From the NCBI RefSeq assembly GCF_028389875.1, contig NC_084670.1, positions 10,821,383 to 10,885,382 of the forward strand: a stretch of 64,000 nucleotides of DNA, in the 5' to 3' direction. Positions 1 through 64,000 of this stretch are shown here, piece after piece. Within the stretch, counting starts at the first letter, position 1; each line of letters begins with the position of its first letter. The DNA is from Rhea pennata (lineage: Eukaryota; Chordata; Aves; Rheiformes; Rheidae). The notes beneath the pieces were generated by a model, which searched no databases, was not told the DNA's origin, and worked only from the letters and a program-made list of their open reading frames with translations. A program made the position numbers and the translations under genes.

Positions 1-2400
1 CCTAAGCAAACCACAGCCCTATCTAAAATAAACAAAACTCAGAGCGTTTTGGCCAGAGAACCGGAGAAACCACTGATTTCGCTCAGCTCTGGGAGGAACA
101 GGGGCATGAAATCAAACAGATTTCCCCATGGCCCCTGGCTGCAGCTTCGGGAGAATTTCTCCCGATTTCCACGGCTGTGTGCAAAAATACAACTCGAGTC
201 CAAACAGAGGAGCTGCCCCCAAAAGTGGATCTATGCCGTGAACTGGTCGGAAAAGAGATCAGGACAACGGGAGAGTGTGGGCATCTCGCCGGCGTGCGGG
301 GAGACGCTGAGCCACTCGGGGCAAGGACCCAGCCCGGCACCTCGCGTAGCCCGTTTCCACCGTGCCGGTGCTCGAGGCTGCGTTTTAAGCACGCCGTTAA
401 TGAGGGGGTTGGTTGCTGACACTTCCCCAGCAGAGTATCAGGCTCAGTTTCTTCGCACGCGTCTACGTGGGCACGTTCGCCGGCTCACAGCACATCTGCC
501 CCTGCTAGCCGGGGGTGGCCAGCTGCCAGCCCCTCTCCAGCTCTCATTTTCTTGTGCTTGCATGTGTCCAAGCTGGATAAATCCCTCCCAAATTAATTAG
601 CAGGAGCCGTGTAGAGGTGCCAGCTGCTGTAAACCTGAGCCGCACCAGCGACAGGGGCCGAGCAAGGCTGCGCCGCAGGGTCACGTCAGGACAACCCCGC
701 TTTGCGGGAGGTTTCCTCGCTCGAGACCTCGCCTGTCTTCGCCGCCGGCGCATCCTGCTGGCACGAGTGGCCCCAGGGGCCTCTGCCGGCACCGGAGACT
801 CACGGGGGGCTTTCCCCACTCGTGGGACCACTGCTCGCTCCCCAGAAGGGAAGCAAAAACAGAATACGGCCCCTTCCGAAGCAGGAATGAACCGAAAAAG
901 CCAAGTGCAAAATGTCGGTGGAAATGAAACCTCGTTTCTCTTTAATTTTACCAGGTGGGGAAGGCTCAGCCCATTTTTGCAGCCTCGCTTCTCCCAGCCG
1001 GGTGCGCAAACAGCTGCGTGTCTCTGCGCTCTTTATGCTCTATTTACTCCCGGCTGCCGCTGCCGGGAAGCGCGAGCGAGGCCCCGCGGCTGGGATCCCG
1101 GCGGCCAGGATCCCCCTCGGGGATCCCGGGGCCCGGCGGCCCCGCGCAGCCGGCGCGCCGGTGACGGCCGCCTTTCCCCGCTCGCCCCGTCCCGCCGCCG
1201 GCCCGGAATCGCCGTCACGCTCGAAGGGGGGACGCCGGGAGCCGTCACGCTCGAGTCCTGCTGAGACGTTTCCCCCGCGGAGAAGCAGAAGCCAGTCAAG
1301 TCGAGGGCTAATCTTTCGTTTCAAGGATCTCTGCTCATTAAGCAAATGAGGAATGATCTGGAGCTAACGAGGGCACGGCAGGCGGCTCCTCCGCGTGCCG
1401 GATGCGGAGCAGGGCCAGGGCTCGCGGCCGGACGGGAGCGCAGCCGGCTGTGGCAGGGCAGGCGCCAGCCCGGGGACGTGAAACCACACGGCAGCCCAAG
1501 GGATGCTGCAAACAGGTCGGGCTGAGCGTTTGCTTCCAGGAGAAATGCAAAACAGTGTTACATCCGTGCTCGGCGTGTCCCAGCGCCGGGCAAACCGGGG
1601 CGGCTTGCAGCCATGCAGGACGCAGGAATGCCTGCAGCCCCGGCCCGGCAGCTGCGGCAGCGCCGCCGTGCCAGCAGGAGAGGCACGCGGGAGAGGAGAA
1701 AAAGCCCTTTCAGCACCGGCCCCGGCAGCTGTCACCGGGATCCGGGCTGGGAGAGGAGCGGAGGGCTGCGAGGGCAGCGCGCCGCCCCGGTGAATGCAGC
1801 TGCAGCCAAATCCCCTGGCGCGGCGAGTCCGGGCTGCGCCGCTCCTGGGAGCAGTTTGCCGAAACGACGGCCAAGAAGGGCCATACGCCTCCTGCCTCGC
1901 TTTGCCCGGCGCCCAGCCGCAGTTTCCCCAAATTTCCCAGCCCCCGGGTGAGCAGCCAGCCCCGGACTTGCCCTTTTCCAGCTCCTGGGGTGCCACCGCT
2001 CTGGAGCAGAGCACCCGGCCCGGCTCCTCTGTGCCCCTTCCCAGCTGCACCCGCGTCACCCCAAAAACCCAGCCCCGACCCCACTCCTCCGCCCGGCCTC
2101 CAGCGTGGAGGCCCAGCCCAGCCCTGCGGTGCTGCCGGGGCTGGGGGAGGCCGGGCAGTGCGGGAGGAGAGCTCCAGGCTCCCGGCTGCCGCAGCCCCCC
2201 AGGCTGCTGCTCCAGCCCTGGCCTGGATCCAGCCGGAGAGCATTTCCCCGAGCTCGTGTTTTAGGTACCATCTATTTTTAGGATGCCCAACCTGCGGCAA
2301 AGACGCGGAGCAGCTGCCGGTTCAGAGGAGGCAGCGTGAGGAGCAAGGATTTAAGAGAAAAGCCCCAAAGCCTGTGCCTCCGGGAGCATCGCCCCCAGCG
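1..2400. other. GC-rich upstream flank, no gene recognised
   Basis: This stretch becomes steadily more GC-rich toward the right. Several long open frames exist on both strands, but they overlap each other, are rich in Arg, Pro, Ala and Gly, and show no recognisable domain or clear exon structure. I see no RNA gene, transposon end or exon of a neighbouring gene. It is most likely the 5' flank of PIK3R3. Confidence 0.5.
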
Positions 2401-2865
2401 CCTCGGCGCCCCACGGGCACCCGAGCGCTTTGGCAGCTCCGCCGCGCCCGGGCAGGTTCAACCGCGGCCTCCTCGCTGTTGAAGAAGCGGCAGCTCCCGC
2501 TCGGACGATGCGGATTTTCTCCTCGCCCGGCTCAGCGAGGAGGGGGCACCGGGGGGGGGGGGGGGGGGGGCTGCTGCACGCCGCCGCCCCCACCCAGCAC
2601 CCCCGCAGCCCCGTCAGGCGGGGGAGCCGGCGGCTGTGCGGGAGCCCAGGCGGGGGGGCTTTTTTTTGGGTGGGGGGGAAGGGGGAGGTTAAAATCTCCC
2701 GGGCACTCCCGCCCCCCCGGGGACGAAGCGCCGCCCGCCGCGCTGCGCTGCGCTGCGGAGCCGCCGCGGGGGGCGGGGGGGCGCTGACATCACCGCGGCG
2801 CAGCAGCGCGGAGCAGCGCGGAGCAGCGCGGAGCCCCGCGCGCCCCGGCCCCGGCCGCGCGGCGG
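2400..2865 (+). promoter_or_regulatory. PIK3R3: Candidate promoter and non-coding exon 1 of the long PIK3R3 form
   Basis: A dense CpG- and G-rich block lies about 1.4 kb upstream of the SH3 start codon. It holds GC-box-like G tracts, a CRE-like TGACATCA at 2785-2792 and a 10-bp unit (AGCAGCGCGG type) repeated three times at 2801-2830. It ends at a good donor, GGCGG|GTAAGG, with the intron starting at 2866. A leader exon of roughly 2790-2865 spliced to an acceptor just before the SH3 exon would match the usual p85 gene plan, where the start codon lies in exon 2. No TATA box is convincing. The transcription start is inferred; only the motifs and the donor are visible. Confidence 0.4.
2551..2570 (+). 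repeat. Poly-G homopolymer, 20 bases
   Basis: An uninterrupted run of 20 G sits in the candidate promoter, followed within 110 bases by further G-rich runs and a T8 tract. Such runs form G-quadruplexes and are prone to length error, so the exact length is uncertain. Confidence 0.9.
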
Positions 2866-2869
2866 GTAA

Positions 2870-3495
2870 GGCGCGGGGTGCACGGAGCTGCGCGGGGCTG
2901 CGCGGGGCTGCGCGGGGGGTGCGTGGTGCACGGAGCTGCGCGGGGTGCACGGAGCTGCGCGGAGCTCCGCGGGGCCGCGCGGGGCGCACGGAGCTGCGCG
3001 GGGCCTCGCGGAGGGCGCGGAGCTGCGCGGGGGGGCGCGGAGCTGCGCGGGAGGCGCGGAGCTGCGCGGGGTGCACGGAGCTGCGCGGAGCTCCGCGGGG
3101 CCGCGCGGGGTGCACGGAGCTGAGCAGGGCCGCGCGGGGGCTGCGGGGCTGCGCGGGGTGCACGGAGCTGCGCGGGGCCTCGCGGAGGGCGCGGAGCTGC
3201 GCGGGGGGGCGCGGGGTGCACGGAGCTGCGCGGGGGGCGCGGAGCTGCGCGGGGCCTCGCGGAGGGCGCGGAGCTGCGCGGGGGGGCGCGGAGCTGCGCG
3301 GGGTGCACGGAGCTGCGCGGGGCCTCGCGGGGGACGCGGAGCTGCGCGGGGTGCACGGAGCTGCGCGGGGCCTCGCGGAGGGCGCGGAGCTGCGCGGGGG
3401 GGCGCGGGGTGCACGGAGCTGCGCGGGGGGCGCGGAGCTGCGCGGGGTGCACGGAGCTGCGCGGGGGGCGCGGAGCTGCGCGGGGCCGCGCGCGG
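2870..3495 (+). repeat. GC-rich minisatellite with GAGCTGCGCGGGG core
   Basis: About 625 bases consist almost wholly of one core, GGAGCTGCGCGGGG. It is separated by a few alternating linkers: TGCAC (unit near 19 bp), GGGCGC (near 20 bp) and CCTCGCGGAGGGCGC (near 29 bp). The units recur in blocks, giving a higher-order pattern. The array begins immediately 3' of the candidate exon 1 donor, so it would lie at the start of intron 1. It keeps all six frames nearly free of stops and so creates long Ala/Arg/Pro/Gly frames that are not genes. Confidence 0.93.
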
Positions 3496-4084
3496 CTGCA
3501 CTCTTTGGGATGCACCCCCAGGCTCCTGGGCCGGAGCTGCGGGAAGGGAGCTGGGCGCGGGGAGGCCGCTCGGCTCTCACGGTCCCTTGTAAAAGCACGT
3601 TGCTCGGTGCCTTGCCCTACTTCCCAGACTCCCGTCCGCACTTTCCTTGTGCGCAGTGTCCGATCCCCACTGGCATAAGCTGCCTGGAAGCGGGAGCCGA
3701 CGGAGCCACGGGGCTCGCTCCAGCTCCGGGTGTTTCGGGCGGGGAATGGGGCTCTGGGGTCCGGACGGAGACCAGACTGGCAACGCGCTGCGTTTCTCTC
3801 CGACAGAGGCCAGCCCGGCCGGGGAGGGCGATCCCGGGCAACGTGCGGATGAAGGGCAGAGCGAGACCAGGCTGAGAAGGGGACTGCACGTTCGTACCCG
3901 CCCCGGCGAGCCCGGGCTGGCCACGTTTGCTCTCCTCCCGTCTGCGCCGGCGATGCGCGGGCTGCGTGCAGACGCCTGAGCGAACCCCTGCGGCCTGCTG
4001 AGCCCTTGGGACCGGCTTGGCTCCGCCGCGCTTTCGGGAGAGCGGGTGGCTTGGAGAGGGCAGCGGCCGCTCTCCGACGCAAAG

Positions 4085-4130
4085 TTTTTTATTTTATTTA
4101 TTTTTATTATTATTGTTATTATTATTTTTT
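4085..4130 (+). repeat. T-rich (TTA)n microsatellite near the exon 2 acceptor
   Basis: An imperfect TTTTA/TTA repeat interrupts an otherwise GC-rich region. It could serve as the polypyrimidine-like tract of the acceptor at 4144. In one plus frame it reads as a run of Leu and Phe resembling a signal anchor, but that frame has no ATG upstream of the p85-type start. Confidence 0.85.
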
Positions 4131-4253
4131 GCGCACGGGCGCAGAAGGAAATCCGGCCGTAGCGCCCGCGCGGGCGCCGCAAGCCCCCAATGCCCGCCAG
4201 GAGCAGCGGACGCGGGGCGACGCGGGACGCGTGACCCGCACCGGGCCTCCGCC

Positions 4254-4569
4254 ATGGCCTCCTCGGACGGGCTGCAGTACCGGGCCCTCTGCGACCACCA
4301 GAAGGACCAGGAGGAAGACCCGACGCTGAGCGCGGGGGACGTGCTGGCGGTCAGCAGGGCCGGGCTGCCGGGCGCCCCCGACTGCAAGGACGGGGACGAG
4401 CGGAGCCCCCAGGGCTGCCTCAGCGGCACCAAGGAGCGCGGCGACTTCCCCGGCACCTACGTGCAGCACCTGGGTCCCGCGCGCATCCCGGCCGCCGCCG
4501 CCAAGGCCAGGCCTCGGCCCGCGCCCCCGACGCCTGCCGGCACCCCCACGCCCGGCGGCCAGCCCTGGG
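4254..4569 (+). CDS. PIK3R3: PIK3R3 long form, coding exon 2: SH3-like domain
   Basis: This exon encodes 105 codons plus one base of a p85-type N terminus. The start ATG sits in a strong context (GCCTCCGCCATGG) and is the position expected from p85-alpha. The order of landmarks matches p85 SH3 domains: QYRAL at residues 8-12, an acidic patch at 20-22, GDVLAVSRAGL at 28-38, ERGDFPGTYV at 61-70 and HLGP after it. A proline-rich tail follows at about residues 84-104. The donor is G|GTGAGT, phase 1. In the family this domain binds proline-rich ligands and packs against other p85 regions. Here the ALYDY motif reads ALCDH (residues 11-15) and the conserved Trp is Cys55, so ligand binding may be weak or lost. 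The GERxPQ...GDFPGTYV...LGP stretch recalls p85-beta, but the downstream linkage is to PIK3R3. Confidence 0.85.
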
Positions 4570-6664
4570 GTGAGTGCCGGGGTGGGGGGCGCCCGGGGAG
4601 GGCGTCCCGGCGAGGGGGGGCGCGAGCCCGGGCTGCTCCCGCTGCGCAGCGCCGGCGAGGGGCGCAGGAGCCCCCGGGGCCCGCCCGCGGGACGGCACTG
4701 CGGGAGCCGCCGGCGAGGAATAGTTGCCCCGGGAATGACTTGCCCCAGTGCATCGTGGCGGCTGCAGAAGGGGGTGCCGGGGGCGTTGCTGCGCCCCCCC
4801 CATGAGCTGTCTGCGAGAATCGCCGCGTCCAGCGGCCCGGGCTCGCTGCTGTGCCCGGCGCAGGGCGGGCAAGGGGTCCTCGACCGTGGCCAGGAGCCTT
4901 TCCGATGGACTGCGGTTCTCCCGCACTGCGGTGCCCACGTCCGGCTGCTCTCGGCGCCCGGCCGCCCGGCAGGCTCGGTGCCCCGCTAAGGGCAGCTCTG
5001 TGCTGGGTGTTGGGCACACGCGGGGGCTTCTCCCGTGCGGGGGGGCTGGAGCGCAGTGCCGGCCAGGACGGCTCCGCTCGGCCTTGCCCGGCTCTGCCTT
5101 GGGTCGCGGCTCGCTCCGTCCTCGCTGCGTGCCATGGCCAAGCACCTCCGGGCTGGGAGGGATTTTGAAGCAATTGCATCATGTATCCAACCGCAACAAC
5201 AACAAAAAAAACCCTTGCAGCCAGGCAAATGAACAAAATGCGGCAGCCCCGGACACAAAACACGGCAGCCCCGGATGAAGCCTCAGTTCTCTGCTCTGCC
5301 AGGACACGGCCAAGGAGAAACCCCTCTCTGCAGAGCCTTGAGCAGGGAGAGCGCGGCATCCCTTAGCCTCGGGCGCCTGAGCTTGCTCGGGCACCCGCCT
5401 TGATAGATTTGGGACCAGGGTGCAGCTTTGCTAATGGGGGAGGCCGTTTTCCTCGGGGCTGGCGGAGGAGGTCCCCAGGTGGGACCTTGCTCCGGGCTCG
5501 CGTGGTCCCGTCTCGCCCCGAAGCACCGTTCGGGCGGCAGCGGGGAGCCTGCGTCCCTCTAGCCGCAGTATTTTGCACCGCAACGGGCTGAAGGGCTGGG
5601 ACGGCTGCTGGCCTTGCACACGGAGCCCGGCTCCGGTCCCATCCCAGCGGGATGTCCCAGCTCCGGGCCTGGAGAAAGGAGAGCAGGAGGCGCTGGCAGA
5701 GCCTGGGCGACGATAGCAGTGGGGAGCATCAGTCCCCCCCTCAAAAAGCTGCGGTTTAGCCCAAGCAGCCGGCTCACGTCATTGGGAACCGCACGCCAGG
5801 CCCCCCGGCTCATCCGAGATCAGAAAAAATATATATATTTTTATTATTATTGTTGTTATTAAGGAAAACCCAGTACAGCCAGCTTTCCGGGGGTAGATCG
5901 ACGGGGGATGCTGCCACCTGCCGGACGCGCGCTGGCCGTGTCCCTGCGTGCCTGTGCCACCAAGGAGAGGTTTAGTATTTGTCCTCCCGCAGTTCCCCAC
6001 CGGGCCGGCCCCCACCCCGCCGCTCTGGGGGGCCGCAGCGCCCGCGCGGGCTAAAACATCTCAAGTGTTTTGGAAGAGAAGGGCCTCTTTTTTTTTTCTT
6101 TTGATTTGGGGAAAATTCCTCCCTTAACGTTTCCCTCTCCAGGTGGAGGTTTTGAGGGACGTTTGCTTTGGCCGGCTCCAACGCTCGCTTTCCCGCGCTA
6201 GCTGCAGGCTTCCCCGCGGGCGCACCGGGCGCCGGAGCCGGTCCGGGCCCCACGCACGGGGCTTTCTCGCGTTGGGCGACAACGCGGGGTCGAGAGCAGC
6301 GTGCAAAACCCCGGGGTTTCGTGATGGAGCATCCCGAGCCGCCTTCCCCGGGCACAGCTTGTTGCGCGACAGCGCAGTCGCACCGGCTCGGTATTGAATT
6401 TCTTGGGATTATTTTAACGTGTTTCCAGCAAAGCCGAGCCGCTTGCCACGTCAATGGGACGAAGGAGCCCAGGCCGTTAGCAGAGAGAAACCTGAATTAA
6501 TGTCCGCGCGGCGTTCGCCCGCCTTCGCTCCCGTCTCCTTCTCGCGCGGAGCCGGGGCCGGACCGCCGGGCTGGAAAAGGGGGCCGGGGGGCGCAGTGGG
6601 GCTGGTGCGGGGCTGGGCACGAGCCCCACTCGCGCGCCCCGCTCCAGGCATCCTCTCTCCGCAG
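4570..6664 (+). other. PIK3R3: Intron 2 of the long form
   Basis: A 2,095-base GC-rich intron bounded by GTGAGT and a CTCTCTCCGCAG acceptor. It contains an AT/TTA-rich patch at 5824-5861, very like the one at 4085-4130. No gene or transposon is visible in it. Confidence 0.75.
5824..5861 (+). repeat. AT/TTA-rich microsatellite in intron 2
   Basis: A short A-run passes into (TA)n and then into TTATTATTATTGTTGTTATT. It shares the ATTATTATTGTT core with the tract at 4085-4130. Confidence 0.85.
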
Positions 6665-6763
6665 CAGGGCCCCCCGGGCAGGCGGAGCTCGCCGAGCGCC
6701 CCGACGTCCCCGAGCAGGCGCTGCCGACCGTGGCGAGGCTCGTCGAGGCGCTGGAGAAAAAAG
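6665..6763 (+). CDS. PIK3R3: PIK3R3 long form, coding exon 3: linker and first BH helix
   Basis: Ninety-nine bases, phase 1 at both ends, covering residues 106-139 of the joined protein. The peptide contains ELAERPDVPEQALPTVARLV followed by EALEKK. This matches p85-alpha's segment from the post-SH3 linker into the first BH helix ([20 protein letters not shown], then EAIEKK). The acceptor is a tandem CAGCAG (6662-6667), so splicing could begin at 6665 or 6668, adding or removing one residue (Ala106). The donor is AAAAAAG|GTACCG. In p85 proteins the BH domain has RhoGAP fold and contributes to binding of small GTPases and PTEN. Confidence 0.83.
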
Positions 6764-6923
6764 GTACCGGCGGTTTTCCGGGTGGGATCGGCGGGAGCGC
6801 GGGGACGAGGCGCCGCGGGCATCGCTGCAGCCGGGGAGGGGGCTGGGAGCCGCGCGCGGAGCGTCGCCGGGGTCCCGTTCCCGCGCGCCCGGCGCTGACG
6901 CCTCTCTCCCGGCCGCTCCGCAG

Positions 6924-7001
6924 GGATCGACGGCGAGGCCGCCTACGCGTCGCCGGCCGGCTCGCTGGGCGACGCCGAGCTGCAGCGGGCTCTCCTGACG
7001 G
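6924..7001 (+). CDS. PIK3R3: PIK3R3 long form, coding exon 4: BH domain
   Basis: Seventy-eight bases, phase 1 at both ends, separated from exon 3 by only 160 bases of intron. It encodes residues 139-165 of the joined protein: GIDGEAAYASPAGSLGDAELQ, then RALLT. The end corresponds to p85-alpha ...SSNLAELRQLLDCD. The segment around AYASPAG aligns with p85-alpha LYRTQSSS, so the arginine that sits where RhoGAPs carry their catalytic finger is Ala here. The acceptor is GCTCCGCAG and the donor is ACGG|GTGAGT. Confidence 0.82.
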
Positions 7002-8492
7002 GTGAGTCCCCGCAGGCGCCCGCGCCGCCCCCCCTCCCCGGGCGGGGAGACTCCGAGGCCGGGGGCACGTCGCGCTTTCGCCGGGTCTCGGCCGGAGGGG
7101 CGCCGGGCGGGGGGTCGCGCCGAAGCGCGGCAAAGGGGAGATGGCTCCTTGCGGGAGCGCCCGCGCGGTGCCGGGAGCGAAGGCCTGGGGGGAAACCTGC
7201 TTCACCTGAGCCGAGGGTGCCGAAACCTAGCAGGAGGCGGTGCCGGGGAGCAGGGGCACGTCCCGCCGCGCGGGAGAGCCCCCGGCCCGAGGCGGCTGTT
7301 TCCAAGCCGAAAGGTGCGGCGCAGCGCGGGGGCGGGAGTCACCCGGCGGCACGGAGACGGGGCTCGAGGAAGAGCCCCCAGCCCCGCGCGGGAGGGCTCC
7401 TCTCGGGAGCTCCCCTTGGGCCGCGGAGAAATTATTAGGGGCAGAAAAAGAAGGGAAAAGCATGAAAGTGCCTTCTTGTTTTATTTGCTCCACTGATGCC
7501 ATCTTCAGTCTGATTTCCTAAGGGGGGGGGGAAGAAAGCTCACGCTATTGCAGTGGTGCGTACAGGCAAACGCAGCCCGGGGTCTGTAGCCGTCGGGGGC
7601 AAGGAGAGACCCCTGCGCCTGCGCTCAGCCTGTATTAGACACCGGAGAATCCCCACAGGCCCCAGCCGCCGGCTCACGGGCTCCGGCGGCGCTTTGCCCT
7701 GGCCCGCGCGGGGACTGGGCCGAATCCGGCGCCGGAGGGAGGCGGGTCGGAGCCGCCAGTCTCCGGGCGTTGCCATCCCCCCGGCCGCGCCGTGCCGTGC
7801 CGTGCCGCGCCGCCGGCTCTGCCTAGCGACACGCTCACGTGCCCGGGAATTAGGTCAGGACTCGGCGCGGATTAGAGGCCCCGGTGGGCTCGGGGGCTGC
7901 TGCCGAGCTCCCCCCCATCCCCGCCCCGTCCCGTCCACGACCGCGGGGGGTGTTTCGGCGTTGGCCTGCTAGGGAGACGCGGGGCGGCGGCGGCGCAGTG
8001 GGGACCGTCGTCCGCCCGTGCCGGCTGCGGGGCCGCGGGCGCCCGGAGCGGCTCCCCCCGCCCGCCCGCCGGCCCCCTCGCCGCCGGCCCTCGGCCAAAC
8101 ATCCTCCGCGCTTACTGAAGCGCGGGGCGATTTGGGTGCGCGCCACCGGCGCCGGCTTACTCACGCCTCCCCCGGGTAGCTGCAGCTGCCGGCAGAGGTC
8201 CTGGCATTTCCTGCCCGGCCTGACTCAGCCCCGCGGCTCCCGGCCCCGCTCCGGCCTCCCGCTTTCTCCTCCGGGAAAGCTCCCGGCGCGGCCGGGAATG
8301 AGGGGCGGGGGGGCTCGGGAAGGGACGACCCGCCGGAGGCGCCCCGCGCGCCCGCGCGGCGCGCAGAGCTCGTGGGGCGGCGAGGGCTGACCCCGGCGGA
8401 GAGGCAGCGCCGGGGTTCCCGTCTGCACGAGGCGGCCGAGCTCCTTCCGCGGAGAAAGGCTGTGCCGGGGATTTCAGCGGGAGCAGGGCGCC

Positions 8493-8532
8493 CGTGCACA
8501 CGTGCGTGCACGCGCATGTGCATGCACATCTG
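8493..8532 (+). repeat. Alternating GT/GC/CA tract
   Basis: GTGCACACGTGCGTGCACGC and the following CATGTGCATGCACAT form about 38 bases of nearly unbroken purine-pyrimidine alternation with internal palindromes such as GTGCAC and TGCATGCA. This composition favours Z-DNA or cruciforms. Confidence 0.7.
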
Positions 8533-9023
8533 GCATTCCCCCTTCCCAACCCCATCTCCCTGCCTTTCCGTAGGAAATAGCTCTTCTTGGTTATTTTTGG
8601 TGTCTAAGGCCATCCGCTGGGCTCCCAGGCCCTGGAAGGGAGCACGGTCACGGGTGGCCAGTCAAAACGGTTGGGGACTTGAGCGCTTTTCTGGTGGAAA
8701 AAAAGCCACTTTCCTGGAAATTGAGTGCTCCCCATATGCCACTGGTTCTAGTAAAGCTGCTTTGGGGATAAAAACTGGGAGATAGGGGAAAGGAAGGAGC
8801 GAGCAGGTTCGGCCTGTGGCAAACTCCTCACCTCACTTATACCTCGTATCAGCCATGCGAGGCTTGAGCGGGCCCCCTCTAAGAAAGTGCAAAATTTGCT
8901 TTTTTGCCTCAAAATTCCCCGGTAGAAGAAGCAAGAAGTTCGGTTTCTACAAACGAACCATTTCAACCGGTCCCAAATATCTTGGGATTTTCTCCTTTTT
9001 CTTTCCCTGACATTTCTCCTGCG

Positions 9024-9087
9024 AGGAAAATTTCAAAACCTTTGAGTTGGGATCCAATTCGAATCAAAGGCAGATTTTGAAACCTCG
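9024..9087. repeat. Imperfect inverted repeat (foldback)
   Basis: The left arm TTTCAAAA..CCTTTGA (9031-9045) pairs with TCAAAGG..TTTTGAAA (9064-9082), with CGAGG/CCTCG extending the outside after a four-base bulge. The loop itself contains the near-palindrome TTGGGATCCAA. It may be a remnant of a small foldback element or chance structure in an AT-rich island. Confidence 0.55.
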
Positions 9088-9546
9088 AGATCTTTGGGAA
9101 AGGGAACGTCACCCTCCAGGCAGCCACGGCCCGGCCCGGCCACGGCTGAGAGACCTCCAAGAAAAACGCATGAGGCAACGCCTCGAAGGATGGCCGAAAG
9201 GGCTCTTCGTCCCCGCGCGGGCTCCGCCGCGGGGCTCGGACGGCCGCGTCCCACCCTTTGGCACGGTTGTTCTCCGACCGCTGACCCCGTCCCGAGCTCC
9301 ACCTCGGATGAGCTCAGCCTTTCCCACGTGGTTTCTCCCAGACGTGGTGTTGCATGTCCCAGGAGCTTCCTCACCACCTCCCCGGGCACAGCTGCGTTTC
9401 GGGGCTGGCAAAAGCATTGCCAGCCGGCGCCACGCTCGCAGTGTTTCGGGGTCATTGGGGATGTCTGTCTTTGGTGACGTGCATCACCTGGGTGCCATAA
9501 CCCCCCGTCAGCCCTGCAAAGCAGCCCAACAGGGACGACCTAAGGA

Positions 9547-9599
9547 GCATCGCTTGGTGTTGCATCGCTTGGCGTTGTGTCACTCGGTGCTGCATCGTC
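9547..9599 (+). repeat. 15-bp tandem repeat, about 3.5 copies
   Basis: The unit GCATCGCTTGGTGTT occurs at 9547, 9562 and, diverged, 9577, with a partial copy from 9592. It lies in intron 4 and is non-coding. Confidence 0.85.
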
Positions 9600-10099
9600 T
9601 TTTCCAATGGCCGGGTTTTAAGTCTAGGCAGGTTGGTGGGATTTTCCACTGGGATGAAGCATGAGCTTTGATCGATGTGTTTTTAAAAGCAGCCCCTCCT
9701 CAGGGGAGACTGGGGTCCAGCTCCTCGTCCCGAGGGGCAGGGAGAGGGCCTGGGGGGCAGCTCAGCTACCTCCCACCCTCCTCTGGATGGAAACACAGGC
9801 GAGCTCTGCAGCTGCACTGAAGCTAGGACAGAAGTATTTGCTGGGTGGTGTGTGCAGGTGAACTCATAGGCTGCCCCATGCAGGGAATTGGGGCTCAACT
9901 GTGGGAACGGGCACTAATTTCCTGGGAAAGGCCCACCAGGGGTCAAGGAATGGAAAAGCAAAGGTTTCTCCACAAAAGAGAGGGTAAAAAACAGGCAGGG
10001 AGCAAAATCAGGAGGAGGAGACAAGGCCAGGAGACTCCAGAGGGACAGCACTGTAGCAGTCTCCGTGGCCTGAGGACCGCCACGGGTCTCTCCTTGCAG

Positions 10100-10231
10100 A
10101 TGCCTCTGCCGTGGACATGGACCGGTACAATGCCCGGACGCTGGTGGAGGCCCTGATGTGGTACCTCCAGGAGCTCCCATCTCCCGTCATCCACCCGGCC
10201 GTCTACTCTGACCTGCTCTATCTGGCCCAAG
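10100..10231 (+). CDS. PIK3R3: PIK3R3 long form, coding exon 5: BH domain core
   Basis: One hundred and thirty-two bases, phase 1 at both ends, residues 165-209 of the joined protein. It is the best conserved part of the BH domain here: DASAVDMDRYNARTLVEALM, then WYLQELPSPVI and HPAVYSDLLYLAQ. This corresponds to p85-alpha [20 protein letters not shown] and VIPAAVYSEMISLAPE. The LPxPVI signature after the long helix is shared by RhoGAP folds. The acceptor TCTCTCCTTGCAG and the donor CAAG|GTGAGC are both strong. Confidence 0.9.
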
Positions 10232-13200
10232 GTGAGCGTCAGCGGGCTGGAAGGGGCTGGAGAGCATCACAGGGCTGGAAGAGCCTCAGGGAGCACTGCC
10301 GAGGGGGGCTCACGTGCGGTTCGTGGGGCCGGGGGAGCGTCGGCCCCCTCCCTGGAGCAGCATCAGGAGCAGCTCGGGGCGCCGGGAGCATGGGCTGCTC
10401 CGGCCCTTTCCACCTCCGCCCCATCCGGTGGTTATTTGCCTGCTCTCCTTGGAGCAGGGCTCAGTCCCATCGGGAAGCAGTTATCCCAGGTGCTGCCAGA
10501 AATCATTACAGCTAATAACGCGCCCTGGTTATACTTCGTGGCTGTGCGAATTACGTGGGAGGCTGAAGAAGCTCCCGGATGAGTCGCACAGCGGCGCCGG
10601 GATGTGGAGCGGAGGGAGCCGCTCCGCTCCCGCAGCGCTGATGCTGATCCTCTCCCACCGTCAGAGCCGTACCGGGACAACGGCGGTTTGCAGCCCGCGG
10701 CTCCCTCCTCCGGCGGTGCCGGGCTGCAAGCCGAGCCGGACGCCGCGGGGCTGAGCCCCGCTCTCGGAGGAGGCCGACCTCGCAGCGCTGGGTGTCCTCT
10801 CCTGCCCAGGCATCCCACCGTGGGGAGACTTCGGGATGTCGGAGCGTGGTGCTTGGATTGTACTTCGCCCCACTGGCCTCCTCCCAGTCTATCGGGGGTT
10901 CCTGAAGGAAAACCCCCAGGAAGGAACCACCTTGATGGGCTGGGTCGCACTGTGCACCCTCCAGATCCCGCTGTGCACCATCCAGATCCCGCTGCATGCC
11001 CCTCACGCCTCTCCTGTCCTCCACCAGGCGAGGTGCCGCTGCCGCAGACGGTGAGCAGCACCAGTGCATCTGGGCCTTGCCAGAAGAGCAGCCGGCTGCC
11101 AAGTCTCTGTGATACTGGCCCAGGAAGAAAGCGTTATTACAATATTTTGGCTCTGCTGCCTGGGAATTTTTTACTGTAATCTAGTCAAGATTTGGCTTTA
11201 TATGGACATAGAAGAATTCTCTGCTTTTTTAGCTCAGAATTCTGGAAGTGCCTGCAGGTTTCTGCAAGTTTTTCAGCCTCTATGCAAATATATGAGATTG
11301 TTACGGTTTCAGTTTTGTTTGATTTTTTTTCACTGAAGTGACAGGCTCAGGGCTGGTAACCAGGTCAGTAAAGGGAGACAGGAGTCCTTGGTCAGTCCAA
11401 CTGGGAGCTTGGAACAAAATGCTTTGTAAATGAGTTCTTGCAGAGAGAAACCACAGACAAAAACCCGGGCCAGGATTTCTGCAGGCTCCACCCCGTTCCC
11501 CCTCTGAGATGAGTCCCGTGGGCACTGCAAGGCAAGGACCAGGCCCTCACATACCTTGCAAGATAGCTGCCACGCTCGAGAATCTGCATCGCGCTCCTTC
11601 CACCCCGGCTGCCTTTGAAATCAGATTTTCCCCGTTTGCACTAGCTGGCTGTTGCTGGTATCCACCATCCCCTGGAGAAGCCTTCCTTCTCTGGTCAGGA
11701 GGAGGAGGTCTGCAGATGGTGATCCTGCCTTGCCTGGCAGGGACCAAAAGATCACCTGCGGCCGGAGCGGCGTGGAGAGCCGGCCCGGCCGGCCCTCCCG
11801 GGTCTGCCTGAGGCCGGAGGAATTTGCTGCTGGGGAAGGAGAGCGCTGGCTCGCAGCGCAGCCCGCAGCAGCGCAAACCTCCTCCCCCCCCCCCCCCCGG
11901 CGTTGTTTCCTTCCACTTGCTCTGCAAAACAGGCCTGGGTTTTCCCCTAGACCGCTTGCCCAGCGCCGGAGCGCGCCGACAGCCTTAACGCGTAGGTGAT
12001 CGCCGGGAGCTGGCAGCTGGCTCTGCCGAAACCCCGATTCACCTCTCCCGGCCGCTGCCGTGCAGCTGTCCCCAGCCCCTCACCACGGGCCGGCCCGGAC
12101 CCCCTTACGCGGCCCAGCAGCCTCCCTGCGTGGGTGCAGGCCACCGCGGTGCAGGCGGCCACGGCGGCGTGCGCACGGACACGTGGGACCCACACATCCT
12201 CGTAGGACAGGGCCCGCTGGCGGCCTCGGGACGGAGGAGGTGATGGATAGCTCACGCCGCAGCCACCGTGATTCGCTCCTTGCTCTCCCCTCGCCTCCCC
12301 GGTGCGGGAACGTGGGGCCGCGCAGAAGCCCCCTCGGCCAGCTCCTGCTGAAGCCCATGAGGGCCGGTGGCATGGAGACACTGTCTCTCCCCGTACCCGT
12401 TTGAGAGGAGAAATCAAAGGCTGCCTCTCTTCCAAGGATAAAAACTCAATTAGAAAGCAATTAGTCAGGTTGCCTCGTTAAGCTACTTCAAAGGGAAGCG
12501 CCTTTCCCCTGCAGCCTGAGTTCCTCGGATTCCTGCGCAGGAGCAATCTCTGCTCATTGCACAACACGAAGGAGGAGGATGGAGCCAGGAACCGAGGTGA
12601 AAACCACCGGGGATTTCTCTGGGGCTTAGGAAAAAAAAGAAAATGCAGCTCTTTGAGGAGACAGTTCTGGGTTTTGGCAGTTTGCCCTTGCAAGCAGCCT
12701 CCTTCTGCCAGGACTGAGGCTGGGTTGTTGGGGAGGACTGGAGGGGACCCACCACATGAGGCCCAGCTGCACGCCGGGTCATCATCTGTGACACCTTCCG
12801 AGCCCTTACCCGGATGGATGTGAGCCTGCTCCTGGCAGACAGCTGTGTAGCCCTGCGAGCACGGAGCTAGTAGCACATTGCTGTGGCAGCACAGCTACGG
12901 GGGTCCAGGCAGCTCTAGGTGGGACATCTGTGGTCCTCCTTCACTTGGATGGTGCCCTGGAAGGGATCCAGGCTTGTGGTGCACCAAAACCAACCTTCTG
13001 CACATCGCGCGGTCCTTCGGGCTGGGATTTCTCCTTAAGGCATCCCCAAGGCAGGGCCGGAAACCGCAGAGACCCAGATCTGTGGATGGAGGGCGGCAGG
13101 GGGAATTGGCCAGGGTGCAAATAGCCCCGGGGTCGGGTCCTGCTTGGAGCCATCCATGGCACCACCGGAGGCGGATGACTCGCTTGGCGGAGGCCCCAAC

Positions 13201-13704
13201 CCCATGACGGCTCCGGGGCACCCAGCTGCACGTCAGCCCTGGGGACCCACGGACACCCTGGAGCCACCTGGGCACCCACCAAACCGCAGCCCCGGTGCAA
13301 AAAGCCACAGGGAGCTGACTCAGCCCCGCAGCCCTGCTCAGGATCCGACCTTTGAGGAGCCCTAGGGACTTTCCTGTCCCTGGCAGATGAGTGGGCTGGG
13401 GAGGAGGGCGGCCGGGAGAGCGGCACGGCTGAGGGGGCAGCTCGCAAGATCGGGGGAGCCCCGGCCCCGCTGCGCCGTGCTCGTGCAGTGCCAGCACACC
13501 CGTGGGGACGTACGATGCAAACGATGAGGGACTTCCCAGGCCTCTCCAGCCTTCCCCAGCACACGCAGCAGCAGCAGCGCTGCAGAGAATTTTTTTCCCG
13601 ACTGTTTAGCCAGCTTAAAAAAAACCAAAATAAAATAAACTCGCGCCTTCGGAGCGCTGCCGTGTCGTTCAGCACGAGGCCGAGCTGAGCTCTCTCTCCC
13701 GCAG
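10232..13704 (+). other. PIK3R3: Intron 5 of the long form
   Basis: A 3,473-base intron ending in CTCTCTCTCCCGCAG. It contains a 21-bp duplication at 10951-10992 and a C15 run at 11884-11898. No additional exon is convincing; the BH domain aligns end to end across exons 5 and 6 without one. Confidence 0.75.
10951..10992 (+). repeat. 21-bp tandem duplication
   Basis: TGTGCACCCTCCAGATCCCG plus C at 10951-10971 is followed directly by a copy differing at one base at 10972-10992. Confidence 0.9.
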
Positions 13705-13891
13705 AGACCCCGGGGCCGGAGGAGTGCGGCCGGCGAGCGGGAGCCGTGCTGGCGGCGGCGCCGGGGCTGCTGCCGCCGCTGCTGCGGGAGCTCACGCGCC
13801 ACTTCTGCCGCCTGTGCCGGGGCGGCCGCCTCTCGGCCCGGCTCCTGGGAGAGCTCTTCGGCGAGGTGCTCTTCCGCCCCGCGCTCGCCAG
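13705..13891 (+). CDS. PIK3R3: PIK3R3 long form, coding exon 6: C-terminal BH helices
   Basis: One hundred and eighty-seven bases, acceptor phase 1 and donor phase 2 (GCCAG|GTATGC), residues 209-270 of the joined protein. Landmarks are PEECGRRAGAVL, then LLRELTRHFCRLC and LSARLLGELFGEVLFR. They parallel p85-alpha SSEEYIQLLKKL, LQYLLKHFFKLS and LNARVLSEIFSPMLFR. The exon is extremely GC-rich and Leu/Arg/Ala-rich, so without the motif order it would look like random GC frame. The last two bases (AG) join exon 7 to make Ser. Confidence 0.85.
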
Positions 13892-14185
13892 GTATGCAGG
13901 GGGTCCCGGCTGCGGCGGGGAAGGGCGAGGGGGGGGGTCCCCCCGCTCCCGCACGCGTCTGCCCCCGGGGTGTCACCTTTGCAACAGGGTTTGGCTTTTT
14001 TTGTAACTCCCCCCCCCCCCTCCATCCACCTCCTGCCTTGCGTTTAAATAAAACCCGCTCCCTGCAGAGCCCGCCGGCGGGGTTTCCACGGGGGAGGGAG
14101 GGAGGCCGAGCCCCCGTCGCAGCATCCCGGGACCCCCGCTCACGGCCACCTGCTCTTCCTCCTCCTCCTCCTCCTCCTCCCGCAG
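13892..14185 (+). other. PIK3R3: Intron 6 of the long form
   Basis: A 294-base intron with C-rich runs near 14009-14020. It ends in a (CCT)n polypyrimidine tract (about 14155-14180) leading into CCCGCAG. Confidence 0.8.
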
Positions 14186-14259
14186 CGCTGAGGGCAGCCC
14201 CGAGCTCCGCGCGAAGCTGGTCGAGTCCCTCATCGTGGCCGAGGCGCCGGCGGCCCCCG
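14186..14259 (+). CDS. PIK3R3: PIK3R3 long form, coding exon 7: end of BH domain
   Basis: Seventy-four bases, phase 2 at the start and phase 1 at the end, residues 271-296. It encodes SAEGSPELRAKLVESLIV followed by AEAPAAP, corresponding to p85-alpha SDNTENLIKVIEILIS and the short linker before the proline-rich motif. The donor is CCCCG|GTAAGA. Its phase 1 end is the same as that of the p55-gamma first exon, so joining to 63,373 restores [11 protein letters not shown], the sequence seen at this junction in p85-alpha. This compatibility is the main argument that these exons belong to PIK3R3. Confidence 0.83.
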
Positions 14260-15956
14260 GTAAGAGGCGGCGGCGGGGGGCGGCGGGGGGCGGCGGCGGC
14301 ACTGCGGGATCCGCGCTGGGGCAGGCAAAGCGGGCGCGCTCCCCCCCGGCTCGCCCGCGCTGCCCCCCGCTAGGGCAGACCTCGGGGCGGTTCTTCGGAA
14401 AGCGCGTTTTCCGGGCGCGTTTGGGAAAAAGCGGGTATTTTGCAGCTGTTTTGCTCAGTGCTCGCGGCGCGGCGCCGGCGGGTGCCGTCCTGCTGGCGGG
14501 CTGAGCCCCTGGCCGTGCCGGTCAGGGCGCCTGCTGCGTGGCTGCTTTGGGTCTCCGGGTGCCTTGGTACGGTTTAAAAGAAGTGGGGGAAAAGCGGGAA
14601 AGAAAGGAGGAGCTGCGACAGCACAGCGGCGAGGCACCTGCAACCTCTGCAACCGGGGCACGGCCTCCGGCACGGCGTGGGCTCCCCGTCTCCGCTGCGG
14701 CCCGGGCGGCGATGGGGCCGGGGCGCCCGGCGGGCAGCTCTTCGCGCCTGGGCCAGGTGCCGGGAGCACGTGGTTTTTTTCTGCTGATATTAATGAACCC
14801 ACAACGTCTCCCAGGCTTCCACCCCAAGGACTGTAATTACGTCCTCTTTTTTTACTCTCAAAACAGGGGTTTGCCCGCCAGCGTCCGTTCTTTCCCAGCG
14901 TTGACTTTGCTGGTTTAAGGTCCAGCCCTCCGCTGACCTCCTTGTCCTGCTCCATCCCCCGCGCTTGGTTGCACCGCTCATGTCCCCCCGTTGAGGCACA
15001 CGCTTCGGTTTGGGGCTATTTGGTGTTTGTGCAGCACCGGCGCTCCGGGGCCTGGCACTCTGCGTAAGTCGGGGACTCGGGGCCGGGAGCAGCGAGTGCT
15101 GGCCCGTGGCTAAGTCCCCGTCACGTCAAGACGTGAGCGTGGGGGCTTCATGGAGGAGAAAAACCAAACTGAAAGAAAACCAAAACAAGCAAAACCAAAC
15201 TCCAAGGAGGGGCCCTTGCCATGGGATGCTCCCGAGGATGGGGCGCAGGCAGTGTGTTTAGGCAGGGCAGGGATGTGCCGGGGGGAAAAGTGGTTGGTTG
15301 GGCACCAACCGCAGACCTTGAGGACCACGGTGACCAACTCTTGTCCGAGCTGAGGGCTTGCAATGGCTTCTCGTGACCACTGTGGGATCTCACCTCCCCC
15401 TGCCAAAGCCCAGCTGTCCCCTCTTCCCCCTGCTCCGAGCCCTCTGGACCCACGAGGGGGTCAGCTGCTCCCAGCCTTCCCCGCTTGGAGATATTTCAGT
15501 GTCGGCCCTGGTGGATCTTGTCTCCGCGTATTCTCTCCTTGTAATATATCTGGGTCCCTGTCATCGCCCTGCAGCGCTGTGGGGTGGCCGGCCCAGGCAG
15601 GATTACAACTCTTAATATTCCTCGTAAATCAGCCCTTTCGGACCTGTCATCTTGTTCCTTGCTCTCCCTTGAGCTCTCGCCCACGAGTTTGTCGACTTGG
15701 ATACGTCTCCTCTGCTGCTGATCCAGATGTTGTACAGCTGGAGCCCCAGCTTGCCCCGGGGTCTGCTGCAGCATCCCGGCTGCTGTCCCCGCTCCCATGG
15801 GGGCGCTCGTCGCCCCCGCCCCAACTCGAGCGTTTGGGAGGTGGGTTGGGACTCCCGGGTGCTCGTCCTGACCGCGAGCCCCACCGAAACGTGGCCCGAG
15901 GGCCGGGAAGCGGAGCCGGGACGCCCGGGCTCTCCCCCCGCCGGCCGAGCGGCGCG

Positions 15957-16131
15957 CTGCGTGACTTCGGACAAGTCCGGCAGCCTCACCTCTGTTTGCA
16001 TCTAAAAGTGAGGATGTTATTACTTGTCTGTCATCACATTAGGATGCTGGGAAGCTTAATTAAATGCCTGCAAAGCGCTTTTGAGAGCTGTGGATGAAAG
16101 ATGCTATATAAAGTGCAAGGAATTATTATTA
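15957..16131 (+). mobile_element. Ancient MIR/CORE-SINE-like remnant
   Basis: The segment reads in the order of a MIR-type SINE: GTGACTTCGGACAAGTC, then CCTCACCTCTGTTTGCATCT, then a TAA-rich stretch, CAAAGCGCTTTTGAGAG, GATGAAAGATGCTATATAAA and finally GTGCAAGGAATTATTATTA. The 'gtgact..ggacaagtc ... cctca' block and the 'aaagcgctttgag ... gatgaaag.gctatataaa.tgcaagg.attatta' tail are characteristic of these old tRNA-derived SINEs and their L2/L3 partners. Family assignment is from memory. Confidence 0.65.
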
Positions 16132-16770
16132 GCAGCTCGGAGGCAGGGTCCGTGCGCGCGCGGCTCCCGTCCCTGCCCTCGCTCCTCCTGCTGCCCCCGC
16201 GTCCGGGCACCATTATTATTTTCGTGCGTGTGCGGAGCTGTGGCTTTATAATTATACGTGTAAAATGGCTATAAATACCGTGCAATAACACAGCGGGCGT
16301 GTGCAAATAGCCCAGGAATAGGAGTCGGGAGTCGACTCGGAGGAAACCGCGGTGTGACCTCATTCTGACTCGAGCACAAATATCCCTCGAGCGAGCACAC
16401 GCCGGGGGGGCTTCGGGGCGGCGCGGGGGGCTGCGGCGGGCGCGGGGGGGTCCGCGGCGGGGACGCTTGCGTTTGGCCAGGGCGCGACCCGGGGCCGGCG
16501 GCTCGCCTCGGAGGGCCGCGCCGGCGGGCCGTGTTTGACGCTTCGGAAACCCGCGCTGGTGGACACGGCGGGGCCAGGCCGCGTGCGGCGACGCAGCCGC
16601 TCGCGCGGGGCTCAGCCCCGGGCCAGGCGGCCGCAGCCGGGCCTCCGCGCCGCTTCCCGCTGCGAGACCCCGGAGCCGGGCACGGAGCCTCCCCCGGGTC
16701 CCCGGCGCCGGGGCGGCGCGTTTCCCGAGCTCGGGTGCGGGAGGGCCGGGGAAGGCGAAGGAAAGAACTG

Positions 16771-16920
16771 ATGTAAATACCAGCTCAGCTGAAGGAAGAT
16801 GACTTCATCTCCTTTTCCTCTCCTGGTGCTATTTATAGGCGCTTTAATTTACTCTCCTTTGCTTTATTATCTCTCCGGCAACCCGTTAGCCCTCAGGCAG
16901 CAGGATGCCTTGACTCACGC
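16771..16920 (+). promoter_or_regulatory. AT-rich transcription-factor motif cluster
   Basis: Between two GC-rich islands lies an AT-richer block with an E-box CAGCTG (16786-16791), a perfect MEF2 consensus CTATTTATAG (16829-16838), a TTATCT GATA-type site near 16867 and an AP-1 site TGACTCA (16911-16917). This is the kind of density seen in intronic enhancers. It is inferred from motifs only. Confidence 0.35.
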
Positions 16921-17880
16921 TGCAGCAAGGACTTGTGCAAACCCCCTCCCCAGGAAAAAAACAAGCAAAAATGGGGGTGGGAGCCAGGAAAAGGAGGCAG
17001 AGAGGTGGGGAGCAGGAATATATACGTCCCGTGGAGTAGCTTTGGGGGGAAAATGTGAGTATTTCAGCTCCTTTTGCAGGGCGGGAGTGGGAACCGAGCA
17101 AGGGAGGTCCCCCCTCCCTCCCTGAGAGCAGGATTTTACCAGAAAAGGACCCTGCTGTTTCTAAGGCCGTCTCGCAGCTCTGGGAGCCGTGCCGCTGGAG
17201 CGCCCCGGGGCCGGCCGGGCGCCGCGGGGCGCAGGGAGCGGCGCCGCGCACGGCGCCGCGGCGGCCCCCGTCCCGCCTCGCCGTCTCCCTCGCCGCCACC
17301 GCGAGAAGGAGCTGGAGCTGGAAACGAGCCCAGAGGCTTCATCTGAGGCGTCGCGGGATGCGGGAGAGGCTCCCGGCGGCCCGGCAGCGGGGCAGGGCGC
17401 AGGTGCGCGCGGATCGGACGTTCCTGCCGGTCGGTGTGTTGGGAGACGAGCGGCGCTCTGAGCATCTGGGCTTGAGGCACCCGCTTTCCTTGCAGCCGGT
17501 GTCCCACCTGCGAGGCCGATGTGGACTCTCTGGCGGCTAGTGGCGCGGCTGAGCCCACGTCACAACCGTCAAAAGCAGCTGCCTTCAACCAAATTAGGAG
17601 AAATATCATCTGGCTTTGAAGTTTTTAATTATCTCCTCTTTTCTCCTGGTTGCTTTCCTCTGAATCCAAGGGGAAAGCCCATCTTTCATCTCTCCCCGGC
17701 TCACGGATGAGACGAGCCCCAGGGGAGTTTGCTGACGCTCTCCAAGTGCGCGGCGGGGCCGGGCTCCAGCACGCGCTGGGTCGGGAAGGTGCCGAGGAGC
17801 TGAGGGCGGAGGCCACGGCCGAGACCTCCTCCCCGAGGGCCGGGGGACGTGCTGGGCCTCTGGGCGGACATCAAAGCCCA

Positions 17881-17963
17881 GCCCCACCAGTTTTGTCGCG
17901 ATCCCACCAGTTTCACTGCACATCCCACCAGTTTTATTGCCTATCCCACCAGCTTGCTTGCGT
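17881..17963 (+). repeat. 21-bp tandem repeat, four copies
   Basis: Units of 20-21 bases share the core TCCCACCAGTTTTATTGC. They start near 17882, 17902, 17923 and 17944 and diverge mostly in the second half. Confidence 0.88.
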
Positions 17964-18776
17964 TTCCCTGGCAGTCGCTCCGTGCCTCAGTTTCCCCACC
18001 TGGCTGGCAGAGGCGGGCTGTCCCGGGGCGCCCACGTCGCTACGCGCGCCCCGCGCTCCCCCCGCCTCCGGATCGGAGACGGCTCCCAGCGGAAACGCCG
18101 CTCCGTTCGGATCCAAGTCCTTTTCCTGCCCGGACCGCGTGGCCGGGGCTGATAACGGGCTGCTCGGGCCCGGTGCGCTGCGCGTGGCGCCGGGCAGTGA
18201 CCCGCCGGGGAGGATTTTCGGTGCCGCGGAGGAAGCGGCGCGGCTTCGCGCCCCGGCACGCGGGAGCGAGGGGGCCGCGGGAGAAGGGGGCCGGACCGGA
18301 GCGGCGCAGCCGGGGAGGAGGAGGAAGAGGAGGAGGAGGAGGAGGCCTGGGCAGGGGGAAAGGCAGCGGCCGAACACTAGGCGTTTGTGCGGGGCGCGGG
18401 GGCTGAATGGCCCGTCTGTGCGGGCCGGGGGCCGCCGGCAGCGCGGGGGCCGGAGCCGCCCGGCCCCTCTGCGCGCCTGCAAGGGGAAGCTCCGACCCGG
18501 CCGCGGCGGCGCTTCCGTGCCGCGCACAGCCGGAGCCCGCGGGCCGCGGCGCGTTACGGACCCCGGGATGCTCGGGAAGGGCTGGAAAGGCGCCGCCTGC
18601 GGAGCCGGAGGCGGCCGGTGAAAGATTCCCTTCTGCCCATGGCCGTCTGCGTCCCCAGGCCGCGGGGACCCGGGGCCGTGGGGGAGGCGCGTGCGACGCG
18701 GCGGGGCGGTGCGGGTTCGTCACCACTACGCCGTGGGACGCGTGAGCTCGTGTCACTGCGCCCCGGTGCTTGCAGG

Positions 18777-18882
18777 GTGCCTGTGCCATCCATGGGTCTC
18801 CATCCTGGCTGTGTGTCCCCCCACCGTCCGTGGGTCTCCATCCTGGCTGTGTGTCCCTGCACTGCCCATGGTCTCCATGGCT
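18777..18882 (+). repeat. About 38-bp tandem repeat, nearly three copies
   Basis: The units share GGGTCTCCATCCTGGCTGTG. Two full copies are followed by a shortened third copy with CCATGGTCTCCATGGCTGTGG. Confidence 0.85.
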
Positions 18883-21800
18883 GTGGATCCAAGTTCCTCC
18901 ATCCCACGCGCACGCAGCACTGCAGGGATGACCTGGGAGCTGCTTTGTAGCTTCGGAAGAGCCAGGATTTCCATGCAAGTGGAGGGTTTTGTTCTCTGGG
19001 ATGTGCAGGGCTGGACCGATGGACACAGACAAGCCACCAGCATCTTGGTGCCTGGATGCGCGGGGGTTAACGGAGCTGGTTCTCCCTCCCAGCAGCGTTA
19101 TCTGTGTGACTCTGTTTCTATCTGACTGCAGGCAACACCGAGTCAGAGCCGATCCCGTGGCGGCAACGGTGCCGCACAGCTCGTCCCTGGGGCTGCGGGA
19201 GAGGGCAGGGGGTGGCTGCTTCTACCCGCAGCCCAGTGCCGGGCACCAGGCGGCTGCTCGAGGGAGCACTGAGGTGCCCAAAGGTCTCGTCTTGCCCCCA
19301 CGTCACCTGATACTTGAAATAACTAGGAGCCCGAGGCACAGATGCAATGAGTTTGGTGTTCTCAGGCTCCAGCAATAACAGCAGGACTCGGTGGCAGACA
19401 CTGGGGGTTGCCTCCTTCCCCAGCCCCAAGCTCAGTAACCTTCCAGTTCTCAGCAAAGCTGCATCTGTGCCCAGTTTATCTCCCTCTGTCCTTTCCTTGA
19501 ACCGAGCATTACTGCCACTTGTCCACCTCCTCAGCCCTCATGGTTATCCCGAAACATTTCCAGAGGTTCCTCGCGTCCCTTCGGCCTGCCAGACTGGCAG
19601 AAGTCTGACTGTTCCCCGCCATACTGTGTGGCCTCCTGTCCCACCTCGCTTTGGTCTCACCCTTCCTGGGTTGTTCAGACATGGTCCCACAGGGTTCTTG
19701 ATCGTTCCTCCACCTCAGCTGGGAATAGGTCCTGCTCACAGCCCAGAAGTTGCCTGTTTTGTCCCAGGACATCCTGTCCCCATTCTCCAATGCACTCTGA
19801 GGTGAGTCCCACCATCCTCTTTCCGTTTCCTTCCATCCACCCACTTCTTTCCGGATGGGATCTCCAATCCCATCTGTATCAGCAAGGCCTCCTGCCATGG
19901 AGTGTCGGCACATTTCGTGAGCTCGCGGCTGGGTTTTGTGCCAAAGTTGTCAGTGAAAAATATGAAATGAGACCAGCTGGAAAAAGCCCAACTTGGACCC
20001 GTCTCGCCCTTTCCATGTGGCATTTGTATCTCGCTCCAGCAGCACTTTTGCTGTCTCCATCAGCCACTGATGCTCCAGCTTATGGACTGCATTAGCAGGG
20101 CCATGAGCACCAGGACTCAGCACTGGCTGCATCAGGGCACTGCAGCTGAGACCTGTGAGTTATACCAAGTTTCTAGAAGTTCATGGCTGTGCTTTGGGGT
20201 CACCAGGCAGATTTCTCCATCTGTTGGCCCTTGGTTGGGAGGCAGATGCAGAAGGTGCTGGGATATCTGCAGTGCCTAGATCTCATTGAGCGTCCTGGCT
20301 GCCATCATCTCCACAGGAACCGGTGCTGGGCCTGGCAACTTGACCTCACACTACCTAGATGTGGCTGTCGCATCCTCACTGAGCATCTTCAGTAGCATTT
20401 CAGTGCCTGTATTTTTTTCAGCATTTCCCCTGCTTTCTTTGCAAACTGGCTATTTTGTTGGATGACAGCGATTGCAGAGTTTATTTAGGGAGTGAACAGC
20501 CTGCAGTGTAGAGTCCAGACTGGGGACCTTGTTTTGGCCTGCCCTGCTCTTGCACCCCACATCTGTTTAAGCTCTTAAGTTCTGGCCCCCTTTTGCTTTC
20601 TTCACCACCCCTGGGGCAACAAGGTCCTTCGTGTATGTCCTTGCTATAACTGGTGAGACAAGCCATGTCCCCTGACTGTCCTGCATCATTCCTGCAGGGC
20701 ACCCCTGCACCTCCAGTTACAACCGCTTGGAAGGTCTGAACTTTCCTGTGCCTCATTTTCCCCAGCTGCCAGCCTGCAGGGGCTCTCAGTCCTCCACGAG
20801 ACAGTGCTGAGCCAGAGCCCGCTGAACCAGGCTTCCAGCCCTGCACGGCATCGCCACCGCTGCGCTCGCTCTGACCTCGGTGCCTCCCACTCCAAGCCCT
20901 CGACTCTTTCTGAACGTCTCTTCTGTCATTTCACGTCCACGTAGTAAAACTCTTAGAAACATGCCCTGGGGAAGCGTGCACCTTTGCAAGGTGCCTCTGC
21001 AACCTCCATCTTAGTTATTACATGCAGTTCAGCAGGACAGAGATGCTCCAAACAGGACTCCCTGTCCCATTATATGCCATCTGCAGGTGGTCCCTGCTGC
21101 AAATGGGTTTTGTCGGGGTTGGAGGAGGATGACAGCAAATGAATTCATGCAGGGCTCAGCAGCAGGTCTGTTAGAACAGGAGCCCCCTGGACCTACATGA
21201 CCTGGATTTGGAGGACTGACCCTACCTGGAGGAGTTCATGGCCAATTCTGCAGACAGTTTTAGCCCCTGGACAAGGGGGATGTAGAGTGAAACATTTCGC
21301 ATCACAAGAAAACCTTCCCATTTGCGACCACAAAATGAAGTTCCTATCTCAAGACTGAGCAGGACTCGTGACAGGTTTCGGAAATGAAAACAAAAGATAA
21401 ATAGGCGAGAAGCTGAACAAAATGCCTTGAACAAGCTGTTGTGGGTCACCTTGAGACAAACTATGGGGGATTTGGAGTATCAACAAAAGCCAATAAATTC
21501 ATATTTCAGGGCAGACTAGAACATCCTGGCTTTTTTTGTGGCTTTTCAGTTCAGCAGCCAAATAGAAAAGTCCACCGTCTGCTCTTCTCCATGAATAATT
21601 GGCTCTTCATCCCTTGCTCTGCTGGCTGATTTCTTCGGTTGAAGAAACATTGGAAACAAATTCATTTGGGGTGAACCAGAGAGGTTTTGGTAATGCAAAA
21701 AGCAAAAGCACAAGCTGGCCTTACCTGAATGGCCTGTTTCACTTTGCCGTTTCAAGACTGGTTGTAACCATTTGGTTGCTGCACACTTATCAGAGAAGCT

Positions 21801-23759
21801 CTGCTCTGCAGCCTCCAACAGCTGTTTCTGTAAAAGCATTAAAATGAAACATCTGGAGTGTTTCAGCAAGAGAAACCTGAGTGTTTTGGGGTCCAGAACG
21901 ACTAAAAAGATCCAAGACAAATTCACAAGTCATCAGGCTTGACCTGAATCTGTTCTTTTCAGCAAGGAAGTGAAAAGCCTTCATCCAAGTATTTTTTTTC
22001 TTCAGCATTTAGTGGGATTAGAAATGCAGTGTCCTGTGCTGGCACAAGTGCCCCTGTGCAGAGCATATCCACACCCTGAAATCCCTCAGCGCTGGGCTTA
22101 GAGGCCATCTCGGCATCGAGACACTTTCTGCTTCTGCTGCGATTACTTCCAATTTTGACTTCTTTTGCTGCAAAGACCAATATAGAAACACTTCACAGCA
22201 TGGCTCTTCCCTTCCCTGGGGAGTCGTCGGCGTCACTTTGCTCTTCCCACTTGCCAGCTCAGAGGCAAAAGAAGAGGTTGAATTACTTTTTCCAAGAAGG
22301 GTGGATTTGGTTTGCAGAAAGATAAGGGCTTAGGGCAGGTTCAGCTCTGCTGAGCCTTTTGCCATCTGGAGCCACTTCTGATTTCCTCCTGGACGCCTCT
22401 TCCATGGCCCGCACACCTCCAGCACTGGCCCACGTAGGCAGCATGAGGGCAAAGAGCAGAGAGCAGAGGGCTTGGAGTCTGGAAAGGGCTTAGAGCAAGC
22501 CACACTGGGCTAGTCGTGGTATCCTGGTGGGTCAGCCCACCCTCAGGTGCTCCTGCTCTGCCTTTCGCAGCTACATGGCCCCTCATCTCACCAGGACGGC
22601 GGCCACTCACGCCTACAGCTGCTGCTTCTTCCGGCCTAGGGCATGGGAGAAGTCACGTCTTCTCCATCCTCGCTGTTTCCTTCCTGGGGAGAAAGGCGAA
22701 AGTAAAGGAGTTGATATCACAGCTGGATTGCTTGGGACGGCATGGAGAGAGAGCTCTCCCCGAGGGTGGGCACTCCTAGCTTCTGCCCCCATGCGAAGTC
22801 TCTGGTGTCTGGTAAGGGGTTGTGCTCCTGCAGCTACCTTGTCTGCAGAGACTCCAGTAGAAAGTGGCTCCCCAGCCCTCACCTGCTTATTGCCGTGGAA
22901 GCTGGAGGAGCGCTGGGTCTCTCGGAGAAGGTCGCGTCACCGTCAAGCGTGGCCGAAGTTGGGGGTGGAGAGAAGGAGGGATGGAAAGGCGGACAGTCGG
23001 GATAGCACCGCGCGCGCTTCACCTCCCCCGGCCGCCCGCACCGCGGCACGGCGGCTCCCGGCTGGGAGCAGCGGTGCGAGCGCATCCCCAGCACCCGGCA
23101 CTCGCCCTTCCCCGGCGCTCTGACAGCAGGCAGCGGCGACCGCCTAGCTCTGAGCCGTGCTGTGGCCAGACGGCCGGGCAGGATCGGACCCCCGGAGCTT
23201 TGCAGGGCAGGGGCTTGCCCGGGCTGCCGTAGGAGAGGACGCAGCGAAGGGTCTGCTCGCGGCGGGCTGAGCGGGGGCAGCTCCGTATGAGCCTCTTCCT
23301 CCGTTTCCCTGCAAGATCTGCATGGTACACGTTAAATATTCGTTGCCTTTCCACTGCCTTGCGCTAGGCAGAGAGGGGATTTTAGGCACAATTTCGAGCA
23401 GTGCATGGCAAAAGCTGCGGTCGCAGCTCCCCCCACACACACTATGTTTTGTACTTGCTTTTGCTGGCTGCACGCTCTGCCGCCGCGCGCCCGGGGGCCT
23501 CGAGGCTCCAGGGCCGATCCGTCCCTGTCCCCGCTGCCCAGCGTGGCCGGGGCGGCCGCACCTGGAGCAGGGACCGGGATCCGAGCGCCGCTTTCGCGGG
23601 ACGGGGAAAGGAGCCGGCGCGCAGCTGCGTGCGGGAGGGAGAGCAACCCCGCATGGGTCCGGCTCCGGGCCGCGCGGCCGCTGCCCTGCCGGCCCAAAAC
23701 ATCCCGAGCATCCAGCGCTTGGAACAACCTGCTTTCGGCAAGCGTCTTCCCTGGAGAGC

Positions 23760-24035
23760 CCGCTCGCTGCAATTAATCTGGGCACGGTTTATGCTAATGA
23801 CTCTCCCCACTTTAAATTATAAATGGCCCTTGGCATGTGTGCACACAAACACACGTGCGCGCGCAGAGCTCCTTTAAGGCCATCATTAGCTGTAATTAGC
23901 GGGATCTGTCACTCATCTTTGGCAGTTAACGATGAGCCCCGAGTCACAGGAATCCGGCGGCAGATAAAATAAACACGATTTCAAACAGTTTGGAAATAAC
24001 AAGCCCTCATTAATCAGACAAGCCCCAAAGGGGAG
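23760..24035 (+). promoter_or_regulatory. AT-rich island with homeodomain-type sites (candidate enhancer)
   Basis: Sharp fall in GC content inside a GC-rich neighbourhood. It carries CATTAGCTGTAATTAGCGGG, AGTTAACGATGAG, CAGATAAAATAAACACG and CCTCATTAATCAGACAAG. TAAT cores, a GATAA and a forkhead-like AAATAAACA core occur close together. Conservation across species would be expected if it is an enhancer; I cannot test that here. Confidence 0.3.
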
Positions 24036-25758
24036 CGCTTGGAAAAGTGCCGGCTTCTCTGCCGTCTCCAAGACAGGGGCTGGGGTGGGCTCGGTGCCGG
24101 CCCCCGGGTGGGCTGAAGGACCAGGGCTCCCAAATCCCACCTCCTTCCCCCAAATCTCCCTTCCTGCGGGATGCAGCACGGCAGGAGGCTTTTGCATCCT
24201 GCGGATTTAGTGGCATGGCTGGGGGCTGGCTGAGCGCTGGGGGCGTCACAGCCCGTTCAGTTCGTGTGAAAGGCCTGAAAATTGGTAAAACGCATCTGAA
24301 ATGGCTCCGGCGTGGCCCATCTCTGGCCCGGGCAGCCGAGGCAAGGCAGGGCTCGGGACCTGCGCTCCGGAGGTGTCCGGGCTTGCAGGAGCCGGCGTGC
24401 GGAGCGCAGGGTCGGCCGGAGGTGCAGCTCTGCCCGGGCAGCCTGGTGGCCGGTCCACCCGGGACAGGGAAGGGTGCAGGTTAGGGACACGTGGGAGGCA
24501 GCCGGATCCGCTGCAGGGCCCCTCGGCACACAGCAGAGCAGTGTTTTGGGAAGGGGCTGCTGTGAGAGAAGTTTCCCAGCGAGCCAAGGAAGGCTTCTAG
24601 CTGTCGCAGCTGCAGCTAAACCACAGCAAATAGGAGGCGAATGGGACACACGAGGCTGGATTATATTACAAAGGAGCAGTCCATCATGGGGTATTTAAAA
24701 TAATCCGCTTAGATGCACAGTAGCAGATTTGGAGTGCTAAGGGAATTGAAGGAGCTGCGGCTTTGCAAGGCTGGATCAGATCTAGTTAAGATGCCACTTA
24801 GGACAGCACATCCCGTCCTGCCTTGCTGCTTGGGGACGGGCACACGGCACCTGCAGCCTCTGCAGGGCACCGCCGCACGTCCGTCCATCCGTCCCCCCAG
24901 GCCAGGGATGGGCCCGCGGTGACACTGGCCACACTGGGACAGGTGACAACATCCCGTGGGGCATTCCCCTGAGAAAAGGCAGTTTCAGTGGTCCGGGCGG
25001 CACTGGCATGACTCTGTGCCTCCTCACTGCACCCGCTCGCCCGGCGAGGCAGCTCGGAGCCGTCTCGGGCAGGGGACGGCCAGCAGCACGCTGAGACGCA
25101 AGGGGCTCCCGGCACGGGGGCCCTTGGGGTGGCAGCCTGGGGGGGGGTCGCAGGGGGGACCCGTCTCTGCTTCGGCGATGCCGGGGAGTTGTCGAAGATG
25201 AAGCTGGGTGACTCTTCCAGTGGCAAATGCCGCCTACTCGGGACGCGGGCTCGCGTGGTGCCGGTGCTGGTGTCCGGGGTCCCGCGAGGCCGGGCACGCT
25301 GCGTGCACGGGGACGGCAGTCCGTCACCGACGGGACAGCCTTCCCCGGGCCCTCCGGGCGCCCTGCGCTCCCCTGGGGCCGGCCGGGCTGCTCTGCCCCT
25401 GCACGGGCTTGCACGTCTGGTCCCTGCGGAGGGCAACGGCTCAGCACTGCCACGAGCTGGCGGGTGCTCTGCTGCGGGGCACGCAGGGCGGCCCGCGGGA
25501 GCGGGGCCTCTCCGAGCATCCTCGCGCTGCTCCTCCGAGACGGGCCGGGAGCTCGGCCCGGAGCTGGCGGTGGCGCTGCCCTTGCCCTTCCCGGTGCCCG
25601 TGCCCTTCCCGGGGCAAGGCGCCCACGAAAGCCGGTGGGCACCGGCTCCCTGCCCTTCGCCGGTGCCCTCCGTCCCGTCCTGCCCCCGCTTTGCTGCTCC
25701 GCTCGCCAGGAGGGCTCGCTCCTGCAGGTTTACCCGCTGTCCCCAGCTCCCCTGAGCA

Positions 25759-25778
25759 TTAATCCGAGGAAGGATTAA
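25759..25778. promoter_or_regulatory. TTAATCC/GGATTAA inverted pair
   Basis: A perfect 7-base inverted repeat, TTAATCC and GGATTAA, separated by six bases. TAATCC is the core site of K50 homeodomains such as OTX, CRX and PITX, and the paired arrangement would suit a dimer. TAATCC cores recur near 24702 and 26576. Confidence 0.35.
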
Positions 25779-26097
25779 GGTTAACAGGCTCCCGGAGCCA
25801 CCCAGCCCTCGTGCCTCCCCCGGCGGACCCCTCTGCCCTGGCCCCGGGGAGGCTCTTCACTCCCCGACCTGCCCCGCGCCGACACCGCGGGCCCCACCAG
25901 CCCCGTGTGCCACAGCCCGCGCTCGCCTGCCCCCGAATCGGGGCCCGCGGGGCCTCCCTGCCGCTTCCACCCCGCCGCCGAGCAGCTTCCCCGCTCCGGG
26001 CGCCATTCGCTTCTGCCCGCTCTCCAGGCGCCGCACGGGTCTGCTCAGCCCTGCTGCCGGGCCGTAGCGAACAGTGTCATTATCTGTTTTTAAATAG

Positions 26098-26098
<1 letters not shown>

Positions 26099-26135
<37 letters not shown>

Positions 26136-26148
26136 ATATGTATATATT
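26099..26148 (+). repeat. (TA)n/(TG)n microsatellite
   Basis: About 13 TA units pass into GTGTGTG and then TATATGTATATAT. It stands alone in a GC-rich surround and is probably length-variable. Confidence 0.95.
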
Positions 26149-29100
26149 TCATTTCTATTTGTGTTGCTACCTGCTTCACAGTGAGCATCACCCCTGTGTC
26201 CCCAGCAGCCCCCAGCCCGCGTCCCCCCCCCCCGCGGAGGCAGCGCAGAGCCCCCGGCCCCACTCCCGCTCCGCCGGCGCCCCTCGGCCCCGCCGCCTTC
26301 ACCCGCCCTGCCCCGCGGGCTCTAATCCCCCTCCTGCTGCCCCCGCAGGATCAGGGACGGGTTATCCCGGCAGCTGTTCCCCACGCTAGCGAGGCCGTGC
26401 GGTGAGGGTGAGAGGCTCTGCCCGGTCCCTTGGCTCTATAAATAAGCGTAAGGAAAACATCCCTCTTCGCAGAAGCGTCTCCTATATTTGTAAGAAGCAA
26501 AGATGCTGGGGTAGAGGCTGAGCTAAGCCTTTAACCAGCCAGATTACGCTTAGCAGGAGCGTTTACCTCTGCCTCTAATCCGCTGGCGACGAAGACGTGC
26601 TAACTCCTTCCCATATTTAACCGGGAGGCTCGGAGGACTCCTGCAAACCGGAGAGCTAAGCCCAAGCCGGGGCCAGAGGGCTCCCCCCGTGCCCCAGCGC
26701 CGTCCCCGGCTCAGCGCAGGAGCAGGGCTGGGGGGACCCGGCGGCCCTGCCACCGAGCCGAATCGTGGTCCCAGCTCTCCGGGGCAGAGCCAGCGGAGCC
26801 GCGTGCGGGGCAAAGGCTCGTTTTGTGCAACAGATTCCTCCGAAAAGGGTCCCTCAGCCATTCCCCACCGGCATCGCCGTGGCCAGGAAAGGGCTGAGCG
26901 CAGGAAACAGCTCTGCTGCGAGGCTCTGCCCCCCGGCAGCCCCAGCGGAGCTGGAGCAGCGCCGGCGCGGACGGAAAGGGCGCCGGGACGAGCCACGCTG
27001 CAGCGGGCCCCGGCGCTGCCGGAGGGTAACGGAGCGGGGCCCGCGGTGGCGCCTTGTCGAGCCCAAAGACCACAACATCGGCTCAATTCGCGACGAGCCC
27101 ATTTGATTTCAGAAAGCAGTTTCTAATGCTCAGCTGAGGGGCTGGGATTTGTTCCTCTGGGGAGGCACCGGCTGGTGAGTTCTCCCTGCTGGCTTGTAGC
27201 AGGGGGAAGGAGCAGTCCGGGGTGGCATTTTGGTAGCCACAGAGCCAGCAATGTCCTTGCAGCATCACCACACGGGCCTGGGTCAAGCTGGAGGGTGCCC
27301 ATGGGCTACTCTGCCGCTGGCCCTGCCGCAAACCAACAAGCCGTGGCCCGAAGCTCGGGCAGGCTCCAGGGCTGCGCGGCACCCTGCAAGGCGCATCCTG
27401 CTCTGATCGCTGCCTCGGGAACCGCGAGCAGCCCCGAGCACGGGAGAGCACGGCACAAGGTCTGTCCCGGCACCGGGGCGGCCAGCGGTCCGGAGCCACA
27501 TCCAAGCTTTGCCGGCTGGGCCGTCAGTCCTGCAGCTGGGCCGAGCGGGAGAAGGACAGTGGCCGGGAGCTCCGGGGAGCTCAGGGCCCACGCAGAGCAA
27601 AAAGGACATTTCTGAGCAAAAATAACTGCTGCTTAAACACAAAAATCAGAAGAAGAGCTTTGGAAGAAACAGTTTGGCAAGTGAAGTCTGTCTTGTTTTC
27701 AGCTGGATTTCGTGTAAGAACAGAAAACATTTGCAGCCGGCACTGGATGGCTGGGACAGGCGAAAGGGAAATTATTATCCCTGGCAGACTCGAGAGGCTG
27801 CTGGAGGACACGAAATCGCTTCCTAGCCCCCTGTGAGCCTGATTCCTGCTAAACTGACCGCGATTCTGATGCTCCTCTCTGCCCTGCTCCCAAAGCTTTC
27901 CCTCCGCTGACTGCGACGCTGCAAACTCAGGGCAAGCCACAGGAACTGGCACCCGCCGCGAGGACCAGCGCGGCCCCAAAACCTTGCGCCTGGCCCTGCT
28001 GAGTCCCCAGCGAGGGGGTGACAAGGTACACGCAGCCAAAGGTTTATCCACAGCACTGGGTACACTGAATTTTGCAGCTTCCAGATACTTGGGCTTCACC
28101 CGGAGCTTTACTTGCATCGATGGCGAGGACAGCCGCAAAAATACCAGCGCTCGGCTCTTCTCGAGGGTAAAGCACCCCGCCAGGGGAGCAACGTCTGCAC
28201 ACCCGCCCCGTCGCCAGCCTTCGGCGACGGCCGCGCTCCAGCCTCTGCGCTCCAGCAGCCGGGAGCCGCGATGCCTCATTAAGGGATTTCGGCGGGAGGC
28301 TCTGCGGGAGCCGGGGACGGGGACGCGCTGCAGCTCGGGCTGACGTCACCGGGCTGGCCGGCGTCGGGCGGCACGCATCGCCGGCAGCGCTGCCGGCTCG
28401 AACGCAGCGAGCATCTCCGCGCTGCAGCCCGCACCCCCCGAAAGCAGGCGGTGGTGCAATCTTCCGAGAAGGCGGCCCCGCTTGGAAACGAGCCCGGAGA
28501 GCTATCGGAGCGGTGTCTTCTCGCGCAGGAAGCTGCCCTCGGGGAAGGGGGAGAGCTGCGAGGCTGGGAAGGTGCAAGGGCAGAGCAGAGCTGCTCCTGC
28601 CAGAACAGGTCTGCTGTCACCCATCTGAGGGCAGCTCTGGGGTCCCGGGGCGGTCACCCCAAAACAACAGGCCGTGCAGAGGGTCAAACAGCAGCTGGTG
28701 CTGGGGTGTGCTGGAAAGATCCCTGAAAGAGTGGCTGAAAAGAGCGCAGATCCTTCTGAGACTGGCGCCTTGCCTACCTGCGCAGGCATGGCCACGCCAG
28801 CGTGGGCACCCGCCTCCCCTCCGCCACGCGCCAGCCCTTTCCTCTTCCCACCGCCGCAGCGAACGGGCTCCTCCGAACTGCCTCTCCCAAGGGAGAAACT
28901 TCTTCAAGGGAATCAGAGCGGCCGCTGGCGCGGACGTGAGCAGCGTGAGCCGTGGTCCCCGAGCCAGCCCGAGGGAACAGCCCGCCGCGGTCGCGCCTTG
29001 CAAAGGCAGAGTTAAGCGCTGAGCACCGGCTTTGCAGGCCGAGGCAGGAAGGAAGCGTGAGCCGAGACAGCAGCGCCAGGACTGAAATGTCCTCTGACTT

Positions 29101-29999
29101 CTGGGAACCGTGAGGTATTGGAAATTTCCCTGTGGCACGGCTGTTTCAGCGGTTCCTGTGCACTGGCCCGCAGCCTGGCTGCGCGCAGCCCAGCGAGGAT
29201 GAACCCCCGGGGCCGGAGCCGTGCTGCCCCGTAACTCGCGGGTGCTCAGCGACAGCCCGGGCCAGGGTGGCGGGCGGTGAGTGCCGCCAAGCCGCCAGCC
29301 GCCGGCCCCGGCGCGGCCTCCTCGGACAAAGGCAGGAAGCCCAGCGCCGCGGAGGTGCTTCCTGGCTCGGTCGTGGCCCCGGCTGCGCTGCCGGCCCCGG
29401 AGCAGCGGCACCCCGAGGGCTGAGCCGGCCTCTGCGTGGTTTTTTGAAACTGCTCGAGTGGTTTCTTCTGAGGTTGGGGTTTTCCCTGCTTTTCCTTTGC
29501 TCTCTGCAAAACCAGGCATCAGCACAGCCCTGCCGTCTCCCCCAGCACCGCCACACTGGGACCAGTGCAGAGCAGGGGCTCACCTGGGCATGGCCAGAAC
29601 TGAAGCTGCTCCCTCTGGGGTTAATGTTCACAGCATCACCTTCAAGTGTTAAACTGGGCTTCAGAAAGCACCTGGCAATAGAAAATTCATGTCATGTGTT
29701 TCCAGACTTGGCACTCAGATTTGAGCAGGGTTTTGCACGCCAGATTACAGCGAGCAATTGCAGGGCGGCTGGCCAGAGCGGCCCCAGGCTCCGCGCAGGA
29801 GTCGTGCCTGCTCTGGCAGGAGATCAGGTCAGGCCCCGAGCAGGTCGCAGCCCTGCTGCGAGCTTTTTTGCACCCAGACTTGCTGCACTCACAGCCCCGG
29901 GTCCCCATGCAGGGAGGGTGGAGGAGGAAATGTGGCCTCGGCCCCTGCCCTTTGGGACACATCATGGGGCAATGAGCTGCTCTGGCCACAGGCATCCCG

Positions 30000-32900
30000 T
30001 GGATGCCACCAGCAGCATGCTTGGGGCACCGCTGCCAGCTGCCCCGTCAGAGGCATGTCCTGGGAAGGCAGGCAGAAGCTTTTGCCTAGATCAGCTGGGC
30101 ATTTTGTGGCATATCGGCTGTGTGGGGTCTCTCCCGGAGGTCTGAGCTGCTGAAGGACCTGTACAGGCCATTGCTAATGGAGACTTTCCTCCCTTGCAAT
30201 TTTCTTCTAAGCAAAGGAGTTTCCCCTCTCCAACACCCCTAAATTCCTCCAAGCCATAGCAGTAGCCCAAGGCCTCCATCTGGGCCAGGATCCTGCCTTC
30301 AGGCATGAGCACTGATCTACCTTCGTGAACAGAGCATAAGAGCTAACTAGCTCTGTGTGTGTAACATGGGCTTTCCATGGCCAGACTCTCCCAGTTCCAG
30401 AAATCAGCAGAAATCCTACACCATGGGTGCCTCTAGCCCAGCGAATTCAGTAGCCACTTCTCCTCCCTGAAGGCATCTAACCAGGCTTCAAGCCCATGTC
30501 CTAATTTGGCCCCTGCGGTGGATAAACTCTACATATGTAACGGGGTGCATGAAGACAGTCTGAAACCTGCCCAATCCCTGGATAAGGATTGTTGCTAGAG
30601 AACGAGGAAGAAGGAAAACACATGATTTGGTCGCCAAAGGTTTTGGGTTATTTCCCTCTCAGGAATGTTGCCTTGTTAGTTGAAGCCAAGGGCTCCCTTT
30701 CTCTGCTGCATGTTGCCAGCCGCTGCCTGGCGTGGGTCTGAGCAGTGATGATCCCAGGCAGCGGTAAATCCCTTTTGCTCAAACCCCGCAGAGACTCTCC
30801 GAACATCAAAAGCCTTGGGCTGTGCTCTGCTGTCCTGACCAGCCACCAGTCCCCTGCAAAGGTCCCCTCCCAAGTTAAACAGCCTCCTAAATTTCCCCTT
30901 GGAAACCAAACAGTGCTCTGTGCAGAGGGAGCAGAAGAGGAAGGGAGGGCAGTTGCTGAACCACATGTTAAAAAAAATCTGGCCAGGTTTCCTTCCTCCC
31001 TGAGCCATTTTGCTGCCAGCCCTGAATCTACAGTGACCTAGCTGTGATGTGGAAAGAAAATTAGCCATCCTCAGTGGTGAGTTCTGTGCCCGTGTCTCCA
31101 TTTGGCCTGCCAACAGCAGGTAGCATCATCCATCCATTCCTCCTACGCACCCTGCACTAGGTGAGTTTGCCCCAGACAGTCTGGCACACAGACAGGGTGG
31201 CTTGTAGCTGGGGCAAACAGTTGCGTTTAGAGGCTACCATGTGGCAAGCAGATCTGCACTTTCCCTTGACCATCAGGCTGCGGCCAACATAGCTATAGGA
31301 CCTGGGTATGGCAAGAGGCAGTTCTGCAGCCAGGACTGGGATGTATCCCATGGGAACACCCTGGCTTGCCCTGCTCTCCTCCTGGCTGTCCCCGGGCAGG
31401 GCTGATGCCTAGCTACACAAGCTCTGAGGGTCGTGCTTGGATGGGGAAGGGAACCCAAAGTAAATGAGGTGAACTGCCTGAGGATGGGGGTTTGCAGCCA
31501 GTACGTAGCATGGATGCAAGCAAGCAGGGCTCTGATGCGTGTGCATGTGTGTGCATGCTGCATGTAGCCAGGAGCACGCGCCACACGACGCCTTCACCCG
31601 TTTCGCCACATTTAGTCATCATCTGCAGCCTTTCTAACAAGCAGATCGCCAAATTTCAACTAATGCACCCAAACAAACAGCAACAACCGCTGGGAAATGT
31701 TTTTCCCAAGGCCTCGGAGACAGGTCACACAAGCAGGGCTGCTGAGCGGTCCCGTTTCTCTCCTCCCAGCCTACTGGGAAGGGGGCCAGCTTGGCTCGCG
31801 CAGCCCTTTGTGAAGGCAGGACTGGTATGTTCACCACAAGCTATAGATGGCCCAGCTGCTAGTTACAGTAAATCTGAGTAAGTTGTTTTGGGCAGAGCAT
31901 TTGAAGTCCCACAGGCAGCAAACTAGCCGTGTCCTACTGGCACAATCATATCCTGCTTCAGGCGTCTCCCATTTCCAGCGCACCAGTTTGCTTTCCCAGC
32001 ACTGACCCGCTGGGCCGTGCAACACGGCTCTTTACAGCCCGCCGGGTGAGTCTCCGTCATCGGCACAAAGCAGCTTTCTCGGGGCTTCCCCACCTTCCCG
32101 GATGCAGCTGAGTCTCGGGGAGAGCTCCTCAGTCGGAGAGCCGGAGAGCTAGGTCGGTGCACCAGCATTCGCCACCACGGGCTTGACTCTCGGTGTCTCG
32201 GAAATTCAAATCCTCCTGGCACTGGTGGGGAGGGATTCTGGGGCGCTTGATGCCCACAGGCACAGTCCTTTGCTGGTGCTCAGCAAACTGCTCCCCAGCC
32301 ATGGTATTGCTGCTCCTTTCTCCCCGAGCTGCGATCCGGCTGCAGGTAGCAACAAGCCCCATTAGAAGGGCAGGGGGGTTTTCTGCTTTCTTGGGTGAAT
32401 GTGAAATCCTTGCCTCTGTAGTGGCCAGCGGATGCACCTGAAGCATTTCGTTAGTCCTTAGACTTAAGGAATTTATGGGTGAAGATGCCTGCTCCAGCTC
32501 TCTTCACGAACGGGGAACCCCAAGCATTGGGAAATGACAAGAACTGGCTTTATAAAGAGGAGTATCTTTGAGCCTTTGGGACCACATTTTGCATTTTGCT
32601 CTCCCTAAACCACAAAGAGCAATTTCCCCTGCTCTCATGTCGCTGGTGGACATCCTGCTTGGGGCTGCAAAGGCTGTTCCACATCTCTCTGCACGTTTGA
32701 ACACCTCAGTGGTCCAAAGGAAGGCAAGCTACACGATGGGGAGAGGCTCAGCTCTGCCTGGTAGTAGGACGTGAACAACAGAGCAGGAAACAGAAAACAA
32801 GGCCCTGAGTCACCAAGGACAGATCACCTCCCAGAAGCTGAGACCCGACCAACCTTTCTACATCCCTGACCCAGCGGCCAGGGAAGCACTGCCACAGAGC

Positions 32901-35900
32901 CGCTCTGCCAGCCCCACAGCAAATCCTGCCTTCATCCCAGCCACCAGACTTCCCTCGGCAGGCCTGGGAAGGGATGCACAGCAGACACAGCACGGAGGGA
33001 CTTTCCAGGGTGGGAGCTTGCTCCTAGTCTGGTTTCTCACCATCTCGAAAGCAGGCTGTGAGCTTGCAAATCAGAGGTATTTTTCAAGTTGGTTCCTGCA
33101 GGGGAAGTGATCAAACAATTATTTATGCTCCTCTTTGACCTGACAGCTAATGCTCACGGAGCAGAAAGTTGCTGTCAAGGCTGCCGGGAAACAGTTCCCC
33201 CGTGGTCTGTGGTGTGTTTCTAAAAGGTAGACACTGAGGCAACAGGTCCCCTTTAAACGCACCGCTGTGACGTGAGCCGGCACGCTGCTGGCCAGCTTCT
33301 GGGCTGAAGTCATGCCTCGCTTCCCCCTGTGGAGCCGACTATCCGGCTTCTCCCTGCACCGGAGGGTGATCCTGGCTCTTTCTCCAGCCCTTAGCCCCCT
33401 CCTTGCCCCTCGCACCAGTTTGCAACCCAAATAGCCTGCTCTGGCTCTCAAGTGTGCTTTTATCTTCCACCAAGAGGTAGGAGAGCAGCAGAGCTGGAGC
33501 CAGTGGAGAGCCCCAGGGCCAGCAAGGAGGAAGGCCGGGGTTGCATCTTGACAAGGTTGGACCAGTTCTTGGACTCCACCTGCCCATGCTCTTCTCAATC
33601 AAGCATCGAGAAGATGCACAGCCTCGCTGGCCCAAGGGAGAGGACAGAGGCTTGTGTTCTCCCGGGACAGTCAGACCTGCCAGGTGGCAGCCTCTCGTGG
33701 CCCCGTGGGAAGGCTGTAAGATTGCAGCATGAGCGAAAGCAGCCCCCAAAGTGAGGGCAACGTGAAAGTTTCTATTCAGACCAACTGTTTTTTCAGGCAT
33801 TTGTAGCTCCCTCTAATGTGTTTTTCTTCTTCACTCTCTTTTGGGGATGGAATTATTCTAGCTTTGTGCAAAGAATGGCTCTGAAGTGCTTTGGGAGTGG
33901 AAACCTCCCGTTATACTTTCGAAAAATAATATTAATCTTCCCTTTGCTTTTATGAAGCGCTCTTTCTCCCACATGGCTCAGGACTGGAGGTAGGCATTTG
34001 ATGTAGAAATAGCCCGGGCTGAAAAGGCCCTTTTGATGTTCGACTTTCACGAAGCCAACGGAAGGCCATGCAGATCACCACTGGCTGGGGCTAGCTCCAG
34101 GCTGGTCCTGCTGGGAGCCCCGGGGAGGGAGCGTGTGCCCTAAGACAGGCAGCGGGTGCAGGAGCAGGTTCCTGCCCCGGCAGACCCTTCTCCTCCCTGC
34201 CTGGTGCCATGCATTTCTTTTTCCAGGCCTTTAAAGAAAGAAAACCAAACGGAAGGATTTCCATTAAGGAAAATTGCCCTCGGGGCACCTTAGCTGTAGG
34301 TTGCATGAGATCCTGTCTGGGCTGCTGGCACAGAAGGGTCCTGTTCTCAACAGGGTGGCCAGTGGGAGGGCTGAGGGTCTGCCCATACTTCTTCCACCTT
34401 TGTTGTCCTGGGATTTCTTGCAGCACCAAGAAGCTCTGTAGCACCATATGCCTGGCTGGAGACAGGCCCTGAACCATGCACAAGTTGGTCAGGAAACACA
34501 GTGACTGAAGAGATTTGCCAGTATGAATGAGCCACCTCAGCTTATAGCCAAGGCAAGACTCTTCCATCCTCTAGCAGGCACCTGGGATATTGCCACTTGC
34601 CCAAAAGACTCCTGAAAAATCCCACTCTGCAGGGAGAAGGGACCATGTGATGAAGGGCCCTTTGGCCTGATACAGCTCCAGGGCAGCTCCAGGCCTAATA
34701 CAGGTGCGTAGCAGGGCCCAGGAGCAGTGAGCTGCCACACCAGAGCTCAGCTGAGATCCCAAGCCCCAGCCCACCAACACAGCCTGCAGCAAACCGGAGT
34801 GATGAACGCTGCATTTCCAAACCAGCACAAGGACGTTGCTCATTCCTGCAGCCGGAGACAAAGCAGGCGTTTCTGTTGCTGGACTGTGTTGTAAGGAGCG
34901 TGCAGAAGAGCGCAGAGCTGTGTGTGACTGCTGTGCCTAAGGGTCGCATTGCCCTTGCACCAGGGACTAACCTGGGTTCGAGGCTGCTGTCCTAAGGAGC
35001 CCACGATGGTTATGCTATGCAGTCAGCCCTGGCCAGTGCCTTTCCTGGCTGCGTATTTCCCACCCTTCTGCTGGTATTACGCATGAGGGCAGGCAAAGGG
35101 AGCGGGAGGGAAGGACTGCATCCCGGCTTTGCAGGAACCTGGGGCTGAGTCACAGCCCTGGAATAGTGAGGAATGAGGCACCGGCGACCATCAGTTATGT
35201 TCTCATCACTTAATAACTTGCGCCTAGGGAAGCTTTGGGGGAGACAGCAGAATGGGTCAATTCACAATTATAGGTGTAAAATGCAGCTTTGCCAAGCAAA
35301 GAGCATCCATCTCATGGAGAACGCTGCCTAACAGGTGAGGCAGTGGCCTGCGGTTAAGACATGGGGGGGACACGGTTGTACGTCATAGTCTGAACAAGCC
35401 ACCTAGGCTTTTGGTGTGCCAGGAGCCCCACCAGGTACCCAGGAGCCTACATGTACTTTTGCTGCTGAGGGCCTTCAGGATCCACCGCTGCTTCCCATGT
35501 AGGTTGTTCCAGCATCACCTATATCCCTCTGCCAGGACATCTCCCCTCTGTGCTATCTCCCCTCCACAGCGCAACTCTACCTGCGAGCCCTGTGCCATGC
35601 TGGGGCAGTACTGCAGTTTGCTTTTAAAAAAAACACACATTGGTATCGTGTGCTTCCAGTCTGCCCCAGGAGGCAGCACTGGGTTAAGGTATACCTGGTG
35701 ATATATTTTTCTGGTGGGAGCACCAGGGAGGTGAGCTAGGTGTGAGGAAAATGGATGAGCTGAGAACTGAAGTATCTCAGTGCAGGAGTGATCTGTCACT
35801 GGAAGAGGGCCATGGTTCTCCATCGTCAGTAGCCCCGTCGGGCGATGCGTGCGATGGCAGCAGCAGGACCCCACGGGCCCCGGTGGCAGGGCTGCGTGCC

Positions 35901-36650
35901 TCGCTGCGGAGCTGCGCTGGGGGGGCCGGACCTGGTCCCAGAGCTGCAGGACGCAGAGGCAGGCCGAGCACAGGGTACGGGCACGCCGGCCAAGGAGTCG
36001 CCTCCGCCTTGGCCATCGGCGCCTCCGATCCGTGTTATCCGCTCGGTGGGAAGGCTCAGGCCTCCTTATTTTGACATCGCTTTGGTGCATGGTTCCCAGG
36101 GTCTAGTCACCTTGTGAGCTTGCCTCAACGCCGTCATGGGACAAGGAGCCTTGTTACATTCGAGGGAATATTGGCACCGGGAACATCCTGGCTTCCTAGA
36201 GATCGGCTGATGAGCAAAGATTATCCAAACACGGACCCTGCCGTGGCTCTTCTGCCACCCACAGCAAAGCGCCTTGCTCCCCAGCCGCAGAAGGGTCGCG
36301 TCTCCGCTTCCCGCGCAAAACCCGGAGCCCCCTGGACGCGCGTCACCGCCGCAGCGCGGCGCAGCGGGCCGGCGCGCGAGGAGCACGCCGCAGCGCCCTC
36401 GGGGCGCTCCCGGAGGCAGGGCAGCTGGGCCGCGGTGGCGAGGGGCCGTGGGGCGAGGGGCAGGTGGAGTGGATATTCGCTTCGGGACCCAGCCTCCGCG
36501 CGGGACGTGCCGCTGGCAATAGGGAGCCTGATGACCCCTTCGCTCCTTCCAGTCCTGCATCGCTCTCATTGCCTCACTTAGGGTTTCCAGTATCCAGCGG
36601 TTTTGTCTGGGTCGGTGCAGCTCTGAGCTTTGCTCTCTCTTTCCCCTGCC
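30000..36650 (+). other. PIK3R3: Long intron, part 3: no gene recognised
   Basis: Intermediate GC content with no recognisable exon, RNA gene or mobile element. Short frames on both strands carry no family motif. A CpG-rich patch lies at about 35.85-36.45 kb. Confidence 0.6.
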
Positions 36651-36699
36651 TCTTCCCCTCCTACTGTTTTAACTCATAGAAACACTCTTAAAAGGCGGT

Positions 36700-37060
36700 T
36701 TGTCTGGGAGATGTTGCGTAAAACAAAGTTGTATTGTGTATGTTTGGTCAAAGCAAGATAAGAGCTCCAAAATGCCCGGGCAATAAAGGTTGCTTCTTCA
36801 GGTGCTGGCAGCTCGCACAGAGCACTCAGTGTTCAGGAGCCGGCTGATGTGTTAACCTACCGGCTGCGATTTGCATAGATACAATACCGGTTTTCACTTT
36901 CTGACAGCTTCTTGGCCTGGAAGCTGTCGTATTGAACCTTATACCAGTATGTTGGCTCATTAATCAGTATCACACTATTTACTTTGTCTCTCTCCTTTTT
37001 TCTTTTTCTTTTTGGAGACAATAAACATTTTATGCTTCGTCAGCAGAATGTATGACCAAG
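36700..37060 (+). promoter_or_regulatory. Candidate regulatory block with octamer and GATA-type motifs
   Basis: The block holds AAGCAAGATAAGAG (GATA-type), TGCGATTTGCATAGATACAA (octamer ATTTGCAT) and GGCTCATTAATCAGTATC. They fall in sequence that is not simple repeat and not GC-biased. Motif density is suggestive only. Confidence 0.25.
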
Positions 37061-39554
37061 GGTCCTACAAAAGCCTTCAGGCTTTCCCCGTCCTCCTCCC
37101 AGCGTCCGCCCTACAGGTAGCGAGCGCTCCAGCAGCCGCACGCATTGCATTAGCCAAGCAAAGTGAGGAGAGCTCTGGAGATCTCTAGGTAAAATCTGAG
37201 GATGTTGCAAATTTTGTCTAATCCTCTAGGAACAAAGAACTGCTGGACATCTGGAAATCCTGGATGTGAGCACCACGCCAGCCCAGCGCAGCCCTAAGGC
37301 ACATGCTTAGCGAGAGCAGCACTCGCGGGAAGCACGGGACCAATCACACGTGCTGCACACTCACTCCGTGCGCAGGCAGGAAAGCTGATGCCTTCCAAAT
37401 GCTCGGGATTTATTGCACATTTAGAAGACATCTGTGCAGCACGGGCGCTGTTGGGCCCAGGCTTCCAGCCTAAGGATTTACCTGGTGCGCTGGGCAGATT
37501 TTTAGCCCAAAATGAACGTTGTGCTGCTGTGGACAGTCTGCTCACACATACCCCTGACAGCTGCGCTGCTGCAGCTGGGATTTACTGAATCTGGGAAATT
37601 CTGGGGCCTGATGCTGAGAAAGGCCTGTCTTACAGTGCTAAGCAGGATGGGGGGAGGGGGGAGAGGAGGGTTGATGGAGATGTTTTCCTATGTCCTGCAT
37701 GTTTGTAGATGATGTCTAGAGCTCCACAGTGACAGACTCGCATGGAAGGCATGGCAGAAGGAGAAACAGGGAGTTAGTTGTCGGTGCCATAAAGTCCCAC
37801 CTGCTCTCCAGGAAATAAATATTCTTTTCTTAGGAACCCAGTGTTATTCAACTGAACTCACCCTGTAGGTCAGGAAATTTTCAGCAGGGAAAGAATCTTA
37901 ATGCAAAAGACAGACAAAAACAGTCTTAAAGAAGTTAATCTGCAAGTATCCTTTGCTCAGGCTCTTTCTTTCCATTGCCTTGGCTTTACAATGAAGGCAT
38001 CACATTCATGTGCTGGTTTTCAAATGTTTACCCTATACTGCGCTGTTTGTTTTATTTCTCTGCTTAGTGTTCAGAGGCTGTTCTTCTTGCACTTATTTAC
38101 TGTTAAGCAAAGAAAGCCAGGGAAAATGATCTCCAAAGCAAACAGAACCATGTTTCCATTTGGGAAAACTTACAGGGAAAGTGCATGTAGCTAAGCAACA
38201 ATGCATGATGGTAAATGGGTCATTTTCCAAGGCATGAATTGCATGCGCATAACTGCAAGGAAAACAATACCAGCCAACACACTGCCTACATTTGAATTCT
38301 TGGTCTAGTCCATTAATAAGAAACGAGACGACTTTTCAATGCCCCAGAGAGCTCCCCAGTTTTTTGGGGGGGTTTTGTCATGTTTTCCCTCTCGCCCCAA
38401 AACCTTGGGTCAGAGTCAGTGTTACCGCTGCTGCGGCGAGCTCGGAGGACGAACCGGCAGCGCGAGGGGCACTGCCCCGCTCCAGAGGCCTTGGAGCGAG
38501 GGATCGGCTCCGACCACATCTCAAGGAAGGGGAGAGAGCCAGGGCAGGCCGGTAGCAGCGCTGGGGAGCTCGGCCAAGCCGAGCTCTCTCTGGCCATGAG
38601 AAACTCCCTCCTGTTCAGGGCCAGGGCAAAGCTGGCTTTCACTTGCGCGTTATCACCAAAGCTTCATCTCAAAATACATCCAGCAGTAAACAGAGATTGC
38701 TTTGCCTGGTTGTCCTCCCAATGGAACTAGATAGTCTTCGCTACCTAGTGGAAAAAAAAAGTGAAAAAGGTGACACTGTCTCACCATCGAGTAGCATACG
38801 GTGGATCCTGGGATAGTACCACTAGGAAAACACGAGCAACAGTACTGCAAAACGGGCCGGGAAGCAGGGCACAGGCGAGTTTCCTGCTGGATAAACAGGT
38901 GAGGTCAGGTTTGGATGGGGCACAACATCCGTCTCACATAGCTACCTTGTCCTAAGTGACAGTGCCTGGCTCAGCCCGGCATGAAGGCTTAGGGAACCGA
39001 TGTGCTTTGCATCCCAGGGTAGGAAAACCATCTTTCCTCTTTTTTTTTTTTTTTACCATAGTAAAAACAAAATTACAGAGTTTAAGCTTTGTATTTACCA
39101 AAGTAGCTACTCATTTGGGCTTTTTAAGAATTCCTACTGGAAATGATGTTGCCTTCAAATCAGTTCAGACCGGAAGGTCACCAAGTGAATTGATAGCAGA
39201 GCAGGGAAGAGACCTCAGTTTTTCTAGACTTGACACTTATTTCCCCTTCCTGACACTTGCATCGCTGACTGTGATTAAAATATACACTGCTGTGTTTATT
39301 AAAAAGAAAGAGTTATTGCAGGAAGGTATTGGGATTATTTCTTTCCTCTGTACATAAAGTTCTACAGTTCCTTTTAAAATCAGACCTGTGGAATTTACAG
39401 AGTGGTTATTGTACATTCCTTGAAAAAAAATCTGAGCAAGTAGTTCCAGTGCATTAAAGCAATGAATAGAGGAAGTGAAAAATATTTTAAATTCTTACAG
39501 AGTGCTACATTTCAAAAATGCCCTGATTTCAAAATTAGAAGGGGGTGGGTGACT

Positions 39555-39596
39555 CTTTTTTTCCTCCTTTTTTTTCCTCCTTTTTTTTTCCTCTCT
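39555..39596 (+). repeat. T8-9CCTCC pyrimidine tandem repeat
   Basis: Three units of TTTTTTTTCCTCC type, 13-14 bases each, form a 42-base pure pyrimidine tract. Confidence 0.88.
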
Positions 39597-40317
39597 AATT
39601 TCTCTGAACTTGTTACAAGTCTCCTTCCATTTTACTCACCATTTCCAAGCGACTAAATAAAGAGAGGCTTGGAATGATGACAGAGATGCAAAGTGCACAA
39701 AGGGACCAGAGTGTGGTCCGATAATTCTGTAATTGGAGCTGCTCGAGGCGAAATTTTTTCAATCCCATGTAAATGGGGATCGCTGAAAACCCTTCACAAT
39801 TGGTCTGTCAGGGTTCTTCTTTAATGGATTGCTCTGTTTAACTCTCTCTGTTTGTCACTGGCAAGATGACAAGAGAAATTAGTGTACTGGAAAAGAGAAG
39901 GTAAATGCAGCTCCGCAGCCTGGTTCCACAGCCCCACGGCCCCGGGACGCAGCTTGCAGGCTGCTTTGGGGCTTGCAAAATCCCGGCCACCCTTCCTAGG
40001 GGTTGGGGTGCAGAGGACCTGCAGCTCGGGGACTAAAGCTGTGAGGAGCGTGTGGGGAGAAGCAGGATCCACCCACACGTCCGTGGGGGTCCTAAGAGCA
40101 CTGGCTGGAGCTGGCTGCAGACAAGGATCAGGATTTGAGGGAACGTAACTCCCCAGCAAGGCCAAGTCGCAAACCTTCTCATCAGCTCTAAAACGGTTTT
40201 GTCTCCCGCTTTTGCATCAAGGCAATCTCATTTCCTTTAAGCGCTATGTATTAATGTCAGTCTCCTGGGGACAGTGGGCAGGGGGGGGTAACACTCTCCG
40301 TTAGAGAAGACACTTGG

Positions 40318-40366
40318 TGTGCACGCGTGTGTGTGTGTGAGCATGCATGTGTGCAAGCGCGTGTGC
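40318..40366 (+). repeat. GT-rich alternating microsatellite
   Basis: GTGTGCACGCGTGTGTGTGT continues into GAGCATGCATGTGTGCAAGC, an imperfect purine-pyrimidine alternation. Confidence 0.8.
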
Positions 40367-43300
40367 CTCTTTGGAGATGCTCTGACACCTCCACTGTTTG
40401 CAGCCAGCCTCTGAAATTTGGCAGGGACAGTGCCCCGAGGCTAGAGATGTACCTTTCGCTTTTCCCATGAAATTCCATTCTGGTTTGGCTGAGTTATAAA
40501 AAAAAAGTTTGAAAATCGCCATTTCCCTTCTGCTGCCTGCATTCCTCAGGAAAACTTTGGCAGCCTGTCAAAACAATAACTGAACGTGAACTTTCTAAAG
40601 AGCTGGCCCAGTGCTGTCTGCCAAAGCAGCAATTCAGCACAGCTCAGCGCTGTGTGTCCTTTCCCTCACCCCCCTTGCCCACCCCTCCGCGCAGCCAGCC
40701 CGGAGCACCGTTCAGGGCAGACGTGTCCACTCCAGGCACCAGTGGGCAGAGCGTGGAGCTGGCGTATGTCACCCAGCTGCAAAACCGACACGCAGCCCGA
40801 CCAGCTCTCCCCTGCCAGGAGAGCAGCTTTCAGCTTCCAGCCTGTGCACTGACTCTTGTAACTTATGCAGCAGAAACCTCTGGAGCAATGTGGAAAGTCC
40901 AGAATTCAAATGTTGCTCAGGAATACGTTAGGCTCAGCTGCAATAACCTATGCTGTCGATATTTATTCAAAATATCTTAATTTTTTTAGGCTGTTATTTC
41001 CTATGTTAAAAGAATGTTGTTTACAGTGTGAAGCCAAGTGCTTTTAAGTTAGGAAATGCCTAATGTATGATTCCTTGCAAGCTTAATTCTGTGTGCGTGC
41101 ACTGTGATACTGTGTTAAGTACACGATCTCTGTATTTCGGCCTTTTTCATTGTGGTCTAAATGCAGAAGGAAAGAGGACGTAAGTTGCTCAGACAGCTGT
41201 AAATAAGACATATCCTAACTCAGAAGTGTTTCATTTAAATTTTTTGCAGCCCACGTGTAATTCTTTAATACAAGTTATTAATGTAATATATAATTTTGAA
41301 ACCAAAGCACCCTACTTCAGTGCACTTGCCAGTGCTTTTTCTCACCACAGAAATGCAGCCACATTAGGGGTGGAGCAACGCTACTGTTTTGCAGCCTATT
41401 AGGGCATGAAATGACTCTTCAGATCACAGAGGAGGAATCACTGTGCCTGTTAAAATTTGGTGGCTCCCTCCAATTGCCATTTCACTTGAAGCTGCAATAG
41501 GAAGCAGAGAGGGAAGCACTGTTCCCTGCACTGTCACCTCAGCAGAACACACGGGTTAATGCTCTTAATCTGGTGGCAAAGCTTTGCAGTCTCTGGGGCA
41601 TTTCCAGGTCTCAGATTTCGTAATTCAGGTGGAAGGTGGAGCTTGCAGAGCCCCCATGTCACCCAGCACTGTGCTGGCTCAGGGGGACAGACCAAATCTC
41701 CAGCAGTACCTTCCTGCCTTCCCACATCTGACCTCAGCATCCAGAGGTGAGAAAAAGGCAGGGAGAATCTGTTAACTAAACCAAATTGCCGTAACTGGTC
41801 GTTCTAGCGCTGCAAGATGCAGCCGATCCCATGGGAAGCTGGCCACCAGTTGCAGCAGGTATTTTACAAACCCTGGTGTCCACGCAGCACGAGGCTAGTA
41901 ACTTCACGCAGAATTTACTGCAGAGCAGGAAGTTGTTCTTTCCTACTCCAACTTAGCACTGCCTTCAAAAAGCTCCCCTCCAGCAGGCCCTGAGCGTGTG
42001 CTAATGGTGAAGCTAATATTCGGATCTCAGGAGAGGCCAGAAGTCTACAGCCTGCCCAAAAATCTCTCATCATTTTAGTGCATTTGGCTAGTAGCACTGC
42101 AGATTCAGGCCCCCCCTCCCTTTCCTCCTCCACCCCTCCAACTATAAAAGCCTGTTGTGGCCTACATTCAGCTGTCGGATATCACATTATCATGGCTCGG
42201 CAAAGAGGAAACCAAGCAGTTTGGCACAAATGGCTTTTCTGTGTTCAGCATGTTCCAATGCGAGTCCATTTGACTCTTCCTGAAACACATGGAAGCGCTC
42301 AGAACTTCAATATTTAATCTTGCCTTGAAATGCAAATTGTCAGATCCAAGGAAATGAAAGAGAGAGAACTTATGGCAGTTGACACTGGAACGTAAGATGC
42401 ATCGTAGAAACAGCACACACTGTGCTCATTTCTTGCCTTTAAGGTTCGTGTAATAGTGCAGATCTGACTGTGAGTGTTGTCTGTAGAGTTGTAGGAGCTG
42501 TCACTCTTTCACTTAGCATGGCATATGGGGACCACATTACAGGGACTTACCTTAAGGGTGAAGACAGTACCCAGGACCATGCAGGAGAATGGCTGTGCCA
42601 AGCCAGGTTTCCCCCGCGCTAGGCAGCCACGCTTTCCGTAGCACTGGGCCCCGTGGCCAAGCACAGCCATCATTACGGTTACTTTATTTGCCGTGTTTCA
42701 ATCTAGTTCTTCCTGACTTGGGATTATCCAAAGCACAAACGTTCAGCCAGACCCTAACGATCCCTGTGCATCAGCGCACTCAGTATTTTATCTTTTCTCA
42801 GAGGGCACTTCTGCAAGGCAGTATCCCCGTCTTTTGTGCATGTGGAGGAGAGACACATAAGCAGAGGGAATTTGCTGTGTGCAACTCAGCACATGTGGCT
42901 TCCTCTCCCCCCAGCACGCACATGCACACAGTCGCTCTCCCCTTATTGAAAGGCAGGCAGTGTAAGTAGGAAAGGGAGTGCCCCATGCATGTGTGTTGGG
43001 AGCCAAGTAATCCTGGATATATTGTAAGCACAGTTTTGAGAAATAAAAACACATTAATATTCTGTTCTCTCAAGGCATTATCCTACTGTTTACCACTACA
43101 CACAATCCTATGCCTTAAATTGCATCTTTGATTAAAGCACCAGCGAAAGAAACCAGTGCTAATAACAAAATGTATTCTGCTTTAAATCACTAAAGTGAAA
43201 ACATCAATAAGCTGTAACCATCAGTGCCGCCATGAAAATGAAGGCAACCAACATGGGAAACGGCAAGAATGAGATCCACTTTGCCAGCAGAAAAGCCAAG

Positions 43301-45976
43301 TAATTAGGTCTTATGTGGGTGGAACCTATAATGAGGTGCAGGAAGGGGGAAAATGAATTTCAACCCAGCTCCTTCCTCCATCCTCCCCCTTTCAGAGCTG
43401 CTAATCAAAGTTTGGGGATGGACTAGCCTGTTTTCTCCACTCTGCAGGGTCTGCAGAGCAGCATCCACATCTCTACCTGCACCCACCACCCTGCCACAGG
43501 CTGCATTTTCAAGCTTTGCAGTCCTACCCTGTGGGCACCTTCTGTGCACAGGGGGTTTGTTTGCACCCCTTGTACCAACTTAAATTTCACTGGGGCATAG
43601 GGTTTCCAGAGAAGGCGTTTTATTTGAGCAAGCTTGAGCTGATATGTTAGCCCAAGAAATTTAATTTAAAAACTAGAAAAAGGATTCATATCTGGCTATC
43701 ATGGATTAATCAGAATTTGTGGATAGGGATATAAAATTAATTTATCTACAGTGAGTTATTTGCATCAAAGCCCTGTGCTCCTATGCAGCTGTCTGTCCCT
43801 CAAGGAGTTCTATTACTGGAGCAGTGCTTGCTTTCAATTACTTGCTATGGAAGTTATTTGAGATATATCAGCGAACTCCAGATTCTCTGAGCCTAGCTCT
43901 TCCCACATATTCTTAAGTTGGGTATAGGTTTTCAGTTATTCACTACTTCAATCACCCTCGGTCACCCTCTTGTTCACCTAAGCCAGCAGTATGTTTTCAG
44001 TAGCTTTCTACCTTGAGCTAGAACAGGAGAAATTATTAATAACATATTCTTCCATGCTTTGAAGTGCAGATAAAATGTACAACTTAAGTGTTGGGTTTTT
44101 TAACACTCCTTGACATCTCTCTGGTAGATCAAAGTTCTTCTCTGTCCTTGTGTCTGTGACAGAGGCTGGAAGTATCTGGAAAGGGTTTTTTTCTCAGTAT
44201 CTGAACAGCTGTCATTTTGTCTTTCTTTAAAGTTGCTTCACTAAGCTAACACAGAGCCTGACTTTTGAGCTAGCCAAGTTTCTGTCTCGTGTAGCTTTTA
44301 GTCCATTAGCATCTGTAGGCACCAGCTTTGGGTTTGGCCATCAAGATTGCACTAGCACACATGTTGGGCTTCTTGTCCTGGTTTGGTTTTGGTGGTGTTT
44401 GTAGCTCAGAATTTTTATTTCAAAGTTTGTTAGAAGCAGCCATTTGGTTTTGTGGTTTCTCCTGGAGGCTTTTTTTTTTCCTGGTTATGTCACTAGAAAC
44501 TGAGAGTGTTTGGTTTCTTTGAGAGCTGTGCTCTAGTTAGTGGATGGTTATGATGCACTTTGAAATGTTCAGATGGCCAGAGTTGGATAAAGTGATATTA
44601 TTTTTAATATACAACAGGCACCATCACATGGTCAGATGTCACAGAAATGTGGCTGCAAAGGTAGGACAGGAGATCCTTGGTTTGATTTCTTATGATACAA
44701 CTGAAATAGAAAGCACATCAGATTTAGAGTAGTGGTAATGTTGCTTAGGACAGGCCATGTCCTCCCAGACATGGGACAAGAGCATCTCAATGGCAACAAG
44801 CAGCACAGACGATGGTCTTGTCCTCTCCCTCCTGCTGTTGCCCACCAGCTCACCCACACACGTGCTGGGCAGCCACATGACGGCCACCCTCGTCATCTGA
44901 AGGACCGTCATGTTTCAGTCCCTCACCCTGGGAGGTGATGAGTCACGCATCCGGCAGAGCTTCCCAGGCAGACAAGCACCTCGCACTCAGCAACATTGCC
45001 ACCAGGTCACAGCAGTGCTCCGTGCGGTACCTGGCTTCCCTTGACTTTACTTTTGGGGGTAAGACCTTTAAAAGCCTGGTCCATCTACTCATATGCTTGC
45101 CTTCTCTCAGAGGTTTGGTTTTGCTGAGCAACGTCCTCATTTGGAGAGGGCTCACACAAAACGCTGAGAAGCGGGTCTCACTCAGCTCCTACTGCCGAAA
45201 TTCACCTCTTGGCAAGCAAAGCCCTTTATTAATGAAATTTTGAGTGTTTCCACCTTTCCAAGCCCAAACGCTTCGGGAGGAAAAGGTTTTGCTTCAGGTG
45301 CGTATCTCTCGAGTTGCCTGCTGTGTGTGGAGGGGGATGGGGCGCTCGCTCTCCTCCGGGCTTAGATGTATTTAACTGTGTCCCTGGCTCAGGTTGGTGC
45401 TGCAACAGCAGGAGGCTAAGACAGCAGCGCTGCTAGCAAAGATGGCTTCGTTGTCCCGGCCGTGGGGCCGAGCGCTGCAGGGCGAACGCTCCTCGGGGTC
45501 ACTGAGCGGGACATCCCTCCCCTGCCCCATCCGTCATCCGGCCCTCTGGCCCTGGCTAGAGGCAGGGGCCGCAGGGAGCCTGACGCTGCCAGAGGAGAGG
45601 AAAGACGTCCGCGGGCGTCCCCGGCCTACCCACACAGCAGGGGCCGAGCGTCCCCAGGGGGCTCCCAGGGGTGGGGATGGGGAGGGCTGCGGGGCCAGAC
45701 CCTATGCGCGGGGAGAAGGGCTGGACACCCTTCCGTCAGCTCGGCTGGGTGCGCACGCCATGATACAGAGGCCCAGGATCAGAGCGTACAGGGACCCACG
45801 GACCCCCACCGGTGCTTGGGGGGCAGCTGCACCTCCCACGGCATGGGGGGCCCACTCGCTCGTCAGCGGGGGAAGAGTCTGCAAGCCCCAAAACCAGGGG
45901 GAGCAGAAGGGGCTTAGTGCCGAAAGGGGCGCACAAGCCCCCCCTTCCGTTTGGGTGGGGGCTTGCGGCCCCGGGT

Positions 45977-46093
45977 CAGCGTGTGGGGCAAAGACCCCAC
46001 TCAGCGTGGGGCCATACCCCATTCAGTGTGGGGCTACAGCCCGGCCGGCGTGTGGGGCGCACAGCCGGCCGGCGCGAGGGGCGCACCGCCATG
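45977..46093 (+). repeat. Degenerate 22-25-bp tandem repeat upstream of the CCAAT cluster
   Basis: About five units share CAGCGTGTGGGGC, followed by a variable CATACCCC/ACAGCCGG half. They begin near 45977, 46002, 46024, 46046 and 46070. The array ends about 115 bases before the first CCAAT box. Confidence 0.75.
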
Positions 46094-46209
46094 CCGGCCG
46101 CCACCACGGCCCCGAGGTGCCCGCGCGCCCGCTCCCCTCTTTGTCCCCCCTCCTTTCTCCCCCTCAACTCTCCCCTTTCTTTGTCCCGCTTAGTAACTGG
46201 GGCTCCCAG

Positions 46210-46279
46210 CCAATCGCCATCGAGCCGGCCGGCTTCGCCGCTAGCTGATTGGACGGGCCGCCGGCAGCCCTCAACCAAT
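46210..46279. promoter_or_regulatory. PIK3R3: Three CCAAT boxes (NF-Y type)
   Basis: CCAATCG at 46210, GATTGGACG (inverted) at 46247 and ACCAATCCA at 46274 are spaced about 38 and 27 bases apart. Multiple CCAAT boxes with close to three helical turns between them are typical of NF-Y-driven, TATA-poor promoters. Confidence 0.6.
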
Positions 46280-46708
46280 CCACGCGCTCGCTGCTCTCTC
46301 AGACAAAGACGGCAGCTCTGGCAACTGGGCTAAACTCCCCCCGCCCCCCACGCGTGCTCCACGGCAGCAGCCCCTTGGCGACGGGCCAGCCGCGGGACCT
46401 ACCACTTCGCCTTTTTCTCCTCGCAAGGGGGAGCCTTAGGAAAAGGGGGCGAGAGAGGCGGCTGAAGTGTAGAAAGAGAGCAGGTGAATAGTCAGAAGGG
46501 TGCGAAACGAGCAGTTTCAGTGTGAGGAACTTTCTTTTTCCGCACGCTTCGCCGAGTGAGAGAGGATGTGTCCCCTTCTGCTCGTTGCGCGCACCCCCTC
46601 TTCTGCCTCGTGGAAGCGACCACTCGCACAGCGCCCCCCCGCCCTCCTCGAACGGGTTAAAAAGGCGGCGTGAAGCCCCGCCCCCTGGGGCCCCTCCCGC
46701 GGCGTGCC

Positions 46709-46726
46709 GGGGGGGGGGGGGGGGGG
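46709..46726 (+). repeat. Poly-G run, 18 bases
   Basis: Uninterrupted G run immediately downstream of the GC box. It can form a G-quadruplex and its length is uncertain. Confidence 0.9.
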
Positions 46727-46790
46727 AGGTGTGGCTTCGTCCTCGGCAAGAGGCGGTTGGCGACGGTTGGGCCCCTCAGAGCCTCTTAAA

Positions 46791-46931
46791 ATGAAACCTA
46801 GCGGGGCCGGGAGCGGCGCAGAGAGCGAGGGGCTGCGACCTGCCGGAGCCGCCCGGAGCCGCCGGCCACGCCGCGCGGGGCTGCGAGCTGGGCACGGCGG
46901 GCGCCGCCGCGGTCTGCCGGCCCAGCGCTGA
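46791..46931 (+). CDS. Candidate upstream ORF in the p55-gamma leader, 46 codons
   Basis: A true ATG in fair context (TTAAAATGA) opens a 46-codon Arg/Gly/Ala-rich frame that stops with TGA at 46929-46931, more than 500 bases before the PIK3R3 start. If transcription begins upstream of 46.79 kb and this part is retained in the mRNA, it could damp translation. The peptide has no recognised family. It may equally be a chance frame in a CpG island. Confidence 0.25.
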   Translation: MKPSGAGSGAESEGLRPAGAARSRRPRRAGLRAGHGGRRRGLPAQR

Positions 46932-47400
46932 GCCGCGCCGCGGAGCCGGCGGGCGCCGCGGGCTGAACGGCGCTGCCCGCCCCGCTCGCGCTCCTCGCCT
47001 GCCGTTATTGTTGCTTGCCTACCCCCGCCTTCCTCCTCAGCCTGCGGAAAGAAGTCTAGCCGCGGACTGAAATCGCTCCTTTTTTTACCCGCGCTTCAGC
47101 ACACGCACCCTCCCGCCTTTGTGCGGGCGGGGGGAGGTGTTTTGTTTTAAACCAGGTGTTATAAAAATACCCCAAAAACGGCGGTTTTTTAGAAAGTAGC
47201 TTTTCTGTGGAAAGCCACTTTTTGTTTTTAATCAAAAAAAAAAAAAAAAAAACTACATACGTAATCTACCTAGAGTTCCTGCAGGACAGCTGCTGAGGTG
47301 TCTCGTGTGTATATGCTCTTCTTTTTTTAAGTTTAATTTTGAGGGGTTTTTTTATTCTTTTTTTTTGACAGAAATGTCATATTAGAGCGGGGTGGGTTAT

Positions 47401-47456
47401 TCTCGTTTTCCTTTTTTTTCTTCTTTTTTTTTTTTTTTCGTTAAACACAAAGCCAG
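47401..47456 (+). promoter_or_regulatory. PIK3R3: Possible 3' splice site before the p55-gamma coding exon
   Basis: A 39-base, almost pure pyrimidine tract (47401-47439) is followed by AAG (47450-47452) and CAG (47454-47456), about 40 bases before the start codon. This looks like an acceptor, which would make the p55-gamma start exon internal, with a separate non-coding first exon in the CpG island. If it is unused, the leader is continuous. Confidence 0.35.
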
Positions 47457-47494
47457 TCTCTTATTTATAAATCTGCCGGGACTTGCCTGTCGCG

Positions 47495-47600
47495 ATGTAC
47501 AACACGGTGTGGGATATGGACCGCGATGACACAGACTGGAGGGAAGTGATGATGCCATATTCCACTGAGCTGATATTTTATATTGAAATGGACCCTCCAG
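47495..47600 (+). CDS. PIK3R3: PIK3R3 p55-gamma first coding exon
   Basis: The exon encodes 35 codons plus one base: [20 protein letters not shown] followed by [15 protein letters not shown]. This is the unique N terminus of p55-gamma and, from memory, differs from human at only two positions (Asp7 and Thr13). An in-frame TAA at 47468-47470, nine codons upstream, fixes the start and means the exon cannot be read through from upstream exons. The donor is CCAG|GTACGG, phase 1; it joins 63,373 to complete Ala36 and the ALPPKPPKP motif. p55-gamma binds and stabilises the p110 catalytic subunit and recruits it through its SH2 domains to phosphotyrosine YxxM motifs at the membrane. It lacks SH3 and BH. 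Confidence 0.97.
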
Positions 47601-50600
47601 GTACGGAGCAAAAATCTGCGTGCATGTCTCTGTGTGCATCCCCGAGCCGATAGACGCTGCATCTATTTCCTTCCATTATTGCCATCTCCCTTGCCCGGAG
47701 GGCTCAGCATGTCTCCTTGTTGCATACCTTTCCGTTTGGGAAAGGACAGGGGTATCTGCAGAAGGAGTTGGAAATCTGCGCTAAACTAGCTTTGGTGCCT
47801 GTATAAACTTTGCACTGACTCGAACCCGCTGTCTGCAGAACAAAAGTGTTTTAAGACTGGTTTCGGGGGGGGGGGGGGTATGAAGGGACAATAATGACTT
47901 ATCTTGCCTTCGGGAGGGTAAAAAGCTGCTAGCAATCTCTTTTTTTTTAATCTTTACTGAAAACTGCATTTTAGATGCGTTCATTGGTAGAGCAGCAATT
48001 TTATTACCCCTTCACCTGTGTGTCTTTATGTGCCTGTAACACTTTGATGTTAGTGATTTACCACTCTCTTAATTTAGTTTCAGTTTAATAGTTCTTACAG
48101 TTTCTGAGATCCTTTTCTCTCCAGTTCTGTTACTGCATTGACAGGTTATATGTGTTGTCTCAGTGTTTTTTTGTTGGGAGGGGAGTTTTGTTGAAATAAT
48201 TTCCTTGAGGCAGCATTATTTTAATAACAATAACCTTGTTCAAAAGGTTTTAAGGCAACTTTTTTTTTCTACTGATTGCCCGTGCTGAAAATAGAGAAAT
48301 GTTTCATCGCTTGCTTGCCTGAAGTTTTTAGTTAGGACAAAGTTTCATTTGCCTCTGAAGAGTGAGAGAAGGCTTACAAGTACAAGGAGAAGAGTTTGAT
48401 TCTTTCTTTGGTAATGAATTAAAGTAAGCGTAGATGTGTAGCTGTGAAACCATATCTATACCTGTAAGTTTCTAACTGTAACTGGCTGAGAGCAGTAAGA
48501 TAATTGAAGGGCCTTTATGCTCTTCTGTCTGATTCAGAATGTGCAGTAAATTACGCATCAAAATCTTAGCCTGCCGAGAAGCTGATAGCAAATAAGTCCT
48601 TTATAAGTGACTACTGTGTAGTGTTGTACTATTAGACTTTCAAAATGTATTTTCAAATCTATGCCTGAACTATGGCTTGTATCTGAAAGTGTGGTTTAGT
48701 CTCTTTGTTTCAGCACAGTGAGCTGGTTTTCTCTCTCCTTAGGTATGTGGGCACTTTAATTAAAAAGTGGGGGGGGGGAGGGGAGATAGGACTAAGATTT
48801 TTGGATTTCAAGGACCTGTAGTCACTTCCTCTAGTAACTCTGACACTTTTAAAAGTTGGACAGATCTCTCAGGCAGTACTGGCCACTACTCATTAAATTC
48901 TTACATAGCTGACAATACCTATTTTTAGATGCTACTCCTGAATGCCTAAAGTTCAGTCAAATCTGTTTGCTTGCTTCTATAAATTTCAAAGGGTATCTTT
49001 TCTGTAAAAGCTTGTCCAATTTCAGCTGTTCAGGCAGTTAATAACTGTTTGCATCAATGAAACAAATTTGTGTCAATGAAACAGAAAAGCAAGTTCTGTT
49101 GTAGGTGCCTTCAAACAATTGATGTTGATTTAAAAACAAACAAAAAAAGCCCCTTAAGTGGTTTGGTGTGAGGAGACTGCTAAAAGGGGTTGGCCTAACT
49201 GAACTGGTCAGAAAACAATTTTATAATATTTCTGCATAAACTTGGCAATGCAGCCTTCAGAAGTTTATATTAAGAAGCAGTGCTTCTGTCACTAATACTG
49301 TCAGCATTTCCATCACTGAAGCCTTGTTGTCAGGGATCAAGACTGCATGTACAAAACTTAAGTTACTAAAAGGCTTAATGCTACGTGCTGTACTCTGAAG
49401 TGTTCAGTAACTTTAATATTCTTAAGCTAGAAAAGTCAGAGCTGGGAATGATGCATGGGATGGTCCCCATGTGCATGTCCTGATTTTGTAGAACTATAAA
49501 TTGTAGGGGAATTGGGGAGGGAAAGGAGAGAATGTATCTAAGGTCGTTGTCTTTTCCCTAGTCTGGAGGTGGGATGGAAAAGCATTTTAAGGTCTGGAAT
49601 GATAGGTCATCCCTAAGGGGGAGTGTGGAGGAATTTATTTGGAAGACTTAGACACTCTGCATGCCTTGTGATAAAGTCACTTTGCTTGCACCCGGTAACA
49701 CCACAACTGAATTTGGCCCACTTCCAACAAAAATTTGTTAAGGCTTTCAGTATAGAATTCCCCTGCACAGAGACTAGAGTTCCTGAGCAGTTGAACTGTG
49801 GCAATATGTTTTCTCTACAGTGCACAAACTAACAATATGCAGTGAATTACTGTGCTGCCAAAGGAGGCAGTGCATTCTTTTGTCCACAGAACTTACGTGA
49901 AGAGATCCCTGGTTGGTCTTTATGCTACAATACTGGGCACTTACTGATACAGGAGCCAAGTGGTTCAAATCATGCATGACTGCTCATGATTACATTTTAG
50001 TATGTCTAAACTTTAGACAGAAGACAAAAGCAAGGTTAACATAATGTGCAGTGTCACCTGTAATCCCTAAGTCAAGGGTAGGGATACTGTTTCTTGTTAA
50101 GGGCCAATAGAGCTTTATATTTCTTGGCAGGCAGTCTTAATACCCACCTTAACATTGTCCAATAATAATGCAGAAATAAAATCCTGTGATAGCACGCAGT
50201 ATGAAGTGAAGCTGTAGACTATGTCAAACCTCAATGCACCTGCACCAGCTTATCAGTGTGTTTGCTTTTTCTGTCTGTATCAGATGTTGTAGTTGTAAAT
50301 GGATGCTTGGAGCAGTTCCTGAAGTCAATCTACTAAAGAGCTTGCTCAAAAATAAAAATTTAAAAAAATTCTCTCTTGCATGGAATTTTCTCCAGTTCAA
50401 CTGGTGCAAGGTCAGGAAACAAGTCAGCTTTCTTCTAGAATTTAATCCAGCCTAAGCATAGGAGTGGGGCAGTTTTCCTAAACAGACTGATAGATCTATG
50501 GATTCAGTTCTACCAGCCTTGCAAAAACATGCTTTATAGGTCTGCTACTAATAGGGCAGCAAAAGTGGTGAAAACTAGTGGGGTGACTCATTTCTTTCGA

Positions 50601-53600
50601 AGTACCTAATACCTTTTCCTTCTGCTTGCATGTCTTTTCATATGATAAAATGTATCAGTAGCATAAGGTGTGTCCATAGGATGTGTATATGGCAGATAAT
50701 ACTAGGTGCAATGAAATAACTTCCAGTGTCCAAAGACACAATTGGAAGCACCAATTGCATGTAGCTAATAGCTTCTAAACTTTTAAATCAGGATTAATAT
50801 GGAATATCACGGCTATAAAAGCATCATACCCTGATTCAGACACTAGGAAAATGGTTATCAGTGACTCGCTTGCATTTTTGTTCTTGCTCCGAGCCTTGGT
50901 GTCTGAAAAGACAACTCAAGGAAATAGGATATAGAATTGAATTTATTTTTATTTTACCACAGCTGTTCAGGTCTGCAACAAATCGTAGCTGCCAGAAGTT
51001 TAAGTTTTTAAGTAGAGGATCTTGAACTGACTGCAAAAGCTACTGGAATACCTGGTACTTAGGTATTACATTGCTTTTGATTAGTAGCACTGAATTGTGA
51101 CTTTCCCTTTCTCTCTATAGACCTAGGTTATATTATCAGTTATGTTGATGATAAAATGTGTGATCACTGAATACATTCTGTAACAGTTGGATGAAAATCA
51201 GTAAAAGTTTTCTGCTGGGATTTCAGATCCAGATGTCAGCAAAGATATTTGGCTCAGCTACAAATTAGAGGTTAGTTTCACTTGTGTGGGTTGTGAAGAA
51301 AACCACAAGTTTAAAGCAAGCTTACTAATGCAGAATGGGCTTTGTCTATTGATGGGTAGATAATAGAATAAGTACTTATCCTCAAGCTGTGTGCAAGGTA
51401 CCTTTTTTAAAGGCTATTAGGCCCAAATATGTCTGACTAAATTTATTACTTGTCTCAACTGTTTTTTTCAAGACTACTGCTCTTCCTTGCCTCCTCTGCT
51501 TTACCCAGCTACAGCAACGCTGTTACTACAAAATCTATATTCCTTTAAAAAGGAAAAGGATGGGATGAGTAATAATCTGTAGGCTGCTCAGTTTAGCCTA
51601 CTCTGCAAGAGCAGTATTACCATTGTATGACAGAGACAAGTATTCAAAGAAAAAAACTATTTATTATAGCTCCCACTTTCTTCTCATACATAATTGACAA
51701 CCTTTGTTTTAAGGGAATACTCTAAATTGGGAAAACATAGGATTCTAATTTCAAGGGCAGTGTTTACTTGGATCTGTCTGCTGTATCATCCACAGTGTTA
51801 TGTGGAAACTGAATGTGGCTCCATAGTTCAGGTTTGTGTGATGCGGTTGCCAGATGTAGGTATGAATACTGTGTGTCTGTGCCTAATTAATTTTTCTAGT
51901 GGAAAAACAGATGAAAATTTTAAGAGCATTGTCAGTATTGTCCTTCAGCTTATCTGAGTTGACTCTAAAAGCTTATCAAAAAAAAAAATCTGCTCTCACA
52001 CCCCTTGGTGTGAGACCTAGTTTGTTTCATCAGCACAGCGGCACTGTAATAGCAAATGTCCTCACTGCAAGTGCAAGTTTTGCTGGAAGTCAGGCCCCCC
52101 CCCCCAGAGGTAGGCTCTTCTGCAAAGCATAGGTGTTGGTGGATGGAGTGTTCCCTTATTGCAGAAACCAGGAAACTTGTGCAGACTGTTTTGGGATGGA
52201 ACAGAGAATAAAGACTCAGTAAACTACATTGCAAATCCTGAAAAACGGCTTAAATCCAATTCTCAGCTCCTATAAGGAAAGAGGCATGAAATGTTTGTAA
52301 TCTGTTTTTGTTACACCTAGATTTCTCTACCACTGTCTTCATTTAATGACTGCTGTAACCATCTCTTTTTTTCTGATTGCATTTTCAGGCTTGTTTTTGC
52401 ATTCCTTGTGTTTGATTTTTCATTCTGATGGCTCTAACTGTTAAAGAATGTCACTCATCAGCTTTCAATTAAGTAAATGAATGCAGAAAGTAGCATCATT
52501 AATATAAAGTGAGATGATGCTTTGCTGGAATAGGGAGAACCTGCTTTAGAAGGCTGGACTTTTTATCATTAGGCTTTCAGAAGACAAAAATAAAGTTGGG
52601 AGTTGTAATTCAATTGTTCTGAGAAGCTGCGGGTTTATGCAAATTAAAATACAGAAGAATATCCTGGGAAGGAAAGGAGCTATTTGTGGCATGCTTGAAA
52701 AGAAAACTCTCTCTAATGGCAGCAAATGTTACTTCTGCATCATTCTGAGCAATTCTGTATCTCATCTGTAGCCTCTAGCTGAGGGAGGTTAATCGCAGTG
52801 TTGCTTCCTTCTACTTTGTCTACTCTCCTTGGAGTTTCTTCTGAAGAATGTATTTTGCCAAGCAGTAGAAGACTACTGCCTTCACCTTGCATTCATAATA
52901 TCTTATTCCAGAGCTAACCTTTTCAGGCTTATCCTTACTCTACAGTTTGGGGAAACTGAGAAACATAGTTGGTCATATACATTTGCACCCATTGCTAGGA
53001 ACAGGTGGGTGCCTTGCATCATCTCATGTTGATTGTTTGGTGAGTCACTTTTTCGGCAGAGAATTAAAGAAAAGTTCCCCCCTTTGGGGGGAAGAAAAAG
53101 CAGCATAAAAATACTTTTATCAGTATTTGCCTGTTTGCCTGTATACTTTAAAGCTTAAGTTATTATTGACAGACTATTACTGTCTTAAAACAGGTTTCTG
53201 TCAAACTTTGGCCCCATTAAAGCAATAGATGTGTTCTACCTGGATTTGGGGAACTTCTGTTTGTAAAGTACGTTCCTCAGTAGTGCTTAAAGAGCAGGCT
53301 CTGCTCCTGTATTAAATGTCCTTATGAAAATGAGTCAGAATGTTTTTATCCTATTTTTTAATCTTATTTTTTCTAACAGATTAAAATCTGAACTGTAACT
53401 AAGTCTGTTCTTCGCATAATCTAAACTACAGCATATAAATTTAAGAGGTGTTCTAAAACAGTGTGTGATGTTACCATCTTACAAAGAGGTTCTTTCCGTC
53501 GTCCTTGATCTTAGCTGCGCCCTCCCCTCAAAAGGCAAAGGTTTTGAAATGGTTTAGTGAATAAATTCCAGCACCTTGTTCTTCTAGTGCACTTTTAAGA

Positions 53601-56600
53601 TAGAGTGGTTACCAAATGGAAGTTTTATAAAAATGCATACAGTTCAAAGGAAGCAAAGCTGCAACTGGTGTCTGTTGTAACCTTTCCCAGTTGGACTCTA
53701 GCTGCCTGGTGAACCCTGATCCTGAAGCACAATGCTCTCTAAATCTTTCCTGTGGCTGAATAGGATCCAGGTTCTTCTCTGGCTTTGAGTCCAATAGCAC
53801 ATTCAAGATGGCCAGCGCCCATCTTGGATGAGATCAGATACTCCAGGTGCTTCAACCTGTGACTATTTTCAGCATTTGCTTAGACTCTCTGCTAGTTTTC
53901 ATGAATGCTGGAAAAGTGTTGTTTTAATGATATATATGTTGCTACTTCTAAAAATCAGGTATCTCTGAAGCTTACAAATGGTTATTTGGGAAGAAAGGAT
54001 TTGGGGAAAAAATCATACTACTTAGCAAAAAAAAAAAAAAATGGAGTTGGACAAAATAATAAAACATCAATCTATAACCCCTTCCTTTGTTCTTTCATTC
54101 TAGAATAACTTGATGTTTGGTGGTACTTTGAGATTCTTGTCCTTCAGGTCAGGTTTCTCCTTCAAAACATAAACCCATCACTTCCCTGTGCCAGGTACAT
54201 CTTACTCTCCTTTACTTCTCCCCACTTCCTCTTAAAAAAAAAAAAGACATTTTTTTTCAAGTTTTTTTTTCTTTCCTTAGCCTTATTCTAATTTTCAGCC
54301 TCTGTAGTCCTTAAAATCTGTTGTTTTGCCTAATCATCTTTGCCTTTGAAGGAATTCTTTCCCTTACTTGCACTATCCCACCTCACCCTCAAACAAACAA
54401 AAATACCCAAACCAAAAGTGCTGCAATGAAGCTAGAGAAAATTATTGTAGCAGGGGGACACAGCCCACTGTCCCATTGCGTTCCTTCTGACTGTGGGCAG
54501 TAAAACTTGCGTTCCACAATGCCTGCTTCAGGAAAATGTTCTAGAGGTGATGTAGATAAGTTCATTGATGTATCGTGTACATAAATTCTGTCTGTGTTAC
54601 AACCAGAATTTATAGATCGTAGTTAAATTTCTGAAGTTGTCAGTAGTCATACTGTGTTTCTGCAGTATGGCCATATTGAAATTTTAGGAATCTAGATTGT
54701 TAGAGCTAGCTAGCTCCTGGGGAACTGCTCCTAAATTTCAAGTTAGTATTCTTTGGGGGTTTGTGGCATCTTTTACTTTGATTCATCTCTTGTCTCCAAC
54801 GGTAGTTTCTTGAAGGCTTCAGAGAAGCTTGAGTCAATGAGTTGAATACTTAAGATCTTTTCTGTTTAGAGGAGTGTGGTACAGACCGCGCTATTTGATC
54901 AGTACTGCAAAATGAAAGAAGTCAAATTGCTGCTGTAAAATGGTTTTGATGAAAATATTTTGAAAATCAGTGTACTTGAACAAGGAGATCAAAATCATTT
55001 ATCTTGTTACAGCTGAAGCATAAGCATCAGCTGTGCCATCTGAGGTATACTAGATAGGGACTGTGACTTTTTTTTTTTTTTTTTAAATCTTCTCTGAATT
55101 TCGGCCTCTGCTGGGAGTGCTCGATAGGAGCGCATGTACTGGGGCTTCTGCCTCACAGTAACTGTCTTTATGATCTCTGTGTATGTATGCACACATGCAC
55201 GAAATGCAACAGTTTTCTGAGTAGTTCTGATTACAATTTTTTTTTCTGTTGATTTGGAAAGCACCTTCTGATCTTGATTTAGATGGATCTCTGTTAGCAA
55301 TTTAGGTAGTGTTGAAATATCTCTGTTAAGTAACTACAGAAAATAGTTTGGCATATAGCAAGGACATGTGCTGTGTGAAGGATATTTTTATGTACTGCTG
55401 TGAAAGATCTGAGCCAGTGGAAAACTGGAAAAAAATGCTACTTGGAGCAGAAGGAGTCACATGTATTTAAGACTATTATATTCAAGAGGTAGGCTGTTCT
55501 GCAACAAACTTCTCATGAACACCCAGCCATTTCTGTGAACTAGTTCTCCTGTGAGGTTTATGCTTGACATCTGGATAGATAGATACTCTTTGACAAATCT
55601 AGGGGGAAAAGCTCCCTCCTCCCCCAGCCCCATTTCAAATGACTTTCTTTCCTTTTTGTTAGGTCTTCCAGTTACAGTCTGTCACTGCCTCAGCCTGATT
55701 TCATTGTTTTATCTTCCACAATGAAGAGCTGATTCTTTATTCTTGGTCATTATAGGTCTGTGCTTAAGCTCGATTTCATGCTTTCCTAACTCATACACAC
55801 AATTTATCTTCTTATATTGACCAAACAGTATCTTTAATGGCTGTTTGAAGATTCTGCTTGTGTTGAATAGTCTTCTAGATTTGACACCATATTCCATGAA
55901 GTACTGTTGTTGATATCTCAGATTTTCACAGGACAATGAAATGTCTGCTTCCGATTTTAATGTGAGAATTGGTAAAAGCCTAGGTCTACTAGTTAGTAGG
56001 TAGTTACTCCTTTCTGAAGTGAGCCAAGCATGTGATGCTTAGGTAATAATGATCTTTCTGAGCGAATAAAACCGGGAAAAAATTTAAAGCATTGTTGCTG
56101 TTTTGGTATCCAGCTTAGCAAGTACAATTAATACACTGTCGATAAGTAAAAGAGGACTTGTGGTTTTCATCCTAATCGTGTTGACTTTGTAACAGTAGTC
56201 TTCAATGCTGTTAGTCATTCAACCTCAGCCAGTGCTGTAGCTTTACAGTTAATTGTTACGCTGTGGTCCATGTTGAAAGGAAGGACATCTGTCATCAGAT
56301 AGTGGATATAATTGGGGAGTTGGGGCTTTGGGAGCTCTACAATGTCTTCATGCAAAGGGTAGAATGAAAAGGAAATGCTGTGTTATTTTGTAATGCAGAA
56401 ATCAAAAATCCCTGTGTCATTTATCTAGCAGTGAGCATCTTCCTTTTCTGCCCCTCTCAGACAGTGAAGTAACAAACCTTGTGACACAGTGATGGGTAGT
56501 TGTTATATGCCCAAAGGAGAATTCTGAATCTGAGTCAGCCTCTTTTTCTTCAGACTGTTGTTGTTTGCCCCTCTGCAGGTCTCCCATACCAAATAATCTT

Positions 56601-59600
56601 TTAACCTGTGCAGTAGCTGTGAGTGTTCATGAAGAACAAAGAGTGTACCAGAAGCCTGACAGTCTGTAGGAGATGAAACTGTGGTTGTGAGGTGTGAGAG
56701 GATTGGATGGCTAGGGGAGTTTTCAAACAAAACTGATCTTTATCAAAAAAAAATCAAATCTGAAATATTTCTTAAAGGCATTGTTTTTTGTGAAAGTTCA
56801 CAGAAACACAGAAAAAGTTATAATGGAAGTGTTTTCATTGGAAACTTGCCTGGATTTTTGCCCACTTGTTTGCTGTTTTCTGTAATGAGATATTGAAAGG
56901 CTTCAATTCTTAGAATATTTTTTGGCCTTTGGTGTCTCACCTGATCTGGTGGAGGAGGGCAAAAGTGTGAGCATATATAAGGTTCCATGGCCAGCAGTAA
57001 TGTGATTGAGTAGCTTCCCCATCTATCATTTCTTGAGGAGTTTTCAGGGCTTGTTAGCTGCCCTTTGGGGAAGAGAAGCTTAGAAGGACATTGATGCTCA
57101 GTATTTGAGAAGGGGGTCTTGGCAAGAGAACTGACAAGTTGAGATGTGCAGCTGCCAAGATAACTTACCTGTCAGTAGTAGTGAATGAGTTGCTGTCAGC
57201 TGATGTGCACGATCCTCTCTGTCAGCTGGAAAATCTCAGCAAAGGTATAGTGCCTTATTACTCCCACTTGCATACACAGTTCACAAATTCACTGAATGAA
57301 GAAGTGCAAAAAGCACCTTTTTCAGCACATGCTTTTTTCTCCCTCAAGTTGTCTTGAGGGGATCTAGTGTAGCAGTGACAAATACAGGACTATTGAGGGA
57401 CAAAAAGATTTTGAGTCTTGACATTAAAAGTTTTTGAGGAAATTGAGTAGAACTACAAGAAACAGTTGAATGTTGGGAGATTTTTTTTTTTTTCTCAAAA
57501 AAGAAAAACTAGCTTGCACTTTTGTTCCAGGTCTTTATCCATATCTACAATGGGAAGATATTTCTGTCCTTTAGGATTGTGTCATTAAAATATTAGCTTG
57601 CCTAACCTTGGAGTACTTGCATGTTTCCCTAGCAATGACACTTTTCAAAGCCTTATATTACAGTTTGTAGGGTACAGTATGCCAGCTTTTTTAAACTGGA
57701 TAACTATTTTAGGAGTCCTCTGATCTGTTATCCGCTTGTCACAAAATATGTAGGCAGGGTAGATTGGGATCTTCAGCAGGAAGCAAGTTAGTAAACAAGG
57801 AAGTGCTGAGTGGCTTAAAATTGACTACTCAGTAGCTGTGATTATTTGTAACAATACAGATAGATAATACTGCATTTAAGTCTCCTATGCTTTTAAGTAT
57901 CTAGCCTGCATCCCTTGGAAAATGCTGGAAGAAATGAGTAAAGTAATGGAGACATTCCTAGACTAAGTGGCATTTGCTTGAAAACTTCAAATTAAAGTTT
58001 AATTAATTGGCAGACTTGTGCATAAATACTGCAGCCAGAGGAGGAGTGGATTGCTTGACTGGATGCTACTTGGGATGTAGCACTTGGAGACCCAAGGCAT
58101 TCTGCTTTTTTACTCCCCCTGAATTAGTGCTATTGAAAACTCTCACACTTTGGGCTCCCTGACTCTTAAATCATGAAACTTTTAAAATTTTTGATTAAAA
58201 GCCTAGCTCAGAAAACTGGATATCTCTTATAAGTCACAATGTACTTTACAGAAGTTAAATCTTGTATTAGTACAGCCCATTGTCTTCTACAAGAGACCTT
58301 AATTAAAAAAAAAAATACAGCAGTACTAAGCTTCAGATACTTGCCAGTTTTATGCGTTTTCTCAGTGTTAGAGGTGGTTTGAATTTCAGGGAATTACATC
58401 CGTTAAATCTGGAGTAGCTTTAAAAAAAAAAAGAAAAAACAATTCTGTGCAGTCAGTATCTCGGCAAAACCTAATCAATAGGCTTTTTTCTCTAAGGAAC
58501 TGCGTTTCACTTCTGCAGAGCAGCTCAGCTAAAGCTACCTGCTGGAGACTGCACAGCAGCGTCCTGGGCCCTGACGTCAGCAACATACGATCGCGGGGCC
58601 CAGCTGGCATTGGCTGCCTCTGTTGTCTCCGTTCGCTCATCAGCTCCTTTTTATTTTCTTCCTTCTAAATGACATAGCACTGGGATTGGGATTTAGCTCA
58701 AGCTAGGCTGCTTGGGGAAGCTAGAAAGAGGGGACTTAGAGTGCTAAAGAAAGAAAAAACTAAGATGCCTGCTAGTCTCTTCTCATTGCTGCATGCCAGG
58801 CAGTCGCTAAGCTGGTCTTGGGAATGCAAGGATGGAAGCATCCTGTTCAGCTGTTGCCTTTTGGTTTGTGTGGTAAAGCTATCCTAGACAGTGGTAGGGA
58901 CTTTTGTATCTCATTCTAACAGTAGGTTTTTTTTTTTTTTTTTTAAGTTTGTAATCACTAAAGATCAGTGTTGCTTCTCTCTCAAGAAAAGGGAAGAAGG
59001 AGGAAGAAAGAAAACCATCAAGATTTTCACTCTAATCAGAGCTTGTTTTTTAGACGAATTGAGATTATGCCTGTGGCTAGATCAGAATTGGACCCAGTGA
59101 TAAGGAAGGAGGAATACTGCTGTTCTTGAAAGCATTTCTATTGACTCCCAAGCTAGTTTTATTTCACTTTACTGTAGGATTTTAGCTTTCTAACATTAAG
59201 TACAGTATATAAAACTGGATTTTCTTAGATTTAAATCAAAATCTGTAGACTCTGTAGGGCTGTTTGTAGCTTCTAACAGAAACATCACAGGATTTCTTCT
59301 AGCAGGGCAGTTAGTACTGTGTAGATATCACTAAAAACTATTTTAGTTTTATCACTTACATCTATTCCAGCTCATTGTGCCAGCACTCTGAAAGCAGCAG
59401 CGTGGTGTTTGCTGCTCTGTTACAGTAGACTTGTCCCACTGTTGCAAAATGCTCTTCTCATGTCATTACAGGTTGTGGGTTGCAGAGTCTAAGCTACTTC
59501 TTCTCCAGTCATAGACAGCAGTCATATCAAGCTGATAATATAGTCAAGAAACACGAAAATGGTTGGGCATGTTAGTTTTGTGGGCAAAGCAATAGCAAAG

Positions 59601-59633
59601 GCCTGTTTCTGTAGACAGTACTTAAGTGAATAA
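47601..59633 (+). other. PIK3R3: AT-rich intron after the p55-gamma exon, part 1
   Basis: The intron is 15,772 bases in all (47,601-63,372). This part is AT-rich with many poly-T and poly-A runs, a G14 run at 47865-47878, a C run at 52095-52105 and a perfect short hairpin at 53075-53093. I see no exon, RNA gene or well-preserved transposon. Confidence 0.7.
53075..53093. repeat. Perfect hairpin with 8-bp arms
   Basis: TTCCCCCC and GGGGGGAA flank a TTT loop. It is not followed by any gene end, so it is not a terminator in this eukaryotic context; probably chance. Confidence 0.8.
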
Positions 59634-60350
59634 TCATAGAATCACAGAATCAGTAAGGTTGGAAGGGACCTCTGGAGATCATCTAGTCCAACCTCCCTGC
59701 TCAGCAGGGTCATCTACAGCATGTTAGACAGGGTTGCACCCAGGTGGGCCTTGAGTATCTCCAGAGAAGGAGACTCCACAGCCTCTCTGGGCAACCTGTT
59801 CCAGTGCTCTGTCGCTCTCACAGTGAAGAAATTCCCCCTCACGTTCAGGCGGAACTTCCTGTGGTTCAGTTTCTGCCCGTTGCCTCTTGGCCTGTCACAC
59901 GGGACAACTGAAAAGAGTTTGTCCCCCTGACATCATCCCTTCAGATACTTATAGACATTGATGAGATCCCCCCTCAGTCTTCTCTTCCCCAGGCTGAACA
60001 GGCCCAGCTCTCGCAGCCGTTCCTCATGGGGCAGATGCTCCAGCCCTCTGATCATCTTTGTAGTCCTATGCTGGACTCTCCAGTAGCTCCATGTCTCTCT
60101 TGTACTGGGAGCCGAGAACTGGACACAGTACTTGAGATGAGGCCTCCCCAGGGCTGAGTAGAGGGGCAGGATCACCTCCCTTGACCTGCTGGCAACACTC
60201 TGCCCAGTGCACCCAGGATACCATTGGCCGCCTAGGCCACAAGGGCACATTGCTGGCTCATGGTCAATTTGTCATCCACCAGCACTCCCAGGTCCTTCTC
60301 TGCATAGCTGCTCTCCAGAAGGTCAGCCCCCAGCCTGTACTGGTGCCGAG
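59634..60350 (-). mobile_element. CR1 LINE, 5'-truncated 3' fragment
   Basis: The plus strand begins AATCATAGAATCACAGAATC, the complement of the 8-base (ATTCTATG-like) 3' tail of avian CR1. Read on the minus strand from about 60350 down, the sequence encodes the end of the CR1 reverse-transcriptase ORF, with blocks such as [36 protein letters not shown] and [20 protein letters not shown]. The 3' UTR follows. The frame is broken: part of the stretch ([11 protein letters not shown]) is found in another frame, so the copy is dead. It lies inside the p55-gamma intron in antisense to PIK3R3. CR1 is the main LINE of birds and supports the avian assignment. Confidence 0.95.
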
Positions 60351-63300
60351 GGTTTAATCCCATTACTATTCAAAGAACTTGAAGCACTGAAAGTAAAGAA
60401 CGTGATCCATAGCGCTCTGAAAACAGAGGATCCACCCTTTTTCAAATCTGCAAGCTATTAAAGCATTTTTTTTAAAGCCTATTGTGGAAAGGACTCCATG
60501 AGTCAGGTTTTACAGGAACTGGTCCAAGTCTTCTAATTTTCTCACGCGGAGTAAAGTTGTGCAGACAAACCTATGATAGAAAGAACTGATACCTACCTTT
60601 TTTAGTAAAGAAGGTAAAAACAACCTGTAGTGAAGATGGTTGGTGTAATACTTAGTTCTCTGTGCCCTTTTACTAAACTCTTCTTCCCTGCAGTTCTGGT
60701 CTTTGTTAGTTTGCTTTTCTGTGCCCACTGCTTTGGAGTGAGCCCTAACAAAGCTGCAAAATAATTCCATAGTATACAAAGGAGCAAGACTTAAGCGTAC
60801 AAAGAGGGCTAGAGAAGTATTCAAGTACTCTAGAGAATACTTGAAAGCCTCTTCTAGAAAGCCCCTAATACCTTGCTCTATTACCAGTGTAAAAGAGGCT
60901 CTTATACTGTAAAAACCTTGAATTTTTTGGTATATCTAAGCCTTAATTTGTTTGTTTGTTTTTTTGTTTTTTTTTTTTTTTAAAAAGTGAAGTCATTGCT
61001 GCTGCCAGTATATTCTTAAAATTAAAAAAAACTCCATGCTGCTGTGTTTTCTACATGAAGCTTCATGTTCTTGTTGATTCAGAATTTGCAAAAGATTCTG
61101 GAGTAGTTTGAAAACATTTAGTCACTGTTTTTTTCTGAATTCAGATTTATTGCTGTGTGTGGACCAATCACACTCAGAACTTTGTTGCTGATATCTTGTT
61201 CCTTGCTTCGAATATGAAGAGTAACCAGGTACAAATGTGAAGTGGGAGAAAGAGAGGCCTGAGAACACTTGCTAATTCTGGAACTTTGCATACAGGAGGT
61301 GGAACAAAATAAGGGACAGGAAATAAAAATCATTCCACAGTCTTTGTCTGGATATATGCTCTTCTCACCCTGCAAAGGCAGAATAAGACCCGTAGAGCTT
61401 CAAGCAAAATGGGGTTACAAATGTGTCTTATTCTCAGTAGTACATCTAGGAGTACTTAGGTGTTATTCAAACAACTGTAGTGGTTGAGCTAGGACTGAAT
61501 GCAGCCTCCTAACCAGGAAGCTACTTTACTGAATCCAAAGGTTTGCACCTTCCTTTTATGAGACCTGTTATTGCCTTGGTAGATATGTGCACACCTGAAA
61601 GCTCCTGGCTCACCTCACAAAAAGAACCTGTATGTGACAGTTTAATGCTTAGTGCCACCGAATGAATGCTGCTATCTGAATCAGGTGTTTGGTCAGCAAC
61701 CCCAGGGTGCAAATGTCTGGGTCAAGGTTCAGGTTTAGTTTAGATTGGCTCGATTAAAGCATCGGCTGGTTTGTCTGAGAACAGTAAAGTTACTGTGTGT
61801 TAGATAGTCAACATGAAATGGTATTTGAAACTGCAGTTGGAGCACAGTATTTTCTCTTCTTTAATGTGGGAGGTGTGGCTCAGAGGTGAGCAGATGAATA
61901 GTGCCAAGTAGCACACCTCTCAGCTCTAAGCCACTCTGCACTGGAGCAAGAGATCAAAATCTTCTTTCTTTGTATTTGTATTTCTGCGTGTACACCAGGA
62001 CTGCGTGCATCTGAGAGATGGTGATTGTCAGTGTGTGTCAGGTCTCCTCTCTGATGCTTGTGTAATCTGATGACTGGGACGTAGGACTGGGAGAGCAGAT
62101 GTTCAGGGTCTAACTTAAAAACATGCTAGCAAATCATTGTATATTGCTGCTTTATCTTTCTCTGAACTCAAATGATAGCTGTCCCTCTAAAGCACTCTGT
62201 GGTTGCCTCATGAAACGCCAGGAAAATGCCCAGTTTCTGTGGTAGTGTTTCTGATGAGCCCTGAGCTCCACTGCAAAGCAGGGAAGAGCACTCGAGACAT
62301 CTTTCTTGAAGAAAATAGTAATGCATTTGTGCTGACAGACAAGTCTCTACTAATATATTAGTATACCTATGGCTGCTGAATTATTCTTGGAATAGGACTT
62401 ACATTCAGGATCATGCTAAAGTTTTGTTTGAGTTGTTTTGAAAAACTGGCTGGATAGCAAGAGGTTTAGTGGGTTGTATGTCCTTACATTGTGTAGTCTA
62501 TCTTGAGAACAGAAGTAAACCATGTTTGCATTGAATTCAGAACAGGGGGATTCTAGGCAGATATGCCCTTCCAAAGAAACAGAATTTGAAGCCAAGATAA
62601 ATCTTAATACACGTGTACAGTTTTGGCAGCTGTCTGTGGGGGATTGTAGCTTCCCCTTTCCTTTAGTAAAAGTTACTGAGCTGTGTGGTTTAAAGAGGTG
62701 TTGATAACTTAGAGCTAGATGCCCTAATAGTAAGCTAATGTCCCTTTTCCTCTTACTGTATTGCCTCGTGTCCTGTATGAATTACCTATACAAAGAGTTG
62801 TAGTTTCTGTCCCTAAGCCCCAAAAAACAAATCCAGTGTTGAACGTGAGCCATGGGGTCCGTAATGGATGTGCAGCTGCCTAGCCACCACTTTTCTCACC
62901 AGCAAGGTTGTTTTTCCCTCTGAAGGAGGGCACACCTGTGTGCTCTTATGGGATTCTGAAAGGACTTGCAATTCCTTAGCAACCATAGCTTTTCCATAGC
63001 TATGCGCAACACTCTTCAGGCTGTGGCATTCAAGCGTGGTAATTTGTTTGGAGGTGTAGCAGTGATAGCCCATGTGGTCATGCCTGAGCCAGTCTTCCTT
63101 TTAACAAAAGCTCCCATTTCCTCTTATTCCTTACTCTTCTCCTTCCTCAGGTCTGTGTTTTGTTTGAGTACTGGGAAACGTAGGATCACAGTGCAGCTGT
63201 TGACATCAAAGTACTTTAAAAATCACGGATTCTGTTTGTTTTGAGAAAGGATAAAATCCAAGTTCATGCTTTTTTGCTTTTTCTCTTGTTTTTTTTTCAC

Positions 63301-63372
63301 TATCATGTTTCTGTAACATTTCAGTGATATTTTCCGCTACTTACCTTTCTTTTTTCTGCTCTTCATTTTCAG
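60351..63372 (+). other. PIK3R3: AT-rich intron after the p55-gamma exon, part 2
   Basis: AT-rich intron ending in a T-rich tract and CATTTTCAG acceptor. A hairpin with tRNA-like features lies at 61875-61934. Nothing else recognisable. Confidence 0.7.
61875..61934 (+). repeat. Hairpin with tRNA-like 5' arm
   Basis: GTGGCTCAGAGGTGAG (61875-61890) pairs with CTCAGCTCTAAGCCAC (61919-61934) with two mismatches. Inside, GTGC and GCAC can form a second small stem. The left arm resembles a tRNA D-arm/A-box (TGGCTCAGAGG). It may be the head of a decayed tRNA-derived SINE or simply a chance inverted repeat. The stem is short for a microRNA precursor. Confidence 0.4.
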
Positions 63373-63484
63373 CTCTTCCTCCAAAGCCCCCCAAACCAAT
63401 GACTCCAGTTAATACAAATGGGATAAAGGACAATTCCAGTTTCTCTCTGCAGGAAGCGGAGTGGTACTGGGGGGACATCTCAAG
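63373..63484 (+). CDS. PIK3R3: PIK3R3 shared exon: proline-rich motif and start of nSH2
   Basis: One hundred and twelve bases, acceptor phase 1 and donor phase 2 (TCAAG|GTAAAC). With the preceding G it reads [20 protein letters not shown], then [26 protein letters not shown] is the SH3-binding proline motif found between BH and nSH2 in p85 proteins, and WYWGDIS opens the N-terminal SH2 domain that binds pYxxM peptides. The exon serves both p55-gamma and, by phase, the long form. The remaining SH2, inter-SH2 coiled coil and C-terminal SH2 exons lie beyond the window. Confidence 0.97.
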
Positions 63485-64000
63485 GTAAACTTTATTTATT
63501 ATTAAAATTACAGTGGACTTGTTAGATCTCAGGGAAAGAATAATGCGTCCGTTTCAGACACAGAAGAAATGCTTTAGGACTATACTTGGCAAATTACCAT
63601 AAATGCCAGTGTTCCACTGGTTTCAAGACTTGTGTTTATGTTCTAGAGCAAAGATTGTCAAACTTGATTGACAGCTATTTTCCTGGGATTTAAACTTTCT
63701 CCAGATATATAAACTCTTTGAAAAATTGGAATTTCTTTGGTTCAGAAGAAGAGTGCTTCTGAGTATGCTATATAGTAATGAGTTTTCAAAGTATACAGGG
63801 TTGAGATGCATGCAGTTCAGGAAACTTTTAGTTGGAGATTTATTAAGAATAAAACTCCCTTTATTCTAATTTTTGATCTCTTCAACATTTTGTTAGAATT
63901 GCATCTGTATTAATTTCCATTATGTGGTGGTATAAAACTAGTCTTATAATGCTTACTGTCACCAGCTATCATGTAGCAGATGATAGATACATACCAACTA
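63485..64000 (+). other. PIK3R3: Start of the next PIK3R3 intron
   Basis: AT-rich intron following the GTAAAC donor; no exon appears before the window ends. Confidence 0.8.

Follow-up and report, generated by a model that had tools for sequence, protein, structure and literature searches.

A predicted p85-type N-terminal half, with a degenerate SH3 domain, upstream of the p55-gamma exon of PIK3R3 in Rhea pennata

Introduction

Class IA regulatory subunits bind p110 through their iSH2 region and hold it inhibited until their SH2 domains contact phosphotyrosine. The N-terminal half of p85-alpha mediates dimerisation, by SH3-proline and BH-BH contacts, as well as partner binding. Besides p85-alpha, the PIK3R1 gene produces p55-alpha and p50-alpha from internal promoters, and accounts of PI3K biology feature p85 from two genes together with the short p55-gamma. 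An excerpt of PMC7458397 assigns roles in dimerisation and PTEN binding to the SH3 and BH domains of p85-alpha, and describes p55-gamma as the sole form of PIK3R3 in mammals. In the excerpted part of a 2015 domain survey, PIK3R3 homologues are said to have no RhoGAP domain (PMC4617754), and a table in an excerpt of PMC10062291 gives 'p85-gamma' as a name for Pik3r3. Among the literature matches listed, no title or abstract opening described a p85-gamma.

Here we analysed a window of 64,000 nucleotides from Rhea pennata (contig NC_084670.1, positions 10,821,383 to 10,885,382 of the forward strand; coordinates below are those of the window), for which an original prediction, made from the sequence alone, proposed p85-type exons upstream of the p55-gamma exon of PIK3R3. 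Rhea PIK3R3 shares with PIK3R1 the N-terminal domain order, the positions of exon ends and the presence of an internal exon for the short form, placed between those of the BH domain and the common SH2 exons, whereas the two differ as genes and in clade, and p85-alpha retains SH3 pocket residues that rhea has lost. PIK3R2 (p85-beta) has a similar SH3-BH-SH2-iSH2-SH2 layout and forms a separate clade in our tree.

Results and discussion

The six predicted p85-gamma coding exons all lie on the + strand. Exon 1 (4254..4569, 316 bases) begins with an ATG in the context GCCATGG and encodes the SH3 domain, recognised by its match to the p85-alpha and p85-beta SH3 structures, and the start of a proline-rich linker; exon 2 (6665..6763, 99 bases) encodes linker sequence and the beginning of the BH domain; exons 3 (6924..7001, 78 bases), 4 (10100..10231, 132 bases) and 5 (13705..13891, 187 bases) encode the BH/RhoGAP-like domain; and exon 6 (14186..14259, 74 bases) encodes its end and a second linker. 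The acceptor of exon 2 is a tandem CAGCAG with a possible alternative start at 6668; in the alignment, the extra residue given by the upstream choice is seen in goose (P0107) and absent in ostrich. A stretch matching rhea exon 4 is present in an emu protein (P0028).

Upon recomputation, a GT donor was found on each of the six exons, an AG acceptor on exons 2-6, and cumulative end phases of 1,1,1,1,2,1, confirming the exon borders and phases first proposed. Together with the common PIK3R3 exon (63373..63484, + strand), which runs from ALPPKPPKP to the start of the nSH2 domain, has a GT donor at 63485 and would be used by both forms, the six exons make an open frame of 332 codons with no stop, no frameshift and intact splice sites. 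At the sequence level the exon 6 donor (GTAAGA) would join 63373 in frame in phase 1, the same phase as that of the p55-gamma exon, as had been predicted. The SH3 and BH exons are upstream of, and collinear with, the p55-gamma exon and the common exon, and the GC content at their third codon positions is 93%. The locus contains a 33-kb intron, and a scan of Rfam gave zero matches.

Against the PDB, the joined rhea protein aligned with p85-alpha across residues 3-332 (E 1.6e-58), in line with an expected N-terminal part of about 332 codons close to that of p85-alpha, and its SH3 part matched domain structures of p85-beta (7.5e-14) and p85-alpha (6.4e-14). These E-values rule out a chance reading frame in GC-rich DNA. 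The proposed BH sequence scored above the cut-off of Pfam RhoGAP (30.6 bits against 24.5), the weakest value among the sequences scanned (tinamou 39.4, ostrich 48.3, turtle 83.1). The ends of exons 2-6 fall on residues 142, 167, 211, 278 and 305 of bird p85-alpha, positions that we take to be the exon ends of human PIK3R1; the N-terminal exons of the human gene presumably have the same ends and phases as those of rhea.

Since the sequence resembles both p85-alpha and p85-beta, the six exons could be envisaged as derived from PIK3R1 or PIK3R2, as a fragment or a paralogue, and placed upstream of PIK3R3 by chance. This is refuted by the tree (28 rows), where the window sequence falls inside the gamma clade with a support of 100/99 and groups with ostrich and tinamou (98/98), while alpha and beta are separate. 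Moreover, a gamma-type nSH2 signature was present in 135 of the 140 long proteins retrieved (P0067-P0206), fused to orthologous N termini, implying that the long N terminus belongs to PIK3R3 itself, and tinamou has a separate 'beta-like' protein (P0043). We regard such a foreign origin as next to inconceivable. Taken together, the p85-alpha match, the gamma-type nSH2 proteins, the tree and the junction shared with other species make the reading of the six exons as p85-type 5' exons of PIK3R3 (p85-gamma) well supported; the alignment to PIK3R1, PIK3R2 and PIK3R3 of other species suggested in the original prediction returned a fully supported PIK3R3 clade.

The p55-gamma-specific coding exon (47495..47600, + strand, 106 bases) ends with EMDPP in phase 1, and its residues recur at the start of the Falco PIK3R3 protein P0048. 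The mammalian-type p55-gamma derives from the same gene, and rhea also has this short form (47495-47600 plus the common exon), which, unlike the rhea long form, is devoid of SH3 and BH domains. A CpG-rich region at 46000..47494 (+ strand; GC 0.61 and CpG obs/exp 0.97 over 46000-47500) presumably contains the internal promoter and 5' UTR of p55-gamma, as judged by its position ahead of the p55-gamma ATG. Another CpG-rich region, upstream of the six exons at 2500..4253 (+ strand), would hold the promoter and 5' UTR for the long form; GC content and CpG obs/exp were 0.83 and 1.06 over 2500-3500, and 0.71 and 0.92 over 3500-4600.

We consider it probable that the window represents the 5' half of a two-promoter rhea PIK3R3 gene making a long p85-gamma and a short p55-gamma. 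The upstream CpG-rich region would give rise to a long transcript with exons 1-6 spliced to 63373, whose product would be a p85-type subunit of about 723 residues composed of SH3, proline-rich linker, BH and SH2-iSH2-SH2, and the internal region at 46-47.5 kb to a short transcript encoding p55-gamma. Both forms would bind p110 through iSH2 and inhibit it until their SH2 domains meet phosphotyrosine, and the N-terminal half of the long form would contribute the activities known from p85-alpha, namely partner binding and the dimerisation that depends on SH3-proline and BH-BH contacts. In this model the exon chain with its frame, the homology and orthology, the junction in models from other species and the loss of SH3 residues are observed; we infer the promoters, the transcription and splicing in rhea, and the function of the proteins. 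Against it stand the rhea protein record P0002, which ends in intron 4, the source tag lgn (taken as read assemblies), which is borne by the p55-gamma cluster P0048 but by not one of the 118 long models listed, and two lgn proteins that span exons 1-6 and enter intron 6; in addition, a degenerate SH3 domain also fits decay of the long form.

Long PIK3R3 is already in the protein databases and is not confined to one lineage. Models with the SH3-BH-SH2-iSH2-SH2 architecture are public for sharks, ray-finned fish, coelacanth, caecilian, lizards, turtles, gharial and many birds, a large number of them named 'regulatory subunit gamma isoform X1' or alike. Among the 120 matches listed out of 220 in a search with a lengthened query, 118 were long PIK3R3-like proteins, which by their names comprise 92 bird, 8 cartilaginous fish, 8 ray-finned fish, 5 squamate, 2 turtle, 1 gharial, 1 coelacanth and 1 caecilian models; the matches are cluster representatives at 90% identity, and one name may cover further species. 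The lengths of those listed were 700-795 aa, mostly 720-740, with two models shorter. Of 57 long models that begin with Met, from sharks to birds, 56 show the junction between exon 6 and the common exon proposed for rhea; a pattern search identified 54 of these and visual inspection added P0100 and P0137, which leaves P0161 as the one exception. These 57 belong to a set of 135, the remaining 78 of which start otherwise and in many cases carry odd replacements of exon 6. The long models of turtles, lizards, ostrich, neognaths, sharks and other fish are orthologous to the rhea sequence, with the same junction and a similar length.

The occurrence of long models from sharks to gharial rules out p85-gamma as a bird peculiarity. 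On sequence grounds the long architecture of PIK3R3 is ancestral, as was predicted, and widespread in jawed vertebrates; the accompanying idea that this lineage retained what was lost or went unseen in others did not hold for sharks, fish, reptiles and many birds. The group without the long form appears, from the proteins retrieved, to be the mammals, although the searches themselves carry little weight in this respect: mammals are absent from the 120 matches listed out of the 220 and from a second lengthened-query search (120, a complete list), which contained no mammalian p85-alpha either, and the first search, in which only proteins of about 182-581 aa were eligible, returned mammalian alpha and beta and no mammalian gamma N-terminal piece. 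Likewise, no long form named for rhea, emu, kiwi or cassowary was found among the 120 matches of the second search, a weak result given clustering at 90% identity: five sequences are grouped in the ostrich cluster P0072, to which a long form from rhea would show an identity of about 90.5%. The suggestion that high GC explains why these exons are missed is plausible for rhea, where the P0002 model is broken, but is not general, as many birds are annotated.

A different organisation was suggested by our first protein search, owing to the range of lengths eligible in it (0.55-1.75 times that of the query): the six exons might be a separate transcription unit ending in intron 6 and encoding an SH3-BH-only protein, with joining to PIK3R3 rare or absent in birds. 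Fifteen database proteins (P0001-P0015), sauropsid where a species is given, are models of all or some of the N-terminal half, of which 10 are called 'alpha-like' or 'subunit alpha', and two assembled contigs contain exons 1-6 spliced and then run through the exon 6 donor into intron 6 (P0004, 1719 bases; P0009, 5301 bases with 18 member sequences). In rhea, a possible read-through of this donor (14260..14504, + strand) has an open frame up to a stop at 14502-14504 and would yield a hypothetical protein of 376 aa; tails similar to it, ending in APGK, occur in P0004, P0006, P0007, P0009 and P0010. The rhea record P0002, a 260-aa 'alpha-like' model, agrees with the window over exons 1-4 and stops in intron 4. 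Once the query was lengthened by the C-terminal half, full-length proteins were found, which led us to downgrade the stand-alone reading without dropping it. In addition, 56 of the 57 Met-starting long models join exon 6 to the common exon, the end phase of exon 6 is that needed for the common exon, and the tails of the N-terminal-only models vary by species (5 of 15 with APGK), as expected from gene-prediction noise. We consider a separate unit quite improbable. An SH3-BH-only product of intron 6 read-through is hinted at by the two contigs, its use in rhea being conjectural, and if real it would more probably be made in addition to p85-gamma than instead of it.

The ALYDY tyrosines, a pocket tryptophan and the NER loop are marks of a functional p85-type SH3 domain, and the rhea sequence lacks them all. 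We compared 161 proteins, including N-terminal-only models and single-exon ORFs, of which 2 without an SH3 match were left out. The first ALYDY tyrosine is C in rhea alone (Y or F in 157 of 158 gamma SH3 domains) and the second is H in rhea alone (Y in 158/158); the pocket tryptophan is C in rhea and W in 158/159, R being found in P0121, a garbled turtle model; and NER is absent, whereas orthologues have N in 158/159, E in 158/159 and R in 159/159. Long PIK3R3 models elsewhere have kept these residues (or F for the tyrosines), single garbled models aside. Pfam SH3_1 gave no match in rhea exon 1 or in the rhea 332-aa protein, while 6 of 6 orthologues matched, 3 of them above the curated cut-off; a weak SH3_2 match was obtained for rhea exon 1 (E 0.042), similar to that of tinamou (0.045). 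The original description as SH3-like is generous for rhea: it agrees with the matches to the p85-alpha and p85-beta SH3 structures, but not with the Pfam SH3_1 profile, and the original prediction had overlooked the loss of the pocket residues.

Changes unique to rhea exceeded those of ostrich in the SH3 domain by 17:1 with a turtle outgroup, 13:1 with gharial, 13:2 with lizard and 14:0 with coelacanth. The rhea SH3 branch was 0.298 against 0.051 expected, about six-fold, and its SH3/BH branch ratio was 2.93, compared with 0.25-1.23 in ten other species. In a ranking of 160 rows, rhea was third, with 10 SH3 changes at columns at least 95% conserved, below P0121 (19) and P0101 (13), both of which contain garbled stretches suggestive of errors in the models. 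Among 41 sequences chosen by hand, mostly of neognath birds, rhea ranked first (13 of 49 conserved SH3 columns changed; ostrich 0, tinamou 2/48). Three indels that appear specific to rhea in the alignment (4, 2 net and 4 codons) leave the reading frame intact. Given the loss of the pocket, the rhea long form should not bind PxxP ligands, and from its sequence it should have kept the BH functions.

The BH half of rhea seems mildly affected, and its sequence speaks against a wholly untouched domain. In the hand-picked 41, 12 of 73 BH columns at least 90% conserved were changed in rhea (ostrich 6/72, tinamou 8/73, median 2), a seventh rank, tied. This result slightly raised our estimate for a decay of the long form in rheas, in which relaxed selection on the 5' half of PIK3R3 would have struck the SH3 exon first and would lead to the p55-gamma-only state described for mammals. 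Such a decay, which we still hold to be unlikely, is favoured as well by the rhea-only loss of the ALYDY tyrosines, pocket Trp and NER against 159 gamma SH3 domains, and by the excess of rhea-unique SH3 changes and the long SH3 branch. However, rhea-unique BH changes (15, turtle outgroup) are below those of tinamou (20), the BH branch is 0.102 in rhea, 0.310 in tinamou and 0.074 in ostrich, the exons have neither stop nor frameshift and keep their splice sites, and five of the six have so far been spared, which is unexpected under general decay unless it is recent.

Alternatively, GC-biased gene conversion or mutation may have driven harmful changes into the SH3 exon with selection on the gene unchanged. 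With ancestral codons inferred from amino acids, the 17 rhea-unique SH3 changes comprise 11 from A/T to G/C, 2 from G/C to A/T, 3 neither and 1 undecided, and the BH changes 7, 3, 3 neither and 2 multi-step. The high GC at third codon positions of the six exons agrees with such a bias, as do the long tinamou and gharial branches, also seen in the tree. Nevertheless, neither the Trp to Cys change nor the 4-codon deletion is of the type that such a bias favours, and the BH exons sped up less than exon 1 at about the same GC content, so that we regard biased conversion as possible, though doubtful.

Conclusions

Our analysis points to PIK3R3 as a gene with a p85-type long form. A fuller scenario, in which an ancestral p85-gamma was lost in mammals, rhea p85-gamma is an SH3-dead, BH-only adaptor and birds also make free SH3-BH by read-through, is improbable as a whole; if true, one gene would give three kinds of regulatory protein (p85-gamma, p55-gamma and SH3-BH). 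The rhea gene model P0002, a broken 260-aa 'alpha-like' protein, is wrong, and the published domain survey is shown to be incomplete (PMC4617754). If a third p85 is general in jawed vertebrates, mammals would be the exception, and work on fish, chick and lizard that treats PIK3R3 as p55-gamma only would miss a subunit with SH3 and BH domains. Furthermore, the mammalian loss and the loss of the SH3 domain in rhea, if true, would represent two natural experiments on the purpose of the N-terminal half.

Results

Recomputation from the window sequence returned the six upstream p85-type coding exons (exons 1-6, 4254-14259) with the borders and phases originally given, and joining them to the common exon (63373-63484) yielded 332 stop-free codons. 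This protein matched p85-alpha in PDB over residues 3-332 (E 1.6e-58): its first 78 residues resembled SH3 structures of p85-alpha and p85-beta (E about 1e-13 to 1e-14). The p85-alpha structures of the RhoGAP-like (BH) domain were matched by residues 113-309 (E about 1e-28), and the Pfam RhoGAP score in this N-terminal half exceeded its cut-off. In human PIK3R1 the exons end at residues 111, 142, 167, 211, 278 and 305 (phases 1,1,1,1,2,1); mapped on a bird p85-alpha (P0018), the rhea exons end at residues 110, 142, 167, 211, 278 and 305. The p55-gamma-specific exon (47495-47600) follows exon 6 and precedes the common exon, a placement like that in PIK3R1, whose short-form exon also lies between the last BH exon and the common exon. 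CpG-rich DNA contains or adjoins the first exons of both forms.

A GC-rich minisatellite (2870-3492; 29-, 48- and 193-base units with 73-76% matches) lies 5' of the SH3 exon, perhaps within a 5' UTR intron. Exon 2 has a tandem acceptor, CAGCAG (6661-6668); in the alignment the extra residue is present in goose (P0107) and absent in ostrich. The segment at about 60000-60350 has what we take to be a resemblance to a bird CR1 element.

Comparison with PIK3R1, PIK3R2 and PIK3R3 of other vertebrates, the check that accompanied the original prediction, placed the window in the gamma (PIK3R3) clade with support 100/99 in a tree of 28 N-terminal halves, nearest to ostrich and tinamou (98/98); alpha and beta fell apart from this clade. 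At most half of the positions are filled in three beta rows, and one is long. The gamma clade followed the species tree overall; the coelacanth fell outside the ray-finned fish with moderate support (82/82). The nSH2 signature of 140 long proteins (P0067-P0206) was gamma-type in 135, alpha in three and beta in two. Long N-terminal branches were also seen in Nothoprocta (P0169, 0.25) and Gavialis (P0097, 0.35); rapid change in the N-terminal half thus extends beyond rhea; the amino-acid composition of tinamou P0169 deviates. A displaced PIK3R2 was considered and rejected, because a palaeognath, Tinamus guttatus, has a separate 'beta-like' (PIK3R2-type) protein, P0043. Judged from sequence comparison, the p85-gamma reading of the six rhea exons is most likely right.

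A search with a full-length probe gave 220 matches, of which 120 were listed and classed by hand from their names. Among these, 118 were long PIK3R3-like proteins (92 bird, 8 cartilaginous fish, 8 ray-finned fish, 5 squamate, 2 turtle, 1 gharial, 1 coelacanth and 1 caecilian) and two were N-terminal only; none of the 120 came from mammals or frogs. All nine mammalian PIK3R3 proteins returned by a separate protein search (P0055-P0059, P0061-P0064) begin with the p55-gamma exon. Exon 6 joins the common exon cleanly in 56 of the 57 gamma proteins, out of 135, that begin with Met. The idea of a relic kept in the bird lineage does not hold, as long models are already annotated from sharks to birds; the view of the architecture as ancestral is borne out by the tree and by these models across jawed vertebrates.

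The rhea gene itself looks misannotated, because the Rhea pennata database model (P0002, 260 aa, named 'alpha-like') terminates in intron 4. For exons 2, 3 and 4 and the first 84 residues of exon 1, P0002 and the window have the same sequence, which marks the window as rhea DNA. P0002 also includes translated pieces of introns 1 (5897-5971) and 4 (11027-11180) and looks like an erroneous prediction.

The SH3 ligand pocket is lined by tyrosines and a tryptophan that rhea has replaced. Among 159 gamma SH3 sequences, the position of rhea residue 13 is Y or F in 157 of 158 (rhea C), that of residue 15 is Y in 158 of 158 (rhea H) and that of residue 55 is W in 158 of 159 (rhea C); rhea also lacks four residues, among them an NER nearly invariant elsewhere. 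In profile scans Pfam SH3_1 had no match in rhea and matched all six orthologues scanned (ostrich, tinamou, gull, goose, turtle and gharial; E 2e-5 to 1e-3), exceeding the curated cut-off in three; SH3_2 was weak in rhea (E 0.042) and similarly so in tinamou (0.045).

With turtle as outgroup, unique replacements in rhea and ostrich numbered 17:1 in SH3, 9:2 in BH exons 2-4 and 6:4 in exons 5-6. Those in tinamou and ostrich were similar (14:1, 13:2 and 7:4), so raw counts by themselves do not set rhea apart; unlike rhea, however, tinamou P0169 has retained the residues of the pocket. With the topology fixed, the rhea branch measured 0.298 for SH3 and 0.102 for BH, and scaling on the rest of the tree predicted 0.051 for SH3, a 5.8-fold excess (P = 5e-7 for at least 17 SH3 changes, approximate Poisson test). 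The SH3/BH branch ratio was 2.93 in rhea versus 0.25-1.23 in ten other species. At columns at least 90% conserved, SH3 departures were 13/49 in rhea, 0/48 in ostrich and 2/48 in tinamou; those in BH were 12/73, 6/72 and 8/73, indicating that the rhea BH is also somewhat affected. GC-biased conversion deserves serious weight in the explanation, since 11 of the 17 rhea SH3 changes were inferred as A/T to G/C and two as the reverse.

Two proteins from short contigs of 1719 and 5301 bases (P0004 and P0009), whose source tag, lgn, we take to mean read assemblies, have exons 1-6 joined and continue past the exon 6 donor (..APGK); P0006, P0007 and P0010 have similar endings. The tag was carried by none of the 118 long models among the 120 of 220 matches listed. 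In rhea this read-through is open (14260-14504) and would give 376 aa with a stop at 14502. Such proteins may come from transcripts that retain an intron or from a form with an early poly(A) site, and a second SH3-BH product is a lead, not a result.

Discussion

The consulted part of a review gives p55-gamma as the PIK3R3 product (PMC7458397). In the section seen of a 2015 survey, the rho-gap domain is stated to be absent from p55-gamma homologues, a statement contradicted by the database models, and 'p85 gamma' is written once, for cartilaginous fish (PMC4617754). Our searches of open-licence papers found no description of a long PIK3R3 form, nor of the rhea SH3 loss, at which they were not aimed by name. 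The feature is real, a widely annotated ancestral form and a novelty of neither birds nor rhea.

The same review, in the part consulted, describes N-terminal dimers of p85-alpha as driven by SH3-proline and BH-BH contacts, and PTEN binding as needing both SH3 and BH (PMC7458397). By analogy, dimerisation and PTEN binding of this kind would be expected of a long PIK3R3 product; in the rhea long form the SH3-proline contact should fail.
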